The position numbers and the translations under genes were made by a program. A stretch of 64,000 nt of DNA, taken from assembly GCA_949130485.1 (NCBI GenBank), contig OX422189.1, positions 8,499,220 to 8,563,219 of the forward strand, read 5' to 3'. The notes below the pieces were generated by a model, which saw only the letters and a list, made by a program, of their open reading frames with translations, did no database searches and had not been told where the DNA came from. Below are positions 1-64,000 of this stretch, one piece after another. This stretch comes from Agelas oroides. Its lineage: Eukaryota; Porifera; Demospongiae; Agelasida; Agelasidae. The stretch's first letter is position 1; each line of letters opens with the position of its first letter.

Positions 1-3000
1 AGGTGGAGAAAGGAGACTACACTCTGAAACTGCAGGTGAGTTAGTTACCAGGATGCTGGTGTTTTCGATAAGGGAAGGGAAGACAGGGATTACAACTGAT
101 GAAATGTACATGCACATGCGAAATTGTGTTAGCCACATTAGTACGCAGTGCATGCGCCACACCATTGTGAATCGTGAAAATTACATTCGGCAAAATAATT
201 TTGTGCAGCCAATTTTTCAGGCTTTTGCAAAATATTAACACTGAAAAATTTCAACAAATACGGTATAACTGTTGTCTTGTGTGTTTATTTGTTATCTGGA
301 GTCATTGGGGCGAACCTGAGCGAACCCCACACTAGCGACACTGCATTGCTCAGGCTCACCCCATGATGATAAATCATCTCACTAGTTATGTTGCGGTGTG
401 TGTTACTATCGTTCCTGCAGGTTCGTCACCAGAAGAAACAGCAACTAGAGTCACTCAAAGACATGCCCATGTTACTAGAGTTCAAACTGGGTTCTTTCAT
501 CTCCCTTGAAGCTGTTGGCAGCCGAACAGACGCTTTGTGTAGTGGGCCAAAGTTCTCCAGTAAGACCATCAGACCTGGTAAACCAGCTCTCATCTTCATC
601 AATGCTCTCAGCGATGAAAAGTGAGTGTGTGTGTGTGGAAGGTAGGAGGAATTGTGGGCAGAGGAGATGTAGAGAAGCTAGGAAATTTTGAGTGTGAATG
701 GGAGGAGGAAGGGAAGGGGGAATGGGGGGAGGAGCTAGAAAGAAGTGGGATATGTAGGTCTTGTGCAGGAGTTTAATCTACATATATGAGAATGAAATTA
801 ACCAGCCGTAAGAAGATTCAAAATTACTTTCCTTCCCTCCGTCTTTCCTTTCTTTCTCTCTTCCTTGCTCCTTTCTCCCTCCTTTTCCTCCTCTCTCCTC
901 CCTCCCTTCCTCCCCCCTCCCCTCCCCCCCTCCTTTTCCCTCCTTCCTTCTTGCCCTTCAGACTCCCAAAGCAGTGTACACAGGGTGACATGTTGGTGGG
1001 AAAGTTCACTCTCAGCAAGGCAGACAATGTCAAAAGGAAGGTGGGTGTGCCCCATTCCAGTACAGTCTGGGAATGAGACTTGTCTTGCAGTTTATGCAGT
1101 GCTCCTTAATATTGTACACATGCATGCACACACACGCACACACACACACACACGCGCACGCACACACACTTCACCAGGTGAGCTATCCTCTGCGGTACAT
1201 TGTTGGACCAAAGGTTGGTAAAGTCAACAAACCAGCAGCAACAGCATCAGGAGCAGGAGGAGGAGGAGGGGGAGGAGGGGGAGGAGGAGGGGGTGGAGGG
1301 GGAGCAGGAGGAGGAGGAGGAAGGGGAGGAGGGGGAGCAGGAGGGGAAGGAGGAGAGGGAGGAGGAAAGCAGGCAGGACAGCAACTGACCCAGGAGGAGG
1401 AGTACAAGAAGGCATTGAAGGAGTTCAAACTACAGTGGATGAAGTGAGTCACCACCACACCCTCACCTCCACCATACCCTCCCCTCCACACACCACACCC
1501 TCTCCTCACTTTCCCACATCCTCACCTTCACACACACTCACCTCCCTACAGATCTGGTTTCCTGCAGGATAGTGAACTTGAGTCAGATTACGGAGATGAG
1601 CTGGAGTTTCTCATATCTCGTCTCAGACAGGCAGAGGGAAAGAAGGAGGTGAGTGGGTTGGAGAAGTACGGGTCACTCAGGGTCCCCAGCTGCTGGTTCA
1701 TTGTGATGTCATTATGTTCTAGGCACTGCATTGCTATCTACCACAGCAATAACAACACTGCATGAAGCTGAAACAGCTGTAGTAGTTACATTCATCCAGG
1801 CATTCATTTCAATGTTCACCATTTTCAATATTCACCATCTTTCCTCTCTTCCTTGCTCTCATCCACACAGTCAAAGTACAGTGATGTGGAGGAACTAGTG
1901 TCCAAGATACTAGCCAAGGTACATGCACAGCCCTACCAGCCTCGTTCCCTGGCTGTTCCACCTCCGTCCCGGGAATGAGACTGTTCCGCGCCTCCCTCCC
2001 AGGAATGAGGCTGTCCGTGCCTCCCTCCTGGGAATGAGGCTTTTCCGCGCCTCCCTCCCGGGAATGAGGCTTTTCCGCGCCTCCCTCCCGGGAATGAGGC
2101 TGTTCCGTGCCTCCCTCCCGGGAATGAGGCTGTTCCGTGCCTCCCTCCCGGGAATGAGGCTGTTCCGTGCCTCCCTCCCGGGAATGAGGCTGTTCCGTGC
2201 CTCCCTCCCGGGAATGAGGCTGTTCCGTGCCTCCCTCCCGGGAATGAGGCTGTTCCACGCCTCCCTCCTGGGAATGAGGCTACATACACAAAATGTTGTG
2301 GTGTGCATTTTCAGCAAACTTAAACTGTTTACTTACCATGGTTGAATGGAGCTATGATGGTAGTTACATGACAGTTTCAGTATATACACTGGTACATGTA
2401 CTTTATACCAACATGAGATTATGGCATGAGACTGCAAAGCTGAGCAAACATACTAATGCAGTCACATGGTGGAGAGAGTTGCATGTGAGAGATTGTGGAG
2501 TTGAGGACTTTTGTCGACTGTTCTGATTAGCCTTATGATATCCTTTTCTGTCTCCAGCTGGACGTTGTGAAGATCCTTGCTCACACTGGTACCAAGACCA
2601 ACCTCGCTAGTGACAGCACCAGCAATGCAAGGTCTGTGCATGTGTATTATCAACAAACTGAATGTGTGACCAATGTGTTGTCAGTGTTGAGTGGATCGTT
2701 TTGGCTATCAGGGTAATGGTATCATTTTCAGGTGACCAACAAATCAGGCCTAGGAATAGGAGAAGGAATGAGGGCTAAGAATGAGACCTGGTTCAATAAT
2801 TGCCCTGGAGTCAAACTTTCTGGTTCCATTGGATTTTCTATTGTGCTTGTGCAAGTGTGTGTGTGTACACGTGTGTTTACTGAGTCCATGACGATTGGTG
2901 TATGTGGTTTCTCTTCCCTGCAGTGAGATGGAGAAAGCAAAAGCCACACTGATAGAGTGCCTGCTACTAGAGGTCAGTGAAAACAATTGCTAGGTTGCTA

Positions 3001-3873
3001 TGGTGATGATGTAAGAGAAGTAAGAGACTTGAGTTGTGAGGTGTGGCCGGGTTATGCACATTTATCAAACGTTATGCCTTGTGTGCTATCTATTGAATGG
3101 AAAGAGAAAGATCAGTCTCAGAAGGTGACTCTACTATTGTTCCGTCCTCCTCCCCCCTAGGGTTCTCTTCTCTGTCGTGATGATTCCCCTCTTGCTCGGT
3201 TGAGTGAGGTTTATGTGGAACTACATAAACTACTGGATCAGAAAGATGGCAAGGTGTGTGTGTGTGTGTGTGTGTGTGTGCATGCGTGCTTCTATCAAGT
3301 GGTGATTCCACAACATTCATAATTTGGAGATCAGTCACTAACTGCCTGTGTATGTGACATTGTTCCAGCTACGGACTTTCAGAATGAAGTTTGCTGAGGC
3401 CCATGGTCATTTTGCCACAGCTGCCAAGCTACTGGAGGAGGAGATAGGGGAGAAGGGAGCATCACGAGCTCAGGAGACACAGATCATCAAGGTGGTGGGT
3501 GGGTGGGGGGGGGGGGGGGGGGGAATGGGAGGGAGTGGGAAAGGGGAGGGAGAGGGAGACAGAGAGGGAGAGAGAGAGAGGCAGAGGGAAAAGGAGGTAG
3601 AGGAAGAGGGAAAGATAGCGAGAGGACAAACAGGAAGGAGAGGGGGAGGGAAATGGAGGGAGGATGAGAATGAGGGAGGAGAGGACAGAGAAAGGGAGTT
3701 GGTGGAAGGAGGGGAGTGTCTCATAGGAGATACAATTGCTTGTGATCTACATCTCTGCTCACACACACCTCCCTCCTAAACAGTACTACCGTCAGCTTGG
3801 CTGGGAGCTATGTGCTGACTGCAGGGAGAAGTGGTTGCCACGGAAATACCCACAGAAATTCCAACTGTTCTAA
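1..3873 (+). CDS. TPP2: Tripeptidyl-peptidase II, C-terminal part (eleven exons, 5' end outside window)
   Basis: TPP2 is a very large cytosolic serine peptidase that trims tripeptides from peptide N termini downstream of the proteasome; the subtilisin-type catalytic domain would lie upstream of the window. Eleven coding exons join with consistent phases and GT-AG introns: 1-35, 421-620, 962-1040, 1178-1443, 1552-1648, 1871-1918, 2558-2631, 2924-2972, 3161-3253, 3369-3491 and 3784-3873, ending in TAA. They give about 383 residues. Recognisable TPP2 stretches in order are KGDYTLKLQ, VRHQKKQQLESLKDMP, GKFTLSKAD, EEYKKALKEFKLQWMK, LEFLISRLRQAEGKKE, a helical tail, and RQLGWELC near the C terminus. 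Exon 4 (1178-1443) carries a long glycine-rich run (about 1249-1370) where mammalian TPP2 has a charged linker. Several introns are full of simple repeats. Family assignment rests on remembered similarity to animal TPP2; exon limits are read from the sequence. Confidence 0.93.
839..950. repeat. Polypyrimidine tract in TPP2 intron
   Basis: A CT-rich low-complexity stretch fills most of the intron before the exon at 962 and runs into its splice acceptor. Reading frames across it are low-complexity artefacts. Confidence 0.9.
1117..1170. repeat. (CA)n microsatellite in TPP2 intron
   Basis: CA dinucleotides with a few CG interruptions lie directly before the acceptor of the exon at 1178. Confidence 0.9.
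1950..2280. repeat. 30-bp minisatellite inside a TPP2 intron
   Basis: About eleven head-to-tail copies of a 30-bp unit lie in the intron between the exons ending at 1918 and starting at 2558. The period is exactly 30, so alternate copies line up every 60 bases. Each unit contains GGGAATGAGGCT, a core that recurs in the small foldback elements elsewhere in the window. The central units are nearly identical and the edge units diverge. Reading frames through it in all directions are repeat artefacts. Confidence 0.95.
3254..3281. repeat. (GT)n microsatellite at a TPP2 splice donor
   Basis: A pure GT run begins at the donor site of the exon ending at 3253, so the donor is embedded in the microsatellite. 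Confidence 0.9.
3492..3710. repeat. G-rich/purine low-complexity intron
   Basis: The last TPP2 intron starts with a homopolymeric G run (about 3508-3524) followed by a long AG-rich tract. Confidence 0.85.
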
Positions 3874-5640
3874 TTATGCTAACATTATGGACCAGAAGCA
3901 TTTTACAAGTACACATAGTCATATACAAACCTGCAGGCAAAGAGCTAGGGATACCTCCATGATTATGAGAATACTATTTATTTTCTTTCATGAGATTTCC
4001 TGTGATTGGTGATCTGTAGATAGTGACCACTAGCAGAGCCATGACAGGGGTGGCAGGACTCTGATGTGGCCAGAGCTTTAGCTAGCATAAATCTAACAAT
4101 ATTATCATGAGTATTAGAGGAGAGTGCAGTTAAAGACGGTAATCCTGTGATCTGGTTCTTAAACTCAGTGTTTTTCACAGTACATTCACTACTATTATAG
4201 ATCATCACTGCATGTTTTCACAATACTAGCTATGCACCACTATAATAGATCACGTGACTATCATGTTACTTTACAGCAGCGTATAGACATTGTAGTTTGG
4301 TGATAATAGTCCTTGCTATCAGTTCATGCAACATTCCTGGGATCTGACATGCCAAGCTTCTGGTTTGATGGAGCATGGGTGGCTGTCAACAGATAGGGGT
4401 ATACCATCTGAAATTAGTTGTGCACCAATGTAGCATACTGTATTTGTGTGCATGTGTGTGCATGCATGTATATGCATATGCATGTGTGTGTGTTTTGTTT
4501 GTATGCATATGTGTATACGTGTGTGTGTTGTGTGTTAGTTTTTCAGAGTGTATACATTTTGGTGTGTGCATGCAGGTGTGTGTATGCTTGCATCAAGTTT
4601 TAACAAATGTATGCGTCTGTGTACATGTGTGTGCATGTGTGTGAGTGAGATGGTGGAAGAGGAAATTGAGGGTATGCTATATTAGTGAGTGCTAAATTTC
4701 CTCCATGCATTTTCCTCTCTCCCTTAACGCTGCTGTTATCAGCTCTCAAGGTGCAGGGCATTCCCTATAACCCTGTTCATTCAGGTTAACTAGCTCACAC
4801 TGTTCCTGCTACAACAGTGATGTCCGCATGTACAGTAAATTCAGCTCAACTAGCTACTATATAGTGCACAAACTTTGGGGGATACATATTCTATTGAAAC
4901 CGATTCTGCCAGCACCACTATCATCATAGTTGTGCACGCACATACATGTATATGCACATAAGCATGAACACAACAGACTGATTTGTAAGTTGTAGCTGAA
5001 GGTATACTTTACCTGGAAGAAAACACAGCTCAGAGCAGCCACAATGGTTCCATGACAATTATTGGGGAGCATGCATTGAAGCTGAGTAATACCAAGTATC
5101 ACCATGATGCAATGCTTTACTGGAAAATATCACACGTTGTTGCCATCTGTATTGTTACAAGTGTGCAACACCAGTAAATACATTTTGCAACAAACATGTG
5201 ATATTCTTTCTGGTAGCTATAGCTTTGTACCATGGTGATGATGATTATATTATCTGACCCCCCAATTTTATTGCAAATTTGGATGTAGAGCATGTGACGT
5301 GTAGCACTGATACAGATTGTCACATAACAAAATGTGACTTTTTTTTATCAACTGTAGCTACATATGGTACCCCTTTCCCATTGACTTCTGTACATTTGTG
5401 TGAGTTGGACATGAGTATGTAAATAGAATCTCCCTTCTGCTTCATAACCAAAACCTTGACGTGCAGAGGCAATTGCTTAGCAGCTTGTACATTCTAACGT
5501 GGAAGTACCACCTCTTCCAGTATAATGATTGAGGTACCAGTATTACCCACCTTTACCCACCTTACTATACTGTTGACACAACTACATTATCAGTTCACCT
5601 TTGGACTTGCAAAGGCTGCAATCAGATCAGTTGTGTTGCC
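3874..5640. other. Intergenic, TPP2 to collagen-like gene 1
   Basis: No convincing gene. A TG/CATG-rich tract occupies about 4440-4645. From about 5040 to 5650 the sequence resembles the stretch upstream of collagen copy 2 (about 18800-19290), so it is probably the 5' flank of the collagen-like gene, kept through duplication. Confidence 0.7.
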
Positions 5641-5652
5641 TGCTAGACAGAG

Positions 5653-7290
5653 ATGGATACAAAAGACATTGTTGTGTTTTTCGTACTGTTGCTATGTTAT
5701 AGTCTGATTCTGATCAAGTGTGTTGGGAATGAGCTGTCAAAAGTAGCCAGGGAGCTGGCAGATACACAAAATGAGCTGCTACGTAAGCTTCCAGGAGAGC
5801 TGCTGGCCAAAGGTCAACTCAAGCGAAATGTGCGACAAGCTGATGAAGACACTGTCATGCTTTCTGCTACAGAAATTCTGAGCAATGCCCTGACTGAGAT
5901 CATTGAAATGAAATTGGTATCCTACATGGACTGTAACAAGAATGAGTTGAATTACACAAAATGCACCCTCAAGCCTGGACCCAAGGGAGAACCAGGTGAC
6001 ACTGGACCACCTGGACCACAAGGAATAGCTGGGCAAAGAGGACCAGTTGGACCGAAAGGACTTCAGGGACCAGTGGGGCGTCCTGGTAAGAAAGGTACAA
6101 AGGGAGAGCTGGGAGACATTGGCCTTAAAGGTGAACGAGGCATCCAAGGCATGAGGGGAAATGTAGGCTACCCAGGCTACAAGGGTGAGAAAGGACAGCA
6201 AGGTGTGGTTGGTCCTCCAGGCCCATCTGGCCCAGAGGGTCCTCCAGGGATACAAGGTAAAGATGGATCAAAGGGGGAACAAGGAGTAGTTGGAGCTAAA
6301 GGTGACATGGGAGAGAGAGGCCTCAAGGGTGATATGGGACCTCCAGGTCCACGAGGAGAAACTGGTGAAAATGGAGACATGTGACAAAAAGGTGAACCAG
6401 GAACGAAAGGTGTGAAGGGAATCATTGGCTACACAGGCTTCAAGGGTGAGAAAGGACAGAAAGGAGTAGCTGGTCCAGTTGGACCACCTGGTTTGCCTGC
6501 AACTGTGCCCACCACTGCACCTGCCACCACTGCACCTGCCACCACTGCACCTGCCACCACTGCACCTCCCACCACTGCTCCCACATCTTATACACCTATA
6601 CAGTGTGGAGGTGGGCAATGGAGGAGAGTTGTCTTCCTCAACATGACAAATACCAGCCATGTCTGTCCTGCAGGGCTTAACCTCACGACATATTCAAGGA
6701 GGACATGTGGACGAGCTAGCTCTAGTTATTATAGTTGTTCATCCACTACATTCAGTGTGGGTGACTCTCAATACAGCAGAGTGTGTGGCAGGGCACTGGC
6801 TTACCGGTGGGGTTATAACTATGCTTTTTATGGATACCATTACGGAGGCCATGGTATTGATGGTCAGTATGTGGATGGTTTGTCCCTGACTCATGGAGCT
6901 CCTGGTTCACGCCACCACATCTGGACATTTGCTAGTGGCTTGTTCACTGGAAGTCATAGCAGTAACCACCGAAGATTTCGATGTCCGTGTAATAATGACA
7001 ACACCTACCGCTCACCTTCTTTTGTGGGCAATGACTATTTTTGTGAGAGTACCCGTCCAGAGAGTAATTGGGATGTGAACAGTCCATTTCGCTTCTATCC
7101 GAATGCTACACTCTGGGATGGCCAGGTTTGTGAGGGTGGTGGCACATGCTGCCAGTTCAACAATCCACCATGGTTCACAAAGAACGTAACCAATCCTACC
7201 ACAGATCAAATTGAGCTGCGACTGTGCTTGTATGAACGTGGTCGGGACTCTGATGTAGCACTTGAACTACTAGAACTGTATGTCCAGTAG
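5653..7290 (+). pseudogene. Membrane-anchored collagen-like gene, copy 1 (one in-frame TGA)
   Basis: The frame from ATG 5653 to TAG 7288-7290 (546 codons) is open except for TGA at 6382-6384. In order: an N-terminal hydrophobic segment of about 16 residues (signal anchor or signal peptide), a polar helical stretch with KRNVRQ that resembles a basic cleavage site, a collagen triple-helix region of Gly-X-Y triplets (about residues 107-280), a PATTA repeat linker, and a C-terminal domain of about 230 residues. That domain is rich in cysteine and aromatic residues (HGAPGSRHHIWTF, SFVGNDYFCES, CCQFNNPPWF, ELLELYVQ), a type I associate with sponge and cnidarian extracellular proteins. The TGA falls on a triplet glycine; copy 3 has GGA at the same place. 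No intron is seen. It could be a recent pseudogene, a segregating null allele or a sequencing error. Confidence 0.75.
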
Positions 7291-7619
7291 CTCCACTAAC
7301 AACTTCTCTATCGATGATGTTTGTTAGAGTTAAAACATTTCAGACCAAGTGTAATCTTGATTGTTGTGTGCTTGTACGTACGAGCATAATGTGTGCACAA
7401 TCACTGTTTAGCCTGCATGCACATGTGTGAAGTGGTGTCAACTAATTGGTTTTGTTTGTTTGTGGTCATGCACTGTACAGTGCAGTGCAACAAACTGCTG
7501 TAATGCAAGTCTCTAGACCCCATTTCCTATTGTGGAATAGGGTGTTGCCACGTGAAACCAGCAGATGACAAATAATGGTGCAATGTCTTTAAGATTGTGA
7601 TATGTAACATCACATGAAA

Positions 7620-8084
7620 TTACAATAAAGCTGTACAGAGAAAGACCATTGCAGGATTCGTCTTTCTCTTAGTCTCTTCTAATGGCGGGGAACAATGGTT
7701 CTTGAAATGTGAAACCCTTGTTGGTGCATCCTTCTCTTGTCTGTTCTCCGGTCCTAGTATTCCACATGCCACCTCAACTGCCTTTCTTTGGTTGCCATTA
7801 TTGCAGTATGTGACATCCTTTGCATGAAGCAATCTGATTGGAGCACCAACATTGTGGTGCTTGATGATAGCAACACAACTGACAGTGGCACATCCAGCGC
7901 TGAGGACATTTTGCATTTTTCCCCTTTGATTTCCAGCAGTCAGGAAACACTCTTGTTGCATCTCAACAAATGACAATGACAATACTGTCAGTTTGTTGTT
8001 ATGTGATACTGCATTTGTCGTGTCTAAACAGACAACAAACGCCCCGAAAAGCAACAGTTGCCACTTTGCCTTCGTGTACATGTG
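7620..8084 (-). CDS. Hypothetical small secreted cysteine-containing protein
   Basis: The open frame on the minus strand reads from ATG 8084 (or 8117) to a stop at 7620-7622, 154 or 165 residues. It begins with a few charged residues and a hydrophobic run (LLLFGAFVV) ending in TTNA, which looks like a signal peptide. Scattered cysteines and a C-terminal basic stretch (KRK) follow. I do not recognise the family; a CNN near the middle faintly recalls Ly6-type ends, but the cysteine spacing does not settle it. It overlaps the likely 3' UTR end of the collagen gene on the other strand. It may be a chance frame or one exon of a longer gene. Confidence 0.25.
   Translation of the reverse strand, partial: HMYTKAKWQLLLFGAFVVCLDTTNAVSHNNKLTVLSLSFVEMQQECFLTAGNQRGKMQNVLSAGCATVSCVAIIKHHNVGAPIRLLHAKDVTYCNNGNQRKAVEVACGILGPENRQEKDAPTRVSHFKNHCSPPLEETKRKTNPAMVFLCTALL
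7625..7630 (+). terminator. Candidate polyadenylation signal for collagen copy 1
   Basis: AATAAA lies about 335 bp after the stop codon. It is the first canonical hexamer I see downstream. Confidence 0.45.
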
Positions 8085-8244
8085 CTTGATAAATGTCACA
8101 TGAATACATGGACACACCCATCATAGTGAATTATTTACCAAAACAGTAATTTTGGTTGCCATGTGGTATTATGCTTCTTGAAGAGAAACAGAGAAGCTAT
8201 CACCTGCATGATAACTAACTTTAGCTAGGCCACATACACTAAAT

Positions 8245-9570
8245 TAAGTGTTGTTGCATGGATGACTCACAGTGGGGGTTCTCTGCAGGGAAATCAACTG
8301 TTACAGCCTTATTGACAATTACTCATGAATGGTTCCAGCGACTTGAGGAAGGGAAGGAGATCTGTGCAGTATTTATTGATTTCAAAATGGCCTTTGACAG
8401 CATCCCACACAGGCTATTGATAACTAAACTGCAGCAGATGGGCGTCCCCTATATACCATTTGTTGGTCTGGATTTCCAGCTATTTAACTAACAGATCTCA
8501 GAAGGTTGTAGTCAACGGCGCTACATCTGAAAGTATGCCTGTACTATCAGGAGTCCCACAAGGGTCAGTCCTTGGCCCTCTCCTCTTTCTTATATATATC
8601 GATGGCATTACTTCTATCCCGATCTCAAGCTACACCAAAATTGTTTTGTATGCAGACGATTTTCTGCTATTTCGCCCGATTTCTCAGCAGGAGGATTTTA
8701 CCACTCTTCAGACGGACATCATGGGCAATTGAACATTCACCTAACCTTCAACACATCAAAATGTAGCTATATGATGCTATCTAGGAAGAGATTTCCAACC
8801 ACCCCACTTCATCCACTAATGCTGAATGGTTTGCACCTCAACGAAGTGGAATATCTTGGTGTACTTCTCTCCTCTGATCTCTCCTGGACCCCACACATTA
8901 CGTCAGTGTGTTCCAAAGCTAAACAAATTCTAGGGCTGATGTACAGGAGATTCTACAATCACACAGAAGGTGACACACTCAAGCCACTTTATCTGTCACT
9001 TATTAGACCTCATTTGGAGTATGCATGCTCAGTATGGGACCCTCACACAATGAAAGATAAAGTGCTCCTCGAGGATGTCCAAAAATTTGCATTTCGGATG
9101 GCCACCAAACAATGGGACTCGGGATATCAGGAACTCCTTAACATTATGAATGTCCATCTCTTGCTGACCGCAGACTCCAGCTTAAGCTCTACAAGATTGT
9201 TTATGGTATGTACTACTTCCCCTCAGATATTCTCTGTCCTCGTACTAATTATAGTCTCAGAACTAATCACTCCCTTGTAATTGATCAACCTTATATATAT
9301 ATGCTCGCACAAATGCTTACTTCTACTCCTTTGTACCACACACAATTTCTACATGGAATTCACTGCACCAAACTGCTCCATCTGTTGCTGCTTTTAAATA
9401 CTACTTTAATTAAGTTATGCTTATTTATTGCCACTCCACCCACATCCTAATCTAGTTTGTAATAGGTGCACACTCAATTAGCTCATGCTATTGTGTATCC
9501 TTTGCTCAGCATAAATGTTTCATAGACAAAAACAAAAACAAAAAAAAAAAACACACACAAAAAAACTAAC
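8245..9570 (+). mobile_element. 5'-truncated CR1/Jockey-like LINE (reverse transcriptase remnant)
   Basis: Three adjoining frames encode a broken non-LTR reverse transcriptase. Motif A region is FIDFKMAFDSIPH (about 8370-8410), motif B region SGVPQGSVLGPLLFLIYI (about 8550-8600) and motif C YADD (about 8650). The thumb region contains YLGVLLSSDLSWTPHI and LIRPHLEYACSVWDP. At least two frameshifts separate the pieces. The endonuclease and the start of the RT domain are missing, and the element ends in an A-rich tail (about 9528-9570), as expected for 5'-truncated LINE insertion. Same clade as the element at 12.0-14.1 kb. Inactive. Confidence 0.88.
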
Positions 9571-10093
9571 TTTAATTTTAACTGATGCATGCTTTTATTG
9601 CTGACAGGAAAATGGTACGGACAGTGAAAGGTTGAAGACTCCCAAAACTGACTAATTGCTAACAGTTTAAGAAGGCAAAGAAGTCTATCAGCTTGGATTC
9701 CAGGTTTGTCGACCTTGGAAATCCAGGGTGGATAATCAGCATTACTGACCTGGAAGAGGCTCGCGTTCCTTTAATTTGCCCCTGGAGAATTGCTTTGGTT
9801 GCATTGTTATGGCAAAGATGTCAGGAATGTTGCTAAATAGGTCTTCTGAAAGAGGAGACTGATTTAACTAAAGAGGAAGCTTCTCAATGGCTTGAAGGAA
9901 ACCTATTTGGAAGCATTCCTTAAAATTATGTGTAATCCAAGCAGGTTTCAATTGTATTCGGACTAAAGTAAATTTTCACTGTACACATATTATAATTAGC
10001 ACAGCGAAAGTCAATGCGAAACTGTATCGAGTGGGGGCTTGCTGTTGGAGAGTTGTCTGATTGCATTCCCAATTTCTGAACTGAGTATCGAAA
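9571..10093. other. Intergenic with a shared repeat fragment
   Basis: No gene seen. About 9675-9716 matches 23693-23734 (contains TCAGCTTGGATTCCAGGTTT), marking a dispersed repeat. The last part is presumably the 5' region of the PLAC8-like gene. Confidence 0.6.
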
Positions 10094-10619
10094 ATGGCTA
10101 ACGAGTGGAGCAACGGACTGTTTTCGTGCTTCGGGGACTGCTCAACATGTAAGACGCACGCCCACTTCAGCCACAGCAGCAGCTCATAATTGTATACTTT
10201 CTTCCGCAGGCATCCTCGCTTTTTTTTGTCCATGCTACGTGTTCGGTAAGAATGCAGAACAGCTGAACGAGAGCTGTGTTCTGTACGCCCTATCGCAGTT
10301 TGTGCCATTGCTGGACATATTCTGCCGTACGTCAGTGCGTGGGAAGATCCGAGAGAAGAAAAACATCAAAGGAAGTTTGCCTGAAGATCTAGTGTGCCAC
10401 TTATGGTGCCTCTCACCCTGTGCTCTGACGCAGGAAGCCAGGGTACATGCACACATACTATAGAACTTAGGAGCCTATCTTGCGATGACCTGGGTTTATT
10501 AGTAACACAGACCTATGTTAGTACTATCTATGCTAGTAAACGCCCATACTTTGTTTTGTTCTCCCCACCCCACGCAGGAGTTACAAGCTCCAGGAGGTCA
10601 AGGCATGGCTCGCGAATAA
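10094..10619 (+). CDS. PLAC8/cornifelin-family small cysteine-rich protein (three exons)
   Basis: Three exons give about 109 residues: 10094-10148, 10210-10442 and 10578-10619, with GT-AG introns of 61 and 135 bp and compatible phases. The protein starts MANEWSNGLFSCFGDC and continues with the family hallmark CPCYVFGKNAEQL, then a hydrophobic stretch, a basic segment (RGKIREKKNIKG) and CALTQEARELQ. This order is typical of PLAC8-domain proteins, small membrane-associated cysteine-rich proteins linked in other organisms to metal handling, organ size or cell differentiation. The C-terminal exon is short and glycine-rich and ends GMARE. An AATAAA overlaps the stop codon region (10615-10620). Family is clear from the motif; the function in this organism is unknown. 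Confidence 0.88.
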
Positions 10620-11084
10620 ATTGCAGCGGGCTGACAAGATAGAAAGTGTAATTGTTGTCTAACTTTATTTGCATGCAGTGTGGAGTTATAATCCTGTTTT
10701 AAGGCCTAGTATATACCGTTGTCTGGCCACACATAGTGGTAAATTGAGTTTTTGTAGTTACAAGCAAGAAGTGTAAAATTGTAGCTAAGCCCCATTGGCG
10801 TAGCTACACCACCAGGGTCAACATACGGGCCTAGGTGCAGGCCTGACTTGCGCAAGTGCCCGGATACTGAAATATATTATGCGGAAAATCTAGCTAAGGT
10901 CAAAGATTAAACTTTGATTTTCCATCCATACCATGGAGGGTCAGATAACAATAACAATAGTGCTAGCCATGTGGAGGATGTTAACTCGTTCTCATAACAA
11001 CCGCAAACATTGGGAGTATTGAAATGCCAGACTGTGAACTAGTAGAAGTATCCTCTGAAACTTGATGAATTGCGCCTCTTAAAT
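10620..11084. other. Intergenic, AT-rich
   Basis: No gene seen. At about 10795 a TTGGCGTAGCTACACCACC stretch resembles the terminus of the hAT-like repeat annotated at 24279, too diverged to call. Confidence 0.5.
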
Positions 11085-11306
11085 CTGCAAAAACAAAGTT
11101 GTTACGTTAGCAAAGTATTTGGTTACTACAATTACGTGACTATCCTTACTATAAAAATTTCATGAATGCAAGGGCTGGAAAAGGAGCTGATACTTGAGTA
11201 CATTTTACTAGCCTCCCACAAATTGTTTTACAAGCACCACATTCTTTGAATTAGCACAGTCATGCAAATAATTTGCTAAAGTAATTGCAATTGTGTTTTT
11301 ATAGTG
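11085..11306. mobile_element. Small MITE copy a (CTGYAAAAACA ends)
   Basis: About 220 bp with imperfect terminal inverted repeats: starts CTGCAAAAACAAAG and ends with the reverse complement of CTATAAAAACACAATTG. Homologous along its length to the copy at 11703-11947, sharing TATTTGGTTACTACA, TTTTACTAGCCTCCCACAAA and ACATTCTTTGAATTAG. Confidence 0.65.
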
Positions 11307-11370
11307 ATATATACATGTATATATGTGCTGACTCCAACCCCCATGTTGTGTGTATCGTGGAAACCTCGCT

Positions 11371-11700
11371 AGATGACTCTGTACAATGATGAACTCACTG
11401 TCTCCAATTATTGTCTTGTAAGATTAGACATGTTGGGGTATTGTTGTACATTAGAGATGATTTGTCACTTTCACAGGTCCTGAAAACCTTGCATGCATGA
11501 GTGGTGGCAGGTGGACTAAAAAGTGTACAAAGACAAAAACGGTTTCTGTTACCATTGTGCAAAGTAATTCCCAGCATTTCAAGGTTTTCAGGACCTGTGA
11601 AAGTGACAAATCATCTCTAATGTACAACAATACCCCAACATGTCTAATCTTACAAGACAATAATTGGAGACAGTGAGTTCATCATTGTACAGAGTCATCT
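11371..11700. repeat. Perfect 121-bp inverted repeat with 88-bp spacer
   Basis: Arms 11371-11491 and 11580-11700 are exact reverse complements by eye over all 121 positions. The transcript would fold into a long perfect hairpin. The palindrome sits between two direct copies of a small MITE. It could be a very recent foldback, an inverted duplication, a hairpin-RNA source or an assembly/template-switch artefact. Confidence 0.95.
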
Positions 11701-11702
11701 CA

Positions 11703-11947
11703 CTGCAAAAACAAAGTTGTTATTTTAGCTAAGTATTTGGTTACTACAGTTGCATGACTATCCTTACTATGCAAATCCAGTGCTGGAAAAGAATTCGTGC
11801 AGTGGGAGCTGATACTTGAATAAACTTTACTAGCCTCCCACAAAATGTTTTACAAGCACTACATTCTTTGAATTAGTGTAGGAAGGACAGTCACGCAATT
11901 GTAGTAACGAAATAATTAGCTAAAACCACACTTTTGTTTTTACAGTG
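11703..11947. mobile_element. Small MITE copy b (CTGYAAAAACA ends)
   Basis: About 245 bp with terminal inverted repeats of about 65 bp: the left end (11703-11765, CTGCAAAAACAAAGTTG) pairs imperfectly with the right end (11883-11947, ending TTTGTTTTTACAG). Sister to copy a in the same orientation, and similar at its termini to the 253-bp element at 37422. Confidence 0.7.
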
Positions 11948-11959
11948 AGCATCTTGTAT

Positions 11960-14092
11960 CGCAACAGCTGTTTATTCTTTTTTTTTTTTTACGAATCTTA
12001 TCCCTCCTTTGTACTTATTGGTGACTTCAATGTTAATGTACTAGACACTAGTTCCTGCACTGTATCACTCTTTGCATGATGATATTTTGTCTAGTTTCAG
12101 TCTCCTGCAGGTTGTACAAGAACCAACTCGTATGGCCTCATGTGAAACTGCTAGTCTCATCGACTTGGTCCAAATGTCCAACCCAAGTTCACTGCAGCGT
12201 TGCTCTGTTGTTCCACCACTATCCAACTCAGATCAGAATGGGGTGGTGGTATCAATCAAGTGGAAAGGTGGTAACCCTAAATTACACCCACAAACAATCT
12301 GGAAATATTCCTTGGCAGACTTTCCATGCTATAATGATGAAATTGGACATTTTGACTGGGACACACTCCTACTTGACAGAAATATCGATGAAGCTTGGCA
12401 ACCTTGGGAAAGCACTTTTGTGTAATTAATCATCGAACAATGCATTCCTAAGAAAGTTCTGCCCTAGAGAAGGAAACTCCCATGGGTGAGTGCTGGAATT
12501 ATAGGCATGCTATTCGAAAGCGCAACTACTTATATTGTAAGTCAAAATGCAATCCTGATTTCAGAGCCAAGTATAAGCAGCAACGCAATTGGGTGGTTTC
12601 CCAACTCAGAAGTGCTAAAAGATCGTTTGTGGACAGTATATCGTTGGGAAATACTAAGCAATTTTGGAAAGCTATTAAGTTATTGAGGATCTTCAACAAT
12701 CCCTGTCATTAATCATGATGGCAAACAACACTGTCGCTGATCAACAAAGGGCGGATGGTCTTAATTACTTCTTCCACAGTTGTTTCAATACCACTCTTCC
12801 ACTTCTTTCCTTAGAGGAAGGAAGCTCTCTAGTGTTGGATCCAGCTGCACGTTACTGTTCTGAACAGGAGGTTTATGAACTACGTACAAACCTAGACCAC
12901 AAGAAGGCATCTTGTCCTGGCGGAATCTCAGCCAGAGAATGCTTAAATGAACCACTATTAGTATCGCTCCTGTACTAATTATGCTCTTTAATCCTTCAAT
13001 ACAGACTGGCAAACTACTTTGGGAGGCATGAAACATCGTGCCAACTCCCAAGGGTCAATTAGTGATGAATGATGCAACTACAGACCAATCTCATTGCTAT
13101 CTATCATTAGCAAAGTGCAGGTGGAGAATCATACACGATAGAGTTATTGCCCGTCTGAAATGCACTTGTCCACCAATGCAGAATCAATGGGGTTTCCTAC
13201 CTGGAAAGTCACAAGTGCATGCTTCTCTCTCTGCAACTCATCAAGTCACCCAGTTCGAATGCCTATTGATGAGTTTTCTTCTCTTGGCTTCCTACCTATG
13301 CCTAGACTCGATTTGACACGGGAGCACTACAAGCCTTTTGACGAGGTGTATGGCCCTCTACCAGACGAGAGGGATCGACCATCTAATCATTCCAGTGATG
13401 AGGGTAAAGAAATCGACAAAGCTGGCAAGGAAATAGGTGTTGTATTTTTTGACCTGAGTAAGGCTTTCAACTCAGTGACACATCGACGATTAATTACTAA
13501 ACTTGAAGCAATTGGTTTGAATGCCTACCTTATCAAAAACTATCTTGCAGAATGCAGTCTGTCATGCTACTAAATGGAGTCTCGTCACTGCCACTACCAG
13601 TTCTGTCCAGAGTTCCGCAAGGTTCTGTCTTGGATCCCCTATTGTTTCTTTTATACATCAATGACATCTGTGATGCAGGAATCTCTAAGGGATCTAAACT
13701 TGTTTTATATGTGGACAACATCCTCCTGTATCAGGCTGTGCACTCTTCAGACGACTATAATCTGTTGCAGCATGATGTTGATACCTTGGCTGCATGGAGT
13801 TCCACCAAGCTGGTCAACTTTAATCCAACTAAGTGCAAGACTATGTTTATTTCTCCACAAGGTCAAGGAAGACTGAACCAAGCCCACTCTTCCTAAATGG
13901 ATCACTCATTGAAGCTGTTGACTGCATCAAGTATCTTAGAATATCTATAGCCTCTGATCTTTCTTGGACCCAACATATTCAGTCCATCACCTCTAAGGCT
14001 AGAAGGCTCGTGGGTTTATTGTTCTATGCACCCAGTTGTATTTTTCACATACAACAAACTTTATATAGAAAAACAAATAAATAAATAAATTG
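11960..14092 (+). mobile_element. Decayed CR1/Jockey-like LINE (endonuclease end plus reverse transcriptase)
   Basis: An endonuclease fragment with the GDFNVN motif (about 12020-12045) is followed by a linker region and an RT domain broken by several frameshifts. RT motif A region is VFFDLSKAFNSVTH (about 13440-13480), motif B region RVPQGSVLDPLLFLLYIND (about 13612-13668), and motif C is YVDN, a mutated catalytic YxDD (about 13710). The 3' end is an AAATAAATAAAT tail (about 14068-14090). Clearly inactive. Confidence 0.85.
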
Positions 14093-16287
14093 CTGCCTCG
14101 GAACTTGAAGGTCCTTCCACCCTTAGCCTCGCATAGCGAGACAGTGTATGAAACTTAAGAATTAAAATCACTGTCCGGATTTCATGAATTCCAATTGCCT
14201 GTCACTGCAATTTTGGTCCTGGAAACCCCCTGGACCACATTTTCTGACAAAATCGCCCTTCCCTTATATATTTAGGTCCACCCTCACAAATGTCTAGTCA
14301 GAGATAGTATAGTATTTATGCTCTAGTTAGCTACTTGTGTTCTTGAGGTAGCTTACCTATCTGCCAATTTCTTGACACAAAGTGCATAAGTTACTTGGGA
14401 TTTTTGTTACGCATGTCTATATCCACTATTTTCCTCTCACCCATCTGCCACCACAGTTGTTCACGAATTTGCCATCTTTGGTGGACAGATATGTATCACA
14501 TACTACTGAAAGTATGGTAAGAAGTGCTTTTGACAGTGGACAGCAATGACTCAAAATCAGTTTCATAACTGACCTGAGAGGCTCTAATATTCAACATTTT
14601 GTGGGGGAGCATGCCCTCAGGTCCCCCTAGATACTTTTGCACTTTGCTCAGAAGCTCTCGCAAACTCGGTATAGAATTCTGGCTATAGGGCACTACTGTT
14701 CTCTGAATATACAGTTCTAGTTCGAGTGCAACATCAGCTGTGTGGCTACAGCATTCAGTGCAACTACAGCAGAGTTCACGACAAGTCCATGGTATGTACT
14801 ATTATGGTAGAGTAGAAACACTGTATCTACAGTAGATGGATCATCCAATAAGATTATCATGAGCACAACGGTATAAGAGAGCCCACTTCCCAGGCCATTT
14901 CTGCCTGCTTCCTACTGCCTCCATTAGTTGATTACTTCCAGTATGCCTGGAAAATGAGGCTAGGTACATTAAAAAAGAGAAGAGCTTATTGCCGAGCGCC
15001 GAGGCTCTGAATGAGGGATCTATTCTCGCAATGTACGTGCGTACATACGTACGTACGTGTCGGTCACGCTTAGGAATGTCAATTTGAGGTCACGCTCGGA
15101 ATGTCAATTCAGTGCGCTCACGCCCAGGCAGGATATCGGATACGTACATTACACGACGAAGCCGGGACGACATTTCTTGCCGATGGAGGATGGGGAGAAC
15201 AGCGCGACTGGCCCTTCGCAACGTACGTATTTACGGAGCGAAGTGCATAAACGAGTGCTGAACGCAGCCGACGGCTGCTGACTCCGGCTGAGAAAAAACA
15301 AAAAAGCAAAGAAGTCAGCCCACCGTAGAAAGCCAAGAGAGCGACAGAAGAACAAAGAGTTCAAAAGTAGAAAGCACGTACTGGAGATTCTTGACAAGCC
15401 AGGTATTTAGGCTCACTCTTCACGTTACCGTTGTTCTTTGGACTCCCACTATACTAAACGAGCAACGCCTGACACCTGCGCCGCGCACCCCATCCGCGCA
15501 TGGCGCTTGGAGCGGCGCGAGGCATCATGCGCATGCGTAGTCCTAGTTTAAGAGTTGTTAGCACAATGTACAGTCGTGTAGCCATCCGACCGGAAGTCCT
15601 ATTTCCGCAATACATTTCCTATTTCAGCGATGACGTCATGAAAGTTGAATTCGAGAGCTGGAGTGGGTCCGCAAAAAGCGTTCGCGCAGCCACAAGAAGC
15701 AACTCGAGCGCGCAAAGAGACCACAGTTCCATGGTACAGATGGTTGACCGTGTGTGGGAGTGGTAAATACCCGGATCACGGCCACGAAGACGCAGAAACA
15801 GGAGAAAATGGAAGTCTGCATGTACTCTGAAACAATTTGGCACATTTCATTCCGCCACGACTGTAGGCTATGACATCACTACTTACTGTAGTACATGGAT
15901 AGAAGTTTTATACCTGCAAGTTTGGTAACTGCAAAATAATGTATGTCCACATAATTGATAACCAAAGTGATGACATTATCAACAAACAACAATGCATGCA
16001 GAATACAGGTAATTGTTGTGTGAAAGTTAATATCGGCCACATTTTGGGGCCTGTGTGGTGCCAAGCATCCTGGCCAATGCTGTGGGCCCTGATGTTATTG
16101 TCAACCTATCATAATCGTTCTTAAACTGGATAAGCAGCAACCATTTCAAACGGAAAAGTGGGGTTGTGAATGTCTATAGCCTGTGAAAAAAAGGAGATAT
16201 TTTACAGTTAAAAACACCGGATAAGAACTGTCATAGTTATGCATAAATGGTGAGCACGGTTTGTTTGATGTTAGAATGAAAAAAGTG
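14093..16287. other. Gene-poor, repeat-bearing stretch
   Basis: No gene I can support. 15010-15060 is rich in ACGT tetranucleotides, and 15470-15540 is GC/CpG-rich. Fragments 15570-15588 and 15830-15858 recur near 17.4-17.8 kb, and 14930-14963 recurs inverted at 61693-61725, so the stretch is a patchwork of dispersed repeats. A frame at 15057-15281 and one at 15500-15766 show no domain I know. Confidence 0.5.
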
Positions 16288-16494
16288 GCAGTTGCTGGAA
16301 ATCAAATCCTTGGCCAATGGCCTCTGGCTTAACAGCCACTGTTTTACCACTCCAACCACTAGCCTTCACAATTCTCTATATGTACACTTGCACTACACAG
16401 ATGGTATTGGATATCTCAGTCACGGTATGCAGCTAGTGTTATATTCTTTTCCGTGTAGAACTGGGATTCCACCCATTAGGTGCCACGTCTGACT
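16288..16494 (-). mobile_element. tRNA-like SINE-type repeat, copy 1 (diverged)
   Basis: On the minus strand a stretch of about 70 bases resembles a tRNA with a degenerate A box and a GGATTTGATTTCC B-box-like segment. Its flank (CACAATTCTCTATAT, then a TGGTATTGGAT-like segment) matches the copy at 37738, which shows the repeat is longer than the tRNA-like part. Confidence 0.55.
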
Positions 16495-16498
16495 AGGC

Positions 16499-16546
16499 TA
16501 GCCTCGTTCACCCCTCCTTAGCGGGGAGAGCCTAGGAACGAGGCTA
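16499..16546. repeat. Short foldback, TAGCCTCGTTC termini
   Basis: TAGCCTCGTTC at 16499-16509 is the exact reverse complement of 16536-16546. Outer bases (GACTAGGC) also repeat on both sides. It belongs to the foldback group found also at 39236, 33654 and 53840. Confidence 0.7.
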
Positions 16547-16549
16547 TGA

Positions 16550-17965
16550 CTAGGCTTAGTTCAACAAAGTTGCATATAGATTTGACAAAATAAAACGTTA
16601 GCCTTGTTCCCAGGCCATTCCCATCTCCAGCTTTTGACCACTTGTAACAAAAAGGAAAGGCCTTTCAAGATCTCATCAAGTGTGATGCTGTCAGATGGGG
16701 CGTGGTGCCCAGTCAATACAATTCACAAACTTTACGTTGATCAACCTCAAGTTTACCGCACAACGAGCTGTATTGACACTGCCATTCGAAGGGCCTTAGT
16801 CTGTAGTCCTTGGAAAAGATATTACAACTAGGGCCTTGAGATTCTTCATCAGGTACCCTTGTTTAACCTATATCAATATTTCACATCATCGTGCATGTGA
16901 CGAGATCTTCCTGACCTTCCCCCTCACTTTAAGTAGGGGGAGCTTGCTACATTTTATTAGCCTCATTCCCAGGCTTCACCGCTGTCCAGTTTTTGTTGAA
17001 GTGAGAAGAGTCTGGGAATGTGACTGTGTACAAATCGCTCACCTTGCACATGATTCTTCGGAATTCTGAAATGATATTATACACTGGCCAACGTATACCT
17101 GAGGGAAATACACAGAATATGTTCTAGAGGAAGTGATACTGTGACGTTTTAGCAACACAGTAAGCCAATCACAGATGTTGTATGGTCATGCCTTATTTTG
17201 GCGTCACCAAGTCCATGCATTCATACCAGGGTGACTAACCCTCTCGGATTTTGGCTTGTCAAAAGTGTCGTAACCCTCCAAAACTACATACATCTGCCCC
17301 TAAACCCAGATGCTGTTCAGATTCCGGCGCCCACTGAAGAGGAGGTTCCACAAGTGGACACAGTCATACAGTTCAAGCTAACAGGAAGCACAAACAATTT
17401 GGCACATTTCATTCCGCCACAACATGCAGTCTATTGTGTCAAATAGATCTGCTCTATACTACTAGAAGTATCTGTAAATGGAATATTGTAACTGCAAACC
17501 TTTCCTTCTGGGAGCCAGACAGCCAAAAAGTTGACAGACCCTTCCATCATCCCCATCAGGTCGGCAGAACATCGAAGCGGGATTTCCATTCAGCGTAATT
17601 TTACATATATACGCCATCAAATTAGCTTACTACAATCATCCCACTTTCGTTTGAAACGGCGATGTTCTTCGGATCGGTGGTGTGATACTAGCTGCACACG
17701 AGCTCAGCTGGCCGGGCTCTTCGACACTTTCAGCGCCATTTTATGTCATGACGTCACTTCCGCACTACAATAGAAACGCCGGAAGTTGTACGGATGGCTA
17801 CACGACTGTGTAGTCTAGTGATGTGCCTTAGACTCTGTAAAGGTGTTTTGAACAACTGAGAGTGGATGAAAGAAACGTATGCACAAGAGGTTAAATCATG
17901 ACAGAAACAGCACACAAGGTAAAATGACCTCGAGCATCATGCGCTCTTGGTATATAAAGAACATA
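16550..17965. other. Intergenic with dispersed fragments
   Basis: No gene seen. Half-foldback sequences (GCCTTGTTCCCAGGCC at about 16602; GCCTCATTCCCAGGC at about 16960) are present. 17391-17419 and 17791-17847 match segments near 15.6-15.9 kb and 61.6 kb. A frame at 17198-17446 has no recognised domain. Confidence 0.5.
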
Positions 17966-18549
17966 CCGTCATTATTCGAATAGAACGGTAGTAAATTAAA
18001 TAATTTCAAATCTGGCTTCCGCTAGATTGGATTCAAAAAACCTCCAGGAACCTAATTTCTTCCGCTGGATTAGATCTACCGCTGTAATGGAAGCACATTT
18101 TCCAAGAAAAGCACTAGCCACGCACGGAAGCTTCTTCGCCCCAGGGAGTGTTGCTTGTAGTACTAAATTACCATAGGCTTTCCCAGAAGTATATAGGCTC
18201 CAGGAAATTCGATCGTCTAAGCATCGCGCTGTCTGCCAGCGACAGTTGTCCGTACTTGTTTTGATAAGAGCAAGGTCTGGGTGCCGACTACAACGCCTCG
18301 TGAGTTCAGAAGTGTTGTTTTGATAAGAACGCTTCCTGGTGCACTAAACAGACTAATTCTGCCCGTGACTTCGTCTTGAAGAACGCTTCGTGGAGTTTAC
18401 TACTACTGGCTAGCCGGCTCTTCCGCTAAATTGGACTCACTCGAAAATAATTAGTGCAGCTACCTTCCGCATAATTGGATTAGCAAAAATTGCAAAAAGT
18501 GAATTTCTTCCGCTAGATTGGATCTACCGTTCTATTCGAATAATGACGG
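17966..18549. mobile_element. 584-bp non-autonomous DNA transposon with TIRs and subterminal repeats
   Basis: The ends CCGTCATTATTCGAATAGAA (17966 onward) and their exact reverse complement (ending 18549) form TIRs of about 26 bp. Inside, a roughly 17-bp motif CTTCCGCTAGATTGGAT recurs in the same orientation with small changes near 18017, 18058, 18419, 18463 and 18507, clustered toward both ends as expected of transposase-binding subterminal repeats. No transposase frame. The target-site duplication is not clear. Confidence 0.8.
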
Positions 18550-19288
18550 AATTTCAGATTGTTTTATGGATGTTTTCAGAGAAGGTTTGGGTCAATCTTT
18601 ATCCCTATATTTCCATAGTGTTTATAGTTGTTATAACTTTCAGACATAAATTCCCAGATCAAAATAGCCTCCAGAATGCTTGTTCTTCTGTACTTGCTCA
18701 AAATTTCAAACTAGAGAAATTATCTTATAATGATTTTCTTTGTGTGTCCAGTGTCCTCTGAAGAACCCCTTTCCCATTGACTTCTCTACATTTGTGTTAG
18801 ACATTTAATGACAATTATTGGAGAGCATGCATTGAAGCTGAGTAATACTAAATATCACCGTGATGCAATGCTATATATATATACTGGAAAATATCATACG
18901 TTTGTTGCCATCTGTATTGTTACAAGTATGCAACAAGAGTAAATACATTTCACAAGAAACAAGTGACATTTTTTCTGGTATAGCTACATACAGTACCTAC
19001 AGGTCTTTCCCATTGACTTCTGTACATTTGTGTGAGTTAGACATATGATCTCCACAGTATGTAAATCGAATCTCCCTTCTGCTTCATAACCAAAACTTTG
19101 ACACAGAGATGGACAGAGGAGATTGCTTAGCAGCTTTTACATTCTAACGTGGAAGTACCACCTTTTTCAGTGGTGATTGAAGCATCAGTGTTACCCACTT
19201 ACTACACTGTTGACACAACTACACTATCAGCTCACCTTCGGACTTGCAAGGCTGCAATCAGATCAGTTGTACTGCCTGGTGGAAAGAA
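18550..19288. other. 5' flank of collagen copy 2
   Basis: No gene. From about 18790 the sequence aligns with 5040-5650 upstream of collagen copy 1 (for example TGTTGCCATCTGTATTGTTA in both), so it is duplicated upstream sequence. Confidence 0.7.
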
Positions 19289-19856
19289 ATGGATACAAAT
19301 ACTGTTACTGTGTTATAGTCTGATTTTGATCAAGTGTGTGGGGAATGAGCTGTCTAAAGTAGCCAGGGAGCTGGCAGATGCACAAAATGAGCTGCTACGT
19401 AATCTTCCAGGAGAGCTGCTGGTCAAAGGTCAACTAAAGCGAAATGTGCGACAAGCTGATGAAGACACTGACTCACCTTTGTCAGCGGAAATTAGAAATG
19501 CACTGACGGAAATTAATGAGATGAAAAAAATATTAGCGTCTTACATGAACTGCAGCAAGAGTGAGTTCAATCACACTGAATGCATGCTCAAGTCTGGACC
19601 CAAGGGAGAACCAGGTGACACTGGACCACCTGGGATACAAGGAATAGCTGGACCAGTTGGACCACCTGGCCCACTAGGAATAGCTGGTCCAGTTGGACCA
19701 AAAGGTGACACTGGACTTCAGGGACCAGTGGGGCCTCCTAGTGAGAAAGGAACAAAGGGAGAACCAGGAAATGTGGGCCAGAAAGGTGATCCAGGTGACA
19801 AAGGCATGAAGGGAAGTGTAGGCCACACAGGCTTCAAGGGTGAGAAGGGTAGAGAA
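19289..19856 (+). pseudogene. Collagen-like gene, copy 2 (truncated, frameshifted)
   Basis: The ATG equivalent to copy 1 is at 19289, but a deletion of 20 bp just after it removes most of the hydrophobic segment and shifts the frame. The downstream frame (open from 19149) then reads the same neck ([23 protein letters not shown]) and about 25 Gly-X-Y triplets. At about 19852 the collagen sequence stops and is joined to sequence otherwise found upstream of the receptor genes. The PATTA linker and C-terminal domain are absent. This is a breakpoint-truncated copy; a short secretory product from an alternative upstream start cannot be excluded. Confidence 0.85.
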
Positions 19857-20112
19857 AACTATCCCCACAGCTCATGGTTTGTCAATGGGACCACAGTTTT
19901 ACTACAGCTTACATAAAGAGTCATATAATGGAGCAACCACAACCCATAGTTCTGAACCAGTGGCGTGACTATCAGCAGTACAACCATGATAAGACTCTTT
20001 GTCTGTGTGGTAGTTGTGCAAATTAGTTGACCTCTACTAGCATGGCTTGGAAACAGCTTGCTGCCTTCATCTCTCTCACTCATTTCTTCATCAGTCTTGT
20101 CATCTTGTGCCG
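19857..20112 (+). pseudogene. Receptor 5' fragment (upstream region plus signal peptide codons)
   Basis: This segment repeats the 5' flank and first codons of R1 (compare 20445-20790): the GGGACCACAG block, CAGTGGCGTGACTATCAGC, and ATG at 20041 followed by codons for MAWKQLAAFISLTHFFI. It breaks off at about 20112 into the right end of a hAT-like repeat. It is a partial duplicate of a receptor gene start. Confidence 0.8.
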
Positions 20113-20298
20113 TAAGTGACTTACACTGCACTACCATATGGCCTCAGAACCCAACCTGGGAGCCGGTCTGTGAAATTCCAAGTGGTGCACCCGCACCTCT
20201 CCCTAAATGCTTCTGCACTTAATTCGCGCAGAAATTCGTACAAATGTAGTGTGCCCATGCTGTGCCCTAGCATCCGCGATGTCCTGGCTACGCCACTG
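20112..20298. mobile_element. Right-end fragment of hAT-like repeat
   Basis: Matches the last 190 bp of the element at 24279-25111 and ends in the same terminus (GGCTACGCCACTG). It is followed by the same CAATTTAT as the intact copies. The left three quarters are missing. Confidence 0.75.
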
Positions 20299-20439
20299 CA
20301 ATTTATTAAAGTGAAACCATAACAAGGCACACTTCACTAAATCACCATCAATTACTATGTAAACCACTGGCACAGGATTAATACATGCTATAAATTGTCA
20401 CTAAGTAATTGAAAATTGTATGTACACAAGCTCGTATAA

Positions 20440-20721
20440 CTTCTATCCTCACAGCTCATGTTTTGTCAATGGGACCACAGCTTTACTACAGTGTACATAA
20501 AGAGAAGTCATATAATGTAACCTCATTGCAACCACAACCCATAGTTCTGAACCAATGCCGTGACCATCAGCAGTACAACTGTAGTCTGATTGGAGAACTG
20601 AACAATCATGGAGCAACCACAACCCATAGCTCTGAACCAGTGGCGTGACTATCAGCAGTACAACCATGATAAGACTCTTTGTCTGTGTGGTAGTTGTGCA
20701 AATTAGTTGACCTCTACTAGC
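20440..20721 (+). promoter_or_regulatory. Conserved 5' flank of R1 (class A)
   Basis: A block shared with the flanks of R2 (25258-25478), R5 (43075-43288) and R6 (47828-48048): a GGGACCACAG/TTGGACCACAG segment, ACATAAAGAG, CAGTGGCGTGACCATCAGCA and TGTGTGGTAGTTGTGCAA just before the ATG. It differs completely from the flanks of R4, R8 and R9. Promoter role is inferred from conservation only. Confidence 0.45.
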
Positions 20722-23382
20722 ATGGCTTGGAAACAGCTTGCTGCCTTCATCTCTCTCACTCATTTCTTCATCTTGTCATCTTGTGCAGTCCAGTTCCACT
20801 ACAATACTCGTCCTGAAACTGTTCTCACTGCAGATGACAGTAGTAGGATACGTGGTTTTCAGGATCACAGTGGTGACATTATTCTAGGAGGGCTGTTTCC
20901 GGTTCACACCTCTGTCCCTGGACCTGATGGAGGAAAATCTGCAGATGGATTATCAAGCAAAGGTATTCAGTCACTAGAAGCCATGTTGTATGCTATAGAT
21001 GCTATCAACAGTGATCCTGATCTACTCCCTAATATAACACTGGGTTATGATATCAGAGATACTTGTCGGAGTGAGAAGATTGGTCTCGATGAAAGTGCTG
21101 ACATGGTGCTGGCGAATGATTCAGAATGTCACCTTGGAAACTCAGAGAGATTCCTGCCTGCTGTCATGGCTGTGATTGGACCATTGGAGAGCCATGTTTC
21201 CATTCCAATAGCCAGTTTCTTTCATATTTTGCAGGTGCCACAAGTAAGCTATGCTTCATCCTCAAGTAAACTAAACAACCGCAATACTTATAGTTATTTC
21301 TTTCGCACTTACCCTCCCAGTAACAGCCTTGTGCAAGCCATGGTTGACATTGTTTTGCATTACAATTGGAGTCACGTATCAGTCATATACTCCTTTAATT
21401 CATTTGGAGAGTCTCTGCTTGCCCATTTCCACTATCTTGCTAAAGAAAATCAGATATGCCTCGATCTTGTTGAGCCGATTTACAATGACTTTTCACCATG
21501 TGAATACCATAAACTTGCTAAGGAGCTCATGACATCAAATGCCAAAGTTGTGCTCTTATTTACTGTAGCAGACCACACAGACCCCTTCATGAGAGAAATG
21601 CAAAATATCTCTCATGACTCCAGTAACGACACGGACAGAACGCTTCTGTGGATTACACCTGATGTGCACACTGCTTCCAAATTTAAGGAAATTGTAGCTG
21701 GGATGTGGGGTGTTGTTCCTTTCTCAAAGGAGGATGAGTCTTTCAATAGCTACTATTCCCAACATTTGGCAGAATCTAATGTTCGCAATCCTTGGTTTCG
21801 GCACTATTATCAAGAACGCTTTGACTGCCTTATGGGCAGGAACTGTAGCAATGTTAGTATAACGGCACATCCTGATTATCAACAGTTTGTACTCGTTCCA
21901 CTTGTTATTGATGCCGTCTACAGTGTAGCGCATGCAATACACAACAGTATCATGGATAACTGTCCACAACCAGTGGTATGGTATCCAAACAATCGCTCAT
22001 GCCAAGGACAGAACAACACAATAAGTGGGAAAATGTTAGCAAACTACCTCTATAATGTTAGCTTCACTAGTCCCACTGGCAATGCTATACAGTTTGATGA
22101 GTCTGGCAATGTTGAGGGTAAATTCAACATACTTAACTATCAAGCATGTTTGGATTGCAACAAAACATATCAACTTGTACAAATAGCTCATTGGAATTCA
22201 ACAGCTACAGAACGGCTCCATTTCTACTCAAACGAAACACCACAGTTTGGTTTTAATCAATCTGGTGATGTTTTATTTCATGCATTTGAATCACAGTGCA
22301 AAGAATGTGATCAAGGTTTTATCAAACGTCTGGTCGTCTCTTCTTGCTGTGGCACCTGTGATCCTTGTCTTGGACCTAACTACACTAACTCCACTTCAAC
22401 AACAGAATGTGAAATATGTCCTGAGCATAAGTGGGGTAACAACCCTGTAAATGGTAGTACTGAGTGTGTAGCTATTGAGGAATCCTATTTGAAACCATCT
22501 GATCCATGGGCTATAATACTGATGATCATAGCCATAATTGGATTACTAGCAACAGCTTTTGTGGGTGCAGTCTTCATTTGGTTCTGGAACACACCGATTG
22601 TCAAGTCATCAGGACGAGAACAGATGATACTCCTTCTAACCGGGATAACACTTTGCTTCCTCATAACAGTTGTGTTCCTCATAAAACCTTCACCAGCTGT
22701 GTGTGGTTTTCAAAGGATGGGTTCATGGTTTTGCTTCTCACTCATCCTCAGTGCTTTGTTTGTGAAGCTGGTTCGAATTGCTCGTATCTTCATGCAAGGC
22801 AAAATCTCTCCTGTTAGACCCAAGTGGATTGCTCCAAAACATCAGATTTTGTTCACATTTCTTTTGGTTGGTATACAAGTGATATTGGTTGTGATTTCAC
22901 TATCAGTTGTCCCTCCGAGTGTGAAAAAAACTCTACAGAAGAATGAGGCCAACCATGACGATTTCCCAGTGCTTATTATCCAGTGCACCTCCCCTCACAT
23001 TGCCTTAGTGGTTCTAGAAATGGCGTACTTCACTGCTCTAACTATTGCCAATAATGCACTAGCCATGTTGACAGTACAATTTCCTCAGAACTTCAACGAA
23101 TCAAAATCTGTTGCATTTGCAATGGGTCTAATGTGGCTACTGATTGTAATACCACCTGACATCACTGTAGCTACAGCCGACACAACCATCCAAACAGCCG
23201 TTACCATACTCACAATTCAGTTGAGTGCTTTGGCTTTTCTATTGTGTCTGTTCGGTCCAAGAGTTTTTACAATGATAGTCTGGCCAAAGCAAAATGTTCA
23301 GATGTCCACTGCTGTGAAAAATTCCAGTATACATCATGCAGAACACAATGAAAAATCAATCAGTGAAACTGAAAAGAAGTGA
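20722..23382 (+). CDS. R1: mGluR-like class C GPCR (intact)
   Basis: Single-exon frame of 886 residues; ATG at 20722 precedes a signal peptide (MAWKQLAAFISLTHFFILSS). A Venus-flytrap ligand-binding domain spans about residues 50-510 (ILGGLFPVH, DPDLLPNITLGYDIRD, VSYASSSSKLNNR, NPWF). A nine-cysteine NCD3G domain follows with Cys 526, 529, 542, 543, 546, 549, 563, 566 and 582. Seven helices lie at about 597-846, with mGluR-like NTPIVKSSGRE, FNESK and GPRVFTMIVWPKQNVQ. The tail is about 30 residues. Compared with mGluR1, the alpha-amino/carboxyl-binding serines are kept (S160, S180) and D314 matches D318. Y236 is F228, and the side-chain-binding R78 and K409 are S84 and L391. It is expected at the cell surface signalling through G proteins. 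From about codon 665 it is nearly identical to R5. Confidence 0.93.
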   Translation: MAWKQLAAFISLTHFFILSSCAVQFHYNTRPETVLTADDSSRIRGFQDHSGDIILGGLFPVHTSVPGPDGGKSADGLSSKGIQSLEAMLYAIDAINSDPDLLPNITLGYDIRDTCRSEKIGLDESADMVLANDSECHLGNSERFLPAVMAVIGPLESHVSIPIASFFHILQVPQVSYASSSSKLNNRNTYSYFFRTYPPSNSLVQAMVDIVLHYNWSHVSVIYSFNSFGESLLAHFHYLAKENQICLDLVEPIYNDFSPCEYHKLAKELMTSNAKVVLLFTVADHTDPFMREMQNISHDSSNDTDRTLLWITPDVHTASKFKEIVAGMWGVVPFSKEDESFNSYYSQHLAESNVRNPWFRHYYQERFDCLMGRNCSNVSITAHPDYQQFVLVPLVIDAVYSVAHAIHNSIMDNCPQPVVWYPNNRSCQGQNNTISGKMLANYLYNVSFTSPTGNAIQFDESGNVEGKFNILNYQACLDCNKTYQLVQIAHWNSTATERLHFYSNETPQFGFNQSGDVLFHAFESQCKECDQGFIKRLVVSSCCGTCDPCLGPNYTNSTSTTECEICPEHKWGNNPVNGSTECVAIEESYLKPSDPWAIILMIIAIIGLLATAFVGAVFIWFWNTPIVKSSGREQMILLLTGITLCFLITVVFLIKPSPAVCGFQRMGSWFCFSLILSALFVKLVRIARIFMQGKISPVRPKWIAPKHQILFTFLLVGIQVILVVISLSVVPPSVKKTLQKNEANHDDFPVLIIQCTSPHIALVVLEMAYFTALTIANNALAMLTVQFPQNFNESKSVAFAMGLMWLLIVIPPDITVATADTTIQTAVTILTIQLSALAFLLCLFGPRVFTMIVWPKQNVQMSTAVKNSSIHHAEHNEKSISETEKK

Positions 23383-24278
23383 ATGTCCAGAACCTCCATG
23401 CTAAAGAAAAACACGCACATAAGTGATATGATTTGTACATACTATTAACACTGTTGTTTAGCCAAGTGTAGAATTTTAGTTGAGTTTTAGGCCAGTGGTT
23501 GAATGTTAGTTATAGTTTTGCTCTAACTAACCTCACCAGTGTATACTGAATCATTCTTGGTGATTATACTGCATGATGGTTTCTGTACGATTATTAACAA
23601 ATAAGTCAAAAAATTACATTTACAGAAAAATTCATTTACACTATGAGAAGGTAGATTAGCGGAACATAATTCTACTGTGCGCTAAAAGATTAAGAAGTCT
23701 ATCAGCTTGGATTCCAGGTTTGTCGACCTTGAAAGTCACAGGGTTCTCTGCCACCTTAAAGTTTGTAATGCTGGCTAGAGAGAAAGGAGCATGTTTGGCG
23801 TTCACTCTGTGCACACATGCAGAACAGGGTTTTAGGTTCTAGATCTGTTGACTCAATTATCTCAACATGTGTTGAAAGCCTGTTGAAGTGTTTCTCTCAT
23901 TAATTTTCAGCAACCTCATATTATTGAGAGTCCCTGGATTGGCCTCCGAACCATCCTAGTGAGGGTGGTGGGCAGGTGCAACAGTCCACCATGGTTCACC
24001 AAAAAACTATGTTTGACTGAGTACAGTCAAGCCATATACTGATAGGTAGTTGCATGTATAGTTGAACACTAGTTTCCTGGACTTGCAATTATGGATTGAA
24101 TATGGCAGTACTTTGTATGTAGAAAAAAATCGGAGGGGAAACAGTTGAACATTGATGTGCCAGCCGAAAATAGTGCTCCCCCACTCGACACACAGCTACC
24201 AAAACAGCAGGGAAACACTAAGCATACAAAACTGCTAAATCATCACTGTGATTTACTAAAATTGTCACAACAGTTTAT
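23383..24278. other. R1 3' flank
   Basis: No gene seen. It contains the TCAGCTTGGATTCCAGGTTT repeat shared with 9.7 kb, and a short piece resembling the collagen C-terminal domain (near 23990, CCACCATGGTTCACCAAAA, compare 7167-7180), suggesting relics of an older collagen copy. Confidence 0.55.
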
Positions 24279-25111
24279 CAGTGGCGTAGCCAGGCTGGGG
24301 CACACTAGCCTCGTCCCACCCAAAAATCGGGAAAGGGTTAGGGTTTTGGGTGGGGCGTGGGGCTAGGGGCACACTGGGGCACTAAACATCTCACGTGATG
24401 CACATATATGCGCACTGACACTCCGCGTTGCATTGAACTGAATCGCACGTCGCGTCGTTTCCATGAAGACATGAAATCAGCTCTTTCAGACGATCTAACA
24501 GGAGAATAAACGGGGTAAGAAGCATGTATAAATAACAGTAATGTTATTTATTTACTTCAATTTTTGCCGTGCTACTAATTATGGTGATTTATTGAACAAA
24601 AATTGATACTGTACAATTTTGTACCGGTTCAATGATCTCTTTTATTCAAGTCGGAAGTGCGAAAAAGACCGAAGTTGAGCATGATATTTGTGAAGCTGTT
24701 TCGCACTGTACTTTCATTTTAGAGAAAATTTATGTTTCCAGTGGAGGCTGAAGGTATTGGCTATTGCATGAAGTCTTTTACAATTGGCGCTTTATATACG
24801 AACATTGAAAAATAAAAGAACATACACCCATGTTGTAGCTTACTGAAAACAATATTACACGAACATCTACGAGCTCCGCCCTGTTATCTATGCTCGTACG
24901 CTCACCATACGTGCGAGTTTGCCGTAAGTGACTTACACTGCACTACCATATGGCCTCAGAACCCAACCTGGGAGCCGGGCTGTGAAATTCCAAGTGGGTG
25001 CACCCCCACCTCTCCCTAAATGCTTCTGCACTTAATTCGCGCAGAAATTCGCACAAACGTAGTGTGCCCATGCTGTGCCCTAGCATCGGCGATGTCATGG
25101 CTACGCCACTG
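24279..25111. mobile_element. 833-bp hAT-like non-autonomous transposon, copy A
   Basis: Termini CAGTGGCGTAGCCA and its reverse complement GGCTACGCCACTG form short TIRs. Flanks CAGTTTAT (24271-24278) and CAATTTAT (25112-25119) make an 8-bp target duplication with one mismatch, as in hAT elements. The related site near 42915 (CACAACAATTTGG) lacks the insert. No transposase frame. An internal foldback lies at 24307-24366. Confidence 0.8.
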
Positions 25112-25257
25112 CAATTTATTAAAGTGAAACCATAACAAGGCACACTTCACTAAATCACCATCACATACTATGTAAATCGCAAGGACAATTGGCACAGGAT
25201 TTATACATGCTATAAATTGTTACTAAGTAATTGAAAATTGTATGTACACAAGCTCAT

Positions 25258-25478
25258 GAAACTTTTATCCCCACAGCTCATGGTCTGTCAATTGGACCAC
25301 AGTTTTACTACAGTTTACATAAAGAGAAGTCATATAGTGTAACCGTATTGCAACCACAACTCATAGCTCTGAACCAGTGGCGTGACCATCAGCAGTACAA
25401 CTGATTGGAGAACTGCGATAAGACTTTGTCTGTCAGTTGTTGTGTGGTAGTTGTGCAAGTTAGTCGACTTCAACCAGC
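25258..25478 (+). promoter_or_regulatory. Conserved 5' flank of R2 (class A)
   Basis: Same block as upstream of R1, R5 and R6, ending about 20 bp before the ATG with TGTGTGGTAGTTGTGCAA. Conservation is seen; promoter activity is inferred. Confidence 0.45.
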
Positions 25479-28148
25479 ATGGCCTGGAAACAGCTTGCTG
25501 CCTTCATCCTCTCTCTCACTCATTTCTTCATCTTGTCATCTTGTGCAGTCCAGTTCCACTACAATACTCGTCCTGAAACTGTTCTCACTGCAGATGACGG
25601 TACTAGGATACGTGGTTTTTACAATCACAATGGTGACATTATTCTAGGAGGGCTGTTTCCAGTTCACACCTCTGTCCCTGGATCTGATGGAGGAAGGTGT
25701 GCAGATGGACTATCAAACAAAGGTATACAGACACTTGAAGCTATGCTATATGCTATAGATGCCATCAACAGTGATCCTGATCTACTCCCTAATATAACAC
25801 TGGGTTATGATATCAGAGATACTTGTCGGAGTGAGAAGATTGGTCTCGATGAAAGTGCTGATATGGTGCTGGCGAATGATTCGGAAAGTTGCCTTGGAAA
25901 CTCAGAGAGATTCCTGCCTGTTGTCATGGCTGTGATTGGACCATTGGAGAGCCACGTTTCTGTTCCAATAGCCAGTTTCTTTCGCATTTTGCAGATGCCT
26001 CAAGTAAGCTATGCTTCATCCTCAAGTAAACTAAACAACCGCAATACTTATAGTTATTTCTTTCGCACTTACCCTCCCAGTAACAGCCTTGTGCAAGCCA
26101 TGGTTGACATTGTTTTGCAGTACAGTTGGGGTCATGTATCGGTCATATTCTCATATAATCCATTTGGAGAGTCTCTGGTTGCTCATTTCCGCCATCTCGC
26201 TAAAGAAAACCGCATATGCCTCGATCTTGTTGAGCCAATTTACAATGACTTTTCACCACGCGAATACCAAAACCTTGCTAGAGAGCTAATGACATCAAAT
26301 GCCAAAGTTGTGCTCTTATTTACTGTAGCAGACCACACAGACCCCTTCATGAGAGAAATGCAAAATATCTATGACTCCAGTAACAACAAGAGAAGGTTTC
26401 TGTGGATTGCGCCTGGTGTGCAGACTGCTTCCAAATTTAAAGATATCGTAGCTGGGATGTGGGGTGTTGTTCCTTTTTCAAAGGAGGATGATTCTTTCAA
26501 TGGTTACTATTCCCAACATTTTGTAGAATCAAATGTTCGCAATCCTTGGTTTTGGCACTATTATCAAGAACGCTTTGACTGTCTTATTGGAAGGAACTGC
26601 AGCAATGTTAGTATAACGGCACATCCTGATTATCAACAGTATGTACTCGTTCCACTTGTTATTGATGCTGTCTACAGTGCAGCTCATGCAATACACAACA
26701 GTATCATGGATAACTGTCCACAACCACTGGTATGGCATCCAAACAATCACACATGTCGAGGACAAAGCAACACAATAAGTGGAGAAATGTTAGCGACCTA
26801 CCTCTATAATGTTAGCTTCACTAGTCCCACTGGCAATGCTATTCAGTTTGATGAGTCTGGCAACGTTGAGGGTAAATTCAACATACTTAACTATCAAGTG
26901 ATGCAAGCATGTATGGATTGCAACACAACATATCGACTTGTCCAAATAGCTCAATGGGATTCAACAGCTACAGAACGCCTCCATTTCTACTCAAATGAAA
27001 GACCACAATTTGGTATTGATCAATCGGGGGATGTTTTATTTCGTGCTTTTGAATCACAGTGCAAAGAATGTGATCCAGGTTTTATCAAACGTCTGGTTGT
27101 GTCTTCTTGCTGTGGCACCTGTGATCCTTGTCTTGGACCTAACTACACTAACTCCACCTCATCAACAGAATGTCAAATGTGTCCTGACCATATGTGGGGT
27201 AACAATCCTGTAAATGGTAGTACTGGGTGTAAAGATATTGAGGAATCCTATTTGGAACCATTTGATCCATGGGCTATAATACTAATGATCATAGCCATAA
27301 TTGGATTACTAGCAACAACATTTGTGTGTGCTGTCTTCATTTGGTTCTGGAACACACCGATTGTCAAGTCGTCAGGACGAGAACAGATGATGCTACTTCT
27401 AGCTGGGATAACACTTTGCTTCCTCATAACAATTGTGTACCTTATAAAACCTTCACCAGCTGTGTGCGGTTTTCAAAGGATTGGCTCATGGTTTTGCTTC
27501 TCACTGATCCTGTGTGCTTTGTTTGTGAAATTGGTCAGAATTACTCGTATCTTCATGCAAGGAAAAATCTCTCCTGTTAGGCCCAAGTGTATTGCTCCAG
27601 AACATCAGATTTTGTTCACATTTCTTTTGGTTGGTATACAAATGATATTGGTTGTGATTTCACTATCAGTTGTCCCTCCGAGTGTGTCAAAGACTCTACA
27701 GAAGAACGAAACCAACCAAGACGATTACCCAGTGTTTGTCATCCAGTGCACCTCCCCTCACATTGCCTTAGTGGTTCTACAAATGGTGTACTTCACTGCT
27801 CTCACTATCGCCAGTAATGCACTAGCCATCGTGACGATACAATTCCCTCAGAACTTCAATGAATCAAAATACGTTGCATTCTCTACATTTGCATTGACTC
27901 TAATGTGGATACTCGCCTTCATACCATCTTATATTGCTACAGCCAACACAACCATCCAAACAGCCGTTACCTTACTCACCATCCAGTTGAGTGCTCTGGC
28001 TGTTCTATCATGTCTGTTTGGTCCAAGAGTCTTTATAATGATAGTCTGGCCAAAGCAAAATGTTCAGACATCCACTGCTGTGAAAAGTTCTAGCATACAT
28101 CATGTGGAACGGAGTGAAAAATCAATCAGTGAAATGGAACAAAAATGA
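25479..28148 (+). CDS. R2: mGluR-like class C GPCR (intact)
   Basis: Single-exon frame of 889 residues with the same domain order as R1: signal peptide, Venus flytrap, nine-cysteine domain, seven helices, short tail ending SISEMEQK. Pocket positions differ from R1: the residue equivalent to mGluR1 D318 is glycine (APGVQ) and the Y236 equivalent is phenylalanine (PFGES). Both side-chain-binding basic residues are absent. The domain before the cysteine-rich region has the longer form NYQVMQACMDC shared with R3, R5 and R6. R6 is a near-identical copy that has since acquired a stop codon. Preceded by a class A upstream block and a hAT-like insertion. Confidence 0.93.
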   Translation: MAWKQLAAFILSLTHFFILSSCAVQFHYNTRPETVLTADDGTRIRGFYNHNGDIILGGLFPVHTSVPGSDGGRCADGLSNKGIQTLEAMLYAIDAINSDPDLLPNITLGYDIRDTCRSEKIGLDESADMVLANDSESCLGNSERFLPVVMAVIGPLESHVSVPIASFFRILQMPQVSYASSSSKLNNRNTYSYFFRTYPPSNSLVQAMVDIVLQYSWGHVSVIFSYNPFGESLVAHFRHLAKENRICLDLVEPIYNDFSPREYQNLARELMTSNAKVVLLFTVADHTDPFMREMQNIYDSSNNKRRFLWIAPGVQTASKFKDIVAGMWGVVPFSKEDDSFNGYYSQHFVESNVRNPWFWHYYQERFDCLIGRNCSNVSITAHPDYQQYVLVPLVIDAVYSAAHAIHNSIMDNCPQPLVWHPNNHTCRGQSNTISGEMLATYLYNVSFTSPTGNAIQFDESGNVEGKFNILNYQVMQACMDCNTTYRLVQIAQWDSTATERLHFYSNERPQFGIDQSGDVLFRAFESQCKECDPGFIKRLVVSSCCGTCDPCLGPNYTNSTSSTECQMCPDHMWGNNPVNGSTGCKDIEESYLEPFDPWAIILMIIAIIGLLATTFVCAVFIWFWNTPIVKSSGREQMMLLLAGITLCFLITIVYLIKPSPAVCGFQRIGSWFCFSLILCALFVKLVRITRIFMQGKISPVRPKCIAPEHQILFTFLLVGIQMILVVISLSVVPPSVSKTLQKNETNQDDYPVFVIQCTSPHIALVVLQMVYFTALTIASNALAIVTIQFPQNFNESKYVAFSTFALTLMWILAFIPSYIATANTTIQTAVTLLTIQLSALAVLSCLFGPRVFIMIVWPKQNVQTSTAVKSSSIHHVERSEKSISEMEQK

Positions 28149-29809
28149 TTGCACAGGACATGCTGAAAAGATGTATGTAACTAGCTAATGTGATTTGTAC
28201 ATTAACACTGTTATTTATGTACTTTTAGTTGAGTTTTAGGCCAGAGGTAGTTGTGGTTGTGTATTTTGCCTTAACTAACCACACTACCCTACATTGAATC
28301 ATTATTGAATCATTATTACTATAAAGAACTCAGCCAGTACCATTATTAATAAGTCAATATTGAACAAGTACAGAAGAACAAACACTCCAGAGGTTATTTT
28401 GATGTGGAAATTTGGGTCAGAATAATAACGTTATAACAACTGTTCATATTTGCCCATTTATAAAACTTTATGTGTACACAATACTGTCACTTCACTTGGC
28501 TTACAGATCAACTGGTTTGCCACAACGATGAACCTCAACTGTAGCCAATTCAATGACAGCAAGCCTTAGTGGAGACTGTGGTATGGGTGGTTTGCCTCCC
28601 TACAGAAGGTTCAGTGTATGAGTGCCCTGTGAACTTGGTGTCTGTTGTTACTTCCAACCACACCTACTTGCAGGCTGATTGCTGTAGACATCATCAGATT
28701 TCACACCCAACTGACCCAACTGATCATGAACTGAACAGGTAAATCCTAGCTGTCAGACTGATAAAGTTATAACAACTGTGCTCACCTTCAAACTTGGCCC
28801 TTTGCTAAGCTTTTTCTGTGTACGCAGGACTTCTGACCACATCTGGGTGTAGTAACTAACTTTGTGGTATTACTTCCAACTTTTGATGAACATGTTATCT
28901 TGAATGTGGGTCAAACATCTGATAACACCCTAGTTCAGATATACGTGGCAATCAACTGTGTATGATAAACATCATGACATCTTTTACTAGATCTTAGAGA
29001 AGTAGTTGTGCTAAAAGAAAGGTGACGTGGTTAGCTACTAATTTTCACTAGACAAGTGCCAATTCTCTGTAACTAAATGATTTGCGTGGAATCATGAGCC
29101 CTGTAATGTGGTATTTGAGAGTCACGTTAGTGGTCTGAGGTACAATCGACTGAGGATTGTTTTCGGATGTTTAGTGGTTGACAAAACTTTGTAAAGTTTC
29201 AATAGCACTTTGGAAATCTTCAAGTATAGGCACGTCTATAGAATATAAAGTACCAAAATGTTGGTCTACTGAATTGTCTAATGAAAATTGCAAAAGTGCA
29301 ATTGAATCCTTGTAAACAAAGTGTTGTCACCTACTGCCAATGTCTGAGATCAACAACAAAATAATGTGTGTATATTATAGCTATCAACAAACTGTGTACT
29401 GTTATAGTAACATATTCAAGAAGTAGGTAGGTATGCATCACACCATAAAGCATGAACATTGGGAGACCTCAGATTTAACATTACTCTAAGGTGTTAATGG
29501 TACTACAGTTTACAGGTGTTAATGTCATATCTACAAAGTTGATGCTTCAAGTAATGAACAAACAACTACAAATGTACTTCACTAAGCTACTTGGATGTAA
29601 TGGACATTAATGTTATATATCTGGAATACTGATGTCTGCAAGTTTTGTTTGCCACTATATCATCCTTTTAGATATAACACCAGCATCTGTAAACTGTGTT
29701 CCATAGTATCCAAGGACCTTAGAGAAGTGATTGTGCATAAAGAACTTGTAGACATAAGTTTTTTTTAGCATAAATGTGTCCTTAACATCCAAGAACTGAG
29801 CTTACTAAC
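28149..29809. other. R2 3' flank and R3 5' flank
   Basis: No gene. Most of it is duplicated at 50719-52340. Fragments (for example GATCATGAACTGAACAGG, GCCAATTCTCTGTA) recur downstream of R3 and R7, so receptor spacers share ancestry. A GTAAACTGTGTTCCATAGTA motif at about 29689 resembles the motif upstream of R4, R8 and R9. Confidence 0.6.
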
Positions 29810-32470
29810 ATGGCCTGGAAACAGCAAACTGGTATTGCCTTCATCTCTCTCGCTCATTTCTTCATCTTGTCATCGTATGCAGTCCAATTTCACTATCGCA
29901 CTTCTCCTGAAGCTGTTCTCACTGCTGATGATGGTAGAATACGTGGTTTACAAGATCGCACTTGAGACATCGTTCTAGGAGGGCTGTTTGCAGTTCACAC
30001 ATTTGTCCCTGAATCGGATCATGAACAATGTACAGATGCTGTAAGGGACCAAGGTATACAGACACTTGAAGCCATGCTATATGCCATAGATGCCATCAAC
30101 AGTGACCCTGATCTACTCCCTAATATAACACTGGGTTATGATATTAGAGATACTTGTCGAAGTGAGAAAATTGGTCTCGATGAAAGTGCTGACATGGTGC
30201 TAGGAAATGATTCAGAAAGTTGTCCACTAAAGCTACTGCCTCCTATCATGGCAGTGATTGGACCATTGGAGAGTCATGTTTCCATTCAAGTAGCTAACTT
30301 CTTTCGTATTTTTCAGATGCCGGAAGTAAGCTATGCTTCATCCTCAACTACACTAAATAACCGCAATACTTACAGTTATTTCTTTCGCACTTACCCTGCT
30401 GCTAACAGTCAAGTGCAGGTGATAGTGGACATAATATTGCATTACAAATGGGATCACATATCAGCCGTATTCTCACACAATTCGTATGGCGAATCTCTTA
30501 TTGATCACTTGCGCTATCTTGCTAAACAAAATGACATATGCCTTGATTTTGTTGAACCAATTTACCGTGACTTTACACAACCAAATTACCTCAAAGTTGC
30601 TAAAGAACTAATGACATCATATGCGAAAGTTGTGGTCCTATTTACTATACCAGAACACACAGAGTCCCTTCTGAGAGAATTGCAAGATATCTATGACACC
30701 AGTGAAGATAAAAGGAGGTTTCTGTGGATAGCTAGTTATTCTGTGGAAACTGTTGTGAAATTTAAGGAGATGGTAGCTGGGATGTGGGGTGTTGTTCCTT
30801 TCACAGTGGATGTGTCTTTTGCAAGTTACTATTCTGAACTTTTGGCAGAGTCTAACTTTCGCAATCCTTGGTTTCGGAACTATTATCAAGAATATTTCAA
30901 CTGCTTCATTGGCAGGAACTGCAGCAATCTTAGTGTAGCAGCACATCCTAATTATCAGCAGTTTGTGCTTGTACCACCCGTTATTGATGCCGTCTACAGT
31001 GTAGTGCATGCAATACACAACAGTATCATGGATAACTGTCCAAAACCAGTGGTATGGCATCCAAACAATCGCTCGTGCCAAGGACAAAACAATTCAATAA
31101 GTGGAGAAATGTTAGCAAACTACCTCTATAATGTTAACTTCACTAGTCCTACTGGCAATGCTATACAGTTTGATGAGTCTGGCAATGTTGAAGGTAAATT
31201 TAACATACTTAACTATCAAGTGATGCAAGCATGTTTGGATTGCAACATAACATATCGACTTGTCCAAATAGCTCAATGGGATTCAACAGCTACAGAACGC
31301 CTCCATTTCAACTCAAATGAAAGACCACAGTTTGGTATTGATCCATCGGGGGATGTTTTATTTCGTCCTTTTGAATCACAGTGCAAAGAATGTGATCCAG
31401 GGTTCATCAAACGCCTGGTTGTGTCTTCTTGCTGTGGCACCTGTGATCCTTGTCTTGGACCCAACTACACTAACTCCACCACATTAACACAATGTCAAAT
31501 GTGTCCTGACCATATGTGGGGTAATGATCCCGTAAATGGTAGTACTGGGTGTAAAGACATTGAGGAATCCTATTTGGAACCATCTGATCCATGGGCTATA
31601 ATACTGATGATCATAGCCATAATTGGATTACTAGCAACAGCATTTGTGGTTGGAGTCTTCATTTGGTTCTGGAACACACCAATTGTCAAGTCATCCGGAC
31701 GAGAACAAATGATACTCCTTCTAACTGGGATAACACTTTGCTTTCTCATAACAATTGTATTCCTCATAAAACCTTCACCAGCTGTGTGCGGTCTTCAAAG
31801 GATTGGCTCATGGTTTTCCTTCTCACTGATCCTGTGCGCTTTGCTTGTGAAATTGGTTCGAATTACTCGTATCTTCATGCAAGGAAAAACCTCTCCTGTT
31901 AGACCCAAGTGTATTGCTCCAGAACATCAGATTTTGTTCACATTTCTTTTGGTTGGTATACAAATGTTATTGGTTGTGATTTCACTATCAGTTGTCCCTC
32001 CGAGTGTGACAAAAACGCTACAGAAGAATATAACCAACCAAGATGATTTCCCTGTGTTTATTATCCAGTGCACCTCCCCTCACATTGCCTTAGTGGTTGT
32101 ACAAATGGTGTACTTCACTGCTCTCACTATTGCCAGTAACGCATTAGCCATCATGACGATACAATTCCCTCAGAACTTCAATGAATCAAAATACGTTGCG
32201 TTCTCTACATTCGCATTGACACTAATGTGGATACTCGTCTTCATACCATCTTACATTGCTACAGCCAACACAACCATCCAAACAGCCGTTACCTTACTCA
32301 CCATTCAGTTGAGTGCTCTGGCTGTTCTATTGTGTCTGTTTGGTCCGAGAGTCTTTATAATGATAGTCTGGCCAAAGCGAAATGTTCAGACATCCACTGC
32401 TGTGAAAAGTTCTAGTATACACCATGCAGAACGGAGTGAAAAATCAATCAGTGAAATGGAACAAAAATGA
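29810..32470 (+). pseudogene. R3: mGluR-like class C GPCR (one early TGA)
   Basis: The frame from ATG 29810 to TGA at 32468-32470 (886 sense codons plus the interior stop) is open except for TGA at 29963-29965, codon 52, between the signal peptide and the first flytrap strand. Paralogs have a glycine or alanine codon there. The next in-frame ATG (30074) would lack the signal peptide and the start of the flytrap fold. The rest is well preserved: nine cysteines, FNESK and the terminal tail are all present. R3 keeps a tyrosine at the Y236-equivalent position (SYGES), unlike R1, R2 and R5. It is probably a young pseudogene; a null allele or a sequence error is possible. Confidence 0.82.
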
Positions 32471-33131
32471 ATGCACACGAAATGCTAAAAAGACGCATGT
32501 AACTAGCTAATGTGATTTCTACACTATTAACGCTGTTATTTAACTTTTAGCTGAGTTTTAGGCCAGAGGTAGTTGTGACTCAATTTTAGTTACAATTTTG
32601 CCCTAACTAACCACACTACTCTACAGTGAATCACTATGCAGATACTATAAAGAACTCAGTACCATTATTAATAAGTCAAACCATTACAGAAGAATTCTGA
32701 AGTTAGTGACAATATGAGGAGATAGATTAGCAGAACTCAATTCTACTAGCTTGAAAATTCTGAAAATGTACAAATGCACTCAAGAACAAGCACTCTAGAA
32801 AACCTTATGGCAAATTTGGTGTGTGAGTTTGTGTTAGATTGACAGCAACTGCACTCACATTCAAATATTGCTATTTACAAAGCTTTGTCTGTTGTTACTG
32901 CCATTCACAGCTACAATGGGAAGCAGTACTAATTAAGTATCAACCCTCGAGATAGCCAGATGTTCTTTTATAGATGAGGGTCAAATGTCTGGTAAAACCC
33001 TGTCTGCAATCAACTGTGTACCATAAACCCCAGGAAATCATTGAATGCTAATGCCAGTTAATAGAAAAGCAAAGAGAGAGGTTGATGTGCTTACTGGTTT
33101 TAACTAGACAAGCTAGTGCCAATTCTCTGTA
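32471..33131. other. R3 3' flank
   Basis: No gene. It has degenerate similarity to the R2 3' flank (ACTATAAAGAACTCAG; GCCAATTCTCTGTA at the end, which is the target of the next element). Confidence 0.55.
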
Positions 33132-33881
33132 GGTTGTCTACAATCACTGGACGGGACTAGTGAGCTGGACTGGTAGACTCGAGTGGTGTACCATTTGTAC
33201 TAAAATTGACTTTTCTTGACTTTTTTTGACTCAACCCCTTGTAGGACTGTATGACCCCCTGCAGCTTCTCCCTACACGAACTCAGAGCATGTAATACTAC
33301 AGAAACAGTGAAGGTTTGTGTACCCATGCAGTATGCGGTGGCTTTTCCTTCCTACTTTAGCTCTAGTGAGACTATATATCGGCAACCTGACTTCAAGTCT
33401 ATAGTAATGGTCCTAGTCACTAGAGATGAGGTTTGCAGTCCATGATTTAGCTAGTTGTATTCACACAATCATGCAGGAGAGTGTACACCAGCAATCAATC
33501 TGCCAGTATAATAGAGTAACCGTGTCTCATTTCTTCTATGCAAGCAACAAACTCATTGCAAATACTGAATGCATTGAGTGAGACTAGCTACATCTTCACA
33601 TGCTTATGCATTATGTATTGAGTATGTCAAATTATTAGCTCGGTGTGTCAAATTGAGCCTCATACCCAGATTGCTCGTCAATTTTTTTTTATTTTGACAA
33701 GCAGCCTGGGTACAAGGCTATGTCAAAATCAGTCCAGAAGGCTGTGCTATTCAGGTTACTATAATGGATCATGCAACCCTACAGGTGAGTGAGTCCATTA
33801 GGGAGTAAAGAAGTGATTAGTACAAAATAACATCAGTCCACCAGTCAGCTCACTAGTTCAGTCCAGTGAGTGTAGACGGCC
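33132..33881. mobile_element. 750-bp non-autonomous DNA transposon with 9-bp target duplication
   Basis: The left end GGTTGTCTACAATCACTGG pairs with the right end (reverse complement GGCCGTCTACACTCACTGG); TIR similarity runs about 45 bp. TTCTCTGTA flanks it on both sides (33123-33131 and 33882-33890; 8 bp if the boundary is moved one base). The uninterrupted site exists in paralogous spacers (about 29058 and 51615). No transposase; hAT-like by duplication length. A small foldback (33654-33722) sits inside. Confidence 0.82.
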
Positions 33882-34264
33882 TTCTCTGTAACCTACAGCT
33901 AGATGGAAAGTACTGCCTGTGGAATCTTGTGATGTGCTGTCAAGTCACGTTACTGCTCTGAGGTACAGCTTGGATGTTCGCATGGTTGCCAAAACTTTAT
34001 CTGTCTGTTTTAATTGCACTCCAGTTTGGCAATCTTCACCAGGTATAGGTCTGTTGTATTGCTGTGAAGAATGTCGAAGTACAACTGTATTGCTTTATCA
34101 AGATTTCCAAAATGTGATTGAGAGGAACTTGTGTAGTTTATAGAGAACATAAACTGCGTGCTATCACAGTATCACTTAAGGACCTTTGAAAGGTATTTAT
34201 ACATCATACCCTAAACATCAGGAGACCTTAGAAAAACATGTTATCCATTAATATAGCATAATGT

Positions 34265-34450
34265 TCATAAACTGTCTACCATTAACATCAAAGGAAGTAC
34301 ATTACATTAGAGAAACTTCGGATATAGCATTGGCCTGTAAACTGTGGACCATTAACAGCTCAGAGCAGTTGTGCATTATGCTAACAACTTATAGCAATCG
34401 ACTTTAAATTAAAGATAGTATCCGTAAACTGTGTGCCATTAACATACTAG
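34265..34450 (+). promoter_or_regulatory. Reiterated GTAAACTGTG-CCATTAACAT motif upstream of R4 (class B)
   Basis: Three near-copies lie at about 34265-34288, 34335-34358 and 34423-34445. The last reads CCATTAACATACTAG and ends about 50 bp before the R4 ATG. The same CCATTAACATACTAG lies about 50-60 bp before R8 and R9. Conservation in fixed position suggests a core promoter or initiator; this is inference. Confidence 0.45.
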
Positions 34451-34496
34451 GATTTTATGATAGTGCTTATAGTTGTGTGCACTACTTGGCTTCAGC

Positions 34497-37152
34497 ATGG
34501 CTTTGAAACAGCTTGCTGCCTTCATCGCTCTCACTCATTTCTTCATCTTGTCACCCTGTGCAGTCCAGTTCCACTATCATACTCCTCCTGAAACTGTTCT
34601 CACTGCTGATGATGATGCTAGGATACGTGGTTTTCAGGATTGCAGTGGTGACATTATTCTAGGAGGGCTGTTTCCGTTTCACACCTCTGTCAGTGGATCT
34701 GATGGAGGACAATGTGCAGATGAATTATCATACAAAGGTATTCAGTCACTAGAAGCCATGTTGTATGCTATAGATGCCATCAACAGTGATCCTGATCTAC
34801 TCCCTAATATAACATTGGGATATGATATCAGAGATACTTGTCGGAGTGAGAAGATTGGTCTCGATGAAAGTGCTGACATGGTGCTAGCAAATGATTCGGA
34901 AAGTTGCCTTGGAAACTCAGAGAGATTCCTGCCTGCCGTGATGGCTGTGATTGGACCATTGGAGAGCCATGTTTCCATTCCAATAGCCAGTTTCTTTCAT
35001 ATTCTGCAGATGCCTCAAGTAAGCTATGCTTCATCCTCAAGTAAACTAAACAACCGCAATACTTATAGTTATTTCTTTCGCATTTACCCTTCTACTGACA
35101 GCCTAGTGCAAGCCATGGTTGACATCATTTTGCAATACAATTGGAGTCACGTATCAATCATATACTCCTTTAATCCATTTGGAGAGTCTCTGCTTGCCCG
35201 TTTCCACCATCTTGCTAAAGAAAATCACATATGCCTTGATCTTGTTGAGCCAATTTACAATGACTTTTCACCATGTGAATACCATAAACTTGCTAGGGAG
35301 TTCATGATATCAAATGCCAAAGTTGTGCTCTTATTTACTGTAACAGACCACACAAATCCCTTTATGAGAGAAATGCAAAATATCTCTCATGACTCCAGTA
35401 ACGACACTGAGAGAACGCTTCTGTGGATTACACCTGATGTGCACACTGCTTCTAAATTTAAGGATATTGTAGCTGGGATGTTGGGTGTTGTTCCTTTCTC
35501 AAAGGAGGATGAATCTTTCAATAGTTACTATTCCCAACATTTTGTAGAATCTAATATTCGGAATCCTTGGTTTTGGCACTATTATCAAGAACGCTTTGAC
35601 TGTCTTATTGGCAGGAACTGCAGCAATGTTAGTATAACAGCACATCCTGATTATCAGCAGTATGTACTCGTTCCACTTGTTATTGATGCCGTCTACAGTG
35701 TAGCGCATGCAATACACAACAGTATCATGGATAACTGTCCAAAACCAGTGGTATGGCATCCAAACAATCGCTCATGCCAAGGACAAAATAACACAATAAG
35801 TGGAAAAATGTTAGCAGACTACCTTTATAATGTTAGCTTCACTAGTCCCACTGGCAATGCTATACAGTTTGATGAGTCTGGCAATGTTGAGGGTAAATTC
35901 AACATACTCAACTATCAAGCATGTTTGGATTGTAACAAAACATATCAACTTGTACAAATAGCTCATTGGAATTCAACAGCTACAGAACGGCTCCATTTCT
36001 ACTCAAACGAAACACCACAGTTTGGTTTTAATCAATCTGGCGATGTTTTATTTCATACATTTGAATCACAGTGCAAAGAATGTGATCAAGGTTTTATCAA
36101 ACGTCTGGTTGTGTCTTCTTGCTGTAGCACCTATGATCCTTGTCTTGGACCCAACTACACTAACTCCACTTCATCAACAGAATGTCAAATGTGTCCTGAG
36201 CATATGTGGGGTAACAACCCTGTAAATGGTAGTACTGGGTGTGTAGATATTGAGGAATCCTATTTGAAACCATCTGACCCAATGGGCTATAATACTGATG
36301 ATCATAGCCATAATTGGATTACTAGCAACAGCATTTGTTGGTGCTGTCTTTATTTGGTTCTGGAACACACCAATCGTCAAGTCATCCGGACGAGAACAGA
36401 TGATACTCCTTCTAACTGGGATAATACTTTGCTTTCTCATAACAATTGCATTCCTCATAAAACCTTCACCAGCTGTGTGTGGTCTTCAAAGAATTGGCTC
36501 ATGGTTTTGCTTCTCACTGATCCTGTGTGCTTTGTTTGTGAAATTGGTTCGAATTGCTCGTGTCTTCTTGCAAGGAAAAATCTCTCCTGTTAGGCCCAAG
36601 TGCATTGCTCCAGAACATCAGATTTTGTTCACGTTTCTTTTGGTTGGTATACAAATGTTATTGGTTGTGATTTCACTATCAGTTGTCCCTCCGAGTGTGA
36701 CCAAAACTCTACAGAAGAATATAACCAACCAAGACGATTTCCCAGTGTTTGTTATCCAGTGCACCTCCCCTCACATTGCCTTAGTGGTTCTACAAATGGT
36801 GTACTTCACTGCTCTCACTATCGCCAGTAACGCATTAGCCATCTTGACAATACAATTCCCTCAGAACTTCAATGAATCAAAATACGTTGCGTTCTCTACA
36901 TTCACATTGACTCTAATTAGTCTTCATACCATCTTATATTGCTACAGCCAACACAACCATCCAAACAGCCGTTACCTTACTCACCATTCAGTTGAGTGCT
37001 CTGGCTGTTCTATCGTGTCTGTTTGGTCCAAGGGTCTTTATAATGATAGTCTGGCCAAAGCTAAATATTCAGATGTCCACTGCTGTGAAAATTCCAGCAT
37101 ACATCATGCAGAAAGGAGTGAAAAATCAATCAGTGAAACAGAATTGAAGTAA
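34497..37152 (+). pseudogene. R4: mGluR-like class C GPCR (three frameshifting indels)
   Basis: From ATG 34497 (MALKQLAAFIALTHFF) the flytrap domain is open and the frame is intact to about codon 594. An extra A at about 36280 then shifts the frame just before helix 1. A net 8-bp deletion near 36918 hits helix 6, and a 1-bp deletion in an A run near 37088 shifts the tail. One NCD3G cysteine is also lost (CCSTYDPC instead of CCGTCDPC). The soluble flytrap and cysteine-rich part could still be translated as a secreted fragment, ending at 36593 after an out-of-frame tail. The ligand-domain sequence is closest to R1 and R5, with the D318-equivalent kept (TPDVH). Confidence 0.88.
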
Positions 37153-37421
37153 TGCCAGAACATGCTAAAAAGACGCATGTAACTAATGGGACACTGTACA
37201 CTATTAACGTATTGTCTGGCAATCTTAATGTTAGTTACCAGACTTACTGTGCATATGTGACTGTTAATTGCTATATTGCTAACCATTTATCAGTAAGGTT
37301 GAAAATGATTGACTCTTTTCTCTGATTACAAATTTCCATGAGCTCCTAATGCAATTCCATTCAGAAGAGATTTAGATGTTATAAGGCAAAAACAGAGGCA
37401 CGGAAAGTGAAAAGGTCATGA
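37153..37421. other. R4 3' flank
   Basis: Nothing recognised beyond receptor-type 3' sequence. A short stretch (37366-37416) resembles 38014-38045. Confidence 0.5.
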
Positions 37422-37674
37422 CTGTATAAAAACAGATTAGTTGTTTTAACTGCAGAGTGGTGACCTACCCTGGTTGCATGGTTCACTTTGGTACTAGTGG
37501 CCAATTGTATAAGACAACCAGTTTCCTTGTTGTTTCCTCCTCTTTTCCTCCTTCTGGAATAAGGAAAAGAGAAGGAAACAACAAGGATTTTTATACAATT
37601 AGTCTCTGATACCAAAATAGCCTTGTAATCAGGGTAACCACTTTGTGGTTAAAACAACCGTTCTGTTTTTACAG
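37422..37674. mobile_element. 253-bp foldback MITE
   Basis: Almost the whole element is an imperfect palindrome centred near 37552: left arm starts CTGTATAAAAACAGATTAG, right arm ends with the reverse complement of CTGTAAAAACAGAACGG. Inner arms TCCTTGTTGTTTCCTCC and its complement pair closely. Termini resemble the MITEs at 11.1 and 11.7 kb. Confidence 0.75.
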
Positions 37675-37689
37675 TATATGTACATGTAT

Positions 37690-37720
37690 GTATATATATA
37701 TATATAAGTATATATATATG
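37690..37720. repeat. (TA)n microsatellite
   Basis: TA-rich tract directly beside the MITE. Confidence 0.85.
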
Positions 37721-37737
37721 TGCATGTGCATGCATGC

Positions 37738-37990
37738 AGCAGTTGCCAGGAATCGAACCCAGGACACCTGTCGTGAGCTGCCAGTGCTCTGCCACTGAGC
37801 TACGACAACCACCAGCTGTCACAATTCTCTATATATATGTATTGCACAGGTGGTACTGAATGCCTTAGTTGCACACCTGGCAGCCACTCAGCATGTGCCA
37901 TCAGACTCCGTTAGGGGTTGACCGGAAATTCTCTCCATCAGGAGAGAACCCATGCTGAGTGGTTTTCTCATCCTAATGCTTAGAACATCT
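37738..37990 (-). mobile_element. tRNA-like SINE-type repeat, copy 2
   Basis: On the minus strand, 37808 to about 37741 reads like a tRNA: TAGCTCAGTGG A box, GGTTCGATTCC B box, pairing GTTG/CAAC ends. The anticodon loop lacks the T33 of a true tRNA. Sequence beyond the tRNA-like part (CACAATTCTCTATATAT, TGGTACTGAATGCC) is shared with copy 1. Confidence 0.65.
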
Positions 37991-38042
37991 TGCATCATGT
38001 TGGAAATAAAGGAATTTAGATGTTACGAGGCAAAAAGTGAAA

Positions 38043-38118
38043 AGGCCAGCAGTTGCCAGGAATCAAACCTAGGACACCTGGCTTGAGCTGCCAGTGCTCT
38101 GCCACTGAGCTAAGATCA
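38043..38118 (-). mobile_element. tRNA-like SINE-type repeat, copy 3 (tRNA-like part only)
   Basis: The same tRNA-like module with a perfect CTGGC/GCCAG anticodon-type stem and TTAGCTCAGTGG. The non-tRNA part is absent. Confidence 0.65.
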
Positions 38119-38150
38119 GTAACTTTGTTGGCTCACCTTCCTCCCCTCAG

Positions 38151-38247
38151 ACTGACTGAGTATCAGCTGAGACGGCTGGGAGGGAGAGACGTCCTGCCCA
38201 CTGGGACACAGATCTATGAGTTGGTTCTCACATACAACTTTCATGTG
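38151..38247 (+). pseudogene. Orphan TPP2 exon
   Basis: A 97-bp exon-like segment after a CTCCCCTCAG acceptor and before a GTTAGT donor encodes LTEYQLRRLGGRDVLPTGTQ, then IYELVLTYNFHV. This resembles the TPP2 segment that lies just N-terminal to the exons at the left edge of the window (mammalian TPP2 has a related SRDVLTTG and VLTYNFH run). No neighbouring TPP2 exon is visible here. Because the main gene runs off the left edge on the same strand, this must be a displaced duplicate. Confidence 0.8.
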
Positions 38248-38249
38248 GT

Positions 38250-38627
38250 TAGTACACCAGTCTATTACATCATCAACACGGTAGCATGTGACTTGATTTT
38301 GTTGGTATCGCTCCTCCTAAATGTTTTCCTAGGGTTATTGGTACATATTATGACTTGTCATTGCGGCTGGTGAAATTATGCATTCGTAGTGCAGAACACC
38401 AGTAACAATATGGACAAATGATATTTTTTGTTATGGCTTTGTTGGTGAGCGCCTTAGCGCGAGGCTACTAATCGTGCAGTGTAGTCAGTTTGGGTTTGTA
38501 TATATATCCGTCACACTTTAATTGCGTGGGCGCGGTTTCTGTGGTCTCGTCCCCAGACTACTAGCCACGTGGTACTGGTCCGACCAGGAGGCGATCGACG
38601 TGTGAAAAAGATCGTACGAGAGCCGAA
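38250..38627. other. Spacer before the 38.6-kb frame
   Basis: Nothing recognised. Slightly GC-rich near 38525-38600. Confidence 0.4.
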
Positions 38628-38945
38628 ATGGAGCAGGAGCAGTTCAAGCGTGATCGTGCTAGAGAGCGAAAACGGAAACAAAGGGACACTGCATCAGAAA
38701 ACAGTAAGGCAAAGGAGAAAGAGTCTGACAGATTGAGGAAGAAGCAAGGTATACAGGGAGAGACTAATGGAGATAGGGACAAACGTTTGGTCTTCCTGAA
38801 ACTCTTCAGACGACCACTTTGCCATCTTCACCACTATACTTCGTCACTAGCACCTACACGCTACACGTGGTTACAACGGATATCTACTTGCATATTTCCG
38901 GATATTCTTCTGCACGAGGCATACTCTGCGCATGCGTATTCCTAG
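38628..38945 (+). CDS. Hypothetical short protein with charged coiled N terminus
   Basis: A 105-codon frame begins MEQEQFKRDRARERKRKQRD and stays highly charged for about 40 residues, then loses character after a possible splice donor (GGTATAC at about 38747). Such arginine/lysine-rich starts occur in transposon-encoded proteins and in splicing-factor-like proteins; I cannot place it. About 38925-38945 resembles 15523-15543. Possibly a first exon or a transposon scrap. Confidence 0.25.
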   Translation: MEQEQFKRDRARERKRKQRDTASENSKAKEKESDRLRKKQGIQGETNGDRDKRLVFLKLFRRPLCHLHHYTSSLAPTRYTWLQRISTCIFPDILLHEAYSAHAYS

Positions 38946-39235
38946 TACCATGAAACCTTCAACTTCACTACACATTCAGGCACAACGCATGTGACTTGTA
39001 ATACTGACACAAATTGACACACTTCTAGTAAAAGATGTGTTTTTATCAACTGCACAATACCTACAAGAGTTCTCAATTGAATCTTGTACATGTATGCAAG
39101 TTAAACACGAATAATCTATAGTTTGTAGAAATAGTACATGGTCTAAACAGCTATGTAGTCAAATGGCATCTTCATAGCATACTTCAACATGAGAGATGGA
39201 AAGAGGCAATTGCTTAACTCCTGCTTTCGCATTTT

Positions 39236-39353
39236 GCTACCCTTGTTCCCAGGCCTCCCCCATTTTTGCTCTTTGGTTTGCGTTTAGTATAATACTTATA
39301 CTGAATGCAAACCAAAGAACATAAAACTGGGGAGGCCTGGGAACAAGGCTAGT
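39236..39353. mobile_element. 118-bp foldback (CCTTGTTCCCAGGCCTCCCC termini)
   Basis: An imperfect palindrome: left arm GCTACCCTTGTTCCCAGGCC to GTTTGCGTTTAGTAT, right arm the complement ending GGAACAAGGCTAGTA. The parallel flank at about 42625-42640 lacks it, so it inserted after that duplication; TTTT flanks both ends. Confidence 0.75.
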
Positions 39354-39591
39354 ATTTTACCATATCTTTCAGTACAAATATAGTGAGTGAGGTGCATGCT
39401 ATCACACACAATTGTTGACGCAACTACATGCAATGTCCAGGAGAGGTCACGGTTATCAACTGACCTTGGGACTTGTGGGTTTGTACTGCCCGTCTACCAC
39501 ACGTTACTACTGTTGATACAACTATAATATCCAGAAATCATGTTATCACTGGATGTTGGACTTGTGGGTTTGTATTGCCTGCTAGAGAGAA

Positions 39592-40951
39592 ATGGATACT
39601 AAAAACATCGTTTTGTTTTTTGTACTGTTGCTGTGTTATAGTCTGATTCTGATCAAGTGTGTGGGGAATGAACTGTCAAAAGTAGCCAGGGAACTGGCAG
39701 ATGCACAGAATGAGCTGCTACGTAAGCTTCCAGGAGAGCTGCTGGTCAAAGGTCAACTCAAGCGAAATGTGCGACAAGATAATGACTCACCTTTGGCAGT
39801 AGAAATTAGAAATGCACTGACTGAGATTAATGAGATGAAACTATTACTAGCAGATTACATGAACTGCAGCAAAAGTGAGGATAATCAAACAAAATGCACA
39901 CTCAAGCCTGGACCCAAGGGAGAACCAGGTGACACTGGACCACCTGGGACACAAGGAATAGCTGGACCAGTCGGACCACCTGGGACACAAGGAATAGCTG
40001 GACCAGTCGGACCACCTGGGCAACAAGGAATAGCTGGCCCAGTTGGACCGAAAGGTGACACTGGACTTCTGGGACCAGACGGCCCCCCCTAGTGAGAAAG
40101 GAACAAAGGGAGAACCAGGAAGTATGGGCCAGAAAGGCAATCCAGGTGACAAAGGCATGAAGGGAAATGTTGGCTACACAGGCTTCAAGGGTGAGAAAGG
40201 TAAAGGTGTGGTTGGTCCTCCAGGCCCATCTGGTCCACAGGGTCCTCTCAGGATACAAGGTAAAGATGGATCAAAGGGAGAACAAGGAGTAGTTGGAGCT
40301 AAAGGCAACATGGGAGAGGCCTCAAGGGTGATATGGGACCTCGAGGTCCACGAGGAGAAACTGGTGAAAAAGGATACATGGGACAAAAAGGTGAAGCAGG
40401 CACAAAAGGTGTGAAAGGAATTCAAGGCCACACAGTCTGCAAGGGTGAGAAAGGACAGAAAGGTGTACCTGGTCCACCTGGTATAGGTAGTCCTCAAAGT
40501 CCTCTCAGTTTACCCACTGCTGCTCCCACAATGTTTACATCCATACAGTGTGGCCAAAGGCCGTCTGACTCATGGAGCTCCTGGTTCACGCCAGAACATC
40601 TGGACATTTGCCAGTGGCTTGTTCACTGGATGTCGTAGCAGTATTCATCCATATTCTCAATGTCCATGTAAGAATGGATACACCTACCACTCACCTTCGT
40701 TTGTGGGTAGCAACTATTTTTGTGAGAGTACACGAACAGAGTGTAATTGGAGTGCTGATGATCGATTTCGCCTCTATCCGGATGCTCAACTCTGGGATGG
40801 TCAGGTTTGTGAGGGTGGTGGCACATGTTGCCAACTCCACAATCTGCCATGCTTTACCAAAACCCTGAACATTCCTACCAATGATAGTGTTGAGCTGCGA
40901 CTGTGCATGCGAGATGGTAGTTCCGTCGCTGATGTGGCACTGAACTACTAG
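39592..40951 (+). pseudogene. Collagen-like gene, copy 3 (frameshifts and internal deletion)
   Basis: ATG 39592 starts the same protein as copy 1: hydrophobic segment, [17 protein letters not shown] neck, KRNVRQ and Gly-X-Y triplets. The frame is lost in a C run near 40083-40090 and again near 40316 (missing bases before CTCAAGGGTG). The C-terminal domain is shortened by a deletion of about 280 bp that joins its first cysteine (CAGTGTGG at about 40546) to the DGLSLTHGAPGSR region, with another frame change. The rest of the domain (CPCKNGYTYHSPSFVGS to CMRDG) is readable to 40951. Non-functional as a full-length protein. Confidence 0.88.
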
Positions 40952-40959
40952 AACTGTAT

Positions 40960-42240
40960 GTCCAGTGAACACTTATAGCTCCATATAACTGTCACTCAAG
41001 GTCTTTGAAGTTGGCATGATGATGTGCACTGGTACACCAAGTCATCTTTTAAGTACATACTCATGTGAATGTATGGGGGTGAATGGAATGGGGAAGTCTT
41101 GCAGCTGCATGCAGTTTGTATTTTTTACCACAAATCATGCGAGAGTCCATACATAGATAATATAACCATAGATAGTAGAGTAAGAGGGATTGGAAACTTC
41201 CGTTAACGCCTAATTAAACACTTCCCAACCAGGTTAGGACTAGCCTGTTCAATGTAGCATGGTAGAGATACCATCTGTAAATGATGATAGGCATATACCT
41301 GTGTTTATGTAGGCAGCAGAGAGTTCAGTATGATAGACATATAGCAGCATGAAGTACAGTGCAAAAGTCAAGGGGTGTGAGTCAATCAACCAGTAAATCC
41401 TTCTATTACGTCAAACGGCATGGATCTGATTTTGGAAGTTTTTGCAAGTGCCTAGATACATACATTAATTTGGTTCTTGAGTTTCTCCAAATGAACTGAC
41501 ACAATGACTTTTATAGGTATTATCTATAGCCAGGGTTTTTGCCTTCTAAAAGACCACCTAAAGTGTAAAAATGGTCATGACTTCTCCCTTGGTAACTCAC
41601 ATGGGATTCCTAGCCTAATCGAAATACTACTTGATGGGCACACAGTAATCACTACTGAACTGATTTAAGTGAAAAGTTTGGTCTCAAGTACCTTCTCTTA
41701 GCTAATACAGGTACAGAACTGTACGCTGTCTGAAATCAGCTGTTGCAACCTATTAGGGCACAGACTGATGACAGAACAAACCATAATTATAAGAAAATAG
41801 TCTAAGGGGCAAGGTACTGGGGAATTGGTACGAGTTCGTGTACTACCATTTGGCCTACTCCCATTTCGCCTGCTTTAGGCCAAAAAGTGGCATTTCGCCT
41901 CTTCTTAAAAAAAATGATATGGAGGGCTCAGCACCAGAGTGCGCTAACCAACAACAAATCACATCGCAGGTAATATCAGGTATCATACCTACAAATGTTG
42001 GAAATATCCTGTGGCAGGTGTGCCTAGAAATGCAAGTGGCAGTTTAATGCCCCTTTGTTCCTACATACATATATATGATTATTTTTCAAGTCCTGAGGTT
42101 GTTTTCAACTCTATTGAAGTAAGGCATGCAAGCAAACTCAACATTTCGTGAATTAGATTGCCTAGGCTGCTTCTAAACCCTTCATATATGGGCATCAAAG
42201 TGATGTGTGCCCTACTGTGCCAGTCCATCTGCTGTATCCT
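40960..42240. other. Intergenic after collagen copy 3
   Basis: No gene recognised. The frame at 41838-42047 has no known domain. Confidence 0.5.
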
Positions 42241-42253
42241 GGCTACGCCACTG
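42241..42253. mobile_element. hAT-like terminus remnant
   Basis: GGCTACGCCACTG is identical to the right terminus of the elements at 25111 and 47681; the preceding 40 bp resemble it weakly. The other end was not found. Confidence 0.4.
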
Positions 42254-42369
42254 CACACTTGCAGTAGTTTTTATCAACTACACAATACCTAAAAGAGTTT
42301 TCGATTTAATTTTGTACATGCGAGTTAATTACATAGATGGTAGAAATTGTACATGGTCTAAACAGCTTG

Positions 42370-42572
42370 TAAATGCCAAAGCTGAGTCAGTGTCTTCATT
42401 ATCTTGTCTCACATTTCGCTTGAGTTGACCTTTGACCAGCAGCTCTCCAGGAAGCTTACGTAGCAGCTCATTCTGTGTATCTGCCAGCTCCCTGGCTACT
42501 TTTGACAGCTTGTTCCCCACACACTTGATCAGAATCAGACTATAACACAGCAACAGTACAAAAACCACAACA
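42370..42572 (-). pseudogene. Inverted fragment of collagen-like gene (N-terminal codons)
   Basis: On the minus strand this encodes the hydrophobic segment and neck of the collagen-like protein ([39 protein letters not shown]). Both sides (42263-42369 and 42573-42660, + strand) match the collagen copy 3 upstream region at 39030-39235. A piece of coding sequence has therefore been inserted backwards into a duplicated copy of its own 5' flank. Confidence 0.85.
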
Positions 42573-42654
42573 GCATACTTCAACATGAGAGATGGACAGA
42601 GACAATTGTTTAACTCTTGCTTGTGCATTTTTCAGTTCATATATAGTCAGTGAG

Positions 42655-42773
42655 GTACTACCACACGTTACTACTGTTGATACAACTACAATATCCAGAA
42701 GTCACGACTGGCTGACTTTGGACTTGTGGGTTTGTATTGCCTGCTAGAGATAAATGGATACTAAAAACACTAT
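42655..42773 (+). pseudogene. Collagen-like 5' end fragment (upstream region and start codon)
   Basis: Matches 39490-39605: TTACTACTGTTGATACAACT, TTGTGGGTTTGTATTGCCTG and ATGGATACTAAAAAC. It breaks off after about five codons into receptor-type upstream sequence resembling 24090 onward. Confidence 0.8.
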
Positions 42774-43074
42774 CATGGATTGAATATAGTAGTATTTGAT
42801 ATGTAGAAATAGAATGGGGAAAATAGTGCCAAAACAGCAGGGAAACACTGAGCATACAAAACTACTAAATCACAGTTTCTAAATCACCACTGTTGTTTAC
42901 AAAACTGTCACAACAATTTGGAGCCATGACAGTCTATGTTCAATCTTAATTGATAAGAATGCACACTTCACTAAACCACCATGACATAGCTACTAAATCA
43001 TAAGGACAGTTCATTTTTGGCTCAATATTTAAATCGGCATACAAATTTGTATGTACTAAGCTCATGAAAGCTTT

Positions 43075-43288
43075 CATGGTTTGTCAATTGGACCACAGTT
43101 TTACTACAGTTTACATAAAGAGTCGTATAGCAGAGCTGCATTGCAACCACAACTCATAGTTCTGAACCAGTGGCGTGACCATCAGCAGTACAACTGTAGT
43201 CTGATTGGAGAACCGTACAATCACGATAAGACTTTCTGTCTGTCAGTTGTTGTGTGGTAGTTGTGCAAACTAGTTGACTTCAACTAGC
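43075..43288 (+). promoter_or_regulatory. Conserved 5' flank of R5 (class A)
   Basis: Shared block as upstream of R1, R2 and R6 (TTGGACCACAGTTTTACTAC to TTGTGCAAACTAGTTGAC). Promoter role inferred from conservation. Confidence 0.45.
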
Positions 43289-45952
43289 ATGGTCTGGAAA
43301 CAGCTTGCTGCCTTCATCTCTCTCGCTCATTTCTTCATCTTGTCATCTTGTGCAGTCCAGTCCCACTATGATACTCCTCCTGAAACTGTTCTCACTGCTG
43401 ATGATGGTAGAATACGTGGTTTTTACAATCGCAATGGAGACATCATTCTAGGAGGGCTGTTTCCAGTTCACACCTCTGTCCCTGGATCTGATGGAGGAAG
43501 ATGTGCAGATGAATTATCATACAAAGGTATACAGACAGTAGAAGCTATGCTATATGCTATAGATGCTATCAACAGTGATCCTGATCTACTCCCTAATATA
43601 ACACTGGGTTATGATATCAGAGATACTTGTCGAAGTGAGAAGATTGGTCTCGATGAAAGTGCTGACATGGTGCTAGCAAATGATTTGGAAAGTTGCCCTG
43701 GAAACTCAGAGAGACTCCTGCCTGCCATCATGGCTGTGATTGGACCACTGGAGAGCCATGTTTCCATTCCAATAGCCAGTTTCTTTCGTATTCTGCAGAT
43801 GCCTCAAGTAAGCTATGCTTCATCCTCAAGTAAACTAAACAACCGCAATACTTATAGTTATTTCTTTCGCACTTACCCTTCTACTGACAGCCTAGTGCAA
43901 GCTATGGTTGACATCATTTTGCATTACAATTGGGGTCACGTATCAGTCATATACTCCTTTAATCCATTTGGAGAGTCTCTGCTTGCCCGTTTCCGCCATC
44001 TTGCTAAAGAAAATCACATACACCTAGATCTTGTTGAGCCAATTTACAATGACTTTTCACCATGTGAATACCAAAAACTTGCTAGGGAGTTCATGACATC
44101 AAATGCCAAAGTTGTGCTCTTATTTACAGCAGCAGACCACACAAATCCCTTCATGAGAGAAATGCAAAACATCTACGACTCCAGTAACGACACTGAGAGA
44201 ACGCTTCTGTGGATTACACCTGATGTGCACACTGCTTCCAAATTTAAGGAAATTGTAGCTGGGATGTGGGGTGTTGTTCCTTTCTCAAAGGAGGACGAGT
44301 CTTTCAATGGTTACTATTCCCAGCATTTTGTAGAATCTAATATTCGGAATCCTTGGTTTCGGCACTACTATCAAGAACGCTTTGACTGTCTTATTGGCAG
44401 GAACTGTAGCAATGTTAGTATAACGGCACATCCTGATTGTCAACAGTATGTACTCGTTCCACTTGTTATTGATGCTGTCTACAGTGCAGCTCATGCAATA
44501 CACAACAGTATCATGGATAACTGTCCACAACCAGTGGTATGGCATCCAAACAATCACACATGCCAAGGACAAAGCAACACAATAAGTGGAGAACTGTTAA
44601 CAAGCTACCTCTATAAGGTTAACTTCACTAGTCCCACTGGCAATGCTATTCAGTTTGATGAGTCTGGCAACGTTGAGGGTAAATTCAACATACTTAACTA
44701 TCAAGTGATGCAAGCATGTATGGACTGCAACACAACATATCGACTTGTCCAAATAGCTCAATGGGATTCAACAGCTACAGAACGCCTCCATTTCTACTCA
44801 AATGAAAGACCACAATTTGGTATTGATCAATCGGGGGATGTTTTATTTCGTGCTTTTGAATCACAGTGCAAAGAATGTGATCCAGGTTTTATCCAACGTC
44901 TGGTCGTGTATTCTTGCTGTAGCACCTGTGATCCTTGTCTTGGACCCAACTACACTAACTCCACTTCATCAATGGAATGTGAAATGTGTCCTGACCATAT
45001 GTGGGGTAATGATCCTGTGAATGGTAGTACTAGGTGTAAAGATATCAAGGAATCATATTTGAAACCATCTGATCCGTGGGCTATAATACTAATGATCGTA
45101 GCCATAATTGGATTACTAGCAACAGCTTTTGTGGGTGCAGTCTTCATTTGGTTCTGGAACACACCGATTGTCAAGTCATCAGGACGAGAACAGATGATGC
45201 TACTTCTAACTGGGATAATACTTTGCTTCCTCATAACAATTGTCTTCCTCATAAAACCTTCACCAGCTGTGTGCGGTTTTCGAAGGATGGGTTCATGGTT
45301 TTGCTTCTCACTCATCCTCAGTGCTTTGTTTGTGAAGCTGGTTCGAATTGCTCGTATCTTCATGCAAGGCAAAATCTCTCCTGTTAGACCCAAGTGGATT
45401 GCTCCAAAACATCAGATTTTGTTCACATTTCTTTTGGTTGGTATACAAGTGATATTGGTTGTGATTTCACTATCAGTTGTCCCTCCGAGTGTGAAAAAAA
45501 CTCTACAGAAGAATGAGGCCAACCATGACGATTTCCCAGTGCTTATTATCCAGTGCACCTCCCCTCACATTGCCTTAGTGGTTCTAGAAATGGCGTACTT
45601 CACTGCTCTAACTATTGCCAATAATGCACTAGCCATGTTGACAGTACAATTTCCTCAGAACTTCAACGAATCAAAATCTGTTGCATTTGCAATGGGTCTA
45701 ATGTGGCTACTGATTGTAATACCACCTGACATCACTGTAGCTACAGCCGACACAACCATCCAAACAGCCGTTACCATACTCACAATTCAGTTGAGTGCTT
45801 TGGCTTTTCTATTGTGTCTGTTCGGTCCAAGAGTTTTTACAATGATAGTCTGGCCAAAGCAAAATGTTCAGATGTCCACTGCTGTGAAAAATTCCAGTAT
45901 ACATCATGCAGAACACAATGAAAAATCAATCAGTGAAACTGAAAAGAAGTGA
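43289..45952 (+). CDS. R5: mGluR-like class C GPCR (intact)
   Basis: Single-exon frame of 887 residues from ATG 43289 (MVWKQLAAFISLAHFF). Domain order is as in R1. The nine cysteines are complete (CCSTCDPC form), followed by seven helices and tail SISETEKK. Pocket: serines kept, D318-equivalent kept (TPDVH), Y236-equivalent phenylalanine, side-chain-binding basics missing. The gene is a mosaic: its linker (NYQVMQACMDC, ERPQFGIDQSG) matches R2/R6, while the last 220 codons match R1 almost base for base. Confidence 0.93.
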   Translation: MVWKQLAAFISLAHFFILSSCAVQSHYDTPPETVLTADDGRIRGFYNRNGDIILGGLFPVHTSVPGSDGGRCADELSYKGIQTVEAMLYAIDAINSDPDLLPNITLGYDIRDTCRSEKIGLDESADMVLANDLESCPGNSERLLPAIMAVIGPLESHVSIPIASFFRILQMPQVSYASSSSKLNNRNTYSYFFRTYPSTDSLVQAMVDIILHYNWGHVSVIYSFNPFGESLLARFRHLAKENHIHLDLVEPIYNDFSPCEYQKLAREFMTSNAKVVLLFTAADHTNPFMREMQNIYDSSNDTERTLLWITPDVHTASKFKEIVAGMWGVVPFSKEDESFNGYYSQHFVESNIRNPWFRHYYQERFDCLIGRNCSNVSITAHPDCQQYVLVPLVIDAVYSAAHAIHNSIMDNCPQPVVWHPNNHTCQGQSNTISGELLTSYLYKVNFTSPTGNAIQFDESGNVEGKFNILNYQVMQACMDCNTTYRLVQIAQWDSTATERLHFYSNERPQFGIDQSGDVLFRAFESQCKECDPGFIQRLVVYSCCSTCDPCLGPNYTNSTSSMECEMCPDHMWGNDPVNGSTRCKDIKESYLKPSDPWAIILMIVAIIGLLATAFVGAVFIWFWNTPIVKSSGREQMMLLLTGIILCFLITIVFLIKPSPAVCGFRRMGSWFCFSLILSALFVKLVRIARIFMQGKISPVRPKWIAPKHQILFTFLLVGIQVILVVISLSVVPPSVKKTLQKNEANHDDFPVLIIQCTSPHIALVVLEMAYFTALTIANNALAMLTVQFPQNFNESKSVAFAMGLMWLLIVIPPDITVATADTTIQTAVTILTIQLSALAFLLCLFGPRVFTMIVWPKQNVQMSTAVKNSSIHHAEHNEKSISETEKK

Positions 45953-46848
45953 ATGCCCAGAACCTCCATGCTAAAGAAAAACACGCACATAAGTGATATG
46001 ATTTGTACATACTATTAACACTGTTGTTTAGCCAAGTGTAGAATTTTAGTTGAGTTTTAGGCCAGTGGTTGAATGTTAGTTACAGTTTTGCTCTAACTAA
46101 CCTCACCAGTGTATACTGAATCATTCTTGGTGATTATACTGCATGATGGTTTCTGTACGATTATTAACAAATAAGTCAAAAAATTACATTTACAGAAAAA
46201 TTCATTTACACTATGAGAAGGTAGATTAGCGGAACATAATTCTACTGTGCGCTAAAAGATTAAGAAGTCTATCAGCTTGGATTCCAGATTTGTCGACCTT
46301 GAAAGTCACAGGGTTCTCTGCCACCTTAAAGTTTGTAATGCTGGCTAGAGAGAAAGGAGCATGTTTGGCGTTCACTCTGTGCACACATGCAGAACAGGGT
46401 TTTAGGTTCTAGATCTGTTGACTCAATTATCTCAACATGTGTTGAAAGCCTGTTGAAGTGTTTCTCTCATTAATTTTCAGCAACCTCATATTATTGAGAG
46501 TCCCTGGATTGGCCTCCGAACCATCCTAGTGAGGGTGGTGGGCAGGTGCAACAGTCCACCATGGTTCACCAAAAAACTATGTTTGACTGAGTACAGTCAA
46601 GCCATATACTGATAGGTAGTTGCATGTATAGTTGAACACTAGTTTCCTGGACTTGCAATTATGGATTGAATATGGCAGTACTTTGTATGTAGAAAAAAAT
46701 CGGAGGGGAAACAGTTGAACATTGATGTGCCAGCCGAAAATAGTGCTCCCCCACTCGACACACAGCTACCAAAACAGCAGGGAAACACTAAGCATACAAA
46801 ACTGCTAAATCATCACTGTGATTTACTAAAATTGTCACAACAGTTTAT

Positions 46849-47681
46849 CAGTGGCGTAGCCAGGCTGGGGCACACTAGCCTCGTCCCACCCAAAAATCGG
46901 GAAAGGGTTAGGGTTTTGGGTGGGGCGTGGGGCTAGGGGCACACTGGGGCACTAAACATCTCACGTGATGCACATATATGCGCACTGACACTCCGCGTTG
47001 CATTGAACTGAATCGCACGTCGCGTCGTTTCCATGAAGACATGAAATCAGCTCTTTCAGACGATCTAACAGGAGAATAAACGGGGTAAGAAGCATGTATA
47101 AATAACAGTAATGTTATTTATTTACTTCAATTTTTGCCGTGCTACTAATTATGGTGATTTATTGAACAAAAATTGATACTGTACAATTTTGTACCGGTTC
47201 AATGATCTCTTTTATTCAAGTCGGAAGTGCGAAAAAGACCGAAGTTGAGCATGATATTTGTGAAGCTGTTTCGCACTGTACTTTCATTTTAGAGAAAATT
47301 TATGTTTCCAGTGGAGGCTGAAGGTATTGGCTATTGCATGAAGTCTTTTACAATTGGCGCTTTATATACGAACATTGAAAAATAAAAGAACATACACCCA
47401 TGTTGTAGCTTACTGAAAACAATATTACACGAACATCTACGAGCTCCGCCCTGTTATCTATGCTCGTACGCTCACCATACGTGCGAGTTTGCCGTAAGTG
47501 ACTTACACTGCACTACCATATGGCCTCAGAACCCAACCTGGGAGCCGGGCTGTGAAATTCCAAGTGGGTGCACCCCCACCTCTCCCTAAATGCTTCTGCA
47601 CTTAATTCGCGCAGAAATTCGCACAAACGTAGTGTGCCCATGCTGTGCCCTAGCATCGGCGATGTCATGGCTACGCCACTG
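46849..47681. mobile_element. 833-bp hAT-like transposon, copy B
   Basis: Carried by the segmental duplication; same boundaries and flanking CAGTTTAT/CAATTTAT as copy A. Confidence 0.8.
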
Positions 47682-47827
47682 CAATTTATTAAAGTGAAAC
47701 CATAACAAGGCACACTTCACTAAATCACCATCACATACTATGTAAATCGCAAGGACAATTGGCACAGGATTTATACATGCTATAAATTGTTACTAAGTAA
47801 TTGAAAATTGTATGTACACAAGCTCAT

Positions 47828-48048
47828 GAAACTTTTATCCCCACAGCTCATGGTCTGTCAATTGGACCACAGTTTTACTACAGTTTACATAAAGAGAAGT
47901 CATATAGTGTAACCGTATTGCAACCACAACTCATAGCTCTGAACCAGTGGCGTGACCATCAGCAGTACAACTGATTGGAGAACTGCGATAAGACTTTGTC
48001 TGTCAGTTGTTGTGTGGTAGTTGTGCAAGTTAGTCGACTTCAACCAGC
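47828..48048 (+). promoter_or_regulatory. Conserved 5' flank of R6 (class A)
   Basis: Duplicate of 25258-25478. Confidence 0.4.
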
Positions 48049-50718
48049 ATGGCCTGGAAACAGCTTGCTGCCTTCATCCTCTCTCTCACTCATTTCTTCA
48101 TCTTGTCATCTTGTGCAGTCCAGTTCCACTACAATACTCGTCCTGAAACTGTTCTCACTGCAGATGACGGTACTAGGATACGTGGTTTTTACAATCACAA
48201 TGGTGACATTATTCTAGGAGGGCTGTTTCCAGTTCACACCTCTGTCCCTGGATCTGATGGAGGAAGGTGTGCAGATGGATTATCAAACAAAGGTATACAG
48301 ACACTTGAAGCTATGCTATATGCTATAGATGCCATCAACAGTGATCCTGATCTACTCCCTAATATAACACTGGGTTATGATATCAGAGATACTTGTCGGA
48401 GTGAGAAGATTGGTCTCGATGAAAGTGCTGATATGGTGCTGGCGAATGATTCGGAAAGTTGCCTTGGAAACTCAGAGAGATTCCTGCCTGTTGTCATGGC
48501 TGTGATTGGACCATTGGAGAGCCACGTTTCTGTTCCAATAGCCAGTTTCTTTCGCATTTTGCAGATGCCTCAAGTAAGCTATGCTTCATCCTCAAGTAAA
48601 CTAAACAACCGCAATACTTATAGTTATTTCTTTCGCACTTACCCTCCCAGTAACAGCCTTGTGCAAGCCATGGTTGACATTGTTTTGCAGTACAGTTGGG
48701 GTCATGTATCGGTCATATTCTCATATAATCCATTTGGAGAGTCTCTGGTTGCTCATTTCCGCCATCTCGCTAAAGAAAACCGCATATGCCTCGATCTTGT
48801 TGAGCCAATTTACAATGACTTTTCACCACGCGAATACCAAAACCTTGCTAGAGAGCTAATGACATCAAATGCCAAAGTTGTGCTCTTATTTACTGTAGCA
48901 GACCACACAGACCCCTTCATGAGAGAAATGCAAAATATCTATGACTCCAGTAACAACAAGAGAAGGTTTCTGTGGATTGCGCCTGGTGTGCAGACTGCTT
49001 CCAAATTTAAAGATATCGTAGCTGGGATGTGGGGTGTTGTTCCTTTTTCAAAGGAGGATGATTCTTTCAATGGTTACTATTCCCAACATTTTGTAGAATC
49101 AAATGTTCGCAATCCTTGGTTTTGGCACTATTATCAAGAACGCTTTGACTGTCTTATTGGAAGGAACTGCAGCAATGTTAGTATAACGGCACATCCTGAT
49201 TATCAACAGTATGTACTTGTTCCACTTGTTATTGATGCTGTCTACAGTGCAGCTCATGCAATACACAACAGTATCATGGATAACTGTCCACAACCACTGG
49301 TATGGCATCCAAACAATCACACATGTCGAGGACAAAGCAACACAATAAGTGGAGAAATGTTAGCGACCTACCTCTATAATGTTAGCTTCACTAGTCCCAC
49401 TGGCAATGCTATTCAGTTTGATGAGTCTGGCAACGTTGAGGGTAAATTCAACATACTTAACTATCAAGTGATGCAAGCATGTATGGATTGCAACACAACA
49501 TATCGACTTGTCCAAATAGCTCAATGGGATTCAACAGCTACAGAACGCCTCCATTTCTACTCAAATGAAAGACCACAATTTGGTATTGATCAATCGGGGG
49601 ATGTTTTATTTCGTGCTTTTGAATCACAGTGCAAAGAATGTGATCCAGGTTTTATCAAACGTCTGGTTGTGTCTTCTTGCTGTGGCACCTGTGATCCTTG
49701 TCTTGGACCTAACTACACTAACTCCACCTCATCAACAGAATGTCAAATGTGTCCTGACCATATGTGGGGTAACAATCCTGTAAATGGTAGTACTGGGTGT
49801 AAAGATATTGAGGAATCCTATTTGGAACCATTTGATCCATGGGCTATAATACTAATGATCATAGCCATAATTGGATTACTAGCAACAACATTTGTGTGTG
49901 CTGTCTTCATTTGGTTCTGGAACACACCGATTGTCAAGTCGTCAGGACGAGAACAGATGATGCTACTTCTAGCTGGGATAACACTTTGCTTCCTCATAAC
50001 AATTGTGTACCTTATAAAACCTTCACCAGCTGTGTGCGGTTTTCAAAGGATTGGCTCATAGTTTTGCTTCTCACTGATCCTGTGTGCTTTGTTTGTGAAA
50101 TTGGTCAGAATTACTCGTATCTTCATGCAAGGAAAAATCTCTCCTGTTAGGCCCAAGTGTATTGCTCCAGAACATCAGATTTTGTTCACATTTCTTTTGG
50201 TTGGTATACAAATGATATTGGTTGTGATTTCACTATCAGTTGTCCCTCCGAGTGTGTCAAAGACTCTACAGAAGAACGAAACCAACCAAGACGATTACCC
50301 AGTGTTTGTCATCCAGTGCACCTCCCCTCACATTGCCTTAGTGGTTCTACAAATGGTGTACTTCACTGCTCTCACTATCGCCAGTAATGCACTAGCCATC
50401 GTGACGATACAATTCCCTCAGAACTTCAATGAATCAAAATACGTTGCATTCTCTACATTTGCATTGACTCTAATGTGGATACTCGCCTTCATACCATCTT
50501 ATATTGCTACAGCCAACACAACCATCCAAACAGCCGTTACCTTACTCACCATTCAGTTGAGTGCTCTGGCTGTTCTATCATGTCTGTTTGGTCCAAGAGT
50601 CTTTATAATGATAGTCTGGCCAAAGCAAAATGTTCAGACATCCACTGCTGTGAAAAGTTCTAGCATACATCATGCGGAACGAAGTGAAAAATCAATCAGT
50701 GAAATGGAACAAAAATGA
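48049..50718 (+). pseudogene. R6: mGluR-like class C GPCR (single nonsense codon; twin of R2)
   Basis: An 889-codon homolog of R2 differing by only about half a dozen substitutions. One of them turns the helix-3 tryptophan TGG of R2 into TAG at 50059-50061. Translation would stop after helix 2, giving 670 residues with complete flytrap and cysteine-rich domains but a defective membrane domain. The remainder (50062-50718) is still open, which points to a very recent loss. A segregating allele or assembly error is possible given the near identity to R2. Confidence 0.88.
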
Positions 50719-52347
50719 TTGCACAGGACATGCTAAAAAGATGTATGTAACTAGCTAATGTGATTTGTACATTAACACTGTTATTTATGTACTTTTAGTT
50801 GAGTTTTAGGCCAGAGGTAGTTGTGGTTGTGTATTTGCCTTAACTAACCACACTACCCTACATTGAATCATTATTGAATCATTACTATAAAGAACTCAGC
50901 CAGTACCATTATTAATAAGTCAATATTGAACAAGTACAGAAGAACAAACACTCCAGAGGTTATTTTGATGTGGAAATTTGGGTCAGAATAATAACGTTAT
51001 AACAACTGTTCATATTTGCCCATTTATAAAACTTTATGTGTACACAATACTGTCACTTCACTTGGCTTACAGATCAACTGGTTTGCCACAACGATGAACC
51101 TCAACTGTAGCCAATTGAATGACAGCAAGCCTTAGTGGAGAATGTGGTATGGGTGGTTTGCCTCCCTACAGAAGGTTCAGTGTATGAGTGCCCTGTGAAC
51201 TTGGTGTCTGTTGTTACTTCCAACCACACCTACTTGCAGGCTGATTGCTGTAGACATCATCAGATTTCACACCCAACTGACCCAACTGATCATGAACTGA
51301 ACAGGTAAATCCTAGCTGTCAGACTAATAAAGTTATAACAACTCTTCAAACTTGGCCCTTTGCTAAGCTTTTTCTGTGTACGCAGGACTTCTGACCACAT
51401 CTGGGTGTAGTAACTAACTGTGTGGTATTACTTCAAACTTTTGATGAAGGTGTTATCTTGAATGTGGGTCAAACATCTGATAACACCCTAGTTCAGATAT
51501 ACGTGGCAATCAACTGTGTATCGTAAACATCATGACATCTTTTACTGCTAGCTAGATCTTAGAGAAGTAGTTGTGCTAAAAGAAAGGTGACGTGGTTAGC
51601 TACTAATTTTCACTAGACAAGTGCCAATTCTCTGTAACTTACATAATTATGTGAAATGAAAATGATTTGCGTGGAATCATGAGCCCTGCAATGTGGTATT
51701 TGAGAGTCACGTTAGTGGTCTGAGGTACAATCGACTGAGGATTGTTTTTGGATGTTTAGTGGTTGACAAAACTTTGTAAAGTTTCAATAGCACTTTGGAA
51801 ATCTTCAAGTATAGGCACGTCTATAGAATATAAAGTACCAAAATGTTGGTCTACTGAATTGTCTAATGAAAATTGCAAAAGTGCGATTGAATCCTTGTAA
51901 ACAAAGTGTTGTCACCTACTGCCAATGTCTGAGATCAACAACAAAATAATGTGTGTATATTATAGCTATCAACAAACTGTGTGCTGTTATAGTAACATAT
52001 TCAAGAAGTAGGTAGGTATGCATCGCACCATAAAGCATGAACATTGGGAGACCTCAGATTTAACATTACTCTAAGGTGTTAATGGTACTACAGTTTACAG
52101 ATGTTAATGTCATATCTACAAAGTTGATGCTTCAAGTAATGAACAAACAACTACTCACTAAGCTACTTGGATGTAATGGACATTAATGTTACATATCTGG
52201 AATACTGATGTCTGCAAGTTTTGTTTGCCACTATATCATCCTTTTAGATATAACACCAGCATCTGTAAACTGTGTTCCATAATATCCAAGGACCTCAGAG
52301 AAATGATTGTGTATAAAGAACTTGTATACATAAGTTTTTTTAGCATT

Positions 52348-52485
52348 TGTCTGTTTGGTCCAAGGGTCTTGATATTGATAGTCTGGCCAAAGCAAAATGT
52401 TCAGACATCCACTGCTGTGAAAAATTCCGGTATACATCATGCAGAACGGAGTGAAAAATCAATCAGTGAAACTGAGAAGAAGTGA
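52348..52485 (+). pseudogene. R7: receptor C-terminal stub
   Basis: Forty-five codons of the helix-7 end and tail (CLFGPRVLILIVWPKQNVQ ... SISETEKK) plus 3' flank. They are joined at 52341-52347 to sequence that in copy A lies just before R3. The upstream body of the gene is missing, so this is the downstream edge of a deletion between two receptor genes. Confidence 0.85.
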
Positions 52486-53839
52486 ATGCCCAGAACCTGC
52501 TAAAACGAACTGACGTGATTTGTATGTACTATTAACCATGTTGTTTAAACCAAGTGTGGTTTTAGTTGAGTTTTAGGTAGTTGTGGTTGTTACAATTTTG
52601 CCCTGATCAACTACTATTCTACACTGAATCATTATTGGTATATATAGATAGTTATGTACTATTATTAATAAGTCAAAACATTAAAACACTACAATTACAG
52701 AAGGATATCTGTTTTATTGACACTAAGAGAACATAGATTAGCAGAGCACACTTCTATTTGAGATTAGGTTGGTGTTGAGGTGAAATTGGAGACACAAAAA
52801 GGAATGCACGATACGATTCCTTGCTTCTCTAGAACACAGCTTGAAATTCTGATAAGTACAGAAGAACAAACACTCTGGAGGCTATTTTGATAGGGAATTT
52901 GACTGTGCTCACCTTCAAACTTGGCCATTTACATAGCTTTTTTGTGTCAGCTCAAGACTAGTCAGTTGTTACTTCCAGCCACACCTACTTGCAGTCAGAT
53001 TGCTTAGACATCAGATGCTGCTAGCTAGATCTTAGGAAAGTAGTCGGTATAGAGTCCATTGTTTGAGAGCCGTGATACTATGTACTCTGAGGAACAGTTG
53101 ACTGAGAGTAGAATTTGAACGCTGGCAGTGGATGACAAAACCACATCATTTCAATCGCACTTCAATAATGTTCACTATGGATCTAATGTATTAGCAGATA
53201 ATAAAGATTGCTGCAAACTAGTAGATGTACTGTATTGCCTGATGCAGGTTGCCAAAGTGTGATTGAAACATTGCATTTTGTGAACCACTGCCAACTGATC
53301 CAGCTGATCATGAACTAAAGTGGTAAAGTCCTAGATGAGATATAGTAATCAATTGAGGATCATAAACTTCAGGAAATATTTCAATGCTAGCTAGATCTTT
53401 GAGTCAGGACTCAGGAGGAAAGTGGTCTGTAAGTGATACAGCTCTGAGGAACGGTTGACTGCATCGTTCAATCACACTATATAATGTTCACCTTGTATGG
53501 GTCTAATGCCTATAGCTGATAATTTTTTTGGTTATTATTTTTCTTTTAAAGAATGGTAAGAGAGAAGAGAGGTGGGAGGGGATGGCAAGGGGAAGAAAAC
53601 TAGTATGTTTCAATTGAGATATACCGACTGTTATGTCTACTGTATTGCCCGATGCAAGTTGCCAAAGTGTGATTGAAACATTTGCAAACCACTGCCATTG
53701 TTGGAGATTGACATTGCAAACAAAGTTTTGTAGACCACTGCCATCATTGAAGGCCGACTCTCAGTCAAGAACAAAGAACTTGTGTAGCCATCAAGCTTAC
53801 ACAAACTCATAATAGCAACCAAAGACCTTAGACAGAAGT
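52486..53839. other. R7 3' flank, degenerate receptor spacer
   Basis: No gene. Several stretches echo the R2/R3 flanks (CTCACCTTCAAACTTGGCC, TGATCATGAACTAAAGTGG), some more than once (compare 53220-53280 with 53635-53690). Confidence 0.55.
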
Positions 53840-53884
53840 AGTCTCATTCCCAAACCTTCAGTGTGTACAGTGGGAATGAGACTA
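53840..53884. repeat. Short foldback (GTCTCATTCCCA termini)
   Basis: AGTCTCATTCCCA at the left pairs with TGGGAATGAGACT at the right; same family pattern as the other foldbacks. Confidence 0.65.
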
Positions 53885-54668
53885 GACAAGTCATACCCTA
53901 AACATCAGGAGAGTTTAGAGTGGAAAAACCCATTTAGCCATCAACTAACCTTCATAAACTGTGCACCATTGAACACACATGCAAAAACCTTGTGGAGTAG
54001 TTGCGGAGTACACTAAAAACTTGAAGCCATTAACTTTTTAGATTTACTTAACTCTGTAAACTGTGAACCATTAGCACTTTCTATTTACAATCAGCAATCT
54101 CTGTTAGGTAGAGCAATCAGTAATTTGCACAAGTAATCATATTATGATCAGCAATCCTGTTTGTGGTTTTAAGTTTGCATCTGTTGTCCTAAGCTCATGT
54201 TGCCAACTTAGTGCTTATTTAGCTAACACTTTCAGGTAAAGCCAGACACAAGTTTACTTAGCAGTTCTATCATGAAGCAAGCTCGCCCTACCTACTCACC
54301 AATACTATAAGTTACAGTATGATGCATACCAAGTGGAGAAATCCCTTCTGGGGTTGCTTCAAAGGGTGAGAGTGGTGTAGCTGGAGAAAGAGAGCTTGCT
54401 GGTAAATCAATGTTTTATTCCTGGAGTAGGTGCACCACGGTGTTAACGAATATGGCCTAAGATTGAATGTCTGTTGCTTCTTCTGGCTTAGCATTAACTC
54501 ATTATCTGAAAAATTTAATTCATACCTTAGGGTGTAATTTGTGGTTGAATGAATTATAAAAATAGTAAATGAAACACAACTACAGATGCACTGGTAAACA
54601 TGAAACAAGTGCAAATTTAATTCACAAGACAGGTTTTTGTTTGTTTGAATTTAGCATGTCTGGTGCGT
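53885..54668. other. Spacer between R7 and R8 (convergent 3' ends)
   Basis: No gene. Contains + oriented copies of the class B motif (CATAAACTGTGCACCATT at about 53953; TGTAAACTGTGAACCATTAG at about 54054) although no + receptor follows, suggesting a lost gene. Confidence 0.5.
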
Positions 54669-57290
54669 TCACTTCACTTCAGTTCCAATTGGTTTTTCAC
54701 TCTGTTGATAGTATATGCTGCAACCTTTTGCAGCAGCAGTCATCTGAACATTTCGCTTTGGCTGGACTATCATTATAAATACTCTGGGACCAAATAGACT
54801 TATTAGAATCGCCAAGGCACTCAACTGAATGGTGAGCATAATAATAGTTTCTGCCATAGCAAAGTAAGATGGTATGAGAATTAACCACATTAGACCCATT
54901 GCAAATGCAACAGATTTCGATTCGTTGAAGTTCTGAGGAAACTGTACTGTCAACATGGCTAGTGCATTATTTGCAATAGTGACAGCAGCGAAATACACCG
55001 CTTGTAGAACTGCTAAGATGGTGCAAGGGGGGGTACACTGGATAATAAGCACTGGGAAGTTGTCTTGGTTGGTCTTGTTCTTCTGTAGAGTCTTTGACAC
55101 ACTCGGAGGGACAACTGATAGTGAAATCACAACCAATAACATTTGTATACCAACCAAAAGAAATGTGAACAAAATCTGATGTTGTGGAGCAATACACTTT
55201 GGCCTAGTAGAGATTTCACTCTTCATAAATATGCGAGCAATTCGGACCAGCTTCACAAGCAAAGCAGAGAGGATTAGTGAGAAGCAAAACCGTGAGCCAA
55301 TCCTTTGCAGACCACACACAGCTGGTGAAGGTTTTATGAGGAATACAGTTGTTAATAGATAACAAAGTATTATCCCAGTTAGAAGGAGTATCATCTGTTC
55401 TCGTCCTGATGACTTGACAATCGGTGTGTTCCAGAACCAAATGAAGACTGCACCAACAAATGCTGTTGCTAGTAATCCAATTATGGCTATGATCATCAGT
55501 ATTATAGCCCATGGATCAGATGGTTTCAAATAAGATTCCTCAATGTCTTGACACCCAGTGCTACCATTCACAGGACGATTGCCCCACATATGAACAGGAC
55601 ACATTTGACATTCTGTTGATGTGGTGGAGTTAGTGTAGTTGGGTCCAAGACAAGGACCACAGACAGCACAGCAAGAAGAGACGACCAGACGTTTGATGAA
55701 ACCTGGACTACATTTTTGGCAGTGTGATTCAAGTGGAACATCACCCCATGGACCAAACTGTAGTGTTTCGCTTGGGTGGAAACAGGGGCAATTTGTAGCT
55801 GTTGAATCCCAATGAGCTACTGGGACAAGTTGATATGTTTTGTTGCAATCCGAACATGGTTGTGTCTCTTGATAGTTAAGTACGTTGAATTTACCTTCAA
55901 CATTGCCAGACTCATCAAACTGTATAGCATTGCCAGTGGGACTAGTGAAGTTAACCTTATAGAGGTAGTTTGCTAACATTTCTCCACTTATCGTGTTGTT
56001 TTGTCCTCGACATGAGTGATTGTTTGGATGCCATACCACTGGTTTTGGACAGTTATCAATGATACTGTTGTGTATTGCATGCACTACACTGTAGACGGCA
56101 TCAATAACAAGTGGAACAAGTATAGACTGTTTATAATCAGGATGTGCTGTCATATTAATATTGCTACAGTTCTTACCAACGGAGCAGTCAAACTTCTGTT
56201 GGTAAAAATCCCTAAACCAAGGATTGCGAACATTAGACTCTACCAAAAGTTCAGAATAGTAACTTTCAAATGGTTTATCCAGCTTTGAGAAAGAAACAAC
56301 ACCCCACATTCCAGCTACTATCTCCTTATATTGGGAAGCAATATTCACGTTAGTCTCAACAGTCATCCATAGAAACTTCTTTTTGTCTTTACCTGCATCA
56401 TGGACATTTTTCAATTCCCTCATAAAGGGATCTGTGTGGTCAGATATGGTAAATAAAAGAACAACTTTGGCATGCGATGTCAATAGCTCATTGGCAATTT
56501 CATGGTACTCAGGTTGTGTAAAGTTATTGTATATTGGTTGAACAAAATCAAGACATATATCCCTTTCCTTAGCAAGTTGGCGGAAGTGAGTAGAGAGAGA
56601 TTCTCCAAACAGGCTGCGTGAGAAGATAATTGACACAAGATCCCATTCGTAATGTACTATGATGTCCACTATGGCTTGCACTAAGCTGTTAGTGGCGAGT
56701 TTAGTGCGAAAAAAATAACTGTAAGTGACACGATTGTTTAGTTTACTTGAGGATGAAGCATAGCTAATTTGAGGCATCTGAAAAACACGAAAGAAATTAG
56801 CTATAGGAATGGAAACAGCACTCTGCAGTGGTCCAATCACAGCCATGACAGCAGGCCATGTTTTGTCTGAGTTACCAAGAAAACTTTCCGAGCCTTTCAC
56901 CAGCACCATGTCAGCACTTTCATCGAGACCAATCTTCTCACTCTGACAAGTATCTCTGATATCATAGCCCAGTGTTATATTAGGGAGTAGATCAGGATCA
57001 CTGTTGATGGCATCTATGGCATATAGCATAGCTTCAAGTGTCTGTATACCTTGTTCTCTCACAGCATCTGTACACTGTCCACCATTAGAAGCAGGAATAG
57101 TGGAGTGAACCGGAAACAGTCCCCCGAGAATGATGTCTGCATTGCGATCCTGAAAACCACGTATCCTAGCACCATCATCAGCAGTGAGAACAGTGTCAGG
57201 AGGAGTACGATAGTGGAACTGGACTGCACAGGATGACAAGATGAAGAAATGAGTGAGAGAGATGAAGGCAGCAAGCTGTTTCAAAGCCAT
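54669..57290 (-). CDS. R8: mGluR-like class C GPCR (intact)
   Basis: Single-exon minus-strand frame of 873 residues; I choose ATG at 57290 (MALKQLAAFISLTHFF) because it begins the signal peptide and matches the + strand paralogs; upstream in-frame codons contain no ATG. Flytrap domain, NCD3G (CQKCSPGFIKRLVVSSCC, then CGPC, CQMC, C) and seven helices are complete. Helix 6-7 is shorter than in R1 and the tail ends IGTEVK. The flytrap sequence is more distant from R1-R6 and closest to R9. At the D318-equivalent site it has TVETNVN with no clear aspartate, and the Y236-equivalent is phenylalanine (SLFGES). Confidence 0.92.
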   Translation of the reverse strand: MALKQLAAFISLTHFFILSSCAVQFHYRTPPDTVLTADDGARIRGFQDRNADIILGGLFPVHSTIPASNGGQCTDAVREQGIQTLEAMLYAIDAINSDPDLLPNITLGYDIRDTCQSEKIGLDESADMVLVKGSESFLGNSDKTWPAVMAVIGPLQSAVSIPIANFFRVFQMPQISYASSSSKLNNRVTYSYFFRTKLATNSLVQAIVDIIVHYEWDLVSIIFSRSLFGESLSTHFRQLAKERDICLDFVQPIYNNFTQPEYHEIANELLTSHAKVVLLFTISDHTDPFMRELKNVHDAGKDKKKFLWMTVETNVNIASQYKEIVAGMWGVVSFSKLDKPFESYYSELLVESNVRNPWFRDFYQQKFDCSVGKNCSNINMTAHPDYKQSILVPLVIDAVYSVVHAIHNSIIDNCPKPVVWHPNNHSCRGQNNTISGEMLANYLYKVNFTSPTGNAIQFDESGNVEGKFNVLNYQETQPCSDCNKTYQLVPVAHWDSTATNCPCFHPSETLQFGPWGDVPLESHCQKCSPGFIKRLVVSSCCAVCGPCLGPNYTNSTTSTECQMCPVHMWGNRPVNGSTGCQDIEESYLKPSDPWAIILMIIAIIGLLATAFVGAVFIWFWNTPIVKSSGREQMILLLTGIILCYLLTTVFLIKPSPAVCGLQRIGSRFCFSLILSALLVKLVRIARIFMKSEISTRPKCIAPQHQILFTFLLVGIQMLLVVISLSVVPPSVSKTLQKNKTNQDNFPVLIIQCTPPCTILAVLQAVYFAAVTIANNALAMLTVQFPQNFNESKSVAFAMGLMWLILIPSYFAMAETIIMLTIQLSALAILISLFGPRVFIMIVQPKRNVQMTAAAKGCSIYYQQSEKPIGTEVK

Positions 57291-57480
57291 GTTGAAATCA
57301 ACTAGCTGATACACAACTACTACACTCTTTAAAGTTCTAGTATGTTAATGGCACATTGTTTACATTGTTAATGCTACATCTAGAAGTTGATGGCTACAGG
57401 TTTGTGTCATCCACAAATATTTCGTTAAGGACTTTGACACTCAGTTTGATTGCTGTCTGTTGTTTTAGTGTAATGCACTA
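57291..57480 (-). promoter_or_regulatory. Conserved 5' flank of R8 (class B)
   Basis: Nearly identical to the R9 flank over about 190 bp. On the minus strand it contains GTGCCATTAACATACTAG about 50 bp before the ATG, the motif also found before R4. Confidence 0.5.
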
Positions 57481-58175
57481 TAAAAGGTCTCCTGATGTTT
57501 CACTCTAATGTCCAATTGGATGTTAATGGGACACAGTTTATGGATGTTTACGAGCTTTAGCAGACCTTGTCTAGTTTCATCCCATGCAGGCTTCCCACCA
57601 AGTGAAGTGAATGCACCAAACATCCTAATTCAACAAAAACCTGAATGAATTTGTACTTGTTCACCAAGTTTCATGTTTAGCAGTGCATTTGTAGTTGTTA
57701 TTGTTTGATCGATCCATTACACCCCACTGCATCTAGCTACAGTAGGAGTACACTTATCCAAACAAGATCTCACTAGCCAGACTGAGGGGGGCACACTTGC
57801 AGACTAGGAGAGGATGTGGAGATGTTCACATGACGGACTTTCTTAGGAAATTGTATCTTTGCATGCATTGGCTGGAGAGAAGACAAACATGCACAGTCTG
57901 ATAAGCATTTTAGGGTCTGAAAAAGATCAGCATAGATTGGTCAAAATGTTGCATATCAGTGATGTGTTAATTAGTCTAACCAACAATACTTGGCATTTTA
58001 TAACCATAATTATATTATACATATCTCCAAATTTCAACACACAAACTGAAACTCAGCTACAACTAAATGCACACTTGGCTAAATAAGGTTATTAACAGTG
58101 CAAAGTCATTCTAAACTGAACCAGCTAGCTACTAAAATTCCAAATACACAGTCATGTGGTGATATCTCAAATTAG
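57481..58175. other. Spacer between R8 and R9
   Basis: No gene. One further class B motif on the minus strand at about 57519-57544. Confidence 0.5.
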
Positions 58176-60866
58176 CTACGAGTCTTGTGTTTTCGCTTGT
58201 TCAATTTCCAATTGCATTTCACTCGGTTGTGCAGTTATTTGTGTCTTTGTTTCATGATGTATGGTGGAATTTATTGCAGTAGGGGAGTCTTGAACATTTC
58301 GCTGTGGCCAGACTATCATTATTAAAACTCTTGGACCAAACAAACACAACAGAACAGCCAGTGCACTCAGCTGAATGGTGAAGGAAATGACTCCTCTATG
58401 GATGTTGCTGTCGGCTGTAGCAATGTAAGATGGTATGAAGAAGAGTATCCATATTAGACTCAATGCAAATGTAGAGAACGCAACGTATTTTGCTTCTTTG
58501 AAGTTCTGAGGGAATTGTATTGTCAAAATGGCTAGTGCGTTACTGGCGATAGTGAGAGCAGTGAAGTACACCATTTGTACAACCACTAAGGCAATGTGAG
58601 GGGAGGTACACTGGATAATAAGCACTGGGAAATCGTCTTGGTTGGTTGTATTCTTCTGTAGAGTCTTTGACAAACTCGGAGGGACAACTGATAGTGAAAT
58701 CACAACCAATAACATATTTGTTCCAATCAAAAGAAATGTGAACAAAATCTGATGTTCTGGAGCAATACACTTGGGCCTAACAGGAGAGATTTTTCCTTGC
58801 ATGAAGATACGAGTAATTCGAACCAATTTCACAAACAAAGCACAGAGTATCAGCGAGATGCAAAACCATGAGCCTATCCTTTGAAGACCGCACACAGCTG
58901 GTGAAGGTTTTATGAGGAATGCAATCGTTACGAGGAAGCAAAGTGTTATTCCAGTTAGAAGGAGTGTCATCTGTTCTCGTCCTGATGACTTGACAATTGG
59001 TGTGTTCCAGAACCAAATAAAGACTCCAACCACAAATGCTGTTGCGAGTAATCCAATTATGGCTATGATCATCAGTATTATAGCCCATGGATCAGATGGT
59101 TTCAAATAGGATTCCTTGATATCTACACAGTCAGTACTACCATTTACAGGACGATTGCCCCACATATGAACAGGACACATTTGACATTCTGTTGACGTGG
59201 TGGAGTTAGTGTAGTTGGGTCCAAGACAAGGACCACAGACAGCACAGCAAGAAGAGATGACTAGACGTTTGATAAAACCTGGACTACATTTTTGGCAGTG
59301 TGATTTAAGTGGAACATCACCCCATGGACCAAACTGTGGTGTTTCGCTTGGGTGGAAACAGGGGCAATTTGTAGCTGTTGAATTCCAATGAGCAACTGAG
59401 ACAAGTTGATATGTTGTGTTACAATCCAAACATGCTTGCACCACTTGATAGTTAAGTACGTTGAATTTACCCTCAACATTGCCAGACTCATCAAACTGTA
59501 TAGCATTGCCAGTGGGACTAGTGAAGTTAACATTATAGAGGTAGTTTGCTAACATTTCTCCACTTATTGTGTTGCTTTGTCCTCGACATGTGTGATTGTT
59601 TGGATGCCATACCACTGGTTGTGGACAGTTATCCATGATACTGTTGTGTATTGCATGCGCTACACTGTAGACAGCATCAATAACAAGTGGAACAAATATA
59701 GACTGTTTATAATCAGGATGTGCTGTCATATTAATATTGCTACAGTTCTTACCAACGGAGCAGTCAAACTTCTGTTGGTAAAAATCCCTAAACCAAGGAT
59801 TGCGAACATTAGACTCTACCAAAAGTTCAGAATAGTAACTTTCAAATGATTTATCCAGCTTTGAGAAAGAAACAACACCCCACATTCCAGCTACTATCTC
59901 CTTAAATTTGGAAACAGTTTTCACGTTAGTCTCAACAGTCATCCATAGAAACTTTTTTTTGTCTTTACCTGCATCATGGACATTTTTCAATTCCCTCATA
60001 AAGGGATCCGTGTGGTCAGTTACGGTAAATAAAAGAACAACTTTGGCATGCGATGTCATTAGCTCCTTGACAATGTCATGGTACTCAGGTTGTGTAAAGT
60101 TATTGTGTATTGGTTGAACAAAATCAAGACATATATCCCTTTCCTTAGCAAGTTGATGGAAGTGAGTAGAGAGAGATTCTCCATACAGGCTGCGTGAGAA
60201 GATAACTGACACAAGATCCCATTCGTAATGTACTATGATGTCCACTATGGCTTGCACTAAGCTGTTAGTGGGGAGTTTAGTGCGAAAAAAATAACTGTAA
60301 GTGACACGATTGTTTAGTGTACTCGAAGATGAAGCATAGCTAATTTGAGGCACCTGAAAAACACGAAAGAAACTAGCTATTGGAATGGAAACTCCACTCC
60401 GCATTGGTCCAATCACAGCCATGACAGCAGGCAGTGTTTTGTCTGAGTTTCCAGGGCAACTTTCCAAATCATTTGCCAGCACCATGTCAGCACTTTCATC
60501 GAGACCAATTTTCTCACTCTGACAAGTATCTCTGATATCATAGCCCAGTGTTATATTAGGGAGTAGATCAGGATCACTGTTGATAGCATCTATAGCATAC
60601 AGCATGGCTTCAAGTGTCTCAATACCTTGGTCCCATATAGCATCTGTACACTGTCCACCATTAGAAGCAGGAATAGTGGAGTGAACCGGAAACAGTCCCC
60701 CGAGAATGATGTCTGCATTGCGATCCTGAAAACCACGTATCCTAGCACCATCATCTGCAGTGAGGACAGTTTCAGGTGGAGTGTGATAGTGGAACTGGAC
60801 TGCACAGGATGACAAGATGAAGAAATGAGTGAGAGAGATGAAGGCAGCAAGCTGTTTCCAAGCCAT
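58176..60866 (-). CDS. R9: mGluR-like class C GPCR (intact)
   Basis: Single-exon minus-strand frame of 896 residues from ATG 60866 (MAWKQLAAFISLTHFF). All domains are present: signal peptide, flytrap, nine-cysteine domain, seven helices. Unlike the others it has a longer and unrelated tail (QDSPTAINS ... EQAKTQDS), which could change intracellular partners. A tyrosine stands at the Y236-equivalent site (SLYGES), but the D318-equivalent is not aspartate. The flytrap half resembles R8, while the helices resemble R2/R3, again suggesting conversion. Confidence 0.92.
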   Translation of the reverse strand: MAWKQLAAFISLTHFFILSSCAVQFHYHTPPETVLTADDGARIRGFQDRNADIILGGLFPVHSTIPASNGGQCTDAIWDQGIETLEAMLYAIDAINSDPDLLPNITLGYDIRDTCQSEKIGLDESADMVLANDLESCPGNSDKTLPAVMAVIGPMRSGVSIPIASFFRVFQVPQISYASSSSTLNNRVTYSYFFRTKLPTNSLVQAIVDIIVHYEWDLVSVIFSRSLYGESLSTHFHQLAKERDICLDFVQPIHNNFTQPEYHDIVKELMTSHAKVVLLFTVTDHTDPFMRELKNVHDAGKDKKKFLWMTVETNVKTVSKFKEIVAGMWGVVSFSKLDKSFESYYSELLVESNVRNPWFRDFYQQKFDCSVGKNCSNINMTAHPDYKQSIFVPLVIDAVYSVAHAIHNSIMDNCPQPVVWHPNNHTCRGQSNTISGEMLANYLYNVNFTSPTGNAIQFDESGNVEGKFNVLNYQVVQACLDCNTTYQLVSVAHWNSTATNCPCFHPSETPQFGPWGDVPLKSHCQKCSPGFIKRLVISSCCAVCGPCLGPNYTNSTTSTECQMCPVHMWGNRPVNGSTDCVDIKESYLKPSDPWAIILMIIAIIGLLATAFVVGVFIWFWNTPIVKSSGREQMTLLLTGITLCFLVTIAFLIKPSPAVCGLQRIGSWFCISLILCALFVKLVRITRIFMQGKISPVRPKCIAPEHQILFTFLLIGTNMLLVVISLSVVPPSLSKTLQKNTTNQDDFPVLIIQCTSPHIALVVVQMVYFTALTIASNALAILTIQFPQNFKEAKYVAFSTFALSLIWILFFIPSYIATADSNIHRGVISFTIQLSALAVLLCLFGPRVLIMIVWPQRNVQDSPTAINSTIHHETKTQITAQPSEMQLEIEQAKTQDS

Positions 60867-61075
60867 GTTGAAGTCAATTAGCTGATACACAACTGCTAAA
60901 CTCCAGAGTCCTAAAGTTCTAGTATGTTAATGGCACATTGTTTACATTGTTAATGCTACGTCTAGAAGTTGATGGCTGCAGGTTTGTGTCATCCACAAAT
61001 ATTTCGTTAAGGACTTTGACACTCAGTTTGATTGCTGTATGTTGTTTTAGAGTAATGCACTCTAAAAGGTCTCCT
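60867..61075 (-). promoter_or_regulatory. Conserved 5' flank of R9 (class B)
   Basis: Matches the R8 flank, including GTGCCATTAACATACTAG on the minus strand, here about 60 bp before the ATG. Confidence 0.5.
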
Positions 61076-61690
61076 GATGTTTATGTTATGATCACACCAT
61101 GTACTAAGCTTCCTGTGTTATTCCAGCCATACCTGCTATAGGTCATGTATATGACATTTCGATACCTGACAGTTTCATGTATACCTGCTATAGGTCATGT
61201 ATATGACATTTCTAGGCATGGTACCTGACATTTATTGATAGTAGTTGACATTTTGCAGCATGTACCTAGTAAGGTACCTGACATTGATTGTAGCTGGTAT
61301 TGTACCTATAGGTAAGATACCTATCATTTCCATGTTAGTACTTTTCCTGGCCGAATTTTTTTGTAGCTAATTTAATCCTCTTGTTGAATAATGCTAATTG
61401 AATCCTAGACCACCGAGGCCTTCAATTTAGTATGTTATGGTGATTTAGTGAAGTGTGTGACTAGCTGCAAGCAGGTGTTAATATTGTGGAATGTCCTCAA
61501 ACGTCTTCATATGATACATTATCTACTTCCATTACACTACTCATCTATGGATGCATGAGAGAAAGTGCAACATAGACATAAAACAGATACACTCAGTGGT
61601 TCGAAACACCTTTACAGAGTCTAAGGCACATCACTAGATTACAGTGTACTAACAACAGTCAAATATACTTTTCCCCTTTTATTCATGTAC
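61076..61690. other. Spacer with a short tandem duplication
   Basis: No gene. ACCTGCTATAGGTCATGTAT and the following ten bases occur at 61131 and again at 61181. 61605-61638 is an inverted match to 17814-17847. Confidence 0.6.
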
Positions 61691-61734
61691 AGCTAGCCTC
61701 ATTTCCAGGCATACTGGAAGTGATCAAAGACCTG

Positions 61735-63868
61735 GGAAGGAGGCAGCAAGGGCCTGGAAAGGAGGCAGAAAAGGCCTGGGAAGGAGGTAGCAAAGGCCTG
61801 GGATGGAGGCAGCAAAGGCCTAGCTGGAAAGGAGGCAGCAAAGACCTGGGAAGGAGGCAGCAAGGCCTGGGAAGGAAGCAACATAGGCCTGGGAAGGGGG
61901 TAGCAAAGACCTGGGAAGGAGGCAGCAAAGGCCTGGGAAGGAGGTAGCAAAGGCCTGGGAAGGAGGCAGCAAAGGCCTAGCTGGAAAGGAGGCAGCAAAG
62001 ACCTGGGAAGGAGGCAGCAAGGCCTGGGAAGGAAGCAACAAAGGCCTGGGAAGGGGGTAGCAAAGACCTGGGAAGGAGGCAGCAAAGGCCAGGGAAGGAG
62101 GCAGCAAAGGCCTGGGAAGGAGGCAGCAAAGGCCTGGGAAGGAGGTAGCAAAGGCCTGGGAAGGAGGCAGCAAAGGCCTAGCTGGAAAGGAGGCAGCAAA
62201 GACCTGGGAAGGAGGCAGCAAGGCCTGGGAAGGAAGCAACAAAGGCCTGGGAAGGGGGTAGCAAAGACCTGGGAAGGAGGCAGCAAAGGCCAGGGAAGGA
62301 GGCAGCAAAGGCCAGGGAAGGAGGCAGCAAAGGCCAGGGAAGGAGGCAGCAAAGGCCTGGGAAGGAGGTAGCAAAGGCCTGGGAAGGAGGCAGCAAAGGC
62401 CTAGCTGGAAAGGAGGCAGCAAAGACCTGGGAAGGAGGCAGCAAGGCCTGGGAAGGAAGCAACAAAGGCCTGGGAAGGGGGTAGCAAAGGCCTGGGAAGG
62501 AGGAAGCAAAGGCCTGGGAAGGAGGCAGCAAAGGCCTGGGAAGGAGGCAGAAAAGGCCTGGGAAGGAGGCAGCAAAGGCCTAGCTGGAAAGGAGGCAGCA
62601 AAGACCTGGGAAGGAGGCAGCAAGGCCTGGGAAGGAAGCAGCAAAGGCCTGGGAAGGAGGCAGAAAAGGCCTGGGAAGGAGGTAGCAAAGGCCTGGGAAG
62701 GAGGCAGCAAAGGCCTAGCTGGAAAGGAGGCAACAAAGACCTGGGAAGGAGGCAGCAAGGCCTGGGAAGGAAGCAACAAAGGCCTGGGAAGGGGGTAGCA
62801 AAGGCCTGGGAAGGAGGAAGCAAAGGCCTGGGAAGGAGGCAGCAAAGGCCTGGGAAGGAGGCAGCAAAGGCCTAGCTGGAAAGGAGGCAGCAAAGACCTG
62901 GGAAGGAGGCAGCAAGGTCTGGGAAGGAAGCAGCAAAGGCCTGGGAAGGGGGTAGCAAAGGCCTGGGAAGGAGGCAGCAAAGGCCTGGGAAGGAGGCAGC
63001 AAAGGCCAGGGAAGGAGGCAGCAAAGGCCAGGGAAGGAGGCAGCAAAGGCCTGGGAAGGAGGTAGCAAAGGCCTGGGAAGGAGGCAGCAAAGGCCTAGCT
63101 GGAAAGGAGGCAGCAAAGACCTGGGAAGGAGGCAGCAAGGCTTTGGAAGGAAGCAGGAAAGGCCTGGGAAGGGGGTAGCAAAGGCCTGGGAAGAAGGCAG
63201 CAAAGGCCTAGCTGGGAAGGAGGCAACAAAGGCCTGGGAAGGAGGTTGCAAAAGCCTGGGAAGGAGAAAGCAAAGGCCTTGGAAGGAGGTAGCAAAGGCC
63301 TGGGAAGGAGGCAGCAAAGGCCTACGTAGCTGGGAAGGAGGCAGCAAAGACCTGGGAAGGAGGCAGCAAGGCCTGGGAAGGAAGCAACAAAGGCCTGGGA
63401 AGGGGGTAGCAAAGGCCTGGGAAGGAGGAAGCAAAGGCCTGGGAAGGAGGCAGCAAGGCCTGGGAAGGAAGCAACAAAGGCCTGGGAAGGGGGTAGCAAA
63501 GGCCTGGGAAGGAGGAAGCAAAGGCCTGGGAAGGAGGTAGCAAAAGCCTGGGAAGGAGGCAGCAAAAGGAGGCAGCAAAGGCCTAGCTGGAAAGGAGGCA
63601 GCAAAGACCTGGGAAGGAGGCAGCAAGGCCTGGGAAGGAAGCAGCAAAGGCCTGGGGAGGGGGTAGCAAAGGCCTGGGAAGGAGGCAGCAAAGGCCTGGG
63701 AAGGAGGCAACAAAGGCCTGGGAAGGAGGTAGCAAAAGCCTGGGAAGGAGGCAGCAAAGGCCTGGCAAGGGGGGAGCAAAGGCCTAGCTGGGAAGGGGGC
63801 AGCAAAGGCCTGGGAAGGGGGCAGCAAAGGCCTGGGAAGGCGGCAGCAAAGGCCTGGGAAGCGGGCTG
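61735..63868. repeat. 21-bp minisatellite with higher-order repeats (about 2.1 kb)
   Basis: About one hundred copies of AAGGCCTGGGAAGGAGGCAG plus one base. A longer composite block is marked by CCTAGCTGG, which recurs near 61819, 61976, 62177, 62399, 62579, 62713, 62871, 63093, 63207, 63323 (as CCTACGTAGCTGG), 63582 and 63782, a spacing of roughly 115-260 bp. Long minus-strand frames (LLPPSQAFAASFPGLC-type) result from the period being a multiple of three and are not treated as genes. Confidence 0.95.
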
Positions 63869-63869
63869 T

Positions 63870-64000
63870 CTTATACCGTGGTGTTCATGATAATCTTATT
63901 GGACGATCAATCTACTAGGTAACCTACAAAGCTACTGTACGTGTTTCTACTCTACCATAGCATAATGGTACACACCATTGTGTTGTCGTTGGAGGTACCT
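63870..64000. other. Unique sequence after the minisatellite
   Basis: Nothing recognised in the last 130 bases. Confidence 0.5.

Follow-up and report, generated by a model that had tools for sequence, protein, structure and literature searches.

We identified a tandem array of single-exon, metabotropic glutamate receptor (mGluR)-type class C G-protein-coupled receptors (GPCRs) in a 64,000-nucleotide stretch of the genome of the sponge Agelas oroides (hereafter, the window). The sequences lead us to favor, with modest confidence, the interpretation that this is a recently recombining cluster whose ligand is neither glutamate nor an alpha-amino acid bound in the standard mode. In mGluR1, R78 and K409 grip the glutamate side chain and D208 is the amine contact; all three residues are absent from the eight receptor loci described below.

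Organization of the Receptor Array

The array spans positions 20722–60866 of the window (start codon of R1 to start codon of R9), as given in a preliminary description of this DNA. It comprises eight class C GPCR loci, five of them open (873–896 aa) and three broken, together with a 3′ remnant and a 5′ remnant. The five intact, three damaged, and one fragmentary genes listed in the preliminary description were all recovered, whereas the 5′ remnant had been overlooked. The features are as follows:

~19860–20113, plus strand: 5′ remnant of another receptor, made up of upstream sequence and the part coding for the signal peptide; stops at a duplication junction
20456–29771, plus strand: segmental duplication (9.3 kb), copy holding R1, R2, and the upstream flank of R3; 96.5% identical to 43074–52346
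20722–23382, plus strand: R1, open class C GPCR, 886 aa; a single frame covers flytrap, nine-cysteine linker, and seven-helix domain (7TM)
25479–28148, plus strand: R2, open class C GPCR, 889 aa
29810–32470, plus strand: R3, broken class C GPCR; codon 52 is an in-frame stop, remainder a single 834-codon frame
34497–37152, plus strand: R4, broken class C GPCR; frame disrupted by three indels, near 36280, 36917, and 37091
43074–52346, plus strand: segmental duplication (9.3 kb), copy holding R6 and R7
43289–45952, plus strand: R6, open class C GPCR, 887 aa; mosaic
48049–50718, plus strand: R7, near-copy of R2 broken by an in-frame stop at codon 671
52339–52756, plus strand: 3′ receptor remnant; final 48 codons (52339–52482), then 3′ flank to ~52756
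54669–57290, minus strand: R8, open class C GPCR, 873 aa
58176–60866, minus strand: R9, open class C GPCR, 896 aa; position 164 is Arg

The longest frame in the region (916 aa) is not attributable to chance, since the maximum in 200 first-order Markov resamples was 248 aa. One start-to-stop frame aligns to residues 50–862 of mGluR8, indicating a single exon for the coding region. An open frame need not mean a functional receptor, however, because R6 and R8 each lack a cysteine present in other members: R6 has His in place of the lobe 2 cysteine and R8 has Phe in place of the dimer-loop cysteine. R4 has Tyr in place of one linker cysteine.

A splice-donor-like hexamer follows the 5′ remnant, and an ancestral intron was considered at this site. 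This was rejected, as homology to the DNA upstream of R2 (24920–25415) begins there (20108), and we read the junction as a duplication scar. A bacterial promoter scan is not applicable here.

Domain Composition and Family Membership

The two domains that define class C GPCRs, a flytrap (ANF_receptor, PF01094; best E = 1.1e-67) and 7tm_3 (PF00003; best E = 8.1e-54), were each detected above the gathering score in all eight loci, with R4 and R7 matching as two pieces. NCD3G matched 6 of 10 queried pieces, each below the gathering score (18.7–25.4 versus 38.9 bits). The nine linker cysteines of the mGluR/CaSR branch are nevertheless present in six window rows (R1, R2, R3, R6, R8, and R9), with eight in R4. 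The single-exon, flytrap-linker-seven-helix architecture of the preliminary description is thus borne out by Pfam and by the one-frame alignment to mGluR8, the NCD3G match being sub-threshold. In phmmer searches the best solved relative was mGluR8 (E = 8.3e-125; 421 bits), CaSR scored 322 bits, and GABA-B was absent among the best 60 of 132 matches; among those 60, the nearest known relatives are mGluRs rather than CaSR or GABA-B. The rows examined retain the Lys of TM3 and the Glu and Trp of TM6.

In a 37-row tree, the array sequences formed a clade (SH-aLRT 100) that, as analyzed, comprises nine rows: seven window loci and two relatives from elsewhere in the genome. One open member of this clade, L020, lies on another contig and has an 875-codon frame. 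One scan each of the genome_contigs and viral_contigs collections matched no relatives.

The Ligand Pocket

Pocket assignments were identical across seven MAFFT settings, and BLASTP alignment to mGluR8 agreed at positions 78, 165, 188, 208, 236, and 409 in 8/8 loci. R78 is replaced by Ser or Thr and K409 by Leu or Phe in every window locus, such that neither residue of a glutamate-binding mGluR is retained (0/8 for each). The preliminary description had proposed Ser/Thr at 78, a hydrophobic residue at 409, and an absent canonical clamp, all of which hold. With neither side-chain contact left, the receptors probably bind something other than glutamate. One basic residue may be left near the side-chain end of the pocket through position 74, which we take to be a ligand-contact site in group III mGluRs and which is Lys in 5/8 loci (Tyr in mGluR1, Lys in mGluR8).

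The part of the pocket that holds the amino-acid backbone had been described as kept. This is correct for the serines: S165 is retained in 8/8 window loci, and S165, S/T188, R203, and G237 are retained in 9/9 array-clade rows. It is incorrect for D208, which is retained in 0/9 array-clade rows and is also missing from R7, the eighth window locus. All members have Ser, Ala, or Thr at position 208; because this is the amine contact, binding of the ligand probably departs from the usual alpha-amino-acid mode, and the earlier suggestion of another amino acid seated in an intact backbone site loses its footing. Q211 (lost in 6/9 array-clade rows), Y236, and position 318 vary among members. Under ungapped placement, 318 carries an acid in 5/8 window loci (Asp in R1, R4, and R6; Glu in R8 and R9) and in L020, an assignment that depends on the alignment; R2, R7, and R3 have no acid there under any placement tried. 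An amine may therefore still be held via acidic 318 in those five loci. When positions taken from the available part of PMC1764893 were mapped onto mGluR1 to give an eight-residue amino-acid signature (S, S/T, R, D, Q, Y, G, D/E), the nine array-clade rows matched 4 to 7 of the 8 positions, with 318 being alignment-dependent. From these residues, the signal received by the array may be other than an ordinary amino acid.

Residues adjoining Ser165 differ in charge by paralogue, with positions 164/166 being Glu/His, Gln/Ala, or Arg/Gly. Variability of the pocket exceeded background for an extended residue list, drawn only in part from the literature (71 and 34 of 20,000 random sets), and the core pocket residues named in the literature showed no excess variability (4,405 and 5,179 of 20,000 random sets). 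Predicted structures of two window sequences had mean pLDDT values of 36.3 and 40.5, unusable for fold search or superposition.

Other mGluR-Type Receptors in the Same Genome

This genome has a large class C set, of which the array forms one clade. Of 221 candidates from a genome search, 150 were scored, with intron-containing class C genes left out of scoring; the comparison set comprises the 23 other mGluR-type loci fetched from outside the array clade. K409 is retained in 0/23 of these and R78 in 5/22, and the two residues are jointly kept in none of 31 readable mGluR-type rows (9 array-clade, 22 others; L010 = L011). Loss of the clamp had been presented as a hallmark of the array, which cannot be maintained: K409 is lost in all 25 other mGluR-type loci fetched, and loss of R78 and K409 is already known from class IV mGluRs, where both are missing (PMC6307864).

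What sets the array apart is the amine contact and its surroundings. D208 is retained in 23/23 other loci versus 0/9 array-clade rows, and 18/23 others carry the full eight-residue signature. Position 166 is Arg or Lys in 21/22 readable others versus 0/9 array-clade rows, and position 164 is Ala, Ser, Leu, Gly, or Val in 22/22 others versus Glu, Gln, or Arg in 9/9 array-clade rows. Given the distribution of D208, another amino acid is easier to accept as the ligand elsewhere in the genome than for the array.

Duplication, Exchange, and Selection

In their coding regions, R7 is 99.8% identical to R2, and R1 is 94.0% identical to R6, with the 3′ part near 100%. This difference between the two pairs led us to reject simple duplication of the 9.3 kb block during assembly, although some assembly artefact may still be involved. 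Fast turnover, as proposed previously, is supported. R6 is a mosaic whose 3′ part is as R1 and whose 5′ part is closer to R2 and R4; the flytrap of R8 groups with R9 and its 7TM with R1/R6.

Synonymous differences cluster in codons 181–375, with divergence peaking in flytrap lobe 2, whereas array members resemble one another more closely in the linker and 7TM. By a scan statistic, 8/15 pairs fell at 100 of 10,000 or fewer, seven of which peak at or over lobe 2 and one (R8–R9) in the 7TM; 4/5 pairs involving R3 did not reach 100 of 10,000. Synonymous divergence between R1 and R8 in the first part of lobe 1 (0.44) and the C-terminal tail (0.55) is intermediate rather than low. In lobe 2, loci on other contigs are at least as close to array genes (0.764 and 0.777) as array genes are to one another (0.757), whereas in the 7TM array genes are closer to one another (0.876 versus 0.817 and 0.830). 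A single clade of window rows was rejected in lobe 2 (AU p = 0.026) and received support of 100/99 in the 7TM. The peak of synonymous divergence in lobe 2, alongside a uniform linker and 7TM, suggests gene conversion among array genes. A locally raised mutation rate in lobe 2 was discarded because R8–R9 show the reverse pattern (0.018 in codons 181–375 versus 0.122 outside), which exchange fits better.

Most between-lineage comparisons gave dN/dS < 1. Lobe 2 values were 0.20–0.54 in 12/13 pairs, including 0.20–0.25 for R1 and R2 versus R8 and R9, old lineages with open members. The R8–R9 pair gave 1.15 in lobe 2 (17 and 4 differences), and codons 481–522, between the flytrap and the linker, gave 1.25–2.90 in all six R1/R2/R3 versus R8/R9 pairs (2–5 synonymous differences each). 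We do not claim positive selection from so few differences; selection in these two stretches may be relaxed or positive.

Proposed Function and Alternative Explanations

As in other class C receptors, the array members would act as dimers in which flytrap closure on an extracellular ligand leads to G-protein coupling. Retention of Ser165, Ser188, and Arg203 suggests that a carboxylate or similar group would still be held on lobe 1, and the shifting charges at 164 and 166 suggest differently charged ligands for different members. Exchange, by gene conversion or unequal crossing-over, would keep the linker and 7TM alike while lobe 2 keeps older differences. The tandem arrangement, pseudogenes, and divergent ligand domain of a chemosensory repertoire are all present at the sequence level, making a chemosensory function plausible by analogy with DmXR, OlfC, and V2R; sensing of environmental or microbial small molecules would be the likeliest role. 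A bolder proposal, which we consider possible but somewhat doubtful, is that this array in a nerveless host left amino-acid chemistry wholly, with its amine contact gone, neighboring charges re-tuned (Glu, Gln, Arg), signaling half uniform, and ligand lobe anciently diverse, a V2R-like departure reached independently from an mGluR ancestor.

Could these instead be ordinary receptors for a non-glutamate alpha-amino acid, in the style of class IV or OlfC, in which Asp/Glu318, aromatic 236, and Ser188 hold the amine and the pocket differs only at its side-chain end? We regard this as unlikely. The four positions kept in 9/9 array-clade rows, the acid at ungapped 318 in five window loci and L020, and the full signature in 18/23 other loci all speak for it, as do the likewise less conserved yet amino-acid-compatible amine-binding residues of VKR (PMC2680970). 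It must contend, however, with D208 in 0/9 rows, Q211 lost in 6/9, and three loci (R2, R7, and R3) without an acid at 318 in any placement. A glutamate response after all, using basic residues from elsewhere, is scarcely credible: Lys74 (5/8), Arg164 (R9), and His166 (6/8) are available, but R78, K409, and D208 are all gone in 8/8, and no member has Lys74 and Arg164 together.

Two alternatives remain. GABA-B2 and T1R3 are non-binding subunits that pair with other receptors, and array members could be partners of this kind, their pockets free to drift. The changed proximal pocket beside intact linker and 7TM landmarks speaks for this, yet position 164 is polar or charged in 9/9 rows here versus small or aliphatic in 22/22 others, which is not random decay, and lobe 2 is constrained in 12/13 pairs; we would also expect a partner subunit to be low-copy, and find the explanation rather improbable. 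Highly doubtful, too, is an array that is mostly decaying, with its open copies merely young and still unbroken. Three of eight loci broken and two remnants within ~41 kb, the stop already present in R7 at 99.8% identity to R2, the cysteines missing from R6 and R8, and dN/dS > 1 in two stretches are in its favor, whereas the lobe 2 dN/dS of 0.20–0.25 that separates R1 and R2 from R8 and R9, old lineages whose members include open genes, and the open clade member on another contig (L020) argue against it. Receptors for a ligand other than glutamate or a conventionally bound amino acid remain our preferred interpretation.

Comparison With Known Systems

Glutamate-evoked contractions in the freshwater sponge Ephydatia have been ascribed to mGluRs (PMC11883242). 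In a sponge host without any row that carries both R78 and K409 (0/31 readable), either glutamate would be bound another way or another receptor would carry such a response. The array itself is a natural receptor set with similar signaling halves and different pockets.

Metazoan class IV mGluRs, including insect mXR/DmXR, resemble the array in being mGluR-type class C receptors with R78 and K409 replaced, and DmXR, an mGluR with an altered distal pocket, serves taste (PMC6307864; PMC2695807). In the available parts of these sources, however, they are described as keeping the backbone contacts, whereas the array clade lacks D208 (0/9). Large, lineage-specific, clustered class C repertoires are known from other sponges: Amphimedon has 33 glutamate-family GPCRs, seven of them homologous to mGluRs (PMC4302439), and Ephydatia has >120 predicted mGABA receptors, >50 in one cluster, in a genome rich in tandem and segmental duplication (PMC7385117). 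Unlike the present account, the accessible portions of these descriptions give no pocket analysis, amine-contact loss, or lobe-specific exchange pattern, and amine-contact loss in sponge receptors was not found in the literature searched, as far as its available text extends.

Fish OlfC and mammalian V2R receptors are likewise clustered class C receptors, and most mouse V2Rs similarly lack the amino-acid signature, but these C-family genes have a minimum of six exons versus one coding exon here (PMC1764893, in part). The best relatives of the array genes are mGluRs, with OlfC and V2R compared by description only. As in the array, Asp at 208 occurs in none of nine GABA-B-type loci sampled in this genome; array members differ from GABA-B in carrying a cysteine-rich linker and matching mGluRs best, and R1 and R8 are 15–19% identical to the GABA-B-type loci. 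The likeness at 208 is not a GABA-B family trait, because a GABA-B2 chain of known structure carries Asp at the corresponding position.

Architecture of the receptor array

Eight class C GPCR loci were identified within 20722-60866, on the + strand (R1, R2, R3, R4, R6, and R7) and the - strand (R8 and R9). Uninterrupted frames of 873-896 aa, counted from the first Met, were found in R1, R2, R6, R8, and R9, and R3, R4, and R7 were broken. The longest frame comprised 916 aa, whereas 200 Markov resamplings of this stretch gave 248 aa at most. Two receptor remnants accompany these loci:

Receptor remnants in the window
52339-52756, 3' receptor remnant, ninth locus
about 19860-20113, 5' receptor remnant, tenth locus

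The preliminary tally of five intact genes, three damaged genes, and one fragment (the 3' remnant) was therefore reproduced, while its total of nine loci becomes ten once the 5' remnant is added. Pfam matches to ANF_receptor (flytrap) and 7tm_3 (7TM) were recovered in each of the eight loci (two pieces apiece for R4 and R7), as had been described; the reported NCD3G linker was matched in only six of 10 queried pieces, always under the gathering score. Genome-wide, all six Pfam NCD3G matches (E <= 1e-3) fell within the array, none over the cut-off; a cysteine pattern like that of the array's linker is also visible in other mGluR-type loci.

The solved structures nearest to R1 were mGluR8 and mGluR7, followed by other mGluRs and CaSR, with no GABA-B chain in the best 60 of 132 matches. 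The TM3 Lys, TM6 Glu, and TM6 Trp were present in the six window rows compared. Among aligned window rows, R6 lacks the lobe 2 cysteine and R8 that of the dimer loop. From this architecture, an extracellular ligand would close the flytrap and thereby promote G-protein coupling. Upstream DNA of the receptors falls into two sets, one comprising R1/R2/R6/R7 and another R3/R4/R8/R9 (~200 columns shared, 61-96% identity), which may represent two promoter types.

Class C receptors across the genome

The genome (259 Mb, 141 contigs) was searched with the 7tm_3 profile, and 150 of 221 candidates were scored, such that the 151 matches are a lower bound. The genome-wide count of homologs proposed in the preliminary description yielded at least 33 mGluR-type matches (155 to 190 bits; hand count of printed rows), eight of them in the window. 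A second near-complete group comprised at least about 68 matches (88 to 125 bits); further matches among those listed were two partial loci on contig C9, the remainder being shorter. We retrieved all 25 listed mGluR-type loci outside the window, nine loci of the second group, and one from C9. The nine second-group loci clustered at 100 in our tree, and the sole one compared with structures (L030) had GABA-B2 as its nearest solved relative.

Of the 25 mGluR-type loci, 21 read through as a single stop-to-stop frame of 795 codons or more (L009 lacks the N-terminal part), and four (L005, L008, L017, and L019) were each split into two frames; the nine second-group loci had frames of 739 to 832. As read from these frames, single-exon coding is general among the sampled class C loci, a sample picked by 7tm_3 score and biased towards unsplit genes, and is therefore not distinctive of the window array. 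Intron-containing class C genes seem to exist as well: 14 partial loci (L036-L049) carry 7TM pieces, some with a flytrap piece several kilobases upstream, and 11 of them yielded any tblastn match, weak and fragmentary. A second, larger mGluR-type array of at least 13 loci lies on contig C2 (23.79-23.95 Mb); it includes the two-frame loci L008, L017, and L019, and six of its loci have Trp at position 78. Class C expansions in sponges have already been published (PMC4302439 and PMC7385117).

The ligand pocket

Residues are numbered as in mGluR1, with letters verified on structure 1EWK. Position 78 (R78) was Ser or Thr and position 409 (K409) Leu or Phe in all eight window loci, bearing out the earlier observation that both glutamate side-chain contacts are replaced. 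The serines were likewise kept as described (S165 in 8/8 loci; Ser at position 188, Thr in mGluR1), and position 236 (Tyr in mGluR1) was Phe in 6/8. Seven MAFFT settings agreed on all twelve tabulated pocket positions, and BLASTP against mGluR8 returned the same residues at 78, 165, 188, 208, 236, and 409; BLASTP against the more distant mGluR1 disagreed at some places (e.g., Asn at 208 of R9, again not Asp). Position 318 sits in a shortened loop and is alignment-dependent, being gapped in all eight loci by one set of alignments and only in R1-R6 by another; with no gap placed there, the residue is acidic in five loci (Asp in R1/R4/R6, Glu in R8/R9), Gly in R2/R7, and Tyr in R3.

Loss of the side-chain contacts is general among the mGluR-type loci sampled from this genome, whereas loss of the amine contact D208 is, among these loci, specific to the clade comprising the window receptors, L005 (contig C21), and L020 (contig C8). 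Among 23 mGluR-type loci outside this clade (L035, with Ala at 409 and Asp at 208, was excluded, as were intron-containing loci), K409 was retained in 0/23 and R78 in 5/22, whereas D208 was retained in 23/23 and the full 8-residue amino-acid signature in 18/23. D208 was retained in none of nine array-clade rows (seven window loci, L005, and L020) and is also absent from R7. Position 166 was Arg/Lys in 21/22 other loci versus 0/9 in the clade, and position 164 was Glu/Gln/Arg in 9/9 clade rows versus Ala/Ser/Leu/Gly/Val in 22/22 others. Since the loci share kinship and two are identical, these counts are not independent events. In a quick tree of 37 rows (omitting R7 and seven partial or flytrap-only rows), eight array-clade rows formed one branch (SH-aLRT 100), sister to the remaining 19 mGluR-type rows of the genome; long branches to mGluR8 and L033 were flagged. 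The simplest reading would be that D208 was lost once, at the base of the clade. Pocket positions were more variable than random flytrap positions only with a contact list extended past the literature-named core (71 and 34 of 20000 random sets); no such excess was found for that core itself.

Collectively, these residues suggest that glutamate is an unlikely ligand of the array, in agreement with the preliminary proposal. Its alternative of another amino acid is less secure, given the absence of D208 from all nine clade rows, and an alpha-amino acid cannot securely be assigned as the ligand. According to PMC6307864, class IV mGluRs have neither R78 nor K409 but keep the backbone contacts, and in the classes orthologous to I-IV only about half of the non-bilaterian proteins conserve the glutamate contacts. 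The same paper describes backbone contacts as highly conserved in most non-bilaterian sequences, which makes the loss of D208 in the array unusual; our literature search found no report of a D208-type amine-contact loss. PMC1764893 indicates that fish OlfC receptors retain the signature while the distal pocket varies, and that the signature is missing from most mouse V2Rs, whose cues are considered not to be amino acids. With this contrast as a guide, most of the genome's mGluR-type set resembles OlfC, whereas the window array resembles V2R. DmXR, an mGluR with an altered pocket, can act as a taste receptor (PMC2695807).

Duplication and probable exchange in the array

A 9.3 kb segment bearing R1-R2 (20456-29771) is repeated at 43074-52346, where it bears R6-R7, with 96.5% identity; the 3' remnant can be read as a leftover of an R3 copy. 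The coding regions of R2 and R7 are 99.8% identical, and R6 is a mosaic, near-identical to R1 from about codon 660 and closer to R2 and R4 in its 5' part.

Synonymous divergence between R1 and R8 was 0.90 in lobe 2 (codons 181-335), compared to 0.44 and 0.28 in the first and the next part of lobe 1, 0.30 in the 7TM, and 0.55 in the tail. Permutation of codons 181-375, a region picked post hoc once this pattern was known, placed 11 of the 15 gene pairs (six genes) at <=100 of 10000; a scan statistic with no preset region did so for eight of 15, of which R8-R9 had its peak in the 7TM and the other seven theirs at lobe 2. R1, R3, and R8 shared a mean DNA identity of 0.757 in lobe 2 (0.764 to L020, 0.777 to L005), 0.881 in the linker part (versus 0.783 and 0.820), and 0.876 in the 7TM (versus 0.817 and 0.830). 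The lobe 2 tree placed R3 with L005 (84/87, unstarred), and a single clade of window rows was rejected (AU p 0.026); in the 7TM tree the array was a clade (100/99), R3+L005 was rejected (p 0.0017), and R8+R9 was borderline (p 0.048), although these groupings were named once the trees were known, which weakens the tests. Exchange among array genes that spared lobe 2 would fit this pattern. Of 13 pairs, 12 gave lobe 2 dN/dS values of 0.20-0.54 and one, R8-R9, gave 1.15. In codons 481-522 (R1 22162-22287), between flytrap and linker, the ratio was 1.25-2.90, with indels, in six pairs (R1/R2/R3 x R8/R9) that hold few synonymous differences.

Other elements in the window

Related collagen-like sequences occur before and inside the array (5647-7290, 18981-19916, and 39570-40966); that at 5647-7290 comprises two long frames with a single stop between them, and Pfam matched nothing in its cysteine-rich C-terminal part. 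The two frames listed first below resemble non-LTR reverse transcriptases in their motifs; frame 8531-9277, the only such frame queried, had no Pfam match.

Repeats and mobile-element-like frames
8424-9280 and about 13142-13896, non-LTR reverse transcriptase-like frames
1961-2281, tandem repeat, 30-base unit, 10.7 copies
61725-63861, large minisatellite, periods of 22, 44, and 157 bases, with long spurious frames on the - strand
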